From the NCBI RefSeq assembly GCF_007990755.1, contig NZ_BJXA01000034.1, positions 1 to 64,000 on the forward strand: a stretch of DNA of 64,000 bases, read 5' to 3'. The position numbers and the translations under genes were made by a program. This document shows, in pieces, positions 1 to 64,000 of this stretch. How positions within the stretch are numbered: position 1 is the stretch's first letter; every line of letters starts with the position of its first letter. The stretch is from Nocardia ninae NBRC 108245 (GTDB lineage: Bacteria > Actinomycetota > Actinomycetes > Mycobacteriales > Mycobacteriaceae). The notes below the pieces were generated by a model, which was given only the letters and a program-made list of their open reading frames with translations, ran no database searches and was not told the origin of the DNA.

Positions 1-198
1 TCGAGTCGCCGCATGTCCTGGCCGCCCTGTTGCGCAGGCACGGCGACCTCGGCGACTGTGAGCTACCAGCGCGCCGCGCAACTCACCACGAGCATCCCCG
101 AACAGCGGTACCTCAACGACCGTGTGCGCCGCCTCACCGACCCCGGTTCCGCGGACTCCCCGTGCGGCGCTAGTTCCGCGCCGCCAGGATCTGGCTGA
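1..198 (+). pseudogene. RNA polymerase sigma factor, 3' end, frameshifted
   Basis: Only the tail of this gene is in the window. Frame 3 reads ESPHVLAALLRRHGDLGD to about position 56, and frame 1 then reads SYQRAAQLTTSIPEQRYLNDR and on to a TGA at 196-198. Joined, the two pieces match the C-terminal helical repeat of SigI/DUF6596-type ECF sigma factors (LLRRLGR..EA..AYRRALALT.N.AERRFL..R). Neither frame alone gives this, so there is a one-base shift near 50-60. The gene is therefore either broken or contains a sequencing error. It converges on and overlaps the end of the M61 peptidase gene. The start and main body lie outside the window, so function cannot be judged further. Confidence 0.45.
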
Positions 199-2077
199 GG
201 TAGTCCGGGGTGCCTTCGATGCGTTGCAGATGCGGGTAACGGAGGCCGTCGTGATAGTTCAGTTCGATGGTCCGTGTCTGATCGAAGTCTTTCACCTGCA
301 ATCGGATCGGTGCGGGGTCGGTCTTGGCCGCCTCGATCGCGGCTTCCATGGTGGCTTGGGAATAGGGGGCGTCGTTGACCGAAACCACCGTCATCCCGGT
401 GCCGACTTTTGCCTTGAATGCGGGCCCGTCCCAGCGCACGTCGGTGACCTTGCCCGCACCGGACACGTTGAGGCCGATCGAGTAGGTGTAGTTGACGGCG
501 CCCTCAGCCTTTTTCATCTGAGCCGTGAGCAAAGCGCCTGGGTTGTTGTCGTAGACCAACTTCCACCCAGTCTTCTCGACACTCGAGGCGAACGGTTCCT
601 TTCCGTCGATGCGATCGCGCAGGTACTTCGCCCAATCATCGGCGACCACGCCATTCAGCGTCGAGACGACTTCGTCGAAGTCGTAGGTGTTCTGCGACTC
701 CCACTTACTATCGTCGACACCGAAGAACGCGCGAGCGAAATCATCGAGTGACTTTGCGTTCCCGGTCAGTTCGCGGATCCGCGCGTCCACCCCCAGCCAC
801 ACCAGTTGCCCGCCCTGGTAGTAATCCTCGCTGAGCTGCCACGACCGATACGGCTTCGTACGCCGCTGAGCGATGATGGGATCGTTGGTGGTGTCCTCCA
901 GCGTGCGCCAGGCGAGTCCGGGGCGGTTATCGGTGTAGGCGGCGACTACCGAAGCCAACGCGTCACGAGAAACTTCGGCAGGTCGCAAGCCGGACCGGCC
1001 GGTGAGCACGTTGCCCCAATACTGCGTCTGTCCCTCGTAGACCCACAGCAAGCTGTCCTGCATCGGGACGTTGTAGTTGGGTGTCCACAGGTCTGCCGGG
1101 CGCCGGAACTTGCCGTTCCAGGAATGGGTGTACTCGTGCCCGAGCAGATCGGCGCTGCCCACCGCGGGGTCCCACCCGGTGAAATAGTCCGTGGGCTGGC
1201 CGTTCTCGCTGGATCGTTGGTGTTCCAAGCCGTTGGAGCTGAGCTGATCCGACAACGACAGCAGGAAGTCGTAGTGGTCATAGTGTTGTGCGCCGTACAG
1301 TCCCAGAGCCTGCTGCACCAGCGCCTTGTGCTGCTCGATGTGCTCTGGTTTAGCTTCGAGCTGCTCCGGTGCGTCGGCGAATACTTGTAGCCGCACAGGG
1401 GTTTTCGCGCCAGGCGCCAGGTCGAACTCCTTGTGATAGCGCCCCGCATACACGGGCGAGTCGACCAGGATGTCCAATGGAACGGTCTTGTAATTCACGG
1501 TGTCGCCGTCCTTGCCGGCGACATCCAGCGCGGTTCCGGCCGTGAATCCTGGCGGGTAGGTAACGCTCGCGGTGAAAGGAATCTCACTGACCGGAGCACC
1601 AGCTGGATAGAGGACCACGGCATTCCACTGCAAATTCAGCATATTCGGCGTCATCACCACGCGCCCCTGAGTGGAATCGGTGGGAGTCATGTACTGGAAA
1701 CTCGCCTCGATTGATTCCACGCCGTCGGGCGCCGTAACCTTGAACTTATATACGTTCAGCGGGTCACGCTTCCACTCCAGCTTGTTCCCGGCGTTGGTGA
1801 AGGTGATGCCCGCGATCTTGTCGATCGGACCGGACGGAGAGTGGTTGCCGGGCAGCCACTGCGGGAAAAGCAACTCGACCTCGCCCGGCCGAACCGGGAT
1901 CGTCTGCTTCACCTGAATCACGCGTTGCGGCAGATTGGTCATGTCGACCGCCACCGAGATCGCCTTCTGATTCGCCGGGGCGTCATCGGACTTGTCGCGC
2001 AAGCCGAAGTAAAGCGAGCCTGCCAGGAGAAGGAGGACGACGACGCCGACAGCGCCGATAATACGAATCTTGGACAA
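170..2077 (-). CDS. M61-family metallopeptidase (glycyl aminopeptidase-like), membrane-anchored
   Basis: Zinc peptidase of the M61 family, expected to act outside the membrane. A TTG start at 2075-2077 is preferred because GGGGAG lies five bases upstream; a longer reading frame reaches 2149 without a ribosome site. The protein (about 635 aa) opens with one hydrophobic segment (IGAVGVVVLLLLAGSLYFGL) serving as uncleaved anchor or signal. An M61 N-terminal beta domain follows, then the zinc motif HEYTHSWNGK at about residue 314 and the third ligand in WVYEGQTQYWG about 34 residues on. The C-terminal part (from about 510, VNYTYSIGLNVSG onward) is PDZ-like, as in the family. Full length and intact. 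Natural substrate unknown. Confidence 0.85.
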   Translation of the reverse strand: MSKIRIIGAVGVVVLLLLAGSLYFGLRDKSDDAPANQKAISVAVDMTNLPQRVIQVKQTIPVRPGEVELLFPQWLPGNHSPSGPIDKIAGITFTNAGNKLEWKRDPLNVYKFKVTAPDGVESIEASFQYMTPTDSTQGRVVMTPNMLNLQWNAVVLYPAGAPVSEIPFTASVTYPPGFTAGTALDVAGKDGDTVNYKTVPLDILVDSPVYAGRYHKEFDLAPGAKTPVRLQVFADAPEQLEAKPEHIEQHKALVQQALGLYGAQHYDHYDFLLSLSDQLSSNGLEHQRSSENGQPTDYFTGWDPAVGSADLLGHEYTHSWNGKFRRPADLWTPNYNVPMQDSLLWVYEGQTQYWGNVLTGRSGLRPAEVSRDALASVVAAYTDNRPGLAWRTLEDTTNDPIIAQRRTKPYRSWQLSEDYYQGGQLVWLGVDARIRELTGNAKSLDDFARAFFGVDDSKWESQNTYDFDEVVSTLNGVVADDWAKYLRDRIDGKEPFASSVEKTGWKLVYDNNPGALLTAQMKKAEGAVNYTYSIGLNVSGAGKVTDVRWDGPAFKAKVGTGMTVVSVNDAPYSQATMEAAIEAAKTDPAPIRLQVKDFDQTRTIELNYHDGLRYPHLQRIEGTPDYLSQILAARN

Positions 2078-3162
2078 CGATACTCCCCGAGTCACAGACG
2101 ATCTTGTCGACACTACGAAGTAGACGCAATGCCCGCCCCTGGTGCTCATCGGCCAAGGATGGGAATTACCGATTGCCGTTATAAATAACGCAGCTTATAG
2201 CGGCAACAAGTTTGCGTACGGTGCGGTCGCCGCGACCGCCTGCCCCATCCCCTCCTCCGGCGTCACGCTTCACATACTTATTCGGGTCGGCTGGCGACCC
2301 TTAGTTGCTGAACTGATTGTCGATCCTACGAGGGTTGGTATCGCCGTGTGCGAGGAGTGAGTGTGGGCTGCGTCATACCTGTCGCTCGGTGTGGCCGCCG
2401 ACTGGTCGGGATCCGGCGTGGCCCGCTGGCAGACAACGGCGGTGGGGCTGCGGATGCCAACTGGGCGGTTGCCTCATTACTGGTCGCGCCGTGGGCAATC
2501 CGCGCCTGGCGCCGACGGCCGGCGGTATCGGATCGATCGTGGCCGAGCCTGGCTGCTACCCCGTGACACGTCACGAATGATCGGTGGAAGATCGGTGCGG
2601 GCAGAGGCGGGAGAACCTGGACGAGTTGCGGTGAGGTCGTACGCAATGGTCACGCGAACTACACGGCCGCGATCGACACCGACGGGAAGATGTGGCTTCA
2701 TACCGTGAATGGCGCTCGGACCGTTAGTGGTTCGGCAAAAAGTCGGAGCCGGGCCGATATCCCGGCTAATGTAACGTGTTGATGGACAACAGGCCTCAGT
2801 GTTTCAGATCGGTTGCCGCCTGTCCGTGCGGGAGTCTCCGTGCGGACTATCGGAGAAAGTCTGAGACCGAGGCCGGTTTGTCGAAAGTTGTGAGGAGATC
2901 GTTGCCCGACACGCTGATCCAGGAGTTGGCTATGACCGACCTAGTCGGGGGGACCGCTTTTCGTAGCCGGGGCGTCCCACGGTATAGGTGGGACTGTCAC
3001 CCAGCGTCGTGCCGCCGACGAGCGCTCCTCCTCTGATGCCCGTCGGCAAGCTCGCTGAACAACCGGTCCACGCGGTCGACTGCGGTGGAGTCGCTGCTGT
3101 CTGTGTGATCCGATCACCCGAAGTCTCTGGTCTCGAACCTGCCGAACGAAAGGCAACACGCA
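2078..3162. other. Long intergenic region with degraded coding traces
   Basis: About 1.1 kb without a convincing intact gene between the divergent M61 and P450 genes. Many short frames exist but none has a good start plus family likeness. The best coding trace is listed separately at 2567-2782. The last 30 bases carry the P450 ribosome-binding region. Promoters for both flanking genes should lie here, but no clear -10/-35 pair was picked. Confidence 0.5.
2567..2782 (+). pseudogene. Fragment of a W-x-x-W lectin/propeller-like protein
   Basis: An open stretch without a plausible start reads DRWKIGAGRGG, RTWTSCGEVV, NGHANYTAAIDTDGKMWLHT, then loses character and ends at TGA 2780-2782. The Trp-x-x-Trp strand, the Asp-Gly-Lys turn and the short hydrophobic strand resemble blades of PLL/tachylectin-type proteins, like the intact gene at 19107-19991. 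A stop codon lies directly upstream (2564-2566) in the same frame. Read as the 3' remnant of a decayed gene. Weak call based on composition and motif only. Confidence 0.25.
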
Positions 3163-4497
3163 GTGGAACTTCGTGACGTCCCGAGTGCACCCGGACGTTT
3201 GCCGGTTCTCGGACACGGTTACCAGATATTGCGTGACCCGGTTCAGTTCATGGTGGATCTGGTCAGCGTCGGGAAAATAGTCCGTGTCGATATCGGCAGT
3301 CTCGTTGTGTATGTCATCACCGATTTCGAGCTGCTCCACCGGGTGTTGGTCGAGAACCCTGATGCCTACGAGCGAGGGCTCCTCTTCGAACGCATCCGTC
3401 TCATATTCGGGGATTCGCTGATCGTTGCGGATGGTCAGCAACACCGGGATCTTCGTCGTCTGCTGCAACCGGCGTTCCACCGGACAGCGTTGGAAACCTA
3501 CGCGCCGAGCATAAAGCGCAACGCGGATGCGTTGGCGAGTTCGTGGCAGCCGGGCCAGATCATCGAGGCCCGTTCCGCGCTGTTGGGGTTGGTGATCGGC
3601 ACCCTGCTGGGGTCGCTGTTCTCGCGCGAACCCGATACCGAAGAGCTGCAACATATTTCGGGTCTGATCGCGGACATAGGCGCAGGCGCCATCGTGGGCA
3701 GTGTGCTGCCCAAGAAACTGGCGAGCCTGCCGTTGCCGGTGAACAGCAAGTTCCTGTCGGCCGGAACGCAACTGCGGGACTACTGTCAACAGCTGCTCGT
3801 CACGCGCCGGGACAGCGGTGAGCGCCGGAACGACCTGATCGACATCCTGCTGTATTCGTTCGGTGACGAACACCGTAGTGACAAGTTCCTGGCAGAGCAG
3901 GCGGTGACCATTCTCTTCGGCGGGATCGACGCCACGACCGCCACGCTGACCTGGGCTATGTACGAGTTGGCACATCGTCCGGAGGTTGCTTCGAGACTGC
4001 AGCAGGAGATCTCCGCCGCAGGAGACCTCAGCCCGCACAGCCTCGACCAACTCGACTACCTGAACCGGTTCCTGAACGAGGTCACGCGGACCCATTCCCC
4101 ACTACTGCAGACGAGACGTAGCACCAGCACGGTCGAACTCGACGGTTTCACATTTCCTGCTGGGACCGATATCGGATACAGCATCGCGGCTATTCACCGC
4201 AACCCGAACATTTTCGCCGATCCGGACACTTTCGACCCCGATCGGTGGCCGACCTCGGGCTCCGGATCGAAATGTAAGAGCTTCGTTCCGTTCAGCGCGG
4301 GCAATCAAATGTGTATCGGTAACAATTACGCCTGGATAGCGCTGCAAACGATTCTGCACAGTCTGCTGTCGAAGTGGGAGTTCCAGCCGGTCAAAACCAA
4401 GAAGCTGCCGCGAGCCCTAGGTCCGATTCCCTCGATGGGCAGGCTTCCGCTCGAGGTTCGTCCGGTCTCTGTGTTGTCGCGCGACCGAAAGCCGTGA
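3163..4497 (+). CDS. Cytochrome P450, pentalenene-oxygenase-like
   Basis: Heme-thiolate monooxygenase of 444 aa. GTG start at 3163 with AAAGG eight bases upstream. Landmarks in order: proline-rich N-terminus SAPGRLPVLGHG (8-19), I-helix oxygen-activation motif FGGIDATTA (252-260), ExxR helix E306-V-T-R309, PERF region FDPDRW (357-362), and heme loop FSAGNQMCIG with Cys384 as iron ligand. The N-terminal LPxLGHxxxLLRDP pattern is typical of actinobacterial P450s related to pentalenene oxygenase and fatty-acid or terpene hydroxylases. No terpene synthase, ferredoxin or ferredoxin reductase is adjacent, so substrate and redox partner are unknown. Intact. Confidence 0.9.
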   Translation: MELRDVPSAPGRLPVLGHGYQILRDPVQFMVDLVSVGKIVRVDIGSLVVYVITDFELLHRVLVENPDAYERGLLFERIRLIFGDSLIVADGQQHRDLRRLLQPAFHRTALETYAPSIKRNADALASSWQPGQIIEARSALLGLVIGTLLGSLFSREPDTEELQHISGLIADIGAGAIVGSVLPKKLASLPLPVNSKFLSAGTQLRDYCQQLLVTRRDSGERRNDLIDILLYSFGDEHRSDKFLAEQAVTILFGGIDATTATLTWAMYELAHRPEVASRLQQEISAAGDLSPHSLDQLDYLNRFLNEVTRTHSPLLQTRRSTSTVELDGFTFPAGTDIGYSIAAIHRNPNIFADPDTFDPDRWPTSGSGSKCKSFVPFSAGNQMCIGNNYAWIALQTILHSLLSKWEFQPVKTKKLPRALGPIPSMGRLPLEVRPVSVLSRDRKP

Positions 4498-4510
4498 CGA
4501 CGGGCTCGGC

Positions 4511-5350
4511 TCAGGCTGCGCCTGATGTGGTGAGCGTCGTGCTGCGACGTCCGGAGATCCGGCGAATGAGGATCGGTAGGACGGCTGTGATGACGAAGAG
4601 GCTGACGGCGACGAGGATGAAGTAGACCAGCGATCCGTTGCGGCCGAAGCGCGGAAGGAAGGCGACTTCCTGGCCGGTTGCGGCGACGGCGTTGAGGAAC
4701 GGGGCGTAGGCCTGTATGGCGGACCCACGGGGCAGCAGATTGATGGAGTTCTCACCTACATAGACCCAGAACAGCAGCACGGCGACGGCGGCGGATGGAG
4801 TGCGAATCAGTGACCCGGCCGCGACGCCTACGCCGCACGCGGCGAACGCGTAACACGGGACGGTCCAGAGGAATCGGATGCCGGCGGAGTCGGTGATGTC
4901 CACATCCCCATAGATTTGGGGGAACAGCTGCGGCAGCGTGACCATGACGACGATGAGCAGCAGCAGTGTCGAGATTGCCGTGATGGCGCCGTAGTAGATC
5001 CACCGGGCCGTCGCGGCCGTCCAAGACCGGGGAAACAGGAAGGCATTGAGATCGCTTGTCTGGCCGCGCCATTGGGTGGCGTGGGCGTAGGCGGTGGTAA
5101 CCATCATGACCGACACGGACATGGTGATCACCCAGTACACGGAGTTGGTGGTGGAGACCGTGGCCAGGTAACTCTGGCCGGGGAGACTGGCGAGTCGTTC
5201 CGCGACGGCGGCGATTGCGAAGGTGACGACCAGTGGCAGCACGAAGGTGAGTGGGACAGCGACGGCCCACAGGAAGCTGCGTCCGGCGGTGCGGGTCCAT
5301 TCGGCGGCGATGCCGCGGCGGATCAGGGTGGCCGGGCCGGGGTTGTTCAT
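4511..5350 (-). CDS. ABC transporter permease subunit (exporter type)
   Basis: Integral membrane protein of 279 aa with about six hydrophobic segments (for example FLWAVAVPLTFVLPLVVTFAI, VYWVITMSVSVMMVT, AISTLLLLIVVMVTLP, FVWVY region and YFILVAVSLFVITAVLP near the end). Its ATG at 5348-5350 overlaps the stop of the upstream ATPase gene in an ATGA, so the two are translationally coupled. It is of the ABC-2 type, where one permease pairs with one ATPase to export a drug, peptide or lipid. Substrate unknown. Confidence 0.8.
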   Translation of the reverse strand: MNNPGPATLIRRGIAAEWTRTAGRSFLWAVAVPLTFVLPLVVTFAIAAVAERLASLPGQSYLATVSTTNSVYWVITMSVSVMMVTTAYAHATQWRGQTSDLNAFLFPRSWTAATARWIYYGAITAISTLLLLIVVMVTLPQLFPQIYGDVDITDSAGIRFLWTVPCYAFAACGVGVAAGSLIRTPSAAVAVLLFWVYVGENSINLLPRGSAIQAYAPFLNAVAATGQEVAFLPRFGRNGSLVYFILVAVSLFVITAVLPILIRRISGRRSTTLTTSGAA

Positions 5351-6084
5351 GGGGCCACACCGATCGCAACGTCGGTAGGCAGGCCGGCGATGCGTAGATA
5401 GGCGTCTTCGAGGTTGGTCTCGCCGGGACTCAGGGTGTTCATGAGGTGGGCGAACGGCTGGTCGGCCAGCACGCGCTGGTTTCCGACGATGACGATGTGG
5501 TCGGCGTTGCGTTCGACCTCGTCGAGCAGGTGCGTGGCGACCAGGACACAGGTCCCGGCGTCGGCGAGCTGGCGCAGCAGTTCGCGTATCCAGCGGATGC
5601 CCGCGATGTCGAGGCCGTTGAGCGGTTCGTCGAGCAGCAGGGTTTGCGGCTCGGAGAGCAATGCGGCGGCGATGCCGACCCGTTGGAGCATGCCGAGCGA
5701 ATAGTGCCCGAGCCGACGATCGGCGACCCGGTGGAGGTCGACGATCTCGAGGACGTCGCCGACCCGGCCCGTGGGTAGTCCACGGGCGCGGGCGATCCAG
5801 CGTAGGTGCCGACGTGCGGTGTGGCGTGGGTCGAAGGCTCGGTAGTTGAGGTGCATTCCAAGGGTTGCCGGTGTGGTGTGATGAGCCCGGATGAGGGTGC
5901 CGTCGACCCGGACGGTGCCGACCGCAGGCGCGATGACGCCACAGATACACCGCAGCAGCGTGGTTTTGCCGGTGCCGTTGAGACCGATCAGGTAGGTGAG
6001 TGCCCCGTCCGCCACGGTCAGTTCTGGTACTTCGAGGACGGTCACGCCCGGGTAGCTCAGGGTGAGGTCACGGATCTCGATCAC
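5347..6084 (-). CDS. ABC transporter ATP-binding protein
   Basis: ATPase of 245 aa that should energise the permease encoded directly downstream. Seen: Walker A GLNGTGKTTLL (34-44), Q-loop region, signature YSLGMLQRVGIA in place of the canonical LSGGQ, Walker B LLLDEPLNGLD, and the H-loop VLVATH. GTG start at 6082-6084. The degenerate signature is usual in drug- and bacteriocin-type ABC-2 exporters. Coupled by a four-base overlap to the permease gene. Confidence 0.88.
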   Translation of the reverse strand: MIEIRDLTLSYPGVTVLEVPELTVADGALTYLIGLNGTGKTTLLRCICGVIAPAVGTVRVDGTLIRAHHTTPATLGMHLNYRAFDPRHTARRHLRWIARARGLPTGRVGDVLEIVDLHRVADRRLGHYSLGMLQRVGIAAALLSEPQTLLLDEPLNGLDIAGIRWIRELLRQLADAGTCVLVATHLLDEVERNADHIVIVGNQRVLADQPFAHLMNTLSPGETNLEDAYLRIAGLPTDVAIGVAP

Positions 6085-6099
6085 GGCGCTCGGAGCCGG

Positions 6100-6579
6100 T
6101 CAGAAATCGCAGCCCATGGCCAGCCCCACGGCCCTGACGCCCTCGCACACGGAGCTGTTGGACAGCTTCCAGGCACCATCGATGCGCTTCCAGACCACTC
6201 GGGCAACCAGATCCGGCTTTCCCACTGACTTGCTGCGCAGCATAGCGGTGTGCACGTTGCCTTCGTGGGTCTCGGGACCGGTGATCGTGTTCGACCCTTG
6301 CGGAGCTCGGTACCAGCCGATGTTGTAGAGGGTGCGCGCCACCACGACCGCCCTCGTGCCGCCTTCCATATGGGCGGCCTTGGCCTCGTCGGAGCCGGGT
6401 AGTTCGATCAGGAACGCGACCTGGTCGTCGAGTTGGTCCACGGTGGGGACATCTGCGGTAATGAGGTCGCCGGGAGCGGCGGAGGCGATAGGGGCATTGA
6501 CAACAGCGGCGCCGGTCGTAACTGCGGCGACGGATGCGATCGTCGACACGACACCAGCGATAGTTTTGAGGGTCTTCAT
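6100..6579 (-). CDS. Secreted MTB12-like antigen family protein
   Basis: Protein of 159 aa with a clear Sec signal peptide (MKTLKTIAGV, hydrophobic core, cleavage after ASA-AP near residue 36). The mature part starts PTVDQLDDQVAFL, contains EGGTRAVVVARTLY and ends with a strand WKRIDGAWKLSNSSVCEGV. This layout (PS.EQL, then EGG, then GGWKLS) matches the C-terminal domain of mycobacterial low-molecular-weight antigen MTB12, a cystatin/NTF2-like fold. Two cysteines near the end could form a disulfide. ATG start. Function of the family is not established. Confidence 0.65.
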   Translation of the reverse strand: MKTLKTIAGVVSTIASVAAVTTGAAVVNAPIASAAPGDLITADVPTVDQLDDQVAFLIELPGSDEAKAAHMEGGTRAVVVARTLYNIGWYRAPQGSNTITGPETHEGNVHTAMLRSKSVGKPDLVARVVWKRIDGAWKLSNSSVCEGVRAVGLAMGCDF

Positions 6580-6687
6580 TGTTTTATCCTCGGATCGACT
6601 GGGACAGCACCTGACGCACGTTCGAATGTGCAGGCGGCCAACAACAAATTGGCGGGTTCGAGATTACTCCTGTTTGCGCCGGATAAT

Positions 6688-7500
6688 TCACGGTTTGCGG
6701 CCGATTGCACCGAGCATGATCATTCGAGTGTCCGGCAAGTCGGGACGGAGCCACTGCTGTACCGGCACCACCCCGGGTTCGATCAACTCGAAGCCGGCCA
6801 ACAATGCCTCTGCCTGCGTTGCTGACCGAAACTCGACCTGGGCGGAAGTGCCTTTGGTACCGGCGAGCACCTGGAGTATCTCTGGGGCGGAATCGAGGGA
6901 GCCATGAGTCATCGCCAGGTAGCTGCCCGGGGCCAACTGATCGCGGAAGGCGGCGATGATCCCGGTGGGGTCCTCGGAGTCCATCACGTAATGCAGCACG
7001 CTGATGAGCGTGATGGCCACTGGCTCGCCGAAATCGATCAGGCTGCGGTTCTTCAGCTGATCGAGGATGTCGTGGGGATGACGAACGTCGCCCAGCAGTG
7101 CGGTGACACCGTCTGGCTTGGCCAGCAGTGCGTCGCAATGGGTGTGCACGACCGGGTCGTAGTCGACGTACACCACCCGCGCGGACGGCACGATCTCCCG
7201 AGCCACCTCATGCACGTTGGGCGAGGTCGGGATGCCCGAGCCGAGATCGATGAACTGACGGATGCCGGCTTCCGCGGCCATCTGGACGGCTTTGATCCCG
7301 AAACTCCGGGTGAACCAAGCCAAGGTCTTGAGTTCGGGTGCGCGAGAGAGCAATTCATTACCCATGTCGCGGTCGATCTCGCGATTGTCTTTTCCGCCCA
7401 ACAGGTAGTCATACACCCGGGCAGAGTTCAGCTGACCATGCTCGAACGGTTGCGGCGTTCGGTTGTCGTCTGACGCGGGCCCTTCGGTTCCTTCGACCAC
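6688..7500 (-). CDS. SAM-dependent methyltransferase, PF04672 (DUF574) family
   Basis: 270 aa, GTG start at 7498-7500. The start SARVYDYLLGGKDNREIDR and the SAM-binding segment FIDLGSGIPTSPNVHEVA (about residues 80-97) are diagnostic of the actinobacterial S-adenosyl methyltransferase family PF04672. Further conserved parts are VVYVDYDPVVHTH (acidic residue for the SAM ribose) and the closing strand VPVQQWLRPD. These proteins are abundant in Nocardia and Streptomyces but their substrates are unknown. Single gene, flanked by unrelated genes. Confidence 0.85.
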   Translation of the reverse strand: MVEGTEGPASDDNRTPQPFEHGQLNSARVYDYLLGGKDNREIDRDMGNELLSRAPELKTLAWFTRSFGIKAVQMAAEAGIRQFIDLGSGIPTSPNVHEVAREIVPSARVVYVDYDPVVHTHCDALLAKPDGVTALLGDVRHPHDILDQLKNRSLIDFGEPVAITLISVLHYVMDSEDPTGIIAAFRDQLAPGSYLAMTHGSLDSAPEILQVLAGTKGTSAQVEFRSATQAEALLAGFELIEPGVVPVQQWLRPDLPDTRMIMLGAIGRKP

Positions 7501-7880
7501 AGGTGCAACCGTAGCCGATAGATACCCCGGACGGGTGCTCCTTCAGAGATTCGGTGCCCGGATGTGGTGGAAGTATGCGTTGTCCGAACGAGGCGCCGCG
7601 CCACCCGACCGAACCGGCCGCCCGGTCCGGGTCATCGATGAATCATGCTCCGAGACAACATGATCCAACATTTCACGACAGGCCTACCAGCACTTACTCC
7701 CGCGCTCGGTAGCAGCCGAGGGCGTCGGCGACGTTGCCGGCGAACCGTCGGCGCCGATGCGGCTGGTCCCACAGCGACCGCCATCGCCGCAGGCACCAAG
7801 TGGGCCCATATGTCCGAAATATCCGCTGGCGCACACCGATTCGAGTTCGTCTGATCGTTCGGCGACTTTTCCTGCGCCCT
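7501..7880. other. Intergenic region, no gene seen
   Basis: About 380 bases upstream of the methyltransferase gene and downstream of the MetE-like gene. Short frames here are Arg-rich and lack starts with ribosome sites. A minus-strand stretch ending near 7694 (LRRWRSLWDQPHRRRRFAG) could be a decayed C-terminus but is too short to assign. The methyltransferase promoter should lie at the left end. Confidence 0.4.
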
Positions 7881-8975
7881 TCAGGTCTCTGTTTCAGCCA
7901 AGGCGACTGCGTGTGCGACTGCGGACTGCGCCCGCTCGACGGTCTTATAGCGGCCCAGGCCGCACGGAGCCGCGACGTCCAACCGGCCGCCGTAGGCCGA
8001 CTCCGCCGCTGCCAGCCCCTGTCGTGCTTGCGCGAGCGGCTGCGCCGGATGCGCAAGTCCGGCGACAACACGCGTGGTGGCAGGTAGTTCGAGGCGGGCC
8101 AGGGGCGCGTAGTACCGCGGCCGAACCGGCGCCTGTTTGCCATCGCCGATAGGCAGATGAACGAAATCGAGATGCCGCCCGGCGGGCCAGTATCGCGCTA
8201 TCGCGTTGGCCAGCGCCACGACCGGTGCCGCCGATCTCGGCGCCACGACCGGCTTGTCTTCGAGGCTCCCGTAGCACAAGTGCACACCGAAACGGGAACC
8301 ATGGGGCGCCCGTGCGACGAGGCGACCGATCGCTCGACCTGCCGCGGTGGCCGGGCCTTGCCGCAGGCCCGCGGGTAGCCCGCTGCAGAGCAGTGTCTCC
8401 GCGGCCAGCTCCAGCTGGAATACGACGTCGTCCTGCAACGCCTCGTGGATACGGACGATCTCCCTGACGGTGGCGTCGAGAATCGGGCGGTAATAAGGAA
8501 AGCCTCGGTCACCACGGCCCAGCGAGCCTCGACGCAACGTGAGCATCCGCGCCTCGAACGCGATGAAACCGATGACAAAGGGCGTCGGTATGCCCACCTG
8601 CAAGCGAAGTCCGGGATCGGTTCGGCGCAGCTCGGCCAACGCGTCCATGGCACGCCCCGCCTCCTCCGCATAACCGAGCGCGGCGTCGACGTCGGCTTCG
8701 GTCAGCGATCGGCCGGGCCGAAGGCGAAAGGTGTCGCGGGACCGCAGCGTCGACCAATCACCGCGGCGCACGGGCGCCAGCGCCGGGATGCTGTTGAACC
8801 GGTCGATGATGGGTCTGATGTACCACTGGGCGCGATACGGATCCGCTTCACCGCCCGGAACCATGCCGTCGAGGTATTCACCGGCGGTGTCGACGGCGAA
8901 TGCCATTGCCTTCTCTGGACTGTCCAACTGCGCGGGCAAGCTGCCCACGAAGTGAATCCTGCGCTCGGGCTGCAC
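7881..8975 (-). CDS. Hypothetical protein, MetE/UROD-like TIM-barrel
   Basis: 364 aa if the GTG at 8973-8975 is used; the frame stays open far upstream, but coding character begins at about VQPERRIHFVGSLPAQ. The protein reads like the cobalamin-independent methionine synthase/uroporphyrinogen decarboxylase barrel superfamily: an N-terminal strand HFVGSLP, LQVGIPTPFVIGF (about 160), FQLELAAETLL (about 220), RFGVHLCYGSLEDKP (about 262), and a C-terminal APCGLGRYKT resembling the SPDCGLG zinc-ligand segment of MetE C-termini. A complete set of zinc ligands is not obvious, so it is probably a divergent member. No ribosome site is evident, so the start is uncertain. Role unknown. Confidence 0.6.
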   Translation of the reverse strand: MQPERRIHFVGSLPAQLDSPEKAMAFAVDTAGEYLDGMVPGGEADPYRAQWYIRPIIDRFNSIPALAPVRRGDWSTLRSRDTFRLRPGRSLTEADVDAALGYAEEAGRAMDALAELRRTDPGLRLQVGIPTPFVIGFIAFEARMLTLRRGSLGRGDRGFPYYRPILDATVREIVRIHEALQDDVVFQLELAAETLLCSGLPAGLRQGPATAAGRAIGRLVARAPHGSRFGVHLCYGSLEDKPVVAPRSAAPVVALANAIARYWPAGRHLDFVHLPIGDGKQAPVRPRYYAPLARLELPATTRVVAGLAHPAQPLAQARQGLAAAESAYGGRLDVAAPCGLGRYKTVERAQSAVAHAVALAETET

Positions 8976-9168
8976 GGCGTCAGTGTCGCATATCGGCCGC
9001 CCCGAGACATGGGCGTTCCCCGAGTGTCGGCTGGACTCGCCGCTTGCCGGGCGTTTCATGGACAACGCACCGATGGACCCGCTCTGCCCTCGCTGAACTT
9101 TGGGGCCGCTTCCGTTGCGAAGCCGCTGATCGGCCGTGCCGCCTGCTGCCTCAGTACACTGAATTCGC

Positions 9169-10065
9169 ATGACCGAGACCGCGATCGAGATCACCGCTGA
9201 CCTGGTCCGCGACCTGCTGCAGGAGCAACATCCAGATCTTGCGGGGCTGACCATTCGCGAGGTGGCGGGCGGCTGGGGTAACCAGATGTGGCGTCTCGGT
9301 GACGAGTTGGCGGTGCGCATGCAGCGCATGGATCGAACCCCGGAGTTCCAGTTCAAGGAACGGCGGTGGCTGCCCGTGTTGGCCCCGCGCTTGCCGCTGC
9401 CGGTGCCGAGGCCGGTGCGGTTCGGTGAACCGTCCGAACGCTTCCCCAAGCACTGGACTGTGATGACGTGGGTTCCCGGCGAGCCGCTGGACCACGGCAC
9501 GATCAGCCGCGGCGTCCATGCGGCCGACACACTGGCGGGCTTCCTGCGGGCGCTACATGTGGAGGCACCCGCAGAGGCACCGATCGGCAGAGATCGCGGT
9601 GCCCATCCCCGGAACTGCACGGCCGGCTTCGAGGACTTCCTTCAGGCTGTTACGCCCGACGACCTCGCAGCCGACGTCCGCGCCGTCTGGGATGACGCCG
9701 TCGCCGCCCCCGCGTGGGAGGGTCCGCCGGTATGGGTGCACGGCGATCTCCATCCCGCGAACGTCGTCGTCTCGGACGGAACGCTCGCAGGCATCGTCGA
9801 CTTCGGTGACATGTGCGCCGGCGACCCGGCATGGGACCTCGCCGCCGCCTGGGTGCTGCTACCCGCGGGCACGGCCGCGCGGTTCTTCGACAGGTACGCG
9901 CAGGCAGATGAGGCGGCGATCCGGCGTGCCCGCGGCTTGGCAGCTATGAAGAGCCTGTTCCTGATGCTCATGGGGCAGAACGGAGATGGGGGCCTTCCCG
10001 GCGGCAAGCCGCACTGGGGACCTGCGGGCCGGGCGGCTCTTGACCGTGTTCTGCAGGGCGTTTGA
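9169..10065 (+). CDS. Aminoglycoside phosphotransferase-family kinase-like protein
   Basis: 298 aa, ATG start. It has the antibiotic/small-molecule kinase fold: N-terminal lobe with EVAGGWGNQMWRLGDELAVRMQR (about 27-49), hinge VMTWVPGEPL, catalytic loop VHGDLHPANVVV (about 190-201, Asp as base, Asn as Mg ligand) and IVDFGDMCAGDPAWDLA as the metal-binding DFG equivalent. The family includes aminoglycoside and macrolide kinases and homoserine or choline kinases, so resistance cannot be assumed. Single gene divergent from the MetE-like gene. Confidence 0.85.
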   Translation: MTETAIEITADLVRDLLQEQHPDLAGLTIREVAGGWGNQMWRLGDELAVRMQRMDRTPEFQFKERRWLPVLAPRLPLPVPRPVRFGEPSERFPKHWTVMTWVPGEPLDHGTISRGVHAADTLAGFLRALHVEAPAEAPIGRDRGAHPRNCTAGFEDFLQAVTPDDLAADVRAVWDDAVAAPAWEGPPVWVHGDLHPANVVVSDGTLAGIVDFGDMCAGDPAWDLAAAWVLLPAGTAARFFDRYAQADEAAIRRARGLAAMKSLFLMLMGQNGDGGLPGGKPHWGPAGRAALDRVLQGV

Positions 10066-10212
10066 TGCACGCCGACGAGCCCTAATTCCCCGTACACGTA
10101 CTCGGCGCACCACGACGGGGATACTGTCGGCAGATCGCCTCGGAGTTACCTGAGTCGGGTTGTGTGGTGCGTGGACGTGTCTGCTGTCCGCGCACCGAAG
10201 AGAGGGAACCTC

Positions 10213-10965
10213 GTGCGCCGCAAGCTGTTCGCCGCCGTCATGCTCACTATCGTCGCCGCCACCGGGCTCACTGCCTGCGGGAGTGCCGACCCGAACGTGT
10301 TGAAGATCGGCACCGAAGGTGTTTACGCGCCCTTCAGCTACCAGGGCTCTGACGGCAAGCTCACCGGCTACGACATCGAGGTAGTGCAGGCGGTCGCCGA
10401 AAAGCTCGGCAAGAAGGTCGAATTCGTGATGATTCCGTGGGATGCGATCTTCGCCGGACTCGAGTCGAAGCGGTTCGACCTCATCGCCAACCAGGTGACG
10501 GTCAATGACGAGCGCAAGAACAAGTACGCGCTTTCTCAGCCGTACACGTTCTCCGAGGGGGTGATTGTCACCCGAACGGACAACAACAGCATCACCTCGC
10601 TCGCCGACCTCAACGGCAAGGTCTGCGCCGAGTCCGCGACAACCACGTGGGCGAAGGTCGCCACGGACGCAGGTGCGAAAGTCGAGGCGGTGGAAGGTTT
10701 CGTGCAGGCCATCCAGTTGCTGAAGATCGGCCGGGTCGACGCCGTCGTCAACGACAACCTCGCCGTCGCGGAATACGCCAAGAAGACCGGCGATACCAGT
10801 GTGCGGATCGCCGGCAAAACCGGCGCCGCCTCCCTGCAGTCGTTCGCAGCCCGCAAGGGTGATGCGCTGATGACCGAGGTCGACAAGGCGTTGGATACCC
10901 TGCGCGCCGACGGCACGCTGGCAAAGATAGCCGAGAAGTACTTCGGCACCGACGTCAGCAAGTAG
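10213..10965 (+). CDS. Amino-acid ABC transporter substrate-binding lipoprotein
   Basis: 250 aa lipoprotein. GTG start at 10213 with GAGGG about seven bases upstream; the frame extends further 5' without a better start. Signal MRRKLFAAVMLTIVAATG with lipobox LTAC gives a lipidated Cys. The mature part has the family-3 solute-binding pattern: KIGTEGVYAPFSYQGSDGKLTGYDIEV, then PWDAIFAGLESKRFDLIANQVT, and a closing LRADGTLAKIAEKYFG. Polar amino acids such as cystine or glutamine are likely ligands. No permease or ATPase gene is adjacent, so it must use a transporter encoded elsewhere or be an orphan. Confidence 0.88.
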   Translation: MRRKLFAAVMLTIVAATGLTACGSADPNVLKIGTEGVYAPFSYQGSDGKLTGYDIEVVQAVAEKLGKKVEFVMIPWDAIFAGLESKRFDLIANQVTVNDERKNKYALSQPYTFSEGVIVTRTDNNSITSLADLNGKVCAESATTTWAKVATDAGAKVEAVEGFVQAIQLLKIGRVDAVVNDNLAVAEYAKKTGDTSVRIAGKTGAASLQSFAARKGDALMTEVDKALDTLRADGTLAKIAEKYFGTDVSK

Positions 10966-11062
10966 CCGTCCGGGCTGATGCGGTCAGCCGGACAAGTGCT
11001 CGGGGCGTAACAGTGCGAACCCGCACGTGTCCGGGTTGTGGCGGATCCGTTGGGCGGAGCGG

Positions 11063-11854
11063 TCATCGGACCTGGCCGATACTGGCCCCGAGGGTGCCCT
11101 GGTAGCAGGGATGCCGGGTCGGAAACGAGATCCTCAGGTATTCGTAGGTGCCGAATTTGACTGGCAGACCGGCTTTTTCGGCAAGCGTGACCGCTGCGCC
11201 CCAGCCGCCGTAGGCGTCGACGTCGGGCCCGAGTACCAGCACGGGATTCTCGGCGGTGTCCAAGCGCTGAGCCAGCGCTCGCAGCGCCGCCCGGTCGGCT
11301 ACCGGCCGACCAGCCACTTGACGGCCCAGCAGATAGGGCAGGTTGACGGTATCGGCGGGTTCATTCCAATCCGACAGCGGCACAGACAGATACACCGGTC
11401 CGGTCGGCATGGTCATCGCACAGGCGACCGCTCGCGCCAGCGCGGCGGGGACCGCTTGCGGCGACGGTGCTTCGAAGCTCCACTCGACCAGCGGCCGCGG
11501 CAGAGCCGTCGCGTCGTGGTTGGTGAGCCTGCCCTGCAAGGTGATCAGCGGCCGGAACTGCTGTCCACTGGTCAGTATCAGCGGCGTTCCCGCCTGCCAG
11601 GAATTCACTAGGTTACCCATTGCCTGGCCCACACCTGCCGCCGAGTGCAGGCTCACCAACGCAGGTTTCCCGGTGGATTGAGCGTAACCGTCGGCCATCG
11701 CCAGACCGGCGCCTTCCTGTAGCGCGAGGATGTAGCGGAAATCGTCCGGGAACTCCTGCAGGAAGGGCAATTCGTTCGACCCCGGATTGCCGAAAAAGGT
11801 GGTGGCTCCCAGCGACCGCAGGACCTCGTAGGAGGCTTCTCGTACCGTCGTCAT
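11063..11854 (-). pseudogene. mdlC: Benzoylformate decarboxylase-like protein, truncated to N-terminal half
   Basis: ThDP-dependent decarboxylase cut short at 263 aa; family members have about 528. Counted from the ATG at 11852-11854, the catalytic residues fall at the positions known for Pseudomonas benzoylformate decarboxylase: Glu47 (LQEGAG), Ser26 (GNPGSNE) and His70 (SLHSAAG). The reading frame stops after GASIGQVR, before the expected second active-site His (about 281) and the whole ThDP-diphosphate domain (GDGS...N). Only about 100 bases separate the stop from the convergent binding-protein gene, so the missing half is not nearby. A GTG at 11860 is an alternative start. It is divergent from a broken BBE-type oxidase. 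Almost certainly inactive as a decarboxylase. Confidence 0.75.
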
Positions 11855-12056
11855 GTGCACAGATACCGCCTTCTCGTCGAGTATTCGGTGTTTCGCAACG
11901 AGCTCGAGATCAAAGGTGTGCGGTCGTCGGGTCCAGCTAACCGCAAGCCTGTTTGCTCACGGCAGGCCGTTGTCGGTCGGGCTGTATTCGATGTGACCGG
12001 TTTAGGCTTCGATCGAAGAATCGGCGGATCGGCGAGGCGCTGGAGGCTGGATTGTC

Positions 12057-13279
12057 ATGAGTGAGGTAGCGGCACGACTGCGCGCGGCACTTCCCGAAAT
12101 TGTCATGAGTTTCGAGGGAGATCCCGATTACGACCGAGCGAGGGCGACCTGGAATGTGCGCACCCGGTTCCGGCCGCTCGGATTGGTCCAGCCACGTAAT
12201 ACCGCGGAGGTGCAAGCAATAATGCGCGCCGCCCGGGAGGCGGGCATCAGCCAATTGGCCATTCGTTCCGGCGGTCATTCGATGGAAGGCAACGGGTTGG
12301 GCGGGCCCGACAGTAAAGCGTTGGTGCTCGACCTGATGCAGATGCGCGCCATCAGCGTCGACCCGAGGGCGAAGACAGTCACCGCCGAACCCGCGGTGCC
12401 GACCGGCATTCTGTATTCGAAAGCCTTCGAACACGGGCTGCTGGTACCGGGCGATGACTGCCTCAATGTCGGGCTCGGCGGCCAGGTCACCGCCGGCGGC
12501 TACGGCCGCTGTCTCCGCACCTACGGCAACCTCACCGACCACGCCCTGGAGTTCGAGGTCGTCACCGTCGACGGCGAGGTTCGGACCGCCAGCACCACCG
12601 AGCACGCCGACCTCTTCTGGGCGCTGCGCGGGTCCGGAACCGGATCGTTCGGCGTCATCACCCGAATGAAGCTCAAGGCGCACGACGCGCCGCGGGCGCC
12701 CGCCAACTTCACCTTCCGCTGGCACTTCGACCAGGTCGATGTCGCCCGAACCTTGATCGACGTGCAGCGGTACTGCGCGAAACCAATAATCATCTGCGCT
12801 ACCAGCGGGTCCGGGCGGGATTCCTACCGAAACCATTGTCGGAGAGCTTGATCGGTGAATTCGCGGAGCTGCTGAAAAGTCAGCTGCCCGGCAATCGGGT
12901 GCAGTTCTGCCGGATCAACCCCGCCGTCGAATTGCCTGTCGACTCGTGCGCGATCAAAAACCGTGGCTGCACGTGGCTTTCGGGTTTCGGGACCGACGTC
13001 GAACCCGGCAACGGACTGACCGTCGATGATCTGCAAGCCGAGGGTGACCGCCGCTACCGTGAATGGGAGGGTCGGGCGTACGAACTGTTCCATCCTTACT
13101 CCAGCCCCTACATCGGTGACGACGACCTCATGGAAGGCAACCACGGTCGCGATTTGTTCGAGGCTTACTACGGCTCGCACCTGCCCCGGCTGAAAGAGAT
13201 CAAACGCAAATACGATCCCCACAATCTACTCCACCACAAGATGAGCATCCCGCTCGATCGAACCGACCGCGCACCGTAA
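12057..13279 (+). pseudogene. FAD-linked oxidase, berberine-bridge type, frameshifted
   Basis: Two frames together make one BBE-like oxidase. The first (12057 to about 12790) carries the FAD-binding PCMH domain with both usual covalent attachment sites: His in IRSGGHSMEG and Cys in DDCLNVGLGG, followed by TAGGYGRCLRTYGN. The second (about 12790-13279) starts around RVRAGFLPKPLSESLI and ends with the family C-terminus LKEIKRKYDPHNLLHH. The frames differ, and the join is shorter than the family's usual length (about 400 versus 460-500 aa), so an internal deletion with frameshift near 12770-12840 is likely. In the family, FAD removes hydride from sugars, alcohols or alkaloids. It is followed closely by an intact alpha-hydroxy-acid oxidase gene. 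Confidence 0.75.
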
Positions 13280-13311
13280 CAACTGCATTGGCCCAGTGAG
13301 AAGGGGACGGC

Positions 13312-14418
13312 GTGACGAATTTCGCGGATTACACCCAACTCGAAGATGAAGCGCGCACGACGATGGCGGCCGATATCTGGTCTTATGTTTCGCACGGATC
13401 GGGCGATGAAGCCACCCAGGCCAACAACGTGGCCGCGTTCCAGCGAATCGGTGTGCTGCCTCGTATGCTGCGCGCGAGCGAACACCGTGACCTGTCGGTC
13501 GAGTTGTGCGGCATGAGCCTGCCGACCCCCCTGTTCCTGGCCCCGGTCGGTGTGATCGGTTTGTGCGATCCGCAAGGACACGGCGAGGTCGCGACCGCTC
13601 AAGCCGCAGCCCGCACCGGAGTGCCGATGATGGCGTCCACCATGGCCGTCGACCCGCTCGAAACCGTCGCCTCGCATCTCGGCGACACCCCCGGCATATT
13701 CCAGCTCTACACCCCGACCGATCGCGACTTGGCGCAAAGCCTGGTGCAGCGCGCCGAGAACGCCGGTTTCCGAGCGCTGGTGGTGACCCTGGACTGCTGG
13801 CACACCGGATGGCGCCCGCGTGACCCCTCGCTGACCGACTCTCCCCGGTTACGCAGCGAGTGTCTCGCGAACTACCTCACCGATCCGGTATTCCAGAAGC
13901 TGCTGCCGACCGCACCCGACGACAATCCCTCGGTCGCCTTGGACACCTGGAACACGATTTTCGGCAACCGCCTCACCTGGGACGACCTGCCCTGGCTGCG
14001 CTCGCTGACCGATCTGCCGTTGATCCTCAAGGGCATCGGCCACCCCGAAGACGTCCGGCGCGCCAAAGACGGGGGAGCCGACGCCATCTACTGCTCCAAT
14101 CACGGTGGCAGACAAGCCAATGGCGGCCTCGCGGCAATCGATCTCCTGCCCGCTGTCGTCGCGGCCGCCGACGGGCTACCCGTCCTGTTCGACTCCGGTA
14201 TCCGATCCGGCGCCGACATCGTCAAGGCCCTCGCTCTGGGCGCGACCGCCGTCGGCATCGGCCGCCCCTACATCTACGGCCTCGCGTGCGGCGGCACCGA
14301 CGGCATCGTCAACGTCCTGGACGCGCTACTACAGGAAACCGACCTGCTCATGGGCCTCGACGGTTACCCGACCATCGCCGACCTCACCCCCGAGGTGATC
14401 CTGCCAACCGGCCGATGA
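13312..14418 (+). CDS. FMN-dependent alpha-hydroxy-acid oxidase (lactate monooxygenase/mandelate oxidase-like)
   Basis: 368 aa TIM-barrel flavoprotein. GTG start at 13312 with GAGAAGGGG just upstream. Landmarks: FLAPVGVIGL (FMN phosphate strand), LVVTLDCWHTGWRPRD (about 160-175, a signature close to lactate 2-monooxygenase), Lys in PLILKGIGHPED, catalytic His in CSNHGGRQ (about 261-268), then FDSGIRSGADIVKALALGA and GRPYIYGLACGG. It oxidises an L-2-hydroxy acid such as lactate or mandelate to the keto acid or its decarboxylated product. Its position 32 bases after a broken oxidase and near a half benzoylformate decarboxylase suggests a former mandelate-type catabolic group. Intact. Confidence 0.87.
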   Translation: MTNFADYTQLEDEARTTMAADIWSYVSHGSGDEATQANNVAAFQRIGVLPRMLRASEHRDLSVELCGMSLPTPLFLAPVGVIGLCDPQGHGEVATAQAAARTGVPMMASTMAVDPLETVASHLGDTPGIFQLYTPTDRDLAQSLVQRAENAGFRALVVTLDCWHTGWRPRDPSLTDSPRLRSECLANYLTDPVFQKLLPTAPDDNPSVALDTWNTIFGNRLTWDDLPWLRSLTDLPLILKGIGHPEDVRRAKDGGADAIYCSNHGGRQANGGLAAIDLLPAVVAAADGLPVLFDSGIRSGADIVKALALGATAVGIGRPYIYGLACGGTDGIVNVLDALLQETDLLMGLDGYPTIADLTPEVILPTGR

Positions 14419-14473
14419 ACAGGCAGGAAGTCTTCCGAGGTAGCGGAGAAGGTGGGGCGCGATCGTCAGCAGT

Positions 14474-14500
14474 GCGGTGAATAACGGGCCTATTCACCGC
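14474..14500 (+). terminator. Perfect inverted repeat downstream of hydroxy-acid oxidase
   Basis: Arms GCGGTGAATA and TATTCACCGC (10 bp, perfect) with a seven-base loop, 56 bases after the oxidase stop. A further copy of GTGGTGAATA follows at 14508. No T-run follows, so it may be a factor-independent terminator of the actinomycete type or a regulator site. The 14419-14806 region otherwise holds no gene. Confidence 0.4.
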
Positions 14501-14806
14501 AGATTGTGTGGTGAATAGCGCGTAAGCCCCGGACTGGCCGGGCCTCCGGTACGACGCTGAACGGCAACGGCAGATGGATCACACCTGACGCGGCCGAGTG
14601 TTTCGACTCCGGCGCGCAGGCGCGGATCTGGCAAATCCACGGTGATCCACGATGCGGGTAGATGGTCGATCGTGGTGTCAGTGGGGGTGTCAGCCCTGTG
14701 TCAGGGCCGTGTCAGTTGGTGCGGCGACAGTGTGCACATCGAACACAGCGACCGGGAGCGACAAGGTTTCGGTCGGTGCCACAACCGATTTCGAGGAGTA
14801 CACGAC

Positions 14807-15211
14807 ATGTCGAACATCATCACCCTGACCGATCAGGACAAGGCCACTGTGCGGACTGCTGCTTATGGGGCGGTGTCGTTGTTGGCGGCTGCCGGTGCGC
14901 CGCACAAAGGCAGCACGCAGGGTTCTATCGCGCTGACCTCAGCGACCGGGCTGGTCGGGCATGTGCTTTCGGCTAAGTCGAAAGACATTCACCTGCCGGG
15001 TAAGTCGGTCGCCGAATTGGCTGATCAGGTGCTGTCTGCTTTGACTGCGGCGATGAGTCTGCTCGGCAAGCAGGATGCAAGTGAGGCCGCCAACTTCCGC
15101 AGCACCGTGCTGGTTGCGGTCGAAGCCGCTGTCGGGTCAGGCAACGGTGAGCCCAGTCCTGTCGTGGCTGCGATGGCTCGCAAGATCACCGCGGCTCTGG
15201 ACGCCGCCTGA
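14807..15211 (+). CDS. Conserved actinobacterial hypothetical protein
   Basis: 134 aa. ATG at 14807 is chosen because GAGGAG lies about eight bases upstream; the open frame starts earlier without a ribosome site. The sequence (MSNIITLTDQDKATVRTA, then YGAVSLLAAAGAPHKGSTQG and SATGLVGHVLSAKSKDIHLPGKS) is a recognisable alanine-rich helical protein found in many Streptomyces and Nocardia genomes. No signal peptide, no membrane segment and no catalytic motif. Function unknown. Confidence 0.75.
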   Translation: MSNIITLTDQDKATVRTAAYGAVSLLAAAGAPHKGSTQGSIALTSATGLVGHVLSAKSKDIHLPGKSVAELADQVLSALTAAMSLLGKQDASEAANFRSTVLVAVEAAVGSGNGEPSPVVAAMARKITAALDAA

Positions 15212-15438
15212 CCCGATGCCGACCGGCGCAGCGCTGGCCGCGGGGTCCTGCTGGGGGCCTCGCGGCACGGCTATCGAGGTTTGCCCGTGATCGCCGAACT
15301 CGGATCCGGCTACCGAGATCCAGTGCAGAGACTCCGGGCTAGCGCCGAGGCTGTACGCGGGATGCAGCGGCTCACGTATCCGCGATCCGAGCGTCGGTTT
15401 CTCCACATTCTTCAAGTCCCTAGGAAAAGGATTCAGCA

Positions 15439-16704
15439 ATGGTAGGCAAGACATCAGGGCAAGGAAACTTCGCCCGCGAGAACGGTGTCGAGGACGGCTG
15501 GGGAAAAGTCGCCGACGCGTTCCGGGCGACCTTCGACGCAAACGACGGCGAGGCAGGTGCGGCATGCTGCGTCTACGTCGACGGCCGCCGCGTCGTCGAC
15601 CTGTGGGACGGCCTCGCCGATCGGCAGGCGAACCGACCGTGGGATGAGAACACCATCGTCCAGGTCGCATCAACCACGAAGGGCGCAACAGCGATCTGTG
15701 CCCATATCCTGGCGGCGCGCGGGGAACTGGACCTGGACGCGCCGGTAGTCCAGTACTGGCCGGAGTTCGGCAACGCGGGCAAGGAGCGGATTCCGGTGCG
15801 CTGGTTGCTGTCTCACCAGGCCGGCCTACCGGTTGTCGACGGCCCGTTGACGTTCGAGCAGGCGTGCGAATGGGATCCGGTCATCCGTGCACTCGAGGCG
15901 CAGCCGCCGCTGTGGCAGCCGGGCACCGAACACGTCTACCACGGCGTCACTTTCGGGTTCCTGGTCGGGGAACTCGTGCGCCGGATCTCCGGCAAGTCGC
16001 TCGGCACATTCTTCGCCGATGAGGTCGCGGCCCCGCTCGGACTGCGCGCCTGGATCGGGCTGCACGAGGAACAAGAGCAGCACGTGGCCCGGATCGAGTA
16101 CGCCGCTCCCTTCAGTCTGGAGGAGCTGCTCGCGGGAATGGCCGAGGCTTCCGGGCTCGACAAGGACACGGTCACTGCGTGGGTCAATTCCGCTTGGGGT
16201 CCCGACTCGGTGCAAATGCGCGCCGGTTCGCTCGGTGGCGCGTTGGACAACGCGGCCGACCCCGCGTCCGCGTACTACACCACGCGGGCCTGGCGCGCGG
16301 CGGAGTTCCCGGCGGCGAACGGAATCGCAGACGCGCACTCGGTGGCCCGGATGTATGCCGCCACTGTCAGCGACGTCGACGGCGTGCGATTGCTCGATCC
16401 GGCAACCGTCGAACGGGCGACGGCCGTCCAGACCGACAAGTCGCGGATGCACGGCCTGCCGCCGGGGTTGGACATCCCGGCGAACCGCTCGTTCAACATG
16501 TCGCTCGGGTTCTGGCGCGATTGCCCACCCATGCCGATGGCCGGACCGGGGTCGTTCGGCCACCCCGGTTCCGGCGGGTCGATCGGCTTCGCGGTCCCCG
16601 ATGCCGGTGTCGGCTTCGGCTACGTCACGAACCTGTGGAACTTCCGACCCGATGACCCGCGGGCATCGAGCCTGGGCGAGGCCGTCCGAACCTGCCTCGG
16701 TTGA
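15439..16704 (+). CDS. Serine hydrolase of the beta-lactamase/EstB family
   Basis: 421 aa cytosolic protein (no signal peptide). ATG start with AAAAGGA seven to nine bases upstream. It has the class-C/EstB layout: nucleophile motif S-T-T-K in QVASTTKGATA (about residue 79), WLLSHQAGLP (typical of the family), a Tyr-containing second motif in HVYHGVTFGFLVGELVRRISG (about 175), and GHPGSGGSIGF (about 374) where beta-lactamases have KTG. Such proteins are usually esterases or peptidases rather than true lactamases. Flanked by unrelated genes. Confidence 0.87.
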   Translation: MVGKTSGQGNFARENGVEDGWGKVADAFRATFDANDGEAGAACCVYVDGRRVVDLWDGLADRQANRPWDENTIVQVASTTKGATAICAHILAARGELDLDAPVVQYWPEFGNAGKERIPVRWLLSHQAGLPVVDGPLTFEQACEWDPVIRALEAQPPLWQPGTEHVYHGVTFGFLVGELVRRISGKSLGTFFADEVAAPLGLRAWIGLHEEQEQHVARIEYAAPFSLEELLAGMAEASGLDKDTVTAWVNSAWGPDSVQMRAGSLGGALDNAADPASAYYTTRAWRAAEFPAANGIADAHSVARMYAATVSDVDGVRLLDPATVERATAVQTDKSRMHGLPPGLDIPANRSFNMSLGFWRDCPPMPMAGPGSFGHPGSGGSIGFAVPDAGVGFGYVTNLWNFRPDDPRASSLGEAVRTCLG

Positions 16705-16764
16705 GGTCGGCCATTCAGGTGGGGTCGCGTTTGCGGCCCCACCTGACCGATGCCCAACCGACGA

Positions 16765-18378
16765 CTACTTTTCGACAGCCTCGTAAGCGAACAGACCATT
16801 CCAGGTCAGCTTCGCCTCTCGCACCTTGTCCGAATGTCCGGCGTTGTTGTTGTCGTTGAACACCGGAACGTCGGGCATGTCCTGGAACAGGATGGCCTGC
16901 GCCTTCGCGATGTGCGCGTAGGACTCCTCCGGAGTGGGTGCGGCCAGCGCGGCGGTGATGTGCTTGTCGAATTCAGGATTGACGTAGCCGATGTCGTTGC
17001 TTGCCGAATCGGAGACATACTGCGGGATCAAGAAGTTCAGCATCGTCGGGTAGTCGCCCTGCCAGGCGTTACGGAACGCGGTGCGGATGGACTTGCTGGT
17101 GATCGCGTCGCGCAACGGCTTGAAGGTCGGATACGGTGCGCCGATCGCCTCCACACCGAGGGTGTTCTTGACGCTGTTGGCGACTGCTTCGATCCAGGCC
17201 TGGTGGCCGCCGTCGGAGTTGTAGGCGATCTCGAGGCGACCGGTCCACGGCGCGATGGCGTTGGCCTGCGCCCACAGTTTCTTGGCCTCGTCCGGGTTGT
17301 ATGCCAGTAGGTCCACTCCGGGGAGATTGTCGTTGTAACCGGGGAGGCTGGCGGAGGTGAAGTCGCGCGCCGGGACCTTGGTGCCGTGCCAGATGGCCTC
17401 GGAGATCTGTGGCCGGTTGATGGCCAGCGATATCGCCTTGCGGCGCAGCACACCTTCTTCGCCGGCGAAATGCGGCACGGTGGGCTGGAATCCGATGTGC
17501 TCGTAACGCGCGGTCTTCTTCTGGATGGCGCGGTCGCCTAGATCGTTCTTGAAGCTGGTCAGCGCGTTGTCGGGGATGGTGTCGAGCAGGTCGAGGTTGC
17601 CGGCCAGCAGATCGGCGTAGGCGGTGTCGAAGGACTGGTACATCACGAACCGCAGCCCTTTGTTCTTCGCCGGACGCTTGCCGCGGTAATCCGGATTCGG
17701 CACCAGATCGATCTGCACGTTGTGCTGCCAGGCATCCGGGCCGGCGAACTTGTACGGGCCGTTGCCGATCGGGCGCTCGCCGAACGCCTTCATGTCCTGG
17801 TAGGCCACCGCGGGCAGCGGACGGAACGGCGTGAATCCCAGTGAGAGTTCGAAATCGATCGATGGGCGGGTGAGATCGACCGTGAACGTGCGGTCGTCGA
17901 CCACCTTCAGCCCCGACATCGTCTGCGCCTTGGGCGGAGCCGCCGACACCTCGTCGTAGCCGACGATCGAGGCGAAGATCCAGCTCTGCAACTGGGCATT
18001 GGTGCTCAGCGCACCGTAGTTCCACGCGTCGACGAAAGACTTCGACGTCACCGGGGAGCCGTCGGTGAACTTCCAGTCCGGCGCGAGGGTGATCCGATAG
18101 TGCTGCCGGTCGGTCGACTCGATCGACTGCGCCACCTCGTTGTGCGCCACGCCGTCGGGGTCGTAGTACTTCAGGCCGGCGAACAAGCGGTCGACCACGC
18201 GGCCGCCCTGGTTCTCGTTGGTATTCGTCGGAACGAGCGGATGTTGCGGCTCACCGCCGTTGACGGTGACCACGCCCTCCGCCGCATCACCTCCATCGGA
18301 GGAACAGGCCGTCAAGCCCAGCCCGGTCGCCAAAACGACAGCCGCCAGTAACGCAGTCCATCTGGTGGATCTCAACAC
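16765..18378 (-). CDS. Peptide/nickel-type ABC substrate-binding lipoprotein (SBP family 5)
   Basis: 537 aa. GTG at 18376-18378 is preferred because it opens a lipoprotein signal (MLRSTRWTALLAAVVLATGL, lipobox LTAC); the frame runs further upstream without signal character. SBP_bac_5 features: GGEPQHPLVPTNTNENQGGRVVDRLFAGL, DWKFTDGSPVTSKSFVDAWNY, IGNGPYKF, RRKAISLAINRPQISEAIWHG (about 335-355) and FQDMPDVPVFNDNNN near the C-terminus. Oligopeptides are the likely ligand. As with the binding protein at 10213, no permease or ATPase gene lies beside it. Confidence 0.9.
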   Translation of the reverse strand: MLRSTRWTALLAAVVLATGLGLTACSSDGGDAAEGVVTVNGGEPQHPLVPTNTNENQGGRVVDRLFAGLKYYDPDGVAHNEVAQSIESTDRQHYRITLAPDWKFTDGSPVTSKSFVDAWNYGALSTNAQLQSWIFASIVGYDEVSAAPPKAQTMSGLKVVDDRTFTVDLTRPSIDFELSLGFTPFRPLPAVAYQDMKAFGERPIGNGPYKFAGPDAWQHNVQIDLVPNPDYRGKRPAKNKGLRFVMYQSFDTAYADLLAGNLDLLDTIPDNALTSFKNDLGDRAIQKKTARYEHIGFQPTVPHFAGEEGVLRRKAISLAINRPQISEAIWHGTKVPARDFTSASLPGYNDNLPGVDLLAYNPDEAKKLWAQANAIAPWTGRLEIAYNSDGGHQAWIEAVANSVKNTLGVEAIGAPYPTFKPLRDAITSKSIRTAFRNAWQGDYPTMLNFLIPQYVSDSASNDIGYVNPEFDKHITAALAAPTPEESYAHIAKAQAILFQDMPDVPVFNDNNNAGHSDKVREAKLTWNGLFAYEAVEK

Positions 18379-18542
18379 ACTCTCCGTCCTCGGGTGGCCG
18401 AATCGAACGCGGCCCCCGTAATAAAGTCGGACAGTAGCTATTTCGTGCGTCGTTGTCCTCGAAATCCGCACCCGGGGCTGGAGTGAAGGTTTAGTTCATG
18501 TCCTCCTGCGGCCACCGCAGCCGTGCTCGTCCAGGCCGGCCA

Positions 18543-26233: not shown

Positions 26234-27451
26234 TCATGACACGAAGCGCGGTGTTCCGGCCCGCGCCCCCGAAACGATCTGCACGATGGCCAGCACCACC
26301 AGCAACACCAGCACAGCGGTCCAGGCATGGGTCAGATCGTGCAGCGCACCGGCCAGCACCGGACCGACCGCGCACAGCGCGAACCCGGCGATCTGACTCA
26401 TCGCAGTCAGCTTCGCGGTCGTCTGCGCATCACGCGCCCGCAGCAGCGGTAAGGAATACCCGATCGCGGTGCCCGCCCCCAACCCCGCACCGAGCAGAAT
26501 CATCCATACGATCGCCCCGCCGGTCGGCGAAATCAACAGTCCCACAAAGGAGATGGCCAACACCGCACCGGTCGATGTCGCAGCCCAGACCTGCCGTTCG
26601 CTCCGGTTCACCACAATGGACATGGCCAGTGCCGAGGGAACGGCAACCAGATTGGCCACCGAGAGCATGCCGCCCGCCCATGAAGCGTCCATGCCCGCAT
26701 CCACGAGAATCGTTGGCAGCCAAGCGGACACGGTGTAGAACAGCAACGCCGGCATGGCGAAGAAGATTGTCACCGCCCAGGCCAGCGGCTGCAACCACAA
26801 GCTGCGCGGCGCGCCCTCGGCCGCGGGACCGGCACCGACATCGCTGCGGACGCGCAACTGAGGCAGCCACACCAGCCACGCGACGACAACGGGCACCGCC
26901 CACAGCCCCAGCGTCGCACGCCAGCCGAGGCCGGTGGCGTCCTGTAGCGGCAGCGTGATTCCGGAGGCCGCGGCCGCCCCGGTGTACAGGGACATGGTGT
27001 AGAGCCCGGTCAGCAGTCCGACATGCCCGGGGTGATCGCGCTTGATCGCAGCTGGAACCAGCACGTTGCCCACGGTGATGGCAAGGCCGATGATCGCGGT
27101 CCCGGCGAACAGCGCCACCACGCCGGGCAGCAGCCGAATCCCGAAGCCCGCCAGCAACACCAGCAGCGCGAAGCCGATCGTGCGGTTGAGCCCCAGCTCG
27201 CGCCCGATCCGCGGCGTAAGGCCGGAAAAGCCCACCCAGCAGGCGATCGGCACCGCCACCAGCAGGCTGGCCACGGTGCTGTTGAATCCCTCCTGCTGCT
27301 GCACCTGCGGCATCAGCGTCGCGATCGCCGTGATGGGCGGCCGCAGATTCAACGCGACCAGCGAGACGCCGACCGCCACCAACCAGATCGGCACCGCCAC
27401 AGCGGATTTGGCCGCGTGCGCCGTAGTGCCATCCTCTGCTTCGGCCCTCAC
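26234..27451 (-). CDS. MFS transporter, CynX/NimT type, last gene of the hydrazine operon
   Basis: 405 aa with about twelve membrane segments, starting IWLVAVGVSLVALNLRPPITAIATLMPQVQQQ, the typical first helix of the CynX/NimT subfamily (cited to show the NLRPxITxxGPL-like motif). The GTG at 27449-27451 overlaps the stop of the AurF-like gene in GTGA, so it is coupled to the operon. Other helices include LNRTIGFALLVLLAGFGIRLLP and SLWLQPLAWAVTIFFAMPALLFY. It is the likely exporter or self-protection pump for the cluster product. The end is 54 bases from the convergent hydrolase gene. Transport direction and substrate are inferred from position. Confidence 0.87.
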   Translation of the reverse strand: MRAEAEDGTTAHAAKSAVAVPIWLVAVGVSLVALNLRPPITAIATLMPQVQQQEGFNSTVASLLVAVPIACWVGFSGLTPRIGRELGLNRTIGFALLVLLAGFGIRLLPGVVALFAGTAIIGLAITVGNVLVPAAIKRDHPGHVGLLTGLYTMSLYTGAAAASGITLPLQDATGLGWRATLGLWAVPVVVAWLVWLPQLRVRSDVGAGPAAEGAPRSLWLQPLAWAVTIFFAMPALLFYTVSAWLPTILVDAGMDASWAGGMLSVANLVAVPSALAMSIVVNRSERQVWAATSTGAVLAISFVGLLISPTGGAIVWMILLGAGLGAGTAIGYSLPLLRARDAQTTAKLTAMSQIAGFALCAVGPVLAGALHDLTHAWTAVLVLLVVLAIVQIVSGARAGTPRFVS

Positions 27452-28452
27452 TGTCCCTCGATCGTCACCGTGGACCAGTCGAACGTGAGCTCCTCGAGAA
27501 TGTCCAGCTCGCTGCAGAACTTGTGCAGCCCACTGAAATTGGACAGCAGCCGCTTGGTCGACGTGTCGTGCTCGACCTCCCGCAGCATCTCGTGCCCGCC
27601 CTCCACACCGACCAGATCGACGATGCGATGCCAGGTGGGGAAGTTGTTCGCGGCGAACGCCTCCAGCCCGTCGACCATCGCCTCCCGGAACAGCGCGCGC
27701 TGCGCCGGACCGAGCCGGTGGTAGACGGCCTTGGCGACCTCGTCGGCGATCGAGGAGTGGCAGTACTCGTCGCGGTTGTGCATGGTCGCGGTGACTTTGT
27801 TGATCGGCTGGATCTCGTCGTCCTCGGCGATCAGGTCGAGGTAGGAGTTGATCGAGATCTCGGCGACCGTGGCGAAGGCGAGGGCGCTGAGCTCGCGCTG
27901 CCAACCCTGCTCGCTCCGTGCCATGCGCTGGCGGAGCCGAGCGGCCTTGTGCCCGAGCGGTAGTGCCGTCTCGGGCATCCGCCAGCCGCGGCGGCGCCGC
28001 ATCACCGAACTCGCATTGAGATGCATGAGGGTGTGGTACTGCTCGTCGAGCATCGCCTGCGTCATGGCGGTGGTCAGCATGTCCATGTCGAGGCCGGTGT
28101 CGAAGGTGTCCTCGATGACCAGGGCGAAGGTCGGATTCACCACGTGCTGCTCGGTGTCCATGATGTGTTTGTTGAAAGCCACCCAGCCCCAGCCGAGCAT
28201 CCGCGCCTTGATGTCGGGGTCCAGCGCACGGTAGGTCGGATGCTCCCGGAACGGGACCAGACCCTCCGGATAATCGGGGCGGGCGGGTTCGAACAGCTCG
28301 TCGAGGTCGGGCTCGGGGCGCTTCACCATCGCGCGCCGATGCCAGTTACCGGTGAGCCTGCTGATCACCGCGTTCTCGACCGGGTCGTCGGGGTCGTGCT
28401 CCGGTAGCGACGGCATGGCAGGACCGCCTCCGGGATATTGCGGCAATGTCAC
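27448..28452 (-). CDS. AurF-type di-iron N-oxygenase
   Basis: 334 aa, GTG at 28450-28452 with GGAGGG seven bases upstream inside the PKS end. All seven iron ligands of AurF (p-aminobenzoate N-oxygenase) appear with near-identical numbering: Glu101 (TEQHVV), Glu137 and His140 (MLDEQYH), Glu198 (TVAEIS), His225, Glu229 and His232 (HNRDEYCH). The family (AurF, CmlI, AzoC) oxidises arylamines to hydroxylamine, nitroso, nitro or azoxy products. No arylamine synthesis gene is nearby, so in this operon the likely substrate nitrogen is that of the hydrazine unit. That would be a new use of the fold and is inference. Coupled to the exporter gene. Confidence 0.9.
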   Translation of the reverse strand: MTLPQYPGGGPAMPSLPEHDPDDPVENAVISRLTGNWHRRAMVKRPEPDLDELFEPARPDYPEGLVPFREHPTYRALDPDIKARMLGWGWVAFNKHIMDTEQHVVNPTFALVIEDTFDTGLDMDMLTTAMTQAMLDEQYHTLMHLNASSVMRRRRGWRMPETALPLGHKAARLRQRMARSEQGWQRELSALAFATVAEISINSYLDLIAEDDEIQPINKVTATMHNRDEYCHSSIADEVAKAVYHRLGPAQRALFREAMVDGLEAFAANNFPTWHRIVDLVGVEGGHEMLREVEHDTSTKRLLSNFSGLHKFCSELDILEELTFDWSTVTIEGQ

Positions 28453-28454
28453 GG

Positions 28455-31400
28455 CTATCCCTCCATTTCTCTCCGGTCACCCGCATCCGGGTGGTCAGCG
28501 ATGATCGCCTCGGCGAGGTCTTCGACGCTGGCGGCGAGCACCGCGCTCGACGAAATCTCGGTTCCCCACCGTTGTTCCAGCCTGGCACGTATCTCGACGG
28601 CGGCCAGCGAGTCACACCCGACGTCGCGCAATGGCCGCCGACGCGGAATCCGTTGCGCCGGAAGGCCGAGTACCGCGCCGAGTTCGGCGGTCAGGGTGTC
28701 CAGCAGGCCGCCACCGTCCGGGACTTCCGGTGCCGGTGGGGCAGGCTGCGCGTAGACCGGTGTGTCCGCTACCGACTCGGCAGGAGTGAACCAGGTACGG
28801 CGCCGTTGCCACGGGTAGGTGGGCATCTCGTCCGGAATGCTGAACGTCGGATAGATCGCGGACCAGTCCGGATCGACACCGGCGGTGTAGAGGCGGGCGA
28901 CGATTTCCGCGAGGCGAGCGGTTTCGGAGGTGTCCCTGCGTAATCCGGCCACCGCCGTACCGGAGGTACTGTCGGCGAGGCATTGCTCGATGGCCTGCAC
29001 CAGCACCGAATGCGGGCTGATCTCGAGGAAAACTGTTGGTCCCAGCGCATTCTCGGCGGCGATCGCGTCGGCGAACCGAACGGTGGACCGCAGGTTGTCG
29101 GCCCAGTACCGCGCGTCGAGATCAGGGCCGGACATGCGCTCACCGGTGACGGTGGACCTGAGCGGCACAGCCACCGGTTCGGCCCGCATCCCGGCGAGCG
29201 CGGTGATCAGCCGCGGTTGCAGCGGATCCATGAACCGGCTGTGCGAGGCGAAGTTGATCCGCACCCGCCCGGCACGCACCCCGGTGTCGCGCAGTTCGGC
29301 GAGTAACCCATCCAGCGCGTCACTTTCGCCGGACAGCACGGTCAGCCGCGGGCTGTTGCGCGCGGCCACCACGAGCCGGTCGCCGTAGCGCGCGGCCGCC
29401 GCCTGTGCCTCGTCGGCAGGCATTGCCACGGCGATCATGCCACCCAGGCCGTCCGCCTGCGACGTGAGTTCGCCTCGGCGACAGATGAGTTCGGCCGCCG
29501 CGCGCAGATCGATGGCCCCGGCGACCGTGGCTGCGGCCACCTCACCGAAGCTGTGCCCGATGACCACAGCGGGCTCGATGCCCCAGGAGCGCCAATGTTG
29601 TGCCAACGCGACCTGCATGGCCCACACGGCCGGTTGGATCACCGCGGTCTTCGCCAGCTCCGCCCCGTCGTCGTCGGCGAGCACCTTCAACAGTGACCAA
29701 CCGGCCGCGGAGTGGATTGCCGCGTCGCAGCTCTCGATCGTGGTGCGGAAGGCGGCCGAGCTGTTCAGCAGCTCGCGGCCCATGCCGACCCACTGGCTGC
29801 CGTGCCCGGGGAAGACGAAGGCGACGCGGACTCCGCCGGTCGGCCGTTGCGTGAGCTCATCGGGAAGTTGGGCGCGTAACGCCTCGGCCAGCCCGTCACC
29901 GTCGAGCGCGGCCACCGCGGTCCGCCATTCGTGATGTGCTCGACCGCGCGCGGCGACGGCACACACCCGCCGCGCCGTGACCGGGTCCTCGCCGTCGAGC
30001 CGGTCCGCGTAGGCGGCTGTAAGCGCCTGTGCCGCATCACGATCGCGCGCAGACAGGGGCAGCACCAAGGGCTGCGGCTCGTCATCGCCGTCCGGTGTCG
30101 AATCGACAGGCGGCGCGGTGAGCACGACGTGCACGTTGGTGCCGGACAGGCCGAACGACGTGACACCGGCGACTGGAGTCGAATCCTCTTGCCACGCAAC
30201 AGGTTCAGTCGGCATCAACAGCGGCGTGTCCGGCTCGAGCAGCACCGGATGTGGCTCGGTCAGCAGCGGATTCGCCGGAACCAGCCGATGATGCAGGCTC
30301 AGCACCGTTTTGATGAATCCCGAGATGCCGGCTGCCCCTTCGGGGTGGCCGATATTGGTCTTCACCGAGCCGACCAGGCAGGGCCGCCCCGCCGGCCGCG
30401 TTCCGGCGAACACTCGGGACAGCGCCCGCAACTCGATGGCGTCACCGGTATTGGTGCCGGTGCCATGGGCTTCCACATAATCCACCGCAGCCGGATCGAT
30501 CCCCGCACGGTCCAGTGCGTCGCGCAGCAGCCGTTCCTGGGCCTCCTGGGCCGGGGCCACCAGCGAACCACCGCCGCTGCCGTCGTTATTGCTCGCACTG
30601 CCCGCGATCACCGCATAGACGCGATCTCCGTCGGCGCGGGCCTGCGCCAACGGTTTGAGCACCACCACGCCGACTCCTTCGGAGCGGACGAAGCCGTCAC
30701 CGCTGGCGTCGCCGAACCGGCAGCGACCCCGCCGCGACATCAACCCGACCTGCTCGTAGATGGCGGCCAGTTCGGGCAGCAGCACCAGATTCGCCCCGGC
30801 GGCCAGTGCCAGGTCCGAATCCCCGAGTTGCAAGCTCTGCCAGGCTAAATGCACCGCGGTGAGCGACGACGAGCACGCCGTGTCGACCGAGACGCTGGGG
30901 CCACGCAGGTCCAGCGCGAACGAGATGCGGCCGGACAGGAACGAGGGCAGCCCGCCGCCGGTCAGCGCGTGCAGGTCGAGTGCACTCTGCCGGGCCTGCA
31001 ATTCCCAATAGTCCCGGCCCATCTGCCCGACGAACACGCCGGTGCGCGTGCCTGCCAGCGCGGTCGGCGGAATCCCGGCGTCCTCCAAGGCCTCCCAGGC
31101 CACCTCCAGCAGCAGCCGCTGCTGCGGGTCCATCCGGTCGGCCTCTCGGGGCGAGATACCGAAGAAGGCGGCGTCGAAACCCTCGACGTCGTCGAGGAAT
31201 CCGCCGAAGCGGCGAAATCCGGACGGCACCGCGGGCAGCCGGCCGAACACGGCGGGGTGCTCGGTGCGCCGCTCCGGTACCTCGGTCACCGCGTCCACGC
31301 CGTCGACGAGCAGCCGCCAGAGTGCTTGCGGGTCATCGGCTCCCGGCAAGCGGCAGCCGATGCCGACGACGGCCACCGGTTCGATGCGCCCGCGTCGGAC

Positions 31401-32174
31401 GGGCTCCGGGACAGCGGCCGAACGTGGCCGGTCGACCGGCGGCAGGAAGCGGCGCAGCTCGGCGGTGACCATCCTGGTCAGCTCGCGGCGATGGGTCCGG
31501 ACGAAGAAATGGCCGCCCGACAATACGCGCGTCCGTACGGCCCCATCGGTGAGTTCACCCCATGCGTCGGCATCGTCCGGTGCCGCCAGGGTGTCGTCCC
31601 GGCCGCTGAACACCACGATCGGGCACTCCACCGGCGCGGCGGACCGATGTTGGTAGGTGGAGAACATCGTGACGTCCGCGCGCAACGCGGGCAGCGCCGC
31701 GCGCAGCAGATCGCGCTCATCGCGCAATTCGGCTGGGGTGCCGCCCATCTCGAAGATCCGGTCGAGCAGCTCGTCGTCGGGCAGTTCGTGCATGGGGTCT
31801 TGGGTGAGCCGGTGCGCTGCGGCCAGACCCGCCACCAGCAGGCCGACCGGGGCGGGTGCGCCGGCGCGGTGCAGCCGCAGCGCCACCTGGTATGCCAGCA
31901 GGCCGCCCAGGCTGTGCCCGAACAGCGCGAAGGGCGCGTCGAGATGCGGACGGAGCGCGTCGACGACCGCGTCGGCCAAGGCGTCCAGATCGGCCAGCGG
32001 CGGCTCGCCCGCGCGTTCCTCCCGTCCGGGCAGCAGTACCGGCAGCACGTCGACCCAACCCGGCAGCTCTTGATGCCAGCCACGGAAAACCGATGCGCCG
32101 CCGCCGGAATGCGGGAAGCAGAACAGCCGCACCCGCGCCGAGCGGCGGGGCGGCCGCGACAGGAACGCACTCAT
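28455..32174 (-). CDS. Type I PKS module with N-terminal thioesterase (TE-KS-AT-ACP)
   Basis: 1239 aa. Domains in order: thioesterase of type II class (about 15-245; FCFPHSGGG, Ser88 in GHSLGG, His222 in GGHFF); ketosynthase (265-690; Cys434 in DTACSSS, His570 in EAHGTGT, His610 in NIGHPEG); acyltransferase (785-1085; FPGHGSQW, Ser874 in GHSFGE, specificity motif FASH at 975-978); ACP (1155-1225; Ser1189 in GCDSLAA). KR, DH and ER are absent, so one condensation would leave a beta-keto group. FASH resembles the YASH motif of methylmalonyl-specific domains, but this is not decisive. A TE placed before the KS is unusual. ATG start overlaps the stop of the dehydrogenase-like gene. Likely extends a carrier-bound hydrazine-derived starter once. 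Confidence 0.95.
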   Translation of the reverse strand: MSAFLSRPPRRSARVRLFCFPHSGGGASVFRGWHQELPGWVDVLPVLLPGREERAGEPPLADLDALADAVVDALRPHLDAPFALFGHSLGGLLAYQVALRLHRAGAPAPVGLLVAGLAAAHRLTQDPMHELPDDELLDRIFEMGGTPAELRDERDLLRAALPALRADVTMFSTYQHRSAAPVECPIVVFSGRDDTLAAPDDADAWGELTDGAVRTRVLSGGHFFVRTHRRELTRMVTAELRRFLPPVDRPRSAAVPEPVRRGRIEPVAVVGIGCRLPGADDPQALWRLLVDGVDAVTEVPERRTEHPAVFGRLPAVPSGFRRFGGFLDDVEGFDAAFFGISPREADRMDPQQRLLLEVAWEALEDAGIPPTALAGTRTGVFVGQMGRDYWELQARQSALDLHALTGGGLPSFLSGRISFALDLRGPSVSVDTACSSSLTAVHLAWQSLQLGDSDLALAAGANLVLLPELAAIYEQVGLMSRRGRCRFGDASGDGFVRSEGVGVVVLKPLAQARADGDRVYAVIAGSASNNDGSGGGSLVAPAQEAQERLLRDALDRAGIDPAAVDYVEAHGTGTNTGDAIELRALSRVFAGTRPAGRPCLVGSVKTNIGHPEGAAGISGFIKTVLSLHHRLVPANPLLTEPHPVLLEPDTPLLMPTEPVAWQEDSTPVAGVTSFGLSGTNVHVVLTAPPVDSTPDGDDEPQPLVLPLSARDRDAAQALTAAYADRLDGEDPVTARRVCAVAARGRAHHEWRTAVAALDGDGLAEALRAQLPDELTQRPTGGVRVAFVFPGHGSQWVGMGRELLNSSAAFRTTIESCDAAIHSAAGWSLLKVLADDDGAELAKTAVIQPAVWAMQVALAQHWRSWGIEPAVVIGHSFGEVAAATVAGAIDLRAAAELICRRGELTSQADGLGGMIAVAMPADEAQAAAARYGDRLVVAARNSPRLTVLSGESDALDGLLAELRDTGVRAGRVRINFASHSRFMDPLQPRLITALAGMRAEPVAVPLRSTVTGERMSGPDLDARYWADNLRSTVRFADAIAAENALGPTVFLEISPHSVLVQAIEQCLADSTSGTAVAGLRRDTSETARLAEIVARLYTAGVDPDWSAIYPTFSIPDEMPTYPWQRRRTWFTPAESVADTPVYAQPAPPAPEVPDGGGLLDTLTAELGAVLGLPAQRIPRRRPLRDVGCDSLAAVEIRARLEQRWGTEISSSAVLAASVEDLAEAIIADHPDAGDRREMEG

Positions 32175-33346
32175 TTCGCCCGCCCCCGGCCGCCCAGCGA
32201 GCCCGCGATGATCAGCTTCTGCACCTCGGAGGTGCCCTCGTAGATCCGCAGTGACCGGATCTGCCGGTACAGCCGCTCCGGCACGCTGTCGGCGACCAGT
32301 CCCGCGGCACCGAAGACCTGCACGCAGGCGTCCACGATGTGTTGCGCGTGTTCGGTGGCGTACAGCTTGGCGATGCTGGAGTGTTTCGCCGCCGCCGGAT
32401 CGCCGCGGTCGGCCTCCCAGGCGGCGCGGGCCACCAGCAAGGCCGCGGCGTTCAGCTCCACCTCGATCTCCGCGAACGTCGCCTTCACCAGTTGCAGGTC
32501 GAACTGCCGGCCGCCGTACATCGACCGGTTCTTCGCGTGGGTCAGCGCGGCGTCGGTGGCCCGGCGCGCGAACCCGATTGCCGCGGCGCCCACGGTCATT
32601 CGAAACCGTTCGAGTACCTCCATCGCGATCACGAAACCGCCGCCAGGTCTGCCGAGCACGCTGTCGTGCGGCAGATGGCAGTCCACGAACTCGAGACCGG
32701 CGAAGGATCGGGGAGCGATCAGCGGAACTCGTTGCCCCACCGTCAGTCCCGGGGTGTTCGCGGGCACCAGGAACGCCGTCAAGCCCAGTGCGCCCGGACC
32801 CTCGCCGGTTCGCGCGATGACGCAGAACAGGTCTGCGATACCGCCGTTGGCGATCCAGGCCTTCTTACCGTTCAGCACATAGCCGTCGGCAACCCGCTCG
32901 GCACGCAAGCCGATCGCGGCGACGTCCGAGCCGACCTCCGGTTCGGAGATGGCGAACGCGCCGCACAGGGTGCCTTTCGCCATCGGCGCCAGATACCGCC
33001 GCTGCTGTTCTTCGTTGCCGTGCCGCACGATCGGCGTCGCGGCCAGGGCCTGGATCGAGAAGGCGAAGTCGGCGAGATCGTCGGCGTAGGCCAGCGCCTC
33101 GCGCAGCAGGCACAGTGAGCGGCAGTCGCCTGCCGCCAGGCCCGCGGGCCCCGCAGCGGGATCCAGCGCCGCCAGCCAGCCGTGTTCGCCCAGTGCCCGC
33201 AGAATCCGCAGCCCGGTCGCATCGGGATCGGCCGGGTCGTCCCACAGCTCGCTGTGCTCGGCGCACCAGCTCTCGATCTGCCTCGCGCGCTCTACATGTC
33301 GCGGCTCGTAGAAGGGGAGGGCGAGGATGCCCGCATCGAAGCTCAT
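32171..33346 (-). CDS. Acyl-CoA dehydrogenase-family oxidase
   Basis: 391 aa flavoprotein. ATG at 33344-33346 overlaps the upstream stop by four bases. Family features: GAFAISEPEVGSDVAAIGLRAE (FAD-binding loop, about 133), YVLNGKKAWIANGGIADLF, RFRMTVGAAAIGFARRATDAAL, and the C-terminal IYEGTSEVQKLIIA in which the Glu of EGTSE is the usual catalytic base. In hydrazinoacetate pathways a relative acts on the carrier-bound acyl hydrazine and removes two hydrogens to give a hydrazone or azo group. That is the probable role here, by context. Otherwise it could desaturate a polyketide chain. Confidence 0.92.
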   Translation of the reverse strand: MSFDAGILALPFYEPRHVERARQIESWCAEHSELWDDPADPDATGLRILRALGEHGWLAALDPAAGPAGLAAGDCRSLCLLREALAYADDLADFAFSIQALAATPIVRHGNEEQQRRYLAPMAKGTLCGAFAISEPEVGSDVAAIGLRAERVADGYVLNGKKAWIANGGIADLFCVIARTGEGPGALGLTAFLVPANTPGLTVGQRVPLIAPRSFAGLEFVDCHLPHDSVLGRPGGGFVIAMEVLERFRMTVGAAAIGFARRATDAALTHAKNRSMYGGRQFDLQLVKATFAEIEVELNAAALLVARAAWEADRGDPAAAKHSSIAKLYATEHAQHIVDACVQVFGAAGLVADSVPERLYRQIRSLRIYEGTSEVQKLIIAGSLGGRGRAK

Positions 33347-34395
33347 CGTTGCTCCTGGGACAGCGTGAAGATTTCGGTGGCGTGCGCCGCGGGGTCGCCC
33401 GGCCGCAGGTACAGCCGGCCGCGACCCGGACAGAGCACGACGGCGGCGACGGTGCGCTCGCGACGGATATCGCCGTTGTCCGTGACGTTGATCGGCGGCG
33501 CGGACAGCACGGCGAAATGGTCCTCCGGATCGGCGGGCACGGTGGCGAGCCGGCTCCGGCACTGCTCGAGCCTGCGGACCGACGAATTGCGGGCGAACAC
33601 GTTGATCTCGTCCCGGGGTGCGAGGTCGGGATGCAGGAAATGATTGGTGTGCGCGGTATTCAGGCTGTACTCGACCCGGAAATCCGAGTCGAGCACCTCG
33701 ACATAGGCGGCAGTGTCCTTGTCGCACAAGACGATGTTGCGCGAACTCGCCAGCGGCAGCTTCCGCAACACGCGCACCGCTTCCTCGACGGTGCCCGCGT
33801 TGTCGAGTAGATGCCGGATGGCGAGGTAGGGCGGCACACCCGGATGCCACTGGCCGCCCAGCACGAGATTCAACCCGACCGCGAGCCCGTCGCTGTTGAG
33901 GCCGAGGTAGCCGAGCAGTCCGCCGAAACTGAGCACGAGAACGCGCCGGGACGTCCCGGCACGCACGATCTCCAGCACACTGATCTGATCGTCCAGATTG
34001 CCATTGAGATCAACGGTCTGTGCCAGCACGGGTTCGGCACCGGCCAGTGCGTACGTGGTGCAGTCTCCGGCGGTCGGAATTTTCTGGTAGCCGAGGATTT
34101 CACGGCGTAGTTGCAGCAACGCGGCCTCGTACGGGTCGATATTCGCCCCGGTGGCGAGACCGCGGATCTCTTCGGCCAGATCCGGTGTCGCAGCGGTGAT
34201 CTCGGCCAGATAGGCGTCGATCGTCGGCCGTAACTCCGCGAGTGACACCGGCTCGGGCAGGATCCGGTTCAACCGGCATAGTCCGTCGTCCAGGAAGGCC
34301 CGCAGGTCGGCGGCTCTGGCCTGGCCGTGCTGATAGCCGAGGGCGAAGGAATCCCCCTCGGCTCGGACGAACGGAGTCCGCAGGACCGCGCTCAT
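33343..34395 (-). CDS. C45-family Ntn-hydrolase/acyltransferase (isopenicillin-N acyltransferase-like)
   Basis: 350 aa. ATG at 34393-34395 overlaps the GNAT stop. The N-terminal helix region FALGYQHGQARAADLRAFLD and the segment AGDCTTYALAG with Cys112 fit the C45 family. In that family the proprotein cuts itself just before this Cys, which becomes the N-terminal nucleophile (Cys103 in fungal IAT). Further family strands are VLAQTVDLNGNLDD, GLLGYLGLNSDGLAVGLN and YLAIRHLLDNAGTVEEAV. It could remove the acyl group put on by the GNAT enzyme or transfer an acyl group to an amine. The role within the cluster is inference. Intact, no signal peptide. Confidence 0.85.
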   Translation of the reverse strand: MSAVLRTPFVRAEGDSFALGYQHGQARAADLRAFLDDGLCRLNRILPEPVSLAELRPTIDAYLAEITAATPDLAEEIRGLATGANIDPYEAALLQLRREILGYQKIPTAGDCTTYALAGAEPVLAQTVDLNGNLDDQISVLEIVRAGTSRRVLVLSFGGLLGYLGLNSDGLAVGLNLVLGGQWHPGVPPYLAIRHLLDNAGTVEEAVRVLRKLPLASSRNIVLCDKDTAAYVEVLDSDFRVEYSLNTAHTNHFLHPDLAPRDEINVFARNSSVRRLEQCRSRLATVPADPEDHFAVLSAPPINVTDNGDIRRERTVAAVVLCPGRGRLYLRPGDPAAHATEIFTLSQEQR

Positions 34396-35006
34396 TCGAC
34401 GGCGCCCGCCAACTGCACTTTCGGATATGCCGCCAATTTGCTTTTGACGCCGGGCCATTCGCCGCGCAGCACGCTGTAGAAGATGGCGTCCCGGCGACGG
34501 CCGCCGGGCATCGGATTGAAGCTGCGCAGTACACCCTCCTCGACCGCTCCGATATTGCGCAGGCCCCGGCGCGCCTGCTCGTTGAGCACGTCGGTCTTGA
34601 ACTCCACCCGTTCCGCGCCGAGCCGTTCGAAGGCGTGTTCCAGCAGTAGGTATTTCGCCCACCGGTTGAGCCCGCTGCCGCGGAAGTCCCGTCCGAGCCA
34701 GGACCAGCCGATCTCGAGCCTGCCGTCCCGCTCGGCCATGTTCCCGTAGCTCATGCTGCCCGCGGCCCGGCCGCTGGCCTTGTCCATGATGTAGAAGACC
34801 ACCCGGCGCCCGGCCAGCTGATCATCCAGTGCCGCATCGAAAAACGCGTCGAAGTCGGCTTCGGACTCCACCAGCGAGACGAAATACCGCCAGATATCCG
34901 GATCGAGCGCGATCGCGCACAAGGCCGCCCGGTCCGTCGGCTCGATCGGCCGGAGCAGGACATGGTCGTTCTCCAGCCGCGCGGGCGCCAGCTCAGCCCA
35001 TCCCAT
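34392..35006 (-). CDS. GNAT-family N-acyltransferase
   Basis: 204 aa from the ATG at 35004-35006, one base after the carrier-protein stop; a GTG at 35018 is a possible earlier start. GNAT fold: HVLLRPIEPTDRAALCAIA (first strand), RVVFYIMDKASGRAAGSMSYG, LEIGWSWLGRDFRGSGLNRWAK with the acyl-CoA pyrophosphate loop R-G-S-G-L-N, then VEFKTDVLNEQARRGLRNIG. It looks like RimJ/L-type enzymes that acylate amines. From the triacsin precedent, where to my memory a GNAT N-succinylates carrier-bound hydrazinoacetate, it may protect the distal nitrogen of the hydrazine. Acyl donor unknown. Confidence 0.87.
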   Translation of the reverse strand: MGWAELAPARLENDHVLLRPIEPTDRAALCAIALDPDIWRYFVSLVESEADFDAFFDAALDDQLAGRRVVFYIMDKASGRAAGSMSYGNMAERDGRLEIGWSWLGRDFRGSGLNRWAKYLLLEHAFERLGAERVEFKTDVLNEQARRGLRNIGAVEEGVLRSFNPMPGGRRRDAIFYSVLRGEWPGVKSKLAAYPKVQLAGAVE

Positions 35007-35007
35007 G

Positions 35008-35268
35008 TCAGACCGCACTTTCGGAGTGCCGGGACAGCGCGGCCGTCACATCGCGCAGGGTACGCATGGCAGCCACGTCCTCCTCGGTGAAGCTCGCCAG
35101 CGAGATGCCCGTGTCGTCGCAGACCGCGGTCAGGAACAGGACCTTGTTCAGCGAGGTGAGGCCGTAGTCGTCGACCATGTCGAGGTCCGGATCGAGTTCA
35201 CCGGGTGCGTTGTTCGACGCGATCACCTTCCGGAAGTTGTCGTGCACGGCCTTTTCCAGATCAGGCAT
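35008..35268 (-). CDS. Free-standing acyl/peptidyl carrier protein
   Basis: 86 aa. The phosphopantetheine site is Ser39 in YGLTSLNKV; acidic helices surround it (LEKAVHDNFRKVI, TEEDVAAMRTLRDVTAAL). ATG at 35266-35268 overlaps the ligase gene by eight bases, so ligase and carrier are made together. It should carry the unit activated by the adjacent ligase, most simply hydrazinoacetate, through acylation and oxidation before transfer to the PKS. No phosphopantetheinyl transferase gene is present in the window. Confidence 0.92.
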   Translation of the reverse strand: MPDLEKAVHDNFRKVIASNNAPGELDPDLDMVDDYGLTSLNKVLFLTAVCDDTGISLASFTEEDVAAMRTLRDVTAALSRHSESAV

Positions 35269-36748
35269 GTGTTCTTCCTTTCTCGCCGATTTCCCGTCGA
35301 TACTGTTCGAGGATCTGCCGACGTTTCGGTTTGTATTGCGAACTGAGCAGCCCGTTTTCGATGCTGAACCGGGGCTCGGCGATCACCACTCTGGCGATGC
35401 GCTCATCGCGTTCGAGCTCCTGATTGGTTCGTTCGAGGTGTTCGGTGATCGCCGCTGTATCGGCGGGTTCGCTGGTCGGCGAGACGACCGCGACGAGTTG
35501 GGTCTGCGTCGGGCAGAACAGCACGCAGTGCTCGATCGCCGCACTCGCGGCCATACGCTCCTCGATCGGCCGGACGATGACCTTCTTGCCGTTCGCCAAT
35601 ACGATCACGTCGTCGGCGCGACCCTGGATATACAGAAAGCCATCGTCGTCCAGGTAACCGATATCGCCGGTCCGGACCGTGCCGTCCGCGGCGAACGCGC
35701 CCATCGAATGCGCGGTCGCGCCGTACTCGTACCGCCGCGCCACCGGGAAAGCGCTGCGCACACTGATGGCTCCGTCGGCGTCGAACAGCACCTCTTTGCC
35801 GGGCACGACGCGTCCGACGCTGCCTTCCTTGCTCGCGCCCGGATAGTTCTTGGCGACAATGCAGGTCTCGTTCATGCCGTAGCCCTCGTAGATGGGCAGG
35901 CCCAGGTTCGTGAAGAAACGCAGCATGTCCGGGCCGGCCGGCGCGGAACCGGTCCACAGGTACCGGATTCGATCGCCGAACATCTCCTTGGCCGCCACCT
36001 GCGGATCGGTCTGTGCCGCCAGATGCCGTTTCACGGTCTCGTAGAAGCCCGGCACTCCCATCACTACGGTGGGTCGCACCTGTCGCATTACCGTGAACGC
36101 CGCTTCGTAGGTGCTGACCGTGACGTCGTGGCCGAAACACAGCGCCGAGTAGATCCAGTACCGCTGCTGCAACAGAGCCAGTGGCAGGAACACGAACAGG
36201 TGGTCGCCGGGGCCGTGCGCGAACATTGCTTGGACGGCGCGCAGTGAGCTGTCGATGCTACCGACGCTGGCCGCCAAGCCTTTCGGCACGCCGGTGCTGC
36301 CTGAGGTGAACTTGAGGGTCGTCGCCTCTTCGCTGTAGTACCGGACCTCGGGCAGGGGGTCGGCCGGTTGTTCGGCGAGCACGCGCGCCTCGCTGATCGG
36401 CCGGACACCGGCGGCGGTGGACGGCTGATCGGTGAACAGCAGTTTCAGGTCGTAGCGGGCGAGCAGCGCCTCGTCGGGCTCGAACTTGCCGGGCTCGAGC
36501 CCCGCGGTCACTGCTTTGCACCGCAGCGCGGCCAGATCGAGCAGCACCCATTCCAGGCAGTTCGCAGCGAGGATGCCGATCCGATCCCCTTGCCCCACAC
36601 CCAATTCGCGGAGCCGAACCGCCAGGCGTTCGGCACCGGCAGCCAGTTCGCGCAGTTCGATAGATTCCGTCTTGCCCAGCCGCGCGAAGGTGGCGTGGTA
36701 GCCGGCCGGGGGCGGCGTCGCGACGATCTGGTTGATCACCGAATCCAT
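35261..36748 (-). CDS. Acyl-AMP ligase (ANL superfamily)
   Basis: 495 aa. Core motifs are complete: A3 LKFTSGSTGVPKG (about 163), A5 YEGYGMNETC (about 300), A7 RTGDIGYLDDDG (about 370), and A10 SSQYKPKRRQI with the catalytic Lys near the C-terminus. The start MDSVINQIVATPP lies at an ATG sharing one base with the stop of the fusion-gene (TGATG). It should adenylate a carboxylic acid and load it on the carrier protein encoded next. Hydrazinoacetic acid is the best candidate from context. Shorter than long-chain acyl ligases and without a fused carrier domain. Confidence 0.9.
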   Translation of the reverse strand: MDSVINQIVATPPPAGYHATFARLGKTESIELRELAAGAERLAVRLRELGVGQGDRIGILAANCLEWVLLDLAALRCKAVTAGLEPGKFEPDEALLARYDLKLLFTDQPSTAAGVRPISEARVLAEQPADPLPEVRYYSEEATTLKFTSGSTGVPKGLAASVGSIDSSLRAVQAMFAHGPGDHLFVFLPLALLQQRYWIYSALCFGHDVTVSTYEAAFTVMRQVRPTVVMGVPGFYETVKRHLAAQTDPQVAAKEMFGDRIRYLWTGSAPAGPDMLRFFTNLGLPIYEGYGMNETCIVAKNYPGASKEGSVGRVVPGKEVLFDADGAISVRSAFPVARRYEYGATAHSMGAFAADGTVRTGDIGYLDDDGFLYIQGRADDVIVLANGKKVIVRPIEERMAASAAIEHCVLFCPTQTQLVAVVSPTSEPADTAAITEHLERTNQELERDERIARVVIAEPRFSIENGLLSSQYKPKRRQILEQYRREIGEKGRTHA

Positions 36749-38763
36749 CAAGCGCTCCCCACCCCGACCGGCTCCGCGGCCTCGACCGATGGTTCGGCGA
36801 AGAACTCGCGCACCAGGTCGACCCGGGTTCCGGCAGGCACGAGTTCCACGGTGTGCGGCCATTCGTTCGGGCGCTCCTCGCCGAGGGCTGCGCCGAGCCG
36901 CCCGGCGAACCGGGGCAGCAGCGGTGTGGCGCAGTGGGCGAGCAACCGGGCTGCGGCGAGTTCTAGCGCCACTGCGGTGCGGGCCTCGTCGTGCCACTCC
37001 TCGGCCGTTGCCACGGCGCTTTCCTGGTCGACGAATCGGCGTGTGTCGGTGACGATTCCGTGCAGCTCTGCGGCCGCGACCTCGAGCGAGAACCCGTCCG
37101 GCCCGAGAGCGGCGGTCACCGCGGACAGTCGCGCGCCCAGCCGACCGAGGAATGCCGTGTGCTCCGGGGTCCAGATGCCGGCGTCCGGGGCGTGGCCGCC
37201 GTATCGCGTCTGGATGCGGTGTCCCAGGTCGTTGAGCCACTGCTGCCAGGTACCGATCAGTTCGTCGCGTACTGCGGCCGTATAGCTTTCGCGAGTGAAG
37301 TTGGTGCGCCTCGACTCCGGCCGCGTCCGGGACAGGAAATAGCGCACCCCGTCCACGCTGTCCGGCGTCAGGATTTCCTTGCCCCAGACGGCATGCCGTC
37401 GGCTGGTGGAGAATTTGCCGCCGTCCAGGAGATAGAACTCGTTGACGTGGTAGTCGATATCCGGCTGCCAGTCGGGGAAGGCCAGCCGGTACAGCACGGG
37501 ATACAGGATCGAGTGGTAGAAGCTGTTGTCGTAGCCGAAGAAGTGCACGATCTTCCAGTCCTGCTCGGGCTCGTCCGCCCGCCAGTTCCGGCCGAGGCGA
37601 CGGCCCAGCGCCGAAATGCTGTGCAGGAAGCCGTAAGACATCTCCGGCCAGACCCAGATGACCTGCCTCTCCACGTCGGGCTCGGCGGGCGGCACACCCC
37701 AGTTCGCGGGGTGGGTCATTGCCACGTCGAGTCGTGGGCGAGCGAACAATCGGCCGGCCAGTTCGCGCAGCCGCGCCGGAACGCGGCCCAACCGGTGATG
37801 TGCCGCGAGTTCGGTGGCGAACTCGTGCAGCGGAAGGGTGAACCTGGTGATCGTGTCGATTCGCGGGGTCTCCTGCGAGAGCTTCGACTGCGGATCGGCC
37901 AGATCGACACAGGAATTGGGCTCGCCGCAGCCCTCGCAGATATTTCCGCCGGTTACGGCGCCGCAGCCGGGGCAGCCGCCCGTCACGTCGGCCTCGTACA
38001 GGTAGTCGCGCGTCGTGGCGTCGAAGAGCGCTTTACCTTCTTGCGGCGCAATGGATCCCGACTTCACGAGGCGGGAGAAGTACGCCTGCAATCCGGCGCG
38101 GTAGGTGGGCTCCCTGTCGGTCACCGTGTACTGGTCGGGCTCGATGTCCATCAGCCGCAGCGTTTCGGCGATCTCGGCGCTGTAGTACGCCGCCGTCGCG
38201 GCGGGGTCCTTGCCCTCGCGCCTGGACCGTTCGACCACGTAGCTCTGATAGTCGTCGCTGCCGGTGAGGTGCCAGGCCTGCGCACCGTTCATCCGCTGGA
38301 ATCGGACGAAGACATCCGCCCCCAGATACGGGCCGGACAGATGCCCGAGATGCAGATCCCCATTGGGAGTCGGCGGCGTCGAGAACACGAAGATCGGCCG
38401 CTCGCCGAAACGCCGCCGGTCGCTGCGTCCGGTCGCCGCGCGGGCGGCTCGGCTCGGATCGCGCCAGTACAGGTCGAAGAACACCAGCTCGGTGGACCCG
38501 GTGTTCTCGACGACGTGCGTCTCGAACGGATCGAACAGCACGGCCATGCCCGGGGCGACGGGATGCCGCCCGCCGTCCACTATGACGTCGCCGTGCCCGC
38601 TGACCACCAGGAACAGCTCGGTCTCGTCGTGCTGGTGCGGATCGGACCGGCTACCGGCCGGGACCCGGGCCCAGCCTGCGCCGAAGCCGAATCCGTCGAT
38701 CGAACTCATGTCGATGCCGAATGCGGAGTGCAGTTCGGCCGTGTCGAAACGATTGATGATCAC
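36748..38763 (-). CDS. Cupin-methionyl-tRNA-synthetase-like fusion, N-N bond-forming hydrazine synthetase
   Basis: 671 aa. GTG at 38761-38763 overlaps the oxidase stop (GTGA). Residues 1-105 are a cupin with ligands His43, His45, Glu49 and His83. Residues 120-670 are a class I synthetase of MetRS type: HLGH at 138-141, four-Cys zinc knuckle (C264, C267, C276, C279), KFSTS at 450-454 in place of KMSKS, and a helical C-domain. This exact fusion is known from Spb40-type enzymes. There the synthetase half activates glycine and esterifies N6-hydroxylysine, and the metal-bound cupin half drives rearrangement to the N-N bond. Gene order with hydroxylase and oxidase supports that role. Amino-acid choice (Gly versus another) cannot be read from sequence. 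Confidence 0.93.
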   Translation of the reverse strand: MIINRFDTAELHSAFGIDMSSIDGFGFGAGWARVPAGSRSDPHQHDETELFLVVSGHGDVIVDGGRHPVAPGMAVLFDPFETHVVENTGSTELVFFDLYWRDPSRAARAATGRSDRRRFGERPIFVFSTPPTPNGDLHLGHLSGPYLGADVFVRFQRMNGAQAWHLTGSDDYQSYVVERSRREGKDPAATAAYYSAEIAETLRLMDIEPDQYTVTDREPTYRAGLQAYFSRLVKSGSIAPQEGKALFDATTRDYLYEADVTGGCPGCGAVTGGNICEGCGEPNSCVDLADPQSKLSQETPRIDTITRFTLPLHEFATELAAHHRLGRVPARLRELAGRLFARPRLDVAMTHPANWGVPPAEPDVERQVIWVWPEMSYGFLHSISALGRRLGRNWRADEPEQDWKIVHFFGYDNSFYHSILYPVLYRLAFPDWQPDIDYHVNEFYLLDGGKFSTSRRHAVWGKEILTPDSVDGVRYFLSRTRPESRRTNFTRESYTAAVRDELIGTWQQWLNDLGHRIQTRYGGHAPDAGIWTPEHTAFLGRLGARLSAVTAALGPDGFSLEVAAAELHGIVTDTRRFVDQESAVATAEEWHDEARTAVALELAAARLLAHCATPLLPRFAGRLGAALGEERPNEWPHTVELVPAGTRVDLVREFFAEPSVEAAEPVGVGSA

Positions 38764-39836
38764 GCGGGACTCATCTCCTTCGGTGGCTGAGTTGTCTCCC
38801 CGTCCAGTTGCAGCAGGCCGACGGCCTCGGCCGCGATCGCCGGGGCGAGCCGGTAGCCCGAACCGTTGGCGGCACCGGCGAAGATCACCCGTCCGGCCGG
38901 GTCGAGCGTGCGCACCTGTGGCTCCCGATCGGCGCTGTAGGCGTCGCAGAACACGCGGCCGCCTGCGGCGCGTTCGGCCAGTGCGGGTGAGTACCGGTGC
39001 AGCAGGGGCAGGGCCGCGTCGAGAACTTTTTCGTCGAGCCCGTCGGACACGGTGTCGGGGTCGACATCCCACTCCTGGTGGGTGTAGCTGAACAACCAGT
39101 GCCTGCTGTGGCGCAGCGGCAGCAGGAAGGCGTCTTCGTCCTGGAACACGATGACGCCGTCGTCGCGCCTCGGCTCCTGTTCGATGTGGATCGCGGCGAC
39201 CTTCTTGACGCGCGCGTGCAGGGGGGCGACGAGGTCGCGCCATGCTGGATCGGCCAGCCAGGGGCCGGGGGCCAGCACCACGCGTCCGGCCGTGCATGTC
39301 TTGCCGGTGCTGAGCCGGATCAGCACCTCGGAGCCCGCGTCTTCGACGGCGGTGACGCGCACGCCTTCCCGGAAGGTGACGTGCGGACGCAGTTCGCGGG
39401 CCACCGCCTGCGCGACCGCGGGTACGTCGGCGTAGTGGCATCCGTTGCCGTGCCAGGCGCGGGCGCCCTGAGTCAACCGGATGTCCGCGGGCACCGCTTC
39501 CGTCGGTGTCAGTGCGGCACGGTCGAGATAGACCTCATTCAGTTGGGCAGCGGTCGCTGTCGCCACCACGGTCATGCCGAGCGAATGTATCGGCAGGGCA
39601 GGATGTTTCGCGGCGAGGTCTTCGTAGAAATCGTGGCTGTACGCGGTCATCTGCCGCACTCGGTCGGTTGCGCCGCGCGGGAAATGCAGACCTGCGGAGC
39701 GTCTGCTGGCCCCGGTGCCGATCCCATCCCGGTCGAACACCACGACGGGGGTATCGGGGGCGCGTGAAATCACCTCGCGCGCAACGAGACAACCGACGAT
39801 GCCCGCGCCCACGACGGCGACGGTGTTGTTCGTCAT
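38760..39836 (-). CDS. FAD-dependent amine/D-amino-acid oxidase-like protein
   Basis: 358 aa. N-terminal dinucleotide motif VAVVGAGIVGCLVAREV (about 6-22) and DAO-fold features: GIGTGASRRSAGLHFPRG, VVLAPGPWL, and C-terminal VIFAGAANGSGYRLAPAIA (FAD-binding end). ATG at 39834-39836 overlaps the hydroxylase stop, and the frame's end overlaps the fusion gene's GTG. In the known pathway an enzyme of this type (Spb39/Tri27-like; numbering from memory) oxidatively cleaves the lysine-glycine hydrazine adduct to hydrazinoacetic acid and 2-aminoadipate semialdehyde. A glycine-oxidase-like role on another amine is the main alternative. Confidence 0.9.
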   Translation of the reverse strand: MTNNTVAVVGAGIVGCLVAREVISRAPDTPVVVFDRDGIGTGASRRSAGLHFPRGATDRVRQMTAYSHDFYEDLAAKHPALPIHSLGMTVVATATAAQLNEVYLDRAALTPTEAVPADIRLTQGARAWHGNGCHYADVPAVAQAVARELRPHVTFREGVRVTAVEDAGSEVLIRLSTGKTCTAGRVVLAPGPWLADPAWRDLVAPLHARVKKVAAIHIEQEPRRDDGVIVFQDEDAFLLPLRHSRHWLFSYTHQEWDVDPDTVSDGLDEKVLDAALPLLHRYSPALAERAAGGRVFCDAYSADREPQVRTLDPAGRVIFAGAANGSGYRLAPAIAAEAVGLLQLDGETTQPPKEMSPA

Positions 39837-41152
39837 CGCTCTACGCTCCGGTCGTCGGGAGCCTTGGCCGACCATTCGAGAAACGAATCGTGCGGGTCGT
39901 CGGAGCGGATGCCGCGCAGGCGATCGGCTATCCGTTTGCTGCGCCAGGCGACGAGGCTCAGATTGGCGTCGGCCAGGCCGCGCTGTCGGCGGGCGCCGTT
40001 CTGCAGGAAAATGTTTCGGTCGGCGGGGCCGTCCCAGCACACGGCGAAATCCGAGTCGATTTTGTATTCGTCGCGGTCGCGCTCCAGCCGGTCCGCGACG
40101 GGGGACAGGAACTCCATGTCGTCGGCGTGGAAACCGGTCGCCCAGACGATCACATCCGCCTCGGCATGCTCGTCCACACCAGGTTGGTCGTTGTGCGTGA
40201 AGGTGATGTCCCAGCCCGAGTCGGGGTCGCCGGACACGCCCAGCACGTCGCGGTTCGGGTACAGGGCGACCAGATCGGTGGCACCGTCGACGAAGTGGTG
40301 CAGGTAGATGCGCTGGTAGATCTCGCGCAGCGTCGCCTCGGAGATGCCGTCGCTGGTCAGCACATGGGCGGCGTTGAGCACGTCCCGGGACGCGCCGGGT
40401 AAGCCGGCGAAGTACTCCGAGTAGCCCGGCATGTATAAGTCGTTCGTGAACGGCGAGTCGTCCAACGGAAAGTAGTTGCGGCGCCGGGATATCCAGCCGA
40501 CCCGGCGCGGCAGTTCGCTGCGCGGACGGGAGATCAGCTCGAGAAATGCTTCCGCGCCGGACTGGCCGCCGCCGATCACCCACACTCGTCGTCCCGCGAG
40601 TCCGACTGCCTTGTCAGCGAATTCGCTGATATGGAACTGGGTCGGCCCGAGCAGTTTTTCGGCCACCGGCGGAACATAAGGTTTGCGGCCGACCCCGATA
40701 ACGACGTTGTCGGCCTTCACCGCGCGGTTGCCGGTGCGTAGCAGGAAGACGTCATCGAATTCTATGGAACGGACCTCTTCGCCGAAAATCAGGTTCTCGT
40801 TCTTCGAGCTGACCCATTCGAGGTAGTTTCGGAATTCGCTGCGCGGCACCGCATCGAATTGCGCGTTGAGATAGTGGTAGACCCGGCCCTGAGCATGGAG
40901 ATAGGACAGGAAAGAGAAGCGGTTTGTCGGGTCGGAGAGGCTGACCAGGTCCTTGAGCATGGAGACCTGGAGCGAGGTGTTGGGGAGGAGTTGCCCGTCG
41001 TGCCAACGGAAGTCGCGCCGCTTCTCGAAGAAACAGTTCGACACGTCAGGCTGTTCGTACAGTAATGAGGCCAGGCTCAAGTTTGCTGGTCCGATACCGA
41101 TTCCCACGCATCGGTAATGTTCACAATTGTCGGTGGGCGAGCTCCGGCTCAT
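39833..41152 (-). CDS. L-lysine N6-hydroxylase (IucD/SidA-type flavin monooxygenase)
   Basis: 439 aa, ATG at 41150-41152 with AGGAGG four to five bases upstream, the best ribosome site of the operon. FAD motif GIGIGPANLSLASLL (17-31), FHWH-like FRWHDGQLLPNTSLQVSMLKD, NADPH motif VWVIGGGQSGAEAF (about 189), and the family's VIVWATGFH and C-terminal ANLSLVAWRS. Such enzymes hydroxylate the side-chain amine of lysine or ornithine. No siderophore synthetase is nearby; the neighbours instead form the hydrazine set, so it should supply N6-hydroxylysine. First gene of the operon. Confidence 0.93.
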   Translation of the reverse strand: MSRSSPTDNCEHYRCVGIGIGPANLSLASLLYEQPDVSNCFFEKRRDFRWHDGQLLPNTSLQVSMLKDLVSLSDPTNRFSFLSYLHAQGRVYHYLNAQFDAVPRSEFRNYLEWVSSKNENLIFGEEVRSIEFDDVFLLRTGNRAVKADNVVIGVGRKPYVPPVAEKLLGPTQFHISEFADKAVGLAGRRVWVIGGGQSGAEAFLELISRPRSELPRRVGWISRRRNYFPLDDSPFTNDLYMPGYSEYFAGLPGASRDVLNAAHVLTSDGISEATLREIYQRIYLHHFVDGATDLVALYPNRDVLGVSGDPDSGWDITFTHNDQPGVDEHAEADVIVWATGFHADDMEFLSPVADRLERDRDEYKIDSDFAVCWDGPADRNIFLQNGARRQRGLADANLSLVAWRSKRIADRLRGIRSDDPHDSFLEWSAKAPDDRSVER

Positions 41153-41632
41153 TACGCCTCCTGCCCCTCGGGGCCAGTCCCTCGGTGTGCATGCCGAGTG
41201 AATCGTCGGTTGCGAATTCGCAATACTCGCCCCCGTGGGCGGCTTTGCTGCATGAATAGAACCCCCGTCGATCAGCTGGAGCCCTGTTTACCACTTCAGA
41301 ATCCGCGGTAATATCCTCGAACTCAACGCTAGCGGGTGGGGGAGGCGTGCACAAGAACGGTGAAAGTTTTTGCCGGAGTTCGGTGCAACGCTGACGATGG
41401 CGGGTGTGATCGCCTAAGCGGTTGGCGCGGTAGGGGTTTGGGATACGGCGGCGAAGGCGTAATCTTAGGCTCGAGCAACGACCGATGGAAAGCTGTCGGG
41501 GCTGCTGGAGTCTCCTCTTGTGCTGGCGCTTGTGCCCGCTGCCGCGCTGGTGCCGGCCCGCGGAAGACTCTGCATGGCAGTGGTTTCGAAGCGCATGTGG
41601 GTTGATCGGCGGGGCTCGGCCGTCGAAGACTC
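41153..41632 (-). promoter_or_regulatory. Leader region of the hydrazine operon with palindrome at 41210-41223
   Basis: 480 bases between the operon's first start and the regulator gene, without a convincing gene. A perfect 14-bp palindrome TTGCGAATTCGCAA at 41210-41223 lies 58-71 bases before the hydroxylase start, a good place for an operator. A hairpin-capable CTCGGT..GCCGAG lies at about 41181-41198. AT content rises at about 41285-41320 (GTTTACC, GGTAATAT), a possible promoter zone, but no confident -10/-35 pair was chosen. Confidence 0.5.
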
Positions 41633-42661
41633 TTACGCGGAGAAGGCGCCGCGGGTGTGCTGCTCGAGCCGCTGTGCCAGGCGTTGCAGGTCCTGGGAGC
41701 GCCGTCGGGCGAGCTCGGCGACGCGCGGCGCGCAGTGACTCGGAACATTGCCGACGACGTCGTCCCATTCGATGTCGTCATCGAACGGAAACTCCAGCCA
41801 CCGCAGCAGTTTTCGCCCTGTTTCGGAGAAACGCAGCGACGGATCCTTGCGCAGCTGCTGCAGCATCTCCGCTGTGATCACCCGCTGCGGGGCCGGAGTT
41901 CGGGTATCGGACCGCTCGGCGGGTTCGGGTGTAGCCGTCGAACGCCGCGCCGAGCGGCGCAGCGGCACCGGATTCTCGCCACTGTGCAGCCGTTTGCGCA
42001 CATCCTTGGCGGTGGTGACCGAGATGCCCGCTGCCACAGCCACTTTCCGCACCGACGCGGTGGGGTCGGCGGTGAACATCTCGGCGGCGCGTTGGCGGCC
42101 CTGCGGTCCGGACCGGTGCCGCACACCGTTGCGAGCGATCCGACCGGTCGACTGTGGAACTTCCACAGTCGACCGCTTGCGGATGGCGGAGACGGTCTTG
42201 GGCGAAACACCCGCGATGGCGGCGATCGCTCGATCCGACCAGTCCGGATACGACATCAGGATCCGGAGCGCGGCGGCCTTCCGCTCGGCCAGCGACAGCG
42301 GCAGGCCGTGCGCCGTATTGAGCTTGACCGCCAGCACGAACGCTTCCTCGGGACCGCCCTCGAAAAACACTGCGGCGATGGTCTTTTCGCCACGCAGCCG
42401 AGCCGCACACAGTCGATGCCAGCCGTCGACAACCTGCATCGTCGCGCGGCGCACCACAATCGGCGCCAGCGCGGTCGTCGACTCGGCGAGTATGCGGGTG
42501 TGATCGGTGTTCTCGCCCGCCGACCGTGGCGGCGAATCCGACGGCAGTAGCTCGCTGATCGGCAGTTCGACAATCTTCGAACAGTACGACGGCGAGCCCG
42601 TGAAGTTCGGTGCGGATAGGGTTCCCGCCCGGACGGAACCGACATTGCCCCCACTGGTCAT
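41633..42661 (-). CDS. StrR/ParB-like pathway-specific transcriptional regulator
   Basis: 342 aa, ATG at 42659-42661 with GGGAGGGG upstream. A ParB/Srx-like N-domain (VELPISELLPSDSPPRSAGENTDHTRILAES, then APIVVRRATMQVVDGWHRLCAARLRGE) is followed by a helix-turn-helix DWSDRAIAAIAGVSPKTVSAIRKR (about 139-162) and a second HTH-like segment VRKVAVAAGISVTTAKDVRKR. This is the architecture of StrR-type activators of antibiotic clusters, not of chromosome-partition ParB, which would have a partner ParA. It lies immediately upstream of the hydrazine operon and in the same direction, and carries a StrR-like site inside its own gene. Probable activator of the cluster. Confidence 0.85.
   Translation of the reverse strand: MTSGGNVGSVRAGTLSAPNFTGSPSYCSKIVELPISELLPSDSPPRSAGENTDHTRILAESTTALAPIVVRRATMQVVDGWHRLCAARLRGEKTIAAVFFEGGPEEAFVLAVKLNTAHGLPLSLAERKAAALRILMSYPDWSDRAIAAIAGVSPKTVSAIRKRSTVEVPQSTGRIARNGVRHRSGPQGRQRAAEMFTADPTASVRKVAVAAGISVTTAKDVRKRLHSGENPVPLRRSARRSTATPEPAERSDTRTPAPQRVITAEMLQQLRKDPSLRFSETGRKLLRWLEFPFDDDIEWDDVVGNVPSHCAPRVAELARRRSQDLQRLAQRLEQHTRGAFSA
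42145..42175. promoter_or_regulatory. Perfect StrR-type palindrome inside the regulator gene
   Basis: A 31-bp perfect palindrome with 15-bp arms (CGGTCGACTGTGGAA and its complement) around one central C. Its outer parts are GGTCGACTG and CAGTCGACC separated by exactly 11 bases. The StrR consensus, as I recall it, is GTTCGACTG-N11-CAGTCGAAC, so spacing and all but one base per half agree. It encodes the STVEVPQST segment of the regulator. Likely an autoregulatory binding site. Confidence 0.7.
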
Positions 42662-43009
42662 AGATTCCCCTCCCGGGTTTCACATGCTTCCGATACGCCG
42701 CGCAGCCAAGTGCAGTCACGGCCACGGCGCAGGCAATCCGGTATCGAGTCCCACTTCAGGGTACTAGCGGCGCCGCCACCCTGGCTCCCCCGATCGGGGG
42801 TACCGCACCGCAGCGCCCATGCAGGTCATCGCCCCTCTATCACGACCCCCTTCCACATCGCCGCGACCCCGACAACCCCTTCGGCGGCGCCCGCTCGGGA
42901 CGCCACACCGACTCTGAAAAGCTACCGCATGGAATCACTTCGGGGGTACGGGTGGCGCATCTGCGACGGGTTTCCACGAAGGTATCCGCGTTCGTTGCGG
43001 GTGAGACGT
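42662..43009. other. Intergenic region with GC palindrome at 42787-42800
   Basis: 348 bases upstream of the regulator gene, no gene seen. It contains the perfect palindrome CCCCCGATCGGGGG at 42787-42800, which could act as the terminator of the minus-strand gene at 43010-43330 or as an operator. The regulator promoter should lie to the left of it. Confidence 0.4.
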
Positions 43010-43330
43010 TCAGCGGGTTTTGCCCGAGAGGCGGGCGAGGACGGCTAGGCCGGTGTCGCGGATGAGGCCGTCGAGGTCGTCGATGAGTTCTTGGATCTGG
43101 GCGCCTGCGGTGCGGAAGTGTTGGGGGGTGGGGTCGGGGTGGTCGAAGGCTTCTTCGAGGTGGTGTAGGCGTAGGCCTACGTCGAAGAGGTGGCGGACCA
43201 GGCGGGCGTCGAGGTCGGCGAATTCGGTCGAGTCGATGGGTAATTCGGCTTCGAGGCGCAGGGACCGGCGAGGGGTCCGGTTCCGGGGCGGCGTATTGAT
43301 GGGGCCACCGGGGTGCGACGTAGCGGCCAT
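43010..43330 (-). CDS. Small protein resembling the dimerisation helices of DevS-type histidine kinases
   Basis: 106 aa from the ATG at 43328-43330 (GGAG six bases upstream). The helical part ADLDARLVRHLFDVGLRLHHLEEAF and IQELIDDLDGLIRDTGLAVLARL lines up with the DHp helices of DevS/NreB kinases (DLHDxVIQRLFAxGLxLQ ... IDELDxTIRxIRxxIF). The phospho-accepting His position holds Asp (DLDAR), and there is no ATPase domain. It may be a dimerising decoy or regulator derived from a kinase, or a remnant. The first 40 residues are basic and probably disordered. Confidence 0.5.
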   Translation of the reverse strand: MAATSHPGGPINTPPRNRTPRRSLRLEAELPIDSTEFADLDARLVRHLFDVGLRLHHLEEAFDHPDPTPQHFRTAGAQIQELIDDLDGLIRDTGLAVLARLSGKTR

Positions 43331-43535
43331 CGGAGTCTCCTGGTCCGGTCGAATCGAGGCGACCGGTATGCATCCGCGGCACCTTTTTCGACTCACGGAC
43401 ATACGGACACCACCCTACTCCCGCTCAGAGCGGATGGCTATCAGTCGAGGAGGGGCTCGACGAGTTCTCCGCTGAGCGGTCTTGATCGCGTTGGCTTTCA
43501 AAAGAATTCATCAGCCCTACAGGATGTTACGAAGC

Positions 43536-43550
43536 TCATATGATATGAGT
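43536..43550. promoter_or_regulatory. Palindrome upstream of the NmrA-like gene
   Basis: CTCATA and TATGAG around TGA, perfect, followed at about 43567 by TACG-GTTTT-CGTA. Both lie within 70 bases before the ATG at 43605 in an AT-rich stretch, consistent with promoter and operator. The regulator is unknown. Confidence 0.4.
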
Positions 43551-43604
43551 ACCGAATCGATATGTTACGGTTTTCGTACTATCTGACTCTCGAATGGACT
43601 CATC

Positions 43605-44441
43605 ATGTACCTGGTGACCGGAGCGACCGGCGTCATCGGACGCCCACTCGTTGAAGCACAGCTATCGGAAGGCGTCGAGGTTCGGGCGGTGACCCGCTCT
43701 CCAGCGGAAGCAGGGTTCCCAGAAAGCGTGGAAACTGTTGCGCCCGAGGCGATTCGATCGGCAGTGCGCGGTGTTCACGGGTTCTTCGTCCATCCCCGCG
43801 CCGCCGGAAACGATACCGAGAAACTCTTGCGACTGGCCGCCGACGCAGGCGTGCGAAGAGTGGTCGTCATGTCGGCGATCAACGTCGACGACAACCCCGA
43901 TCACCAACCCTCGCGCTGCAACGGCGACCGTAACACCGAGGTGGAGCGTGCCGTCACGAACAGCGACCTCCCGTGGGTTGCGGTGCGGCCCAGCTCTTTT
44001 GCGATGAACACGCTCGGGATGTGGCGTGGTCAGGTCGCCCTCGGCGACACCATCCGAGGTCCGTACGCCGGCTTCGCCGAGGCGGTGATCCACGAACGTG
44101 ACGTCGCCGAGGTGATCGCCCGTGCGCTCGTGGACGATTCACTGCTCGGCAGAAGAATCCCCATCACCGGACCAGCGGCCCTCAGGTTCGACGAGATGGT
44201 GCCGATCGTCGGCGCGGCGATCGGCAGGCCGCTGCGGTTCGAGGAGGTCCCGGCCGACCTGGCGGCCGCAGCCATGATCCGAAATGGCCTCGACGAGCGG
44301 TTCGTTCGGGCATTGATGGCGCGCTACCAGCGCGAGCTGGCGCGGCCGGCGGCGGTCAGCACCGAGATCGGCACGATCCTGGGCCGCCCCGCCCGTACCT
44401 TCGCCACCTGGGTCGCCGACCACACGGGGGCATGGTCATGA
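43605..44441 (+). CDS. NmrA-like NAD(P)-binding protein
   Basis: 278 aa. Rossmann start MYLVTGATGVIGRPLVEAQL (GxxGxxG at 7-13), VRAVTRSPAEA for cofactor choice, VRRVVVMSAINVDDNP and WVAVRPSSFAMNTLGMW typical of the NmrA/HSCARG type of atypical short-chain reductases. No YxxxK catalytic pair. These proteins act as redox sensors or ketone/quinone reductases. It ends in a four-base overlap with a DUF1772 membrane protein gene, a pairing that fits a two-gene operon for modifying a small aromatic or quinone, which is inference. Confidence 0.85.
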   Translation: MYLVTGATGVIGRPLVEAQLSEGVEVRAVTRSPAEAGFPESVETVAPEAIRSAVRGVHGFFVHPRAAGNDTEKLLRLAADAGVRRVVVMSAINVDDNPDHQPSRCNGDRNTEVERAVTNSDLPWVAVRPSSFAMNTLGMWRGQVALGDTIRGPYAGFAEAVIHERDVAEVIARALVDDSLLGRRIPITGPAALRFDEMVPIVGAAIGRPLRFEEVPADLAAAAMIRNGLDERFVRALMARYQRELARPAAVSTEIGTILGRPARTFATWVADHTGAWS

Positions 44442-44920
44442 ACTACGCCCGCTTCGCCAGCCTGCTGTTCGCTGGGCTTTTCGCCGGATTTCTCACCGGC
44501 GTAGCAATTCTGGAGCTCTCCCTGCGCGGATTCGATGCCACGGTCTACACGCAGGTCAGGCTGGTCGAGCTCGATTCGCTGGACAAGCTGGCCGTCGCCA
44601 CGCTGCTACCCGCGGTGCTGAGCACGGCGGTATGGGCCTACCGAACGAACACCCGATGGCCGACCGTGTCCGCACTCGCGCTACTCGTCTTCGTCTTCGG
44701 CCTCACGCTGCTGATCAACCTGCCGATCAACGCCGACCAGCTCGAATGGAACGCCCAGTCCCCGCCCGCCGACTGGTCCGAGGTGCGGGACCGCTGGCAG
44801 CTCGCGCACGCCGTCCGAACGGCCGCCGCCATCCTCGCCTTCGGCATCTTGGCCTACTCCGCGTCTTGGCCCAGCCGAGCCGATAACGGCAAAGGCGTCA
44901 GAGCGCGACGTGGCCGCTGA
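44438..44920 (+). CDS. DUF1772 (anthrone oxygenase-like) membrane protein
   Basis: 160 aa. ATG at 44438 overlaps the upstream stop in ATGA; an ATG at 44432 is less well placed. Four membrane segments: FASLLFAGLFAGFLTGVAIL, LAVATLLPAVLSTAVW, VSALALLVFVFGLTLLI and AVRTAAAILAFGILAYSASW. The loop LPINADQLEW ... RDRWQLAHAVRT is the conserved N-x-P-x-N ... W...H..R signature of DUF1772/anthrone oxygenases. Its end overlaps the convergent SulP gene by 23 bases. Confidence 0.8.
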   Translation: MNYARFASLLFAGLFAGFLTGVAILELSLRGFDATVYTQVRLVELDSLDKLAVATLLPAVLSTAVWAYRTNTRWPTVSALALLVFVFGLTLLINLPINADQLEWNAQSPPADWSEVRDRWQLAHAVRTAAAILAFGILAYSASWPSRADNGKGVRARRGR

Positions 44921-46403
44921 GCCGTTCATGCCGTTCTCGCGACGCCGCATTGAGCCCGATGATCTCCACCTGCTTGCCCTTGGCACGGTATTTGTGAGTG
45001 ATGGCGTCCAGGGCGGCGACGGTGGAGGCGTCCCAGATGTGGGTGTCGCTCATGTCGATCACGATGTGGTCCGGGTCGCCGACGTAGTCGAACTGGGTGA
45101 CCAGGTCGTTGCTGGAGGCGAAGAACAGTTCACCGCGCACCTTGTAGGTGCGAATGTCGGCGTCGGGGACCGCGGTTACCTCGGTGAAGTGGGCGACGCG
45201 ATGCGCGAAGGCGACCATGGCGGTGAGCACGCCGACGATGACGCCGATGGCGAGGTCGGCGGTCACCACGGTGACGACGACCGTGAGCACCATGACGAGG
45301 GTTTCGGCGATCGGCATGCGCCGCAACGTCTTCGGCGCGACCGAATGCCAATCGAGGGTCGTCACCGACACCATGATCATGACCGCGGCCAGCGCCGCCA
45401 TCGGGATGCGCGCGACCAGATCGCTCAGTGCGACGACCAGAATCAGCAGGAAGACGCCGGCCAGGAAGGTGGAGATGCGGGTGCGCGCGCCCGCGATCTT
45501 GACGTTGATCATGGTCTGGCCGATCATGGCGCAGCCGCCGATCCCGCCGAAGCAGCCGGTCACGATATTCGCCACACCCTGTCCCCAGGATTCCCGCGTC
45601 TTGTTCGACGGCGAGTCGGTGATGTCGTCGACCAGGCTCGCCGTCATCAGGGACTCCAGCAAGCCGACCAGGGCCATCGCCAGCGCGTAGGGCGCGATGA
45701 TCGCGAAGGTGTCGAAGGTGAAAGGGACGTCCGGGAACATCAGTGTCGGCAGGCTGGACGGCAGCGCACCCTCGTCGCCGACCGTGGGCAGATCCAGGCC
45801 GAACGCCAGGGCCACCGCGGTGAGCACGACGATCGCCACCAGCGGCGCGGGCACGACAGTGGTGAGCTTGGGCAGGAACACGATGATCAGCAGTCCGGCC
45901 GCGACCATCGGATAGACGAGCCACGGCACCCCGAGCAGATGCGGCAGCTGAGCACTGAAGATCAGAATCGCGAGCGCGTTGACGAACCCGACCATGACGC
46001 TGCGCGGGATGAACCGCATCAGCTTCGTCACCCCGGCCACGCTCATCGCGATCTGAAACACCCCGGCAAGCAACACCGTCGCGATCAGATAGTGCAGCCC
46101 GTGCTCCTGGACCACCGGCGCGACGACCAACGCCGTCGAACCCGCCGCCCCGGAGATCATCGCGCGCCGGCCACCGGTGATCGCAATCGTGACCGCCATG
46201 GTGAACGACGCGAACAGTCCCACTTTCGGATCCACCCCGGCGAGGATGGAGAACGAGAGGGCCTCCGGGATCAACGCCAGCGCGGTGACCAGCCCGGCCA
46301 ATACCTCGATGCGCAGCCGCGTCGGACTTTTTAGTGCGGACAGGACAGTCCCGTCGGCACTGCTCGTTCGTTGCGCGATGGTCACGAGGGGTGCTCCGTT
46401 CAT
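44898..46403 (-). CDS. SulP-family anion transporter with STAS domain
   Basis: 501 aa from the ATG at 46401-46403; the frame is open further but without coding character. About ten to twelve membrane segments, starting RIEVLAGLVTALALIPEALSFSILAGVDPKVGLFASF, the SulP signature region, then GFFGG-like TGCFGGIGGCAMIGQTMINVKIAGARTRIST. The cytosolic STAS domain begins near residue 400 (YKVRGELFFASSNDLVTQFD, HIVIDMSDTHIWDASTVAALD). These carriers move sulfate, bicarbonate or related anions. Substrate is not deducible. Convergent with the DUF1772 gene. Confidence 0.92.
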   Translation of the reverse strand: MNGAPLVTIAQRTSSADGTVLSALKSPTRLRIEVLAGLVTALALIPEALSFSILAGVDPKVGLFASFTMAVTIAITGGRRAMISGAAGSTALVVAPVVQEHGLHYLIATVLLAGVFQIAMSVAGVTKLMRFIPRSVMVGFVNALAILIFSAQLPHLLGVPWLVYPMVAAGLLIIVFLPKLTTVVPAPLVAIVVLTAVALAFGLDLPTVGDEGALPSSLPTLMFPDVPFTFDTFAIIAPYALAMALVGLLESLMTASLVDDITDSPSNKTRESWGQGVANIVTGCFGGIGGCAMIGQTMINVKIAGARTRISTFLAGVFLLILVVALSDLVARIPMAALAAVMIMVSVTTLDWHSVAPKTLRRMPIAETLVMVLTVVVTVVTADLAIGVIVGVLTAMVAFAHRVAHFTEVTAVPDADIRTYKVRGELFFASSNDLVTQFDYVGDPDHIVIDMSDTHIWDASTVAALDAITHKYRAKGKQVEIIGLNAASRERHERLSGHVAL

Positions 46404-46612
46404 GATCGTGCCCCACTGGACACAACCGAGCGAGCAGGGTCGAGTCAGGGGAGAGGACGGACCCTCGAGGAAGGATCTCGGGCGGCACCGGCCGGGCGGC
46501 ATTGCCCGTGCGTCGGTGCTCAGCTATCGCTCAGCACGAACAACCGTACTCGCCGCCCATGGCCGAGTGGCAAGCCGAGACGGCACCGACGTGGCCTACA
46601 TCTCAGCGCCGG

Positions 46613-47239
46613 TCAGATCTTCTCCCAGGCGAATCCGTCGAGGTCGGCGAACGGGCCGGCGTTGCTGACAATGGCGAAGCGGTGCGAGCCGGTGCCTTCC
46701 TCGGGGACGCCCGCATCCTTGGCGGCGGCACGGCGGCCGTAGAGCGCGAGCTTGATCGCGGCGGCCGGCGCATCGAACTCGACGTACTTGCTGCCGAAGC
46801 TCTTCGCCACGGTCAGGCCGTGGTCGACGTAGAACTGCTTGGTCGCCTTGACGTTGTCCACGCCGAGCAGCACGACGAAATCGTCGACCTCGCGGGTGGC
46901 AGGGCCGGTGTCCTTCTTCGCGGAGGTCGCGATCTTCCAGAGGGCGCCGTCCGGCGCCTGGATGACCCCGCCGTAACCCCAGAAGCTCTTCTTGGCCGGC
47001 TTCACCGTGGTGGCGCCCGCCTCGACCGCGGTGCCGATGAGGCTGTCGACGGTGCTCGGCTGCGACACCACGAGCGACAGGATGTAGCCGCGGAAACCGC
47101 TGGTCGGTGCCTCGGAGGTGCGGAAGCGGAGCTTGTCGCCCAGACCGAACGCGGCGGCGTAGAAGGCGGCGGCGGCGGTGGCGTCGGGCACCTCGAGGAG
47201 GACGGAGTCGATGGTGATCTGTGCAGTGGTGGTGTTCAT
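46613..47239 (-). CDS. VOC-family (glyoxalase-like) protein
   Basis: 208 aa, ATG start at 47237-47239. Two beta-alpha-beta-beta-beta modules: the first from ITIDSVLLEVPDATAAAAFYAAAFGLG to YGGVIQAPDGALWKI, the second from VDDFVVLLGVDNVKATKQFYVDHGL to GSHRFAIVSNAGPFADLDGFAWE. Repeated AAxFY and DPDG/W motifs are those of glyoxalase/bleomycin-resistance-type proteins. Metal ligands are not clear, so the function may be binding or an unknown reaction. Intact and alone. Confidence 0.82.
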   Translation of the reverse strand: MNTTTAQITIDSVLLEVPDATAAAAFYAAAFGLGDKLRFRTSEAPTSGFRGYILSLVVSQPSTVDSLIGTAVEAGATTVKPAKKSFWGYGGVIQAPDGALWKIATSAKKDTGPATREVDDFVVLLGVDNVKATKQFYVDHGLTVAKSFGSKYVEFDAPAAAIKLALYGRRAAAKDAGVPEEGTGSHRFAIVSNAGPFADLDGFAWEKI

Positions 47240-47401
47240 GGCACCAACGCTATGTGCCGGGTAGTGCCCGGCGCTTCTCGATTCCTGACCGGTGTGCCGA
47301 GCCGGTTGCGGGCGTACCGGGTACCCAGTTGCGGCTGCGGTGGAAACAGCGCGGAGCTGCCACTAGCGTGGGTTGGCGCGAACGGAGTCCGATAGCTGGG
47401 A

Positions 47402-48742
47402 GTGGGTTTGTCGACATCGACGATCGAGCACACCGAAACGTCGTCCGCGCCGAACGTGCCCCGCAGCATCGCGCCGCCGGTGTGGTGGACGATCGTGCTC
47501 GCCGGGGTGGTCGCGGGCGGGTACTACCTGGTGCAGGTGCTCGAGCATCGGCAGGTGATGCTGCACCTGATCGATCTGAGCGTCTATCAGATCGCCGGCG
47601 ATCGGGTGAGCCACGGGGTTTCGGTCTACGACAGTCCGCTACTCGGGAACACCCGGGGCGTTTGGGAATTCGTCTACACGCCGTTCGCCGCGGTGGTCTT
47701 CGTGCCACTGCGCTGGCTGCACGGGGATCTGTACACCTTCCTCGGCGGCTTCGGTAATTTCGCCATGCTGGCCGCGACCTGCTGGGCGGCGTTGTCGATG
47801 CTCGGCTATCGGCGAGAGCCGCGGCTGGCGATGGCGGCCGTGTCCATCGCCGGATTACTGCTGTGGTGCGAACCCATCCGCCAGACCATGGCGTTCGGCC
47901 AGATCAACATCTTCCTGCTGCTGCTCGTCATCGCCGATATGGCGCTGCCGGACACGTCGCGCTGGAAGGGCGTGCTGACCGGTATCGCCGCCGGTATCAA
48001 ACTGACTCCTGCCTTCTTCGTGCTCTACCTGCTGGTCACCCGCCGCTATCGAGCCGCGGCGACGGCGGTGGGCGCGTGCGCCGCGACGCTGGTCCTCGGT
48101 TTCGCCGTACTGCCGAAGGATTCCGTGACGTTCTGGAGCGGCGCCTTCGTCGACCCGGCCCGCGTCGGCGTGCCCGCGAACCTGTCCAACGAATCGCTGC
48201 GCGGCATGATCGCCCGCTCCGTCGGAGTCGAAGGCGCCCACCAATTGCTGTGGCTCGCAGGCGCGGCCGCGATGGCGGCGACGTGTCTATACCTGGCGCG
48301 GCGGTTGTCCCAGACCGGGCGCGAACTCGCCGCAGTGGTGTGCGTCGGTGTCACCATGACGGCGGTCTCGCCGTTCAGCTGGGTGCACCATTGGGTTTGG
48401 CTCGCACCCCTTTTGATCTGCCTGGGCGACCTGGCGCTGCGCCGCGGCGGTCTCGTGACACCCCTGGTTTTCCTGGCGACGGCCCTCGTCACCTCCGGCG
48501 GCGTCCTCGCCTTCCTCGATCCCACCCTGGTCAGCATCTTCGACTACGCCGCCCGCGCCCATCCGACGGTGCTCTATCGCAATGCCTACATCTGGCTCAC
48601 CGTCGCACTGCTCGCGGGCACCGCCCTAGCCCTTCGCCGATCGGCGGGCACGGAGCACACGCGGGCCTTCCCGTCGACTGGGCACGAGCGACAACCTCAT
48701 TCGCCCACCGGGGCCAGCGAAATGTTCCAGAAGTTGGAATAG
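47402..48742 (+). CDS. GT87-type (DUF2029) alpha-mannosyltransferase-like membrane protein
   Basis: 446 aa, GTG at 47402; a TTG at 47408 with GGGAG upstream is an alternative start. About nine to ten membrane segments and the family's first-loop acidic motif in LIDLSVYQIAGDRVSHGVSVYDSPL with FVYTPFAAVVFVPL (about 75-105). Also IRQTMAFGQINIFLLLLV and GIAAGIKLTPAFFVLYLLVTRRYR, both typical of polyprenyl-phosphomannose-dependent alpha-(1,2)-mannosyltransferases of lipomannan/LAM assembly in Corynebacteriales. The 3' end overlaps the convergent ABC gene by 46 bases. Confidence 0.87.
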   Translation: MGLSTSTIEHTETSSAPNVPRSIAPPVWWTIVLAGVVAGGYYLVQVLEHRQVMLHLIDLSVYQIAGDRVSHGVSVYDSPLLGNTRGVWEFVYTPFAAVVFVPLRWLHGDLYTFLGGFGNFAMLAATCWAALSMLGYRREPRLAMAAVSIAGLLLWCEPIRQTMAFGQINIFLLLLVIADMALPDTSRWKGVLTGIAAGIKLTPAFFVLYLLVTRRYRAAATAVGACAATLVLGFAVLPKDSVTFWSGAFVDPARVGVPANLSNESLRGMIARSVGVEGAHQLLWLAGAAAMAATCLYLARRLSQTGRELAAVVCVGVTMTAVSPFSWVHHWVWLAPLLICLGDLALRRGGLVTPLVFLATALVTSGGVLAFLDPTLVSIFDYAARAHPTVLYRNAYIWLTVALLAGTALALRRSAGTEHTRAFPSTGHERQPHSPTGASEMFQKLE

Positions 48743-50409
48743 CGTCCGCCGCGCTGTAGCAGTTCATCGTGACTTCCTTGCTCCACGATCCGGCCGCCGT
48801 CCAGGAACACGATGTGGTCGGCCCGGCGCACGGTGCGCAGGCGGTGCGCCACCATGACCACGGTTCGGCCGGCCATCAGCCGCTCGATTCCCTCGTGTAC
48901 GGCCGCTTCGTTCACCGGGTCGAGGGCGGAGGTGACCTCGTCGAGCAGGACGATGGGTGCGTTTTTGAGGAGGGCTCGGGCGATCGAAACACGTTGACGC
49001 TCACCGCCGGACAGTAATGCGCCGCCTTCGCCGACGTTCGTCGACCAGCCGGCGGGCAGTCGCTCGATCACTTCGTCCAGTCGCGCGGCACTGGCTGCGG
49101 CGCGCACGTCCGCCTCGTCGGCGTCGGGGCGGCCGAGGCGCACGTTGTCCTCGATGGTGCCGTCGAAGAGATAGACGTCTTGGAAGACGATGGCGATTCG
49201 CGCCATCAGTGCCTCGGTGCTGATCGAGCGGACGTCCACCCCGCCGACGCGCACTGCGCCCTTGTCTACGTCGTAGAACCGGGCGAGTAACCGGAGCAGC
49301 GTGCTCTTACCCGCGCCGGAGGGTCCGACGATGGCGAGCCGTTGTCCTTCGGGCAGCGACAACGACACGTCGTCGATCAGGGTGCGGTTGTTCTGTCGGA
49401 AGGTGATCGAGGCGAACTCCAGGTCATGGGTCACCGGCTGGATCGGGTCGTGGGGTTCCGGCAGCGGCTCGGTGCGCAACACGGTGTCGAGCCGGACCAG
49501 TTCTGCTCGCGCCCCGCGCAGTTTGCCGCCGATGTCCGACAGCGACAGCAGCGGATCGGCACAGCGGGCGGCGAGTACCAGGGTCGCCAAAAGCTCTGCG
49601 GCGCCTAGGGTTCCGCCGAGGGCGAGGTAGGTTCCGAGGATCAGCAGCGCGGTGAAAATCGCCTGCACGGCGAAAGCGAGGCCCACTGCGCCGGGCAGCG
49701 CCGACAGTGTCGAACGGCGCGCCGCACGCTGGACTTCGCGCAACGAGTGGTCGAGCAACTCGAAGCGTTCCCCGGTCCGGCCGCCTGCCCGCAGCACCGG
49801 CTGCGCCTGGAGGAATTCGATGACCCGCGCGGACGCGGAGTGGCTGCGTTCGGCGGCCTCGGCGTCGGTGACGGCCATCGAGCGGGCGGTCCAGACCTGG
49901 ACTGCCACGACGACCGGGGCGGCGACCAACGCGGCCAGGCCCAGCTGCCAGTGGAAGGCGAGCAGCACGACAACGATCGTCAGGGGCGTCACCGAGGCGG
50001 AGACGAAGGGCGCCAGCAGATGTGCGGCCACACTCATCGCCTGCAGCAACCCGCGGCTGGCCAGGACGGACACCTCACCGACCCGGCCGCTGCTATACCA
50101 GCCGATGGGCAGCCGGGCCAGGTGATCGCCGAGCCGGTGATACATCCCGCGCAACAGTGCGGCGCCGACCCGGAAGCCGGACAAGTCACTGCGATAGCGC
50201 AGGATCGCGTAGCCGGCGACCGCTGCCCCGAACGCGATCAGCCAGGGCCACGCGTCGGCGGGCGTGCTGCCGAACAGCGCCCGCAGTACGGGAATCAGCA
50301 GTGCGTAGGACAAACCTTCGACCACCGCGGTGATCGTCATCAGTGCCACGGTGCGACGCATCGGCCGGGCGTACTCGTTGCCCAGCACCCGCAACAGCAT
50401 TCGGATCAT
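48697..50409 (-). CDS. ABC half-transporter (permease-ATPase fusion), second of a pair
   Basis: 570 aa. N-terminal membrane domain with about six helices (TVALMTITAVVEGLSYALLIPVL, AWPWLIAFGAAVAGYAIL, further pairs to about 290) and a C-terminal ATPase: Walker A VGPSGAGKSTLLRLLARFYD (about 365), signature LLSGGERQRVSIARALLK, Walker B PIVLLDEVTSALD, H-loop VMVAHRL. ATG at 50407-50409 overlaps the stop of the partner gene. The two half-transporters should form a heterodimer, as in siderophore- or drug-handling pairs such as IrtAB. No siderophore gene is adjacent, so substrate is unknown. Confidence 0.9.
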   Translation of the reverse strand: MIRMLLRVLGNEYARPMRRTVALMTITAVVEGLSYALLIPVLRALFGSTPADAWPWLIAFGAAVAGYAILRYRSDLSGFRVGAALLRGMYHRLGDHLARLPIGWYSSGRVGEVSVLASRGLLQAMSVAAHLLAPFVSASVTPLTIVVVLLAFHWQLGLAALVAAPVVVAVQVWTARSMAVTDAEAAERSHSASARVIEFLQAQPVLRAGGRTGERFELLDHSLREVQRAARRSTLSALPGAVGLAFAVQAIFTALLILGTYLALGGTLGAAELLATLVLAARCADPLLSLSDIGGKLRGARAELVRLDTVLRTEPLPEPHDPIQPVTHDLEFASITFRQNNRTLIDDVSLSLPEGQRLAIVGPSGAGKSTLLRLLARFYDVDKGAVRVGGVDVRSISTEALMARIAIVFQDVYLFDGTIEDNVRLGRPDADEADVRAAASAARLDEVIERLPAGWSTNVGEGGALLSGGERQRVSIARALLKNAPIVLLDEVTSALDPVNEAAVHEGIERLMAGRTVVMVAHRLRTVRRADHIVFLDGGRIVEQGSHDELLQRGGRYSNFWNISLAPVGE

Positions 50410-52226
50410 CGGAGCTCGTCTCCTTGTGGTGCGCCACCCTCGATCGCGCAGTGGTGGGATCGCCAGAACTCGGCGAACTTTCCGTTCTGTGTCAGCAATT
50501 CGGCAGGCCTGCCACGTTCGACGATCGCGCCGTCGGACAGCACGACGACCGTGTCCGCGTCGGCGACCGTCTCCAGTCGGTGGGCGATGACGAGAATCGT
50601 CCGATCGCCCGCGAGTGTCGCCAGCGCGCCGCGCACCGCCTGCTCGGTCTGCGGGTCGGCGAAGGCGGTCGCCTCGTCGAGCACCAGCACCGGCGCGGCG
50701 GACAGCAGCGCCCGGGCGAGTGAAACCCGTTGTGCCTCACCGCCGGACAGTTCGACATCGGTGCCGATCACCGACTCGTAACCGCGCGGCAGCTCGAGAA
50801 TCCGCTCGTGGATGTTCGCCAGCCTGGCGACTCGAACCACCTCGTCGAGGTCGGCCCGGGGTACCGCGAGCGCGATATTTTCCGCGATCGAGGCGCGCAA
50901 CAGACGGACATCTTGAAAGACGAAGGAGACGGTCCGGTAGAGCTCGCGGCTACCGAGCTCGCGCAGATCGACCCCGCCCACGAGCACCGCACCGTGCGTC
51001 GGGTCGAAGAACCGCGGCAACAACTGAACCAGCGTGGACTTCCCACTGCCCGACGGCCCCACGATCGCGGTGACAGTCCCCGGCTCGAGCCCCAGATCGA
51101 TGCCGCGCAGCACTTCGTTGCCGGGTTCGTAACCGAATCGAACGTCCCGCAGCTCCACCCGGTGCCCGTTCGGCGCGGCCGGGTGCGCAGGCTCCGGAAG
51201 TGGCTGTACCGCAAGCACATCCTTGATCCGGCCGAGTGCCCGCCCGGCGGTCTGCATATCGTCGAACCCGTGGCCCAGCGCGGCCACCGGCGCGGTCAGA
51301 CCGAGGCCGAGCAGTAGGAAGGGCAGCAGGTCGGCGGGGGTCATCGAGCCGTTCGTGACCAGCGCCGTACCGCCGATCAGCACGACGAGCAGCACGAACG
51401 GCGGCGACAGCGCCAGCTGCATGCCCGCCGCGACAGCGGAGACGCCGCGCACCCAGCGCAGGAAGGTGTCTACGAAATCGTCTGCGGCGGTGCGGAATTT
51501 ACTGTGCGCGCGCCCGGATCCGCCGAAGGCCTTGACCACCGAGATGCCTTGCACGAACTCGATGACCGAGCTCGCGATCCGCCCCATGGCCGTATCGAAC
51601 TCCGCCTGCTCACGCAGCCGGGCCGGCGTCATCATCAAGGGCACCAACGCGATTGCCAGCAGCACTGGAATCAGCGTGATCAGCGTCAGCCGCCAGTCGA
51701 TGGTGAACAGGTAGATCAGCGAGACCAGCGGCACGACGAACGCGGAGACCAGTTCGCCGGGGGCGTGCGCGATGAACGGGTGCACGGCGCTGACATCTTC
51801 GCCGACCACCTTGGCCAGCTCGCCGGTGCGGCGCTGGGCGAACCAGCCGATCGGCACCCGGCCGAGTCGCGCGGCCAGCTGCCTGCGCAACGACAGCTGC
51901 ACCTGGCTGTCGAGTAGGTGCCCGAGGCCGGACGAGGCGGCCGTGAAGAGCAGTCGGACGAACAAGCCCGCCGCGCCCGCGAGCACGACGGCCCAGACGT
52001 GGCTGTGCTCGATCGGATTGGGTGACAAAAGGATTCGCCCCAGTTCGATGACGGCGAGCAGCGGAGCCAGGCCCGCGACCGCGCCGATCACCTGAAGGAT
52101 CAGCACGGCGGCAAAACTCGTGAGATGTGGCCGCAGCAGTCTCGAAATACTTTGGCCTGCTGCGGAATCAGCATTCGAGGGGGGTATGGACTGCTGCCTC
52201 GCCTCGGCAAGGTCGATCGCGGTCAT
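50406..52226 (-). CDS. ABC half-transporter (permease-ATPase fusion), first of a pair
   Basis: 606 aa. ATG at 52224-52226 with GGAG close upstream. Membrane domain from about residue 30 (SFAAVLILQVIGAVAGLAPLLAVIEL) to 320, with RVPIGWFAQRRTGELAKVVGEDVSAVHPFIAH, the typical coupling-helix region. The ATPase has Walker A VGPSGSGKSTLVQLLPRFFD (about 397), signature ELSGGEAQRVSLARALL, Walker B PVLVLDEATAFADPQ and H-loop LVIAHRLE. In the Walker B region ATAFAD replaces the usual ATSALD. Coupled to the next gene by an ATGA overlap. A perfect palindrome (52245-52256) sits about 20 bases upstream, suggesting repressor control. Confidence 0.9.
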   Translation of the reverse strand: MTAIDLAEARQQSIPPSNADSAAGQSISRLLRPHLTSFAAVLILQVIGAVAGLAPLLAVIELGRILLSPNPIEHSHVWAVVLAGAAGLFVRLLFTAASSGLGHLLDSQVQLSLRRQLAARLGRVPIGWFAQRRTGELAKVVGEDVSAVHPFIAHAPGELVSAFVVPLVSLIYLFTIDWRLTLITLIPVLLAIALVPLMMTPARLREQAEFDTAMGRIASSVIEFVQGISVVKAFGGSGRAHSKFRTAADDFVDTFLRWVRGVSAVAAGMQLALSPPFVLLVVLIGGTALVTNGSMTPADLLPFLLLGLGLTAPVAALGHGFDDMQTAGRALGRIKDVLAVQPLPEPAHPAAPNGHRVELRDVRFGYEPGNEVLRGIDLGLEPGTVTAIVGPSGSGKSTLVQLLPRFFDPTHGAVLVGGVDLRELGSRELYRTVSFVFQDVRLLRASIAENIALAVPRADLDEVVRVARLANIHERILELPRGYESVIGTDVELSGGEAQRVSLARALLSAAPVLVLDEATAFADPQTEQAVRGALATLAGDRTILVIAHRLETVADADTVVVLSDGAIVERGRPAELLTQNGKFAEFWRSHHCAIEGGAPQGDELR

Positions 52227-52244
52227 CGTGCTCCCGTTCGGTTT

Positions 52245-52256
52245 CTATACGCGTAT
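52245..52256. promoter_or_regulatory. Palindrome upstream of the ABC pair
   Basis: Perfect 12-bp palindrome TATACGCGTATA, 19-30 bases before the start of the first ABC half-transporter and about 100 bases before the divergent hydrolase gene. It is AT-rich at its ends against a GC-rich background, as expected for a repressor operator overlapping a promoter. Adjacent TAAATAA is a candidate -10 zone. No regulator gene is nearby. Confidence 0.5.
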
Positions 52257-52358
52257 AAATAACGTACCTCGAGTGCTCGCGGCAAGCCATAGATCCCTCG
52301 TTCGAGGGGTGTACGCACGGACTTTTGATAACTTGCCCTCGAGACAGGGAGGCGGCCG

Positions 52359-53105
52359 GTGACCGATACGGACCAGCAGAGTTTCGACTACCAGGAACGG
52401 GCAGCGCTGGACCGACTGCTCCGGGAGAGCGGCGACCCTGGCACTGTCATCTCTTACGGCCCGGACCCGGATCAACTGGCGGAGGTTTTCGGCGAACCCG
52501 GTCCCACCGTGGTCCTCGTGCACGGCGGCTACTTTCGGGAGACCACCGATCGAACCCACGCTCGCCCGCTCGCCCGCGCCCTGGCCGAGGCGGGCGTACA
52601 CGTCTTGCTGATGGAGTATCGGCGTACACCAGGAGACCCCATGACCGCGCTCGCGGACCTGGACCTGCTCGAGTCACGTTTGACCGAGCCGGTGCTGTGG
52701 GTCGGTCATTCCGCAGGCGGCATGCTGGCGCTGACCCGGGCTTACGAGCGCCAAGCCGCCGTCCTCGCCCTGGCTCCGGTGGCCGATCTCGCGCGCGCCT
52801 CCCGGCTGAACCTGGGCGACGGCGCGGTCACGGCCTGGATGGGCGGGACTCCCGAACAGCAACCGCGCCGATATGCGGACCTGGATCCGCAGATACGGCT
52901 GTCGTCCAAGCCGCCCGGTGTGCTCCTGGTGCACGGCAGCGACGATCAGACCGTGCCCGTCGCGCTCAGTCGGGACAGCCCGGCCGGATCGGTGGTGCTC
53001 CCGCACGTCCACCATTTCGATCTCATCGACCCCGAGTCCGAAGCCTGGGCCGCGCTATCGGAATTGGTGCGCTCGGCCTTGGCTGGGCTGCCCCGCGCGC
53101 GCTGA
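52359..53105 (+). CDS. Alpha/beta hydrolase, arylformamidase-like
   Basis: 248 aa, GTG start at 52359 with GGGAGG six to seven bases upstream. HGGYF oxyanion motif (in VVLVHGGYFRETTD, about 52), nucleophile elbow WVGHSAGGMLAL (about 114-125), acid in LLVHGSDDQTVP (about 195) and His in VHHFDLIDP (about 223). The HGGY-WR-like start and EYRRTPGDPMTALADL segment are like kynurenine formamidases and related small esterases. Divergent from the ABC pair. No kynurenine pathway genes are near, so substrate is unknown. Confidence 0.8.
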   Translation: MTDTDQQSFDYQERAALDRLLRESGDPGTVISYGPDPDQLAEVFGEPGPTVVLVHGGYFRETTDRTHARPLARALAEAGVHVLLMEYRRTPGDPMTALADLDLLESRLTEPVLWVGHSAGGMLALTRAYERQAAVLALAPVADLARASRLNLGDGAVTAWMGGTPEQQPRRYADLDPQIRLSSKPPGVLLVHGSDDQTVPVALSRDSPAGSVVLPHVHHFDLIDPESEAWAALSELVRSALAGLPRAR

Positions 53106-53225
53106 ACTGTCGCGGCTGGTGATCGGAGCCCTCGGCGCACCTCGGACCGGCGCGAAGGCCGGCTCGCCGGCGCGGTGAAATACGGTGTCTCTACGACGGC
53201 TAACGACAACGACGCAGGGAGACAC

Positions 53226-54683
53226 ATGCCGAGTCGGCAACCAACCACCTCGTTGACCAGCGCGGACGCCTTGGACCAGCTGGAAACGCGCTATCAGCAG
53301 TCCGTCGCCGCATTGCGCGATGCGATACGGATCTTCGTCGAGAACGGCACGGTGCCCGACGACGCCGCCCGGGCCGACGGCCTGTTCGTCTATCCCGAAC
53401 TGCGGATCAGCTGGGACGGCGACGCGCCGACGAAGAACCGCTCCCGCGCCTGGGGCCGCTTCACCAGACCGGGTAGCTACGCCACCACGGTCACCCGCCC
53501 CGACCTGTTGCGCCATTATCTGACGGAACAATTGGAGATGATCGAGGGCGATTACGACGTGCGGATCGAGGTGTCCCCGTCCCGGCAGGAGATTCCGTTC
53601 CCGTACGTCATCGATCGCACCGAGCTCGCGCTGGACAGCTCGATGGCCGCGGTGATGGCGCGGTATTTTCCCACCACCGACCTGGCCAGCATCGGTGACG
53701 AAACCGCCGACGGCATCTTCAATGCCATCGATACGCTGCCGCTCAGCCATTTCGACGCGCTGCGGACCGATTTCTCGCTGGCGCGGTTGCAGCATTACAC
53801 CGGGACGCCGGTGGAGCATTTCCAGCCGTTCGTGCTGTTCACCAACTACACACGGTATGTCGATGAGTTCGTGCGCTGGGCGTGCGCGCAGATCGCCGAC
53901 CCGGACAGTCCGTACGACAGCCTCTCGTGCGCGGGCGGCACCGTGGTCGATGCCGAAACCGTCGGCACGGCAAGCACTTCGGACGTCGCGTGGAAGAAGC
54001 ATCAGATGCCGGCCTGGCATCTGCGCTCCGCCGACCGGCGCGGCATCACGCTGGTGAACATCGGCGTCGGGCCGTCGAATGCGAAGACCATCTGCGATCA
54101 CCTCGCGGTGCTGCGCCCGCACGCCTGGCTGATGATCGGCCACTGCGGTGGCCTGCGGGAGAGCCAGGCGATCGGCGACTACGTGCTGGCCCACGCGTAT
54201 CTGCGCGACGATCACGTGCTGGATTCGGTGCTGCCGCCCGACATTCCGATCCCCAGCATCGCCGAGGTGCAGCGGGCGCTGTACGACGCCACCAAGATCG
54301 TGAGCAACATGCCGGGTGAAGCGGTGAAGGAGCGGTTACGCACCGGCACCGTCGTCACCACCGACGATCGGAATTGGGAGCTGCGGTACTCCGCGTCGGC
54401 GCTGCGGTTCAACCTCAGCCGCGCGGTCGCCATCGATATGGAGAGCGCCACGATCGCGGCGCAAGGGTATCGATTCCGCGTCCCCTACGGCACGCTGCTG
54501 TGCGTCTCGGATAAGCCGCTGCACGGCGAGATCAAACTGCCGGGGCAGGCGAACCGCTTCTACGAAGGCGCTATTTCCGAACACCTGCAGATCGGTATCC
54601 GCGCTGTGGAATTGCTGCGCGCCGAGGGTGATCGGCTGCATTCGCGCAAGTTGCGCACGTTCAACGAACCGCCCTTCCGGTAG
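53226..54683 (+). CDS. amn: AMP nucleosidase
   Basis: 485 aa, essentially the length of E. coli Amn (484). ATG at 53226 with CAGGGAG upstream; earlier in-frame codons lack a ribosome site. The enzyme hydrolyses AMP to adenine and ribose 5-phosphate. The N-terminal half is the Amn-specific domain (ALRDAIRIFVENGTV, SRAWGRFTRPGSYATTVTRP, RYFPTTDLASIGDE). The C-terminal half is a nucleoside-phosphorylase fold: GITLVNIGVGPSNAKTICDHL, LMIGHCGGLRESQAIGDYVL (phosphate-site Gly-rich loop, about 307), AIDMESATIAAQGYRFRVPYGTLLCVSDKPLHGE (active-site MES and D). Single gene, intact. Confidence 0.93.
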   Translation: MPSRQPTTSLTSADALDQLETRYQQSVAALRDAIRIFVENGTVPDDAARADGLFVYPELRISWDGDAPTKNRSRAWGRFTRPGSYATTVTRPDLLRHYLTEQLEMIEGDYDVRIEVSPSRQEIPFPYVIDRTELALDSSMAAVMARYFPTTDLASIGDETADGIFNAIDTLPLSHFDALRTDFSLARLQHYTGTPVEHFQPFVLFTNYTRYVDEFVRWACAQIADPDSPYDSLSCAGGTVVDAETVGTASTSDVAWKKHQMPAWHLRSADRRGITLVNIGVGPSNAKTICDHLAVLRPHAWLMIGHCGGLRESQAIGDYVLAHAYLRDDHVLDSVLPPDIPIPSIAEVQRALYDATKIVSNMPGEAVKERLRTGTVVTTDDRNWELRYSASALRFNLSRAVAIDMESATIAAQGYRFRVPYGTLLCVSDKPLHGEIKLPGQANRFYEGAISEHLQIGIRAVELLRAEGDRLHSRKLRTFNEPPFR

Positions 54684-54690
54684 TCGCGGC

Positions 54691-54894
54691 TCAATCCGTC
54701 AGTGTCTCGGGTGCGGAAACCAGTGGCGTGCTCTCGCGAAACGCCGCCACCAGTTCCCGGTGCTCGAGACGCTGACGCAGGGCAATGCGGACGTGGTCGA
54801 GGATGGGGGCGCTGGGCCGTCGAGTGGTCGGGCCCAGGGCGGTGGTTGTGCGGCACGTCGGGTGCGGGCGTGGCTGATCTGGTCCACCGCCCAC
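54691..54894 (-). pseudogene. Possible short coding remnant
   Basis: A 67-codon minus-strand frame whose C-terminal part (APILDHVRIALRQRLEHREL and VAAFRESTPLVSAPE) has normal protein composition, while the N-terminal part is Pro/Arg/Thr-rich and looks non-coding. It ends eight bases from the AMP nucleosidase stop. Possibly the tail of a lost gene. No family recognised. Confidence 0.2.
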
Positions 54895-54918
54895 CTGGTG
54901 GCCGATCGGGGGTCCATC

Positions 54919-54956
54919 GTGATCCGACGTGATCAGGGCGTGATCGGACTGTGATC
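54919..54956 (+). promoter_or_regulatory. Four helically phased GTGATC repeats
   Basis: GTGATC occurs at 54919, 54929, 54940 and 54951, spaced 10, 11 and 11 bases, one helical turn each. Such 11-bp direct repeats are the pattern bound by OmpR/PhoP-type response regulators. They lie about 245-280 bases before the first MGKHSAP gene. The rest of 54684-55200 holds no convincing intact gene. Confidence 0.45.
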
Positions 54957-55200
54957 GCCTGTGTCGCTGTTAATCAGCCCTCAACTCGATTTTAGAATTC
55001 GACTTAGAACTCGTGGGTTGCGGTGCCGAGTTCTACCCTCGAATGCGGGATCAACAATCTGGTGGCACCGGCGAGCAAGGCCACCCGACCAACGTTGCTC
55101 GGTGGTCCCGATATGTAGCTCGAACTCGGCAGCACCGAGCCTGTGCCTTTGGGGGACAGGCGATCCGACACGCGATCGACCACTCCGAAAGAAGCGTCTC

Positions 55201-55716
55201 ATGGGTAAGCACAGCGCACCTAGCAAAAATCAAATGCCGGCCCGATTGGCAATTTTGTCGACGGCAACGTTGATCGGCTTGGGCATCTCGGCCAATACCG
55301 GTGCGGGACAGGCTGTCGCGGAATCGACGACGACCACCACGGCCAACCCGAGCGACCACGTTGCCAAGGTTCCGGCGAAGCGGGTCATGGCGGCGAGCGG
55401 GCAGCAGGTCAGCAAGCAGACCGGCCAGCACAGCCACACGGTTCGTGCCGCGAAGCCGCCGAAGAAGAAGCAGCCCGGCGCGGGCAAGCCGAAGGCCAAG
55501 CCGGCACCCTCGCAGGATCCGTTGGCGCTGCTGAACAGCGGCAGTGCCGCGCTCGGCGGGCTGGCGAAGAGCCTCGAGACGGGCAGTGCCGCCATCACGC
55601 CGCTGGCGAAGGCGCTCAGCACCGGCAGCTCGGCAGTCACCGGTAGCGCGGCTTCCGGCAGCAAGGCGGCGGGTGGGCTGGCCCCACTGCTCGGCCTGCT
55701 CACCGGCAGCGCCTGA
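55201..55716 (+). CDS. Secreted basic, low-complexity protein with MGKHSAP leader
   Basis: 171 aa, ATG at 55201 (the frame is open upstream without a start signal). Leader MGKHSAPSKNQMPARLAILSTATLIGLG with cleavage near GQAVA-ES. The mature part has a Thr/Lys-rich stretch (KPPKKKQPGAGKPKAKPAP) and a Ser/Ala/Gly/Leu-rich tail (LLNSGSAALGGLAKSLETGS, SGSKAAGGLAPLLGLLTGS). No catalytic motif. It shares the MGKHSAP start and gene neighbourhood with the CAP-domain gene 45 bases downstream, so the two are probably co-expressed envelope proteins. Confidence 0.65.
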   Translation: MGKHSAPSKNQMPARLAILSTATLIGLGISANTGAGQAVAESTTTTTANPSDHVAKVPAKRVMAASGQQVSKQTGQHSHTVRAAKPPKKKQPGAGKPKAKPAPSQDPLALLNSGSAALGGLAKSLETGSAAITPLAKALSTGSSAVTGSAASGSKAAGGLAPLLGLLTGSA

Positions 55717-55761
55717 TCCCGAGCGCCACGCGGCGGCCAACCAGCAACCAGAAGGCATTTC

Positions 55762-57198
55762 ATGGGTAAGCACAGTGCACCGCGAAAGATTTCGCCTTTT
55801 TCGCCGGCAACAATGCTCACATTGTCCACCGCTTTCGGAGTATCAGCTTTCGCTGTGACTATTGCTGGAGCTCCTTCGGCCTCGGCGGGCCCCGACGCGC
55901 CCGCCGATGAGGTGATCAGCCTGACCAACGCTGCACGCACCAAAGCCGGCTGCTCTGCTTTGAAGTCCGACAAGCACCTCACCGAAGCCGCGCAGGCCCA
56001 CACCAAAGACATGGCGGCCAGCGGAAACCTCGACCACAACTCGTCGAAGGGCGATCCGGGCGACCGGATCACCGCGGCGGGCTACAAGGCGCAGACCTGG
56101 GCAGAGAACATCGCCGAGGGGCAGACGAGTGCGTCCGAGGTCGTCGATGCCTGGATGAACAGCGAGGGTCACCGCGCGAACATCCTGAACTGCGGGTTGA
56201 AGGACATCGGGGTCGGCTACGCCAAGAGCGGAGACGGAACCCCTTACTGGACCCAGGATTTCGGTGCGTCCAGTGAGTCCGACAAGGACAAGGACAAAGA
56301 CAAAGACAAGGATAAGGATAAGGACAAGCCGTCCGGTGGCGAGAAGGACAAGCCCTCCGATGGTGGCGGGAAGGACAAGCCGTCCGACGGTGGTGGCAAA
56401 GATAAGCCGTCCGATGGTGGCGGTGAAGATAAGCCGTCCGATGGAGGCGGTGCGGACGAGCCGTCCGACGGAGGCGACAAGCCGTCCGACGGCGGAGACG
56501 ACACTTCCGGGCAACCTTCGGAGGAGGTCCCCTCGGAAGGCGAGGGTGACTCGTCCGAGGATCCCTGGGGCGACGGTTCGGACGAATCTTCTGATGGTGA
56601 GGGTGATTCGTCCGAGCAACCTTCGGACGACGGTTCCGAGGTCCCCTCGGAAGGTGAAGATGATTCGTCCGAGGACCCCTGGTCTGAAGGTTCGGACGAA
56701 TCCTCCGACGACGCAGGCGATTCGGCTGAGGATCCCTGGGGCGACGGTGCGGACGAGTCTTCGGATAGCGGAGGTGATTCGTCCGAGGACTTTTGGGGCG
56801 ACGACTCGTCCGATGACGGGGGAGACTCGTCCGAGGACCCCTGGGCTGAAGATTCGGACGAACCCGCTTACGGCGCAGGCGATTCTCCCGAGGATTCCTG
56901 GAGCGACATCTTCTCCGACGACGCAGGCGAGGGAGCCGGTGACGGCGCTTCCGATGGCTTCGACTGGTTCTCGAAAGACGGCGGAGATTCGTCCTTCGAC
57001 CCGTGGAGCAACGGATTCGACGCACCGACAGGGGACGGCCTCGGCGCCCTGACCGGCGGCGGCGACGCCTTCGGCGACCTCGGTGACCTCCTCGGCGGAC
57101 TCGGTGAGGCCGGCGATGCGTTCGGCGGACTCGGTGATGCCTTGGGCGGACTCGGCGGTGCGGGCGAAGGCCTCGGGGCACTGGCCGGTGGCTGGTAG
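55762..57198 (+). CDS. Secreted CAP-domain (SCP/PR1, YkwD-like) protein with long acidic repeat tail
   Basis: 478 aa. ATG at 55762 in MGKHSAPRK; signal core SPATMLTLSTAFGVSAFAVTIAGAPSASAG. CAP domain about 50-170: VISLTNAARTKAGCSALKSD, HLTEAAQAHTKDMAASGNLDH, WAENIAEG, MNSEGHRANILN, GYAKSGDGTPYWTQDFG, all of the usual YkwD strands including both His. The domain is followed by a (DK)n run (about 173-190), five copies of a KDKPSDGGG unit (190-240), an Asp/Ser/Glu-rich DSSEDPWGDGSDESSD-type region (250-410) and a Gly/Leu-rich end (GGLGDALGGLGGAGEGLG). No sortase motif or membrane anchor. The acidic tail may bind cations or cell wall. Confidence 0.85.
   Translation: MGKHSAPRKISPFSPATMLTLSTAFGVSAFAVTIAGAPSASAGPDAPADEVISLTNAARTKAGCSALKSDKHLTEAAQAHTKDMAASGNLDHNSSKGDPGDRITAAGYKAQTWAENIAEGQTSASEVVDAWMNSEGHRANILNCGLKDIGVGYAKSGDGTPYWTQDFGASSESDKDKDKDKDKDKDKDKPSGGEKDKPSDGGGKDKPSDGGGKDKPSDGGGEDKPSDGGGADEPSDGGDKPSDGGDDTSGQPSEEVPSEGEGDSSEDPWGDGSDESSDGEGDSSEQPSDDGSEVPSEGEDDSSEDPWSEGSDESSDDAGDSAEDPWGDGADESSDSGGDSSEDFWGDDSSDDGGDSSEDPWAEDSDEPAYGAGDSPEDSWSDIFSDDAGEGAGDGASDGFDWFSKDGGDSSFDPWSNGFDAPTGDGLGALTGGGDAFGDLGDLLGGLGEAGDAFGGLGDALGGLGGAGEGLGALAGGW
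56276..56900 (+). repeat. Tandem low-complexity repeats coding the acidic tail
   Basis: Three repeat types in one frame: a GACAAG/GATAAG alternation coding Asp-Lys (56276-56330), a 27-base unit coding KDKPSDGGG with about five copies (56343-56470), and an imperfect 40-50-base unit coding variants of SSEDPWGDGSDESSD (56530-56870). The copy number is likely to vary between strains. Confidence 0.75.
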
Positions 57199-57213
57199 CT
57201 GGTACCCCGACTC

Positions 57214-57252
57214 GATCGCCGAACAGGGTTCCTTCCACCCTGTTCGGCGATC
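57214..57252. terminator. Bidirectional hairpin terminator between convergent genes
   Basis: Perfect 15-bp arms GATCGCCGAACAGGG and CCCTGTTCGGCGATC with a nine-base loop, between the CAP-protein stop (57198) and the convergent LLM oxidoreductase stop (57262). The position and strength fit termination of both transcripts. Confidence 0.75.
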
Positions 57253-57261
57253 ACGCGTTTG

Positions 57262-58137
57262 TCAGCCGAGTTCGGCGAGCTGGGGGACCGCGGGTGCCAT
57301 GCCGTCGATCCAGGCGGCGGGGGAGCCGGTGGTGGGGGTGACGATGACGGTGTGCGCGCCGAGGGCGGCGTAGTCGGCCATGGCGCGGACGAAGTCGTCA
57401 CGGGTGTCGGGGCTCGGGCGGGGGTTGTTGGCCAGCAGAGTGATGCGGAGCTGGTTGTAGTCGCGGCCGACGTCGTCGCAGTGGCGGCGCAGTACGTCGA
57501 GCTTGTGCGCGACGTCCGCGGGGGAGGAGGCGAAGAGGTTGCAGGCGTCGCCGTACTGGGCGACCAGGCGCAGGGTCTTGCGTTCGCCACCGCCGCCGAT
57601 GAGCACCTTGGGCTGGTTGATCGGCTGCGGCGAGCAGAGCGTCTCGGCCAATTGGTAGTGCTTGCCGTCGAACGGTCCGTTGTTCGCGGGGTCCCACATC
57701 TGCCGGCAGATGCGCAGTGCCTCCTCCAGCCGCTCGAACCGCTCGGCGATCGGCGGGTACGGCACGCCGAGTCCGTGGTGTTCGCGCTCGAACCAGGCGG
57801 CGCCGACACCGAGCGCGGCCCGGCCACCGGAGAGCACATCGAGCGTGGTGACGATCTTGGCGAGCAGGCCGGGGTGCCGATAGGTCACGCCGGTGACCAG
57901 CAGGCCGAGTTCGATGCGGGAGGTGTGCGCGGCCAGGAAGCCGAGCGTGGTGTACCCCTCGAGCATGTTCGCCTCGGCGGGCAGGCCGGTCGGCTCGATC
58001 TGAAAGTAGTGGTCCATGAAGGACAACCAGGTCGCGCCGGACGCCTCCGCCGCGGCGCCGACCCTGGCGAGTTCGCCGGCGATGGCCGCGGTGCCCCCGT
58101 CGATGTCGAATATCGGAAGATGAAAACCGAGCTCCAT
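57262..58137 (-). CDS. LLM-class F420-dependent oxidoreductase
   Basis: 291 aa TIM-barrel of the luciferase-like family. ATG at 58135-58137. Features: MELGFHLPIFDIDGGT start, ASGATWLSFMDHYFQIE (about 38), MLEGYTTLGFLAAHTSRIELGLLVTGVTYRHPGLLAK (family core, 58-95), DVLSGGRAALGVGAAWFEREHHGLGVPYPP (about 100-130), and PKVLIGGGGERKTLRLVAQYGD. The H..LG.P.P...R..R.EE signature is that of F420-dependent members common in mycobacteria and nocardiae. Substrate unknown. Confidence 0.87.
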   Translation of the reverse strand: MELGFHLPIFDIDGGTAAIAGELARVGAAAEASGATWLSFMDHYFQIEPTGLPAEANMLEGYTTLGFLAAHTSRIELGLLVTGVTYRHPGLLAKIVTTLDVLSGGRAALGVGAAWFEREHHGLGVPYPPIAERFERLEEALRICRQMWDPANNGPFDGKHYQLAETLCSPQPINQPKVLIGGGGERKTLRLVAQYGDACNLFASSPADVAHKLDVLRRHCDDVGRDYNQLRITLLANNPRPSPDTRDDFVRAMADYAALGAHTVIVTPTTGSPAAWIDGMAPAVPQLAELG

Positions 58138-58316
58138 GGCACGATCCCCTCGTAAGTCGGCAACTCAGATGCCTCACGCTACGACCTGGAGTGCACTCCA
58201 AGTCAAGTGCGCCGGACCCCCGCCGCAGCGCCCGTATGCCACGGTTCAGTGGTCGGCGAATGTACGTTCGTAGATGTTCCTTCCCCTGGGAGCCGGTCGA
58301 CGAGGAAGTAGGTGCG

Positions 58317-58895
58317 ATGCACTGGGACCAGATGACCGCCACGCCCGACGAGCTGCACGAGCACGCCACGCGGGTGCGCCGCGCCGTCGGGCAGCTCGGC
58401 GTGCTCGAATCGATCATCACCGCGGCGGACGGCCCGTGGCTCGGCGCGATGGACGCCGACGGACGCGGCGCGGCCGAGCTGAAGATGCACCTGGCCGGGC
58501 GTTATCGGCTCACCGTCGTCGTGACGAGCGCCGGAAAAATCAGCCTGGTGCAGATGAACGCGCCCGCGGCGGGGCAGGCCGGCGAGCGGGTGCTCTCGTC
58601 GAAGCCCTCGATCCGGCGCGGCTGGGACGACACCGAGGAGATGCCCAAGCAGCCCGATTGGCTCGACTACGTGGTGGAGTGGGTCCGATCCGCGAGCGAG
58701 GACGTGGACCGCCGTGCCGTCATCGAATGGCGGCTGACCGGAGCCGATCTGAAGCTGGCCGCGATGAACGACACCATCGACAGCATGCGCGCCAGCCTGG
58801 CGGAGCGGGAACAGTTGCGCGACGAACTCGCGGCCGAGGTCGTGGACCTGCGGACCGAACTCGACGCGCTCGACGCGCTCGGCGCGCGGGAGTAG
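58317..58895 (+). CDS. Hypothetical protein with C-terminal coiled coil
   Basis: 192 aa from the ATG at 58317 (GAGGA about nine bases before); the longer frame lacks a ribosome site. The N-terminal part TATPDELHEHATRVRRAVGQLGVLES is a helical segment similar in style to WXG-type secretion helpers, but no WXG is present. A short beta domain follows (RLTVVVTSAGKISLVQM) and then a long amphipathic helix (SMRASLAEREQLRDELAAEVVDLRTELDALDAL). No signal or membrane segment. Function unknown. Confidence 0.65.
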   Translation: MHWDQMTATPDELHEHATRVRRAVGQLGVLESIITAADGPWLGAMDADGRGAAELKMHLAGRYRLTVVVTSAGKISLVQMNAPAAGQAGERVLSSKPSIRRGWDDTEEMPKQPDWLDYVVEWVRSASEDVDRRAVIEWRLTGADLKLAAMNDTIDSMRASLAEREQLRDELAAEVVDLRTELDALDALGARE

Positions 58896-58937
58896 TGGGA
58901 CGCGCCGCGATCGATCCGCGGCGCGTCCGGTCGAGAC

Positions 58938-60395
58938 CTACTGGGAGAGTTGCTTGATCAGCCGGTAGAGGAACTCGCGGCTGGCCTCGAGGCCGGCGAT
59001 CGGCGCTCGTTCGTTCACGCCGTGGATGCGACCGGCGTCGGCGGGCACCATGAACAGTCCGCTGATCCCGTACATCGGAATCCCTTTGCTGCGAGCGTAT
59101 TTGCTGTCGGTGGCCCCGGTGGACATGAAGGAGCTGACTGCGGCGGTGGGGAACATTTCCTTCGTCAGCGACGTGATGGCGGACATGACCTCACCGTTGG
59201 TCGGCGAGATACCGCCTGCCGGATCCACTTTGGGCGTGATGGTCAATTTGGGCTCGGCGAGTGCCGCCCGGAACTGCTTGTCGATGTCGTCGGGGTTGTC
59301 CTGCGGCAGGATTCGGCAGTTGACGGTGGCCTTCGCCGTTTGCGGCAGCGCGTTCTCGGCTTCGCCTGCCGCCAGCATGGTGGCCACGCACGTGGTGCGC
59401 AGCTGGGCGTTGTAGTCGGGTGTCGCCGAGAGCCGATCCAACGCTTCGGGGCTGGGATTGCCCGCCGCGACTGCGCGCATGTCTTCGGCTTCCTGTCCGC
59501 TGCGCTGGGCCGCGAGCGCGCGGAAATTATCCCGGGTCGGGTCACTGATCGATGCTGGGAAGCGATACGCGGCAAGGCGATTCAATGCGGACATGAGGGT
59601 GTAGATGGCATTCTCCGGCGTCGGCACCGAACTGTGCCCGCCGGGTGCCTTGGCCTCTATCTGATAAGTGGCGTAGGTCTTTTCGGCCACCTGCACGCCT
59701 TGCAGCGCGGGCTTTCCGTCGACGAGTAGCGCCCGGCCGCCTTCGTTGAGGCCGTACTCGGCGCTCATCAGGTCGGCTTTGTTCTCCATCAACCATTTTG
59801 CGCCATTGTCTTTTCCGGCCTCTTCGTCGGCGGTCAAGGCGAGCACGATGTCGCGATTGGGCTTGAACCCTTCGCGCTTCATTTGGATCAGGTCGGAAAT
59901 GAGGGCGGACACCATCGCCTTGTCATCGATCGATCCGCGGGCAGCGTAGAAGCCGTCCACCTCGGTCAGCTTGGCGGGATCGGTGGTCCAGCCGTCTTCC
60001 CGTTTGGCCTCGACTACATCGAGATGTCCCAAGAGCAGCAACGGTTTACGCTGCCCCGATCCGGTGAATCGGAGCACCAGGTTGCCCTTGCGCTGTACCG
60101 GCTCGAAGATCTGGATATCGGATTCGGCGAAGCCGGCGTCGAGCAGCCGTTGTTTGACCGCGTTCGCGGCCACCGTCGTGCTGCCGGTCGAGTGCGTGGT
60201 ATCCGTTTCCACCAATTGCTTGTAGATATCGTGGAAAAGTTTCGTATTGTCTTGCGTCGTAACGCTCGACGAGCTGGTCGAAGAGTTCGAATCGCTCTTC
60301 GGAGTATCGGAGTTGCAGGCTGTTGCGGTGAGGGCCGCGATAAGTCCCAATGCGGCCACCGAAATGAGAGGATTGCGGCGACTTATATTAGACAC
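58938..60395 (-). CDS. M20-family metallopeptidase, predicted lipoprotein
   Basis: 485 aa. The start MSNISRRNPLISVAALGLIAALTATAC is a lipoprotein-like signal with Cys27; GTG at 60393-60395, without a clear ribosome site. Zinc-site features of M20: LLGHLDVV (His and Asp, about 130), GSIDDKAMVSALISDL (bridging Asp), TADEEAGKDNGA (catalytic Glu pair, about 190), LNEGG, and His in GRIHGVNER near the C-terminus. Similar to carboxypeptidase S/aminoacylase-type enzymes. It would act at the outer face of the membrane. A small palindrome GCTAA-GAAT-TTAGC directly precedes the start. Confidence 0.85.
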   Translation of the reverse strand: MSNISRRNPLISVAALGLIAALTATACNSDTPKSDSNSSTSSSSVTTQDNTKLFHDIYKQLVETDTTHSTGSTTVAANAVKQRLLDAGFAESDIQIFEPVQRKGNLVLRFTGSGQRKPLLLLGHLDVVEAKREDGWTTDPAKLTEVDGFYAARGSIDDKAMVSALISDLIQMKREGFKPNRDIVLALTADEEAGKDNGAKWLMENKADLMSAEYGLNEGGRALLVDGKPALQGVQVAEKTYATYQIEAKAPGGHSSVPTPENAIYTLMSALNRLAAYRFPASISDPTRDNFRALAAQRSGQEAEDMRAVAAGNPSPEALDRLSATPDYNAQLRTTCVATMLAAGEAENALPQTAKATVNCRILPQDNPDDIDKQFRAALAEPKLTITPKVDPAGGISPTNGEVMSAITSLTKEMFPTAAVSSFMSTGATDSKYARSKGIPMYGISGLFMVPADAGRIHGVNERAPIAGLEASREFLYRLIKQLSQ

Positions 60396-60660
60396 GCTAA
60401 GAATTTAGCACGAAGCGGGGTGGCGTGTGCCCGGAATGAGTAGGCAGGTCCCACGAGTTCTGTTGTGCGCCGGGTGGTCCGGCGAAGTGGCTGGTAACGG
60501 CCCTGAGCATGGCGCGGTTGCGCTGGTCGACGAGGCCCGGAGTTCGCGCGCGGACTATCCGCGTGGTTGCTTGACTGGCGGATGAATTTATCCCACAGTG
60601 ATCTCGCTTGCGCGACTAATTCGGTCGCATTCCCTTTTCTCTGGAAACGAGAGGTGAGAG

Positions 60661-61710
60661 TTGCGTACCGAACGACTCGTCGGCGGCTGGTCGGCAAGAA
60701 TAACCCGCACACTGGGAACCGTCTTTCTCGCGGCAACGGTTCTGGCTGGTTTCGCGATCGGCGCAGCACCGATCGCCATGGCGGAGGACGGATTTGCGCC
60801 GGGTGATGTACCACTGAGCCGGTACGCCGAACCGGGCCCCTACGAGACCGCGCAAACCACCGCGACGCATAGTTGCGCTTCCTCGCCGTACGGATCGATG
60901 ATCGACAACACCTGGCGTTTCTGGGGTAATCAATCCGAACTGCAGTGCACCAATATATTCCCGTCGGGAACCGATTCGCCGATCGGTGTCACCTTCTATT
61001 ACCCGCAGGACATCGCGAACATGGACCGGCTGCCGGTGCTCGTCTACTCGCCGGGCACCGGTCAGGAACCCGGCTATTACGATGCGAGCGCGCGCTTCTG
61101 GGCGAGCTACGGATACGTGATCGTGATTCCGTACGACCTGCTCAATTCGACCCCGGAAATGGGTCTCGGCGGCGTGCAGGCGGTGTCGGATGCCAACAAG
61201 GATCCGCACAGCCCGATGTTCGGCAAAGTAGATCTGAGTCGCATCATATTCGCTGGACACTCCGGCGGTGGTGGCGCAACCCAACTCAATGCGAGCCTGC
61301 CGCTCGACGTGTATCGCATGATCGATCCGGAAGTGCGGATCATCGGCGCGGCGCCCACTGAACCCAGTGCGGTCGCGCTCGGCATTCTGCTCACGGTGCC
61401 GACGCTGTATCTCACCGGCTGCAACGACGCGCTGGTGTGGCACTGGTACTACCCGATGTGGACCCAATACCACACTGCCATAACAGTTCCCGCCTACCTC
61501 GCGTGTGTCAAGGGCGGCACGCACATCACGCCGATGGACGATCCGGCACACAATCCGTTCGCCCCACTCACCCTGGCATGGATGCAGTATCTCGCCAAGG
61601 GCGACCAGGATGCGGCCCGGTATTTCGTCGGCGCCGACTGGTCGTTGCCCGGTGACCCCGGCGTGGAATACGTGATGCGTAACGCCTTGGCCGACCGGCT
61701 CCCCGGATAA
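60661..61710 (+). CDS. Secreted alpha/beta hydrolase (lipase/cutinase-like)
   Basis: 349 aa. TTG start at 60661 with GAGAGGTGAGAG just upstream. Signal peptide RTLGTVFLAATVLAGFAIGAAPIAMA-ED. Catalytic features: FYYPQDIANMDRLPVLVYSPGTGQEP (oxyanion strand), nucleophile elbow FAGHSGGGGATQLN (about 200-212), acid in LYLTGCNDALV (about 256) and His in KGGTHITPMDDP (about 285). Four or more cysteines in the mature part allow disulfides. The fold is like secreted chlorophyllase/lipase-type esterases of actinomycetes. The stop is four bases from the convergent kinase gene. Confidence 0.82.
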   Translation: MRTERLVGGWSARITRTLGTVFLAATVLAGFAIGAAPIAMAEDGFAPGDVPLSRYAEPGPYETAQTTATHSCASSPYGSMIDNTWRFWGNQSELQCTNIFPSGTDSPIGVTFYYPQDIANMDRLPVLVYSPGTGQEPGYYDASARFWASYGYVIVIPYDLLNSTPEMGLGGVQAVSDANKDPHSPMFGKVDLSRIIFAGHSGGGGATQLNASLPLDVYRMIDPEVRIIGAAPTEPSAVALGILLTVPTLYLTGCNDALVWHWYYPMWTQYHTAITVPAYLACVKGGTHITPMDDPAHNPFAPLTLAWMQYLAKGDQDAARYFVGADWSLPGDPGVEYVMRNALADRLPG

Positions 61711-61713
61711 GGC

Positions 61714-63233
61714 TTACCGGTGCGTCGAGCCGCCGGCCCGCAACCAGCGGGCCGTCGGCGTGGACAGGGTCAACAGCAGCGTCAGCACCAGCAACACCAA
61801 TCCCGCGACCATCGACAGCCCGGTGGTGCCGTTCGGGCTGTCGTAGTGGAATCGGACGGGTACCAAACTCGCGAGAAAGCCCGCACTTCCCAAAACCACC
61901 ATTGCGCGACCGAAACGTTTGCGGGCCAACAGGAGAACCGCGCCGCCGATGAGTAGGAATGCCGCACCCGCGGCCGCGGCACCCCCTGCGGCGTACGGGG
62001 CTACGTCGAGGTCCCGATATCGGAGGACCACGCGAATGACGTTTGCCCGCGGATATGCCACGACCCAGGCGGCCCAGCAACCGAACAGGAGCGCGAGTAC
62101 GCAGGCCGCGAGCGCGGTGCCGCGGCCGCTGGGAGTGCGTCGGTCGGGCTGCGGCGCGCGGGTATGGGCGGCAACCGGTGTCGCTGTCGCCTGGCTCTGA
62201 CCGTGCGGCGACTGGTCTCGACCGTGCGGCGACGGACTCTTGCCGCGCGGCGACTGACCCTGACCCTGCGTCGATCGACCTTGATCGTGCGGCAACTGGT
62301 CTTGACCGTGCGGCGACTGGCTCTGACCATGCTGATTGACCGCGGTCGGCGCCACCCGAACGGGTGCCACGGCGGTACGCGCGGGAGCCGGTCGGCCGTG
62401 CCGGGACTCCCACGCCGCCGAGGTGAACTCCCGGCAGCTGCCGAATCGTTCCTCGGGCCGCTTGGCCATTGCCCGGAAGATCACCTCATCCAGCATCGGC
62501 GGCGCATCGGGACGAACGGCGCTCAGCCGCGGCACCGGTTTGCTGATGTGCCCGGCGACGACCTGGCCGGGATTGGTCGCCGCGAAGGGCGGATGGCCCG
62601 CCAGCAGCGTGAACAGCGTGCAAGCGAGCGAATATTGATCCGAACGGTGATCAACCTTTTCGCCGGAGAGCTGTTCCGGGGAGGCATAGGCGAGCGTGGC
62701 ATGGAAGGTGCCGCTCGAGGTGAGCTGGGTATTGGAGTCGAGCAGCCGGGCGATGCCGAAATCGGTGAGCACCGCGCGTTCCGCGCGACCGGTGTCCGGT
62801 GCGGCCAGCAAGATATTCGCCGGTTTGATGTCCCGGTGCAGCACGCCACGGCTGTGCGCGTAGTCCAGCGCGGCGCCGGTCTCCGCGACGATCCGCATAG
62901 CGCGATCGATCGGCACCTCCCGCGGCGTCAACCGGGCGGCGTCGGAGCCGTGGATATATTGCATGGCGATCCACAGGTGCCCGTCGTGCGTGCCCCGATC
63001 ATGAATGTCGACGATTCCCGGATGATCCAGCCGCGCAACCACATTGGCTTCCTGCTCGAACCGCCGCCGCAGTTCCGGATCGGCGGACACCTCGCGGTTG
63101 AGCAGTTTGAGCGCGACCTGCCGCGGTAGCCGAGGGTGCTGCGCCAAATAGACAGTGCCCATCCCCCCCGTCCGAGCACACCCTCGATGAGGTAGTCAGC
63201 GAACGACTCGTTCACTCCGAGCTGCTGCACCAC
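61714..63233 (-). CDS. Membrane Ser/Thr protein kinase, frameshifted in a G-tract
   Basis: The kinase domain is split by a one-base loss in a run of seven G (plus-strand C at 63163-63169). The upstream frame from GTG 63233 reads MVQQLGVNESFADYLIEGVLGRGG, and the downstream frame resumes MGTVYLAQHPRLPRQVALK; with one more G they join into the normal GRGGMG loop. Further motifs are intact: HRDIKPANIL, LTDFGIARLL, YASPEQLSG, DQYSLACTLF. A His/Gln/Ser/Pro repeat linker (SPHGQ..., about 290-340) and four membrane segments follow. No PASTA domains. Reading from the internal ATG at 63162 would lack the glycine loop. Either a sequencing error, a null allele or a slippage switch. Confidence 0.75.
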
Positions 63234-63424
63234 GCCTACCCCTACTCCCTTCGAACACGACGATCCGCTGAGGAGTTAACCACCCCCGCCGACAACCCGC
63301 ACCCAGCCAATTCGCTGCCCACCGCCGCGACGACGGCCGATTCGGTGCCGAATCGGCCGTCGAAGTGGCGCTCCGTGCGCCGTATTCAATGGCAAGCCGC
63401 CAGGTCAGCGGCCGCCCGCCGCGG

Positions 63425-64000
63425 TCACCACAGCGCCACCGACAGACTGTTCGCTGCCGCGACCGGATCGGTTTTGACGTGCACGACGCCGCCGCGATCG
63501 TTCGGGTCGAACCACCAACCGTTCGGCGCCCGATCCAGGTCCGCACGGCTGGTCCGCTGCGGCAGCGCACCCGCCGAGGTGTGCGCGGCCTTCGGCGCGG
63601 ACTTGGTGTGCACCGTGAGTTCGTAGCGACGGTCCGCCGGTTTGCTCGGATACGTTCCCGTGCTGGCGCCGATGGTCACCTCGACGGCGCCCGGCGCGAG
63701 CGAGCGCACCGCGAAGTTCTGCGACGCTTGTTCGCCCCGCTGATAACCCCGGGTCACCCCGTCGTCCTCGACCAGCGTGAAGTTGCCCGCGGCCTGCGGG
63801 TAGACGTCCAGGTTCAGCACGCTGCGGTCGCGCGTTTTCCACGACTGAGTGCCTTCCGGCCACATCGGCACCACCGCGCCGGCCCGCACGAACAGCGGAA
63901 GGGTGTCCAGCGGAGCGTGATAGCCGTTCACCGTGGTCGGCCCGGTCCAGGAGCGGCCGGTCCAGTAGTCGATCCAGGTGCCCTCCGGCAGGTAGATCCC
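63425..64000 (-). CDS. Glycoside hydrolase family 31 enzyme, C-terminal part (runs off the window)
   Basis: At least 191 codons, open to the right edge. The visible start GIYLPEGTWIDYWTGRSW followed by HAPLDTLPLFVRAGAVVPMWPEG is the proximal C-terminal beta-sandwich of GH31 alpha-glucosidases/alpha-xylosidases (YLPxGxWxDxWTG ... PLFVRAGAIIP). The distal C-domain follows (LNLDVYPQAAGNFTLVEDDG, then QNFAVRSLAPGAVEVTIGA). The catalytic barrel lies beyond the window. The last 60 residues (ADLDRAPNGWWFDPNDRGGV) are an extra strand segment. Substrate not deducible. Confidence 0.87.
   Translation of the reverse strand, partial: GIYLPEGTWIDYWTGRSWTGPTTVNGYHAPLDTLPLFVRAGAVVPMWPEGTQSWKTRDRSVLNLDVYPQAAGNFTLVEDDGVTRGYQRGEQASQNFAVRSLAPGAVEVTIGASTGTYPSKPADRRYELTVHTKSAPKAAHTSAGALPQRTSRADLDRAPNGWWFDPNDRGGVVHVKTDPVAAANSLSVALW

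What the first reader, a model, noticed from the sequence alone, without database searches (positions are those of the whole stretch)
26234..42661. Candidate new N-N bond biosynthetic system: hydrazinoacetate genes combined with an AurF oxygenase and a one-module PKS
The sequence shows a lysine N6-hydroxylase, FAD oxidase and cupin-MetRS fusion in one operon, followed by ligase, carrier protein, GNAT, C45 hydrolase, acyl-CoA-dehydrogenase-like enzyme, TE-KS-AT-ACP PKS, AurF-type oxygenase and exporter. The first three are established as the hydrazinoacetic-acid machinery of s56-p1 and triacsin. The downstream set differs from what I know of those pathways: only one PKS module, no nitrite-forming enzymes, and an added di-iron N-oxygenase. 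The inferred logic is: make hydrazinoacetate, load it on the carrier, protect the distal nitrogen, oxidise, extend by one C2/C3 unit, N-oxygenate and export. The product could be an azoxy, azo, hydrazone or diazo compound.
Basis: partly seen in the sequence, partly recalled or inferred. Interest (0 to 1): 0.95.

Follow-up and report, generated by a model that had tools for sequence, protein, structure and literature searches.

The report
Known Nocardia diazoacetone gene cluster (dob)

Summary
In detail: twelve genes on the minus strand (26234-42661) encode a regulator, lysine N6-hydroxylase, FAD oxidase, cupin-MetRS fusion, AMP-ligase, carrier protein, GNAT, C45 hydrolase, acyl-CoA-dehydrogenase-like enzyme, TE-KS-AT-ACP PKS, AurF-type di-iron enzyme and MFS transporter. 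It is not new: the set is the dob cluster of Pfeifer et al., Nature 2026 (PMC13061610), worked out in Nocardia ninae, in a heterologous host and with enzyme assays; N. tenerifensis also makes the products. The N. tenerifensis draft has all 12 genes at 78-92% identity, in the window's order on two contigs that break inside dob2. The AurF-type protein has all seven published Dob3 active-site residues at the published numbers and groups with N. tenerifensis Dob3. The product is therefore most probably 4-diazo-3-oxobutanoic acid, decarboxylating to diazoacetone; the 'AurF N-oxygenase' most likely oxidises a hydrazone to a diazo group. The window's genome also holds a second hydrazone cluster (contig C100), fitting the paper's statement that N. 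ninae has two. A rearranged dob-like cluster occurs outside Nocardia (L008/L049). Already known; interest low.

The parts
41633..42661 (-). dob1: predicted transcriptional regulator
   Evidence: Pfam HTH_23 4e-6; orthologue upstream of dobG in 4 of 4 other Nocardia dob clusters, 72-96%; no PDB relative at E 0.001; the paper names Dob1 a regulator
39833..41152 (-). dobG: L-lysine N6-hydroxylase
   Evidence: Pfam Lys_Orn_oxgnase 8e-91; 88% to N. tenerifensis; N. ninae DobG shown active
38760..39836 (-). dobF: FAD-dependent oxidase, would release hydrazinoacetic acid
   Evidence: Pfam DAO 9e-32; 79% to N. tenerifensis; role by homology only
36748..38763 (-). dobE: cupin-MetRS fusion that forms the N-N bond between N6-hydroxylysine and glycine
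   Evidence: Pfam Cupin_2 and tRNA-synt_1g; HLGH and KFSTS motifs; 86% to N. tenerifensis; N. ninae DobE shown in E. coli biotransformation, not in vitro
35261..36748 (-). dobC: adenylating ligase that loads succinyl-hydrazinoacetate on the carrier
   Evidence: Pfam AMP-binding 2e-44; 86% to N. tenerifensis
35008..35268 (-). dobQ: stand-alone carrier protein
   Evidence: GLTS motif; sub-cutoff acyl carrier protein hit; 85% to N. tenerifensis
34392..35006 (-). dobB: GNAT, succinylates hydrazinoacetate
   Evidence: Pfam Acetyltransf_3 2e-21; 92% to N. tenerifensis
33343..34395 (-). dobA: C45-family hydrolase that removes the succinyl group
   Evidence: NCBIfam C45_proenzyme above cut-off; GDCTT motif; 85% to N. 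tenerifensis
32171..33346 (-). dobM: acyl-CoA-dehydrogenase-like FAD enzyme, hydrazine to hydrazone
   Evidence: Pfam Acyl-CoA_dh_1 2e-40; 91% to N. tenerifensis
28455..32174 (-). dob2: one-module type I PKS (TE-KS-AT-ACP), adds one malonyl-derived C2 unit
   Evidence: Pfam Thioesterase, ketoacyl-synt, Acyl_transf_1, PP-binding; active-site motifs intact and the same as in the two N. tenerifensis pieces
27448..28452 (-). dob3: ferritin-like di-iron oxidase, hydrazone to diazo
   Evidence: Pfam AurF 1e-51; E101, E137, H140, E198, H225, E229, H232 at the published numbers; clade with N. tenerifensis Dob3
26234..27451 (-). dob4: MFS transporter, putative exporter
   Evidence: Pfam MFS_1 1e-15; 88% to N. 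tenerifensis

Best explanation
The region is the dob biosynthetic gene cluster of Nocardia. DobG makes N6-hydroxylysine; DobE (cupin-MetRS) joins it to glycine through an N-N bond; DobF frees hydrazinoacetic acid; DobB succinylates it; DobC loads it on the carrier DobQ; DobM oxidises it and DobA removes the succinyl group, leaving an alpha-hydrazonoacetyl thioester; the one-module PKS Dob2 adds a malonyl-derived C2 unit, giving 4-hydrazono-3-oxobutanoic acid; the di-iron enzyme Dob3 oxidises the hydrazone to the diazo group of 4-diazo-3-oxobutanoic acid, which decarboxylates to diazoacetone; Dob4 probably exports and Dob1 regulates. Others showed most of these steps for the N. ninae enzymes; DobF rests on homology, Dob1 and Dob4 on prediction, and whether Dob3 acts before or after release from Dob2 is open. 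That the copy in this window does the same is inferred from gene content, order, identity and active-site residues.
For: The 12 genes match the 12 that the paper names. N. tenerifensis, in whose medium the authors found both products, has all 12 at 78-92%: dob1 to residue 689 of dob2 on one contig, dob2 from residue 730 with dob3 and dob4 on another, each in the window's order. Seven of seven Dob3 active-site residues lie at the published numbers. Identity to CmlI is 48% and to AurF 34% over the aligned parts; the paper gives 47% and 31%. In a tree of 13 FDOs, six Dob3 proteins form a clade (98/99) without CmlI, AurF and five FDOs near which no hydrazone-forming gene was found. Of 150 Nocardia genomes, the 5 with Dob3 at 87% or more (own genome included) all carry DobE at 85% or more.
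Against: No N. ninae sequence was available by name and the paper's figure of the cluster is not held, so the comparison with the characterised strain is indirect and its gene order was not seen. The AT motif is FASH, nearer to the methylmalonyl-type signature (meaning recalled); but antiSMASH also predicted methylmalonyl for the published Dob2, which used malonyl-CoA, and N. tenerifensis has the same FASH. CmlI and AurF share all seven residues, so these alone do not tell a diazo-forming from a nitro-forming enzyme. Production by this strain is not shown.
Confidence: 0.95

Rival explanations
1. A new pathway in which the AurF-type enzyme oxygenates nitrogen to an azoxy, nitro or N-hydroxy product, as CmlI and AurF do with arylamines.
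For: Pfam and NCBIfam name AurF; the only PDB relatives by sequence are 5hyg/5hyh (CmlI) and AurF chains; all seven active-site residues are shared with them.
Against: 86-98% identical to Dob3 of four other Nocardia dob clusters, one in a published producer, in a supported clade apart from CmlI and AurF. The two Nocardia FDOs at 49-52% lie in other surroundings; one was seen beside a PabA/PabB-type gene, as expected of an arylamine route.
Confidence: 0.02
2. A dob-type cluster whose product differs slightly, for example by a methylmalonyl-derived C3 unit.
For: FASH motif in the AT domain.
Against: N. tenerifensis, which makes the malonyl-derived product, has the same motif; malonyl-CoA worked in the published cascade.
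Confidence: 0.03

Closest known systems
dob cluster of Nocardia ninae and N. tenerifensis (Pfeifer et al., Nature 2026, PMC13061610)
   Same: The same 12 genes with the same predicted functions, the same PKS domains, and the numbered active-site residues of Dob3; gene order the same as in the N. tenerifensis draft.
   Different: Nothing of substance found. The strain is unnamed here; it may be N. ninae itself or a close relative.
Azaserine cluster (aza/azs)
   Same: Hydrazinoacetate and carrier-bound hydrazone machinery (abstract of PMC10445470).
   Different: Azaserine uses NRPS proteins that acylate serine (abstract) and its cluster lacks a ferritin-like di-iron oxidase. Here a one-module PKS and Dob3 stand instead.
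Triacsin cluster
   Same: Homologous hydrazone-forming enzymes, as the paper states.
   Different: Triacsin uses several PKS modules and nitrite-forming genes (recalled); neither is among the 12 genes here.
s56-p1 cluster
   Same: Hydrazinoacetate-forming enzymes (relation stated in the paper; spb38-40 recalled).
   Different: Its downstream part is peptide-type (recalled); here a PKS and an FDO follow.
CmlI and AurF arylamine N-oxygenases
   Same: Protein family, seven active-site residues, 48% and 34% identity.
   Different: Outside the Dob3 clade; different substrate and reaction.

Membership tests
dob diazo cluster | Hydrazone-forming set DobG, F, E, C, Q, B, A, M | tested here: met
   Seven of eight found by family search above cut-off and DobQ by a sub-cutoff hit and motif; all eight by identity to N. 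tenerifensis, 79-92%
dob diazo cluster | One-module type I PKS with TE, KS, AT and ACP, catalytic motifs intact | tested here: met
   Pfam domains; motifs
dob diazo cluster | Ferritin-like di-iron enzyme Dob3 with E101, E137, H140, E198, H225, E229, H232 | tested here: met
   Seven of seven at the published numbers; in one clade with N. tenerifensis Dob3
dob diazo cluster | Regulator Dob1 and MFS transporter Dob4 | tested here: met
dob diazo cluster | Production of 4-diazo-3-oxobutanoic acid and diazoacetone | not testable with these tools
   Shown by others for N. ninae, N. tenerifensis and a heterologous host
Triacsin cluster | Nitrite-forming enzymes and several PKS modules (recalled) | tested here: not met
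   One PKS module; no such enzyme among the Pfam hits of the 12 genes
Azaserine cluster | NRPS proteins that acylate serine | tested here: not met
   No condensation or heterocyclisation domain among the Pfam hits of the 12 genes
Arylamine N-oxygenase (CmlI/AurF function) | Groups with CmlI or AurF, in a cluster with an arylamine pathway | tested here: not met
   Outside the Dob3 clade lie CmlI and AurF; no chorismate or PABA gene among the 12; NCBIfam AurF model 198 bits against a cut-off of 620. Substrate not testable here

The most novel reading that the evidence does not exclude
The window's own cluster is dob, but the same genome carries a second hydrazone cluster (contig C100) with an FAAL-type ligase, a distant ferritin-like di-iron protein and a haem-oxygenase-like protein, so one strain would run two hydrazone-to-diazo (or other N-oxidised) lines from hydrazinoacetate, the second with a different oxidase pair and an unknown product. 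The paper's survey already has FDO and HDO among its cluster types (figure legend), so the architecture itself is probably catalogued.
Probability: 0.3. Interest if true: 0.4.

Novelty: already known. Interest (0 to 1): 0.15.

Why it matters
Dob3 is, according to its discoverers, the first biosynthetic enzyme known to make a diazo group by oxidising a hydrazone, and diazoacetone is a useful carbene donor, so the system itself matters. This window adds little: an independent confirmation that genes read blind from raw sequence lead to the published pathway, and two small extensions, a rearranged dob-like cluster outside Nocardia and a second hydrazone cluster with FDO and HDO genes in the same genome.

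Tried and rejected
Rejected: a new N-N system (synteny with a characterised cluster); an azoxy or nitro product (clade and surroundings of Dob3); a longer cluster that takes in the TetR and alpha/beta-hydrolase genes at 24526-26179. Those two lie beside dob in N. suismassiliense but were not found in the 8.8 kb held downstream of dob4 in N. colli, N. pseudobrasiliensis and YIM 96095; for N. tenerifensis only 0.6 kb is held there, so it says nothing.

Led nowhere: naming the strain. No named N. ninae record turned up; the scan may leave out the window's own genome, and a paper search for N. ninae together with N. suismassiliense found none. YIM 96095 is not in the taxonomy under that name. No PDB relative of dob1 or of the C100 haem-oxygenase-like protein at E 0.001. 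No structure was predicted.

Limits and dropped rows: gene starts are my choice from overlaps and homology. The Dob3 tree left out the weak FDO matches in G098 and G102 (28-40%) and was made before the four matches at 49-53%. CmlI and AurF entered it as the aligned stretches only, and the program marked both as long branches; in the DobG tree it warned that several long branches meet. The distant DobG homologues were labelled 'siderophore_like?' by me without a test. The PDB calls 5hyg 'uncharacterized'; that it is CmlI rests on the paper's use of 5HYH. L014 and L063 were fetched; L014 was not studied, and in L063 no gene was called. Supplementary Table 6 and Supplementary Fig. 8 of the paper (the 14 further Nocardia strains; nin) and all its figures were not readable here. 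PMC10445470: outline and abstract only.
Full report
OBSERVATION. The finding's gene list is correct. Family searches and gene boundaries give twelve genes on the minus strand from 42661 down to 26234: regulator, lysine N6-hydroxylase, FAD oxidase, cupin-MetRS fusion, AMP-ligase, carrier protein, GNAT, C45 hydrolase, acyl-CoA-dehydrogenase-like enzyme, TE-KS-AT-ACP PKS, AurF-type di-iron protein, MFS transporter. From the lysine hydroxylase on, neighbours overlap by 1-8 bases or are 1-2 bases apart, so eleven genes look like one transcription unit (inference). The catalytic motifs of the PKS are present: TE GHSLGG, KS DTACSSS, HGTGT and NIGH, AT GHSFGE, ACP GCDSL (meaning of motifs recalled).

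WHAT IT IS. A full-text search for diazo, Nocardia and hydrazinoacetic acid brought up Pfeifer, Van Cura, Wu and Balskus, Nature 2026 (PMC13061610; also held as a 2025 preprint). I read its abstract, its sections 6-10, 26, 30, 60 and 67, and passages elsewhere; figures and supplements were not readable. It describes the dob cluster of Nocardia ninae: DobG, E, F, B, C, Q, M, A, the type I PKS Dob2 with TE, KS, AT and ACP, the ferritin-like di-iron enzyme Dob3, the regulator Dob1 and the MFS transporter Dob4: the same twelve as in the window. The products are 4-diazo-3-oxobutanoic acid and diazoacetone. The authors report the cluster in 14 further Nocardia strains.

TESTS OF IDENTITY. (a) Synteny with a published producer: the N. 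tenerifensis draft has dob1, dobG, F, E, C, Q, B, A, M and dob2 up to residue 689 on one contig (L047), and dob2 from residue 730, dob3 and dob4 on another (L006), each in the window's order, at 78-92% protein identity. N. suismassiliense (94-99.5%), N. colli (80-94%) and N. pseudobrasiliensis (72-92%) have the whole set in the same order. (b) Dob3: the paper's E101, E137, H140, E198, H225, E229 and H232 are all at exactly these numbers in the window protein. They are also at the aligned places in the other 12 FDOs, CmlI and AurF among them, so they show the family, not the reaction. Identity is 48% to CmlI and 34% to AurF over the aligned parts; the paper gives 47% and 31%. (c) Tree of 13 FDOs: the window protein, four other Nocardia proteins and the YIM 96095 one form a clade with support 98/99, without CmlI, AurF and five other FDOs. 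Near those five no hydrazone-forming gene was found in the stretches held (18-21 kb each), only distant KS relatives of Dob2 in two of them. (d) Co-occurrence: of 150 Nocardia genomes, 9 have any Dob3 match and 5 have one at 87% or more; these 5 are among the 10 of 150 with a DobE match at E 1e-80 or better, theirs at 85% or more. (e) DobG: eleven lysine hydroxylases from clusters with a cupin-MetRS gene form one clade (100/100), apart from ten more distant homologues. One of the ten, L030 in G131 (38%), lies beside a distant DobE-like gene (35%) and falls just outside.

HOW IT WORKS. Shown by others for the N. ninae enzymes: DobG makes N6-hydroxylysine; DobE, in E. coli cells, joins it to glycine; DobB succinylates hydrazinoacetic acid; DobC loads it on DobQ; DobM oxidises and DobA removes the succinyl group; Dob2 extends with malonyl-CoA, seen only in a coupled assay with Dob3; Dob3 oxidises the hydrazone to the diazo group. 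Removing dob3 from the heterologously expressed cluster abolished both products. The native redox partner of Dob3 and whether it acts before or after release from Dob2 are open. DobF, Dob1 and Dob4 rest on homology or prediction. For the window's copy all steps are inferred. The AT motif FASH, which resembles the methylmalonyl signature (recalled), does not argue for another product: N. tenerifensis has the same motif, and antiSMASH predicted methylmalonyl for the published Dob2 too, although malonyl-CoA served.

WHICH STRAIN. The paper says that N. ninae has two candidate clusters, dob and nin, both with hydrazone-forming genes and an additional oxidoreductase. The window's genome has a second hydrazone cluster on contig C100, and of the five dob-bearing Nocardia genomes it alone has two DobE matches. 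This makes N. ninae or a close relative likely, but no named record was seen, and the Dob3 residue numbers do not tell it from N. suismassiliense, whose Dob3 is 98% identical. Against it: the left end of C100 carries a PKS KR-ACP fragment, while the paper says that only dob encodes a PKS consistent with the products.

SIDE RESULTS. In Nocardiopsaceae YIM 96095 (L008, L049) eleven of the twelve dob genes were found, at 45-68% identity; dob1 was not (E 0.001). There dobM lies upstream of dobG, an amidohydrolase gene lies on the other strand between dobA and dob2, and an AlaDh/PNT-like gene lies between dobG and dobM. The parts of the paper that I read name dob only in Nocardia. Among 394 genomes drawn from the class, 6 have a Dob3 match at E 1e-90 or better: the own genome, one at 67% whose coordinates are those of the YIM 96095 match, and four at 49-53%; of 200 genomes drawn from that strain's family, only itself.

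VERDICT. Novelty: already known. Interest 0.15.

Noticed in passing
G000 contig C100 (L012 50-19181): A second hydrazone cluster in the window's own genome: PKS KR-ACP fragment at the contig edge, MmgE/PrpD, FAAL-type AMP ligase, a weak transglutaminase-like hit under its cut-off, a distant AurF-type FDO, a haem-oxygenase-like protein, then dobM-G-F-E-C-Q-B-A homologues at 49-70%. FAAL to dobA is conserved in G074 and G137, and most of it in G066. It may be the paper's nin cluster, whose gene content I did not see.
   Followed up: partly
L008 and L049 (Nocardiopsaceae YIM 96095): A dob-like cluster outside Nocardia with dobM moved, an amidohydrolase gene on the other strand and an AlaDh/PNT-like gene added; dob1 not found.
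   Followed up: partly
L009 and L010 (Streptomyces NRRL S-350, S. novaecaesareae): Dob3-like FDOs at 60-62% with no hydrazone-forming gene in the stretch held; in L009 the neighbours include a 2OG-Fe dioxygenase, a berberine-bridge-type FAD enzyme and ATP-grasp enzymes (L010 neighbours not scanned): an unassigned pathway.
   Followed up: partly
L011 (Streptomyces CBMA291): FDO at 53% to Dob3 beside a TauD-type dioxygenase and, further off, an ATP-grasp-like gene; no hydrazone-forming gene in the stretch held.
   Followed up: partly
G131 C1 532828-536165 (L030, L061): Distant DobE-like (35%) and DobG-like (38%) genes side by side in another Nocardia, next to the DobG clade in the tree; the DobE-like match holds one in-frame stop.
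   Followed up: no
window 11063-11860: ORF with only the N-terminal and part of the central domain of a TPP enzyme, so the gene looks truncated; an FMN-dependent dehydrogenase lies nearby at 13312-14418.
   Followed up: no
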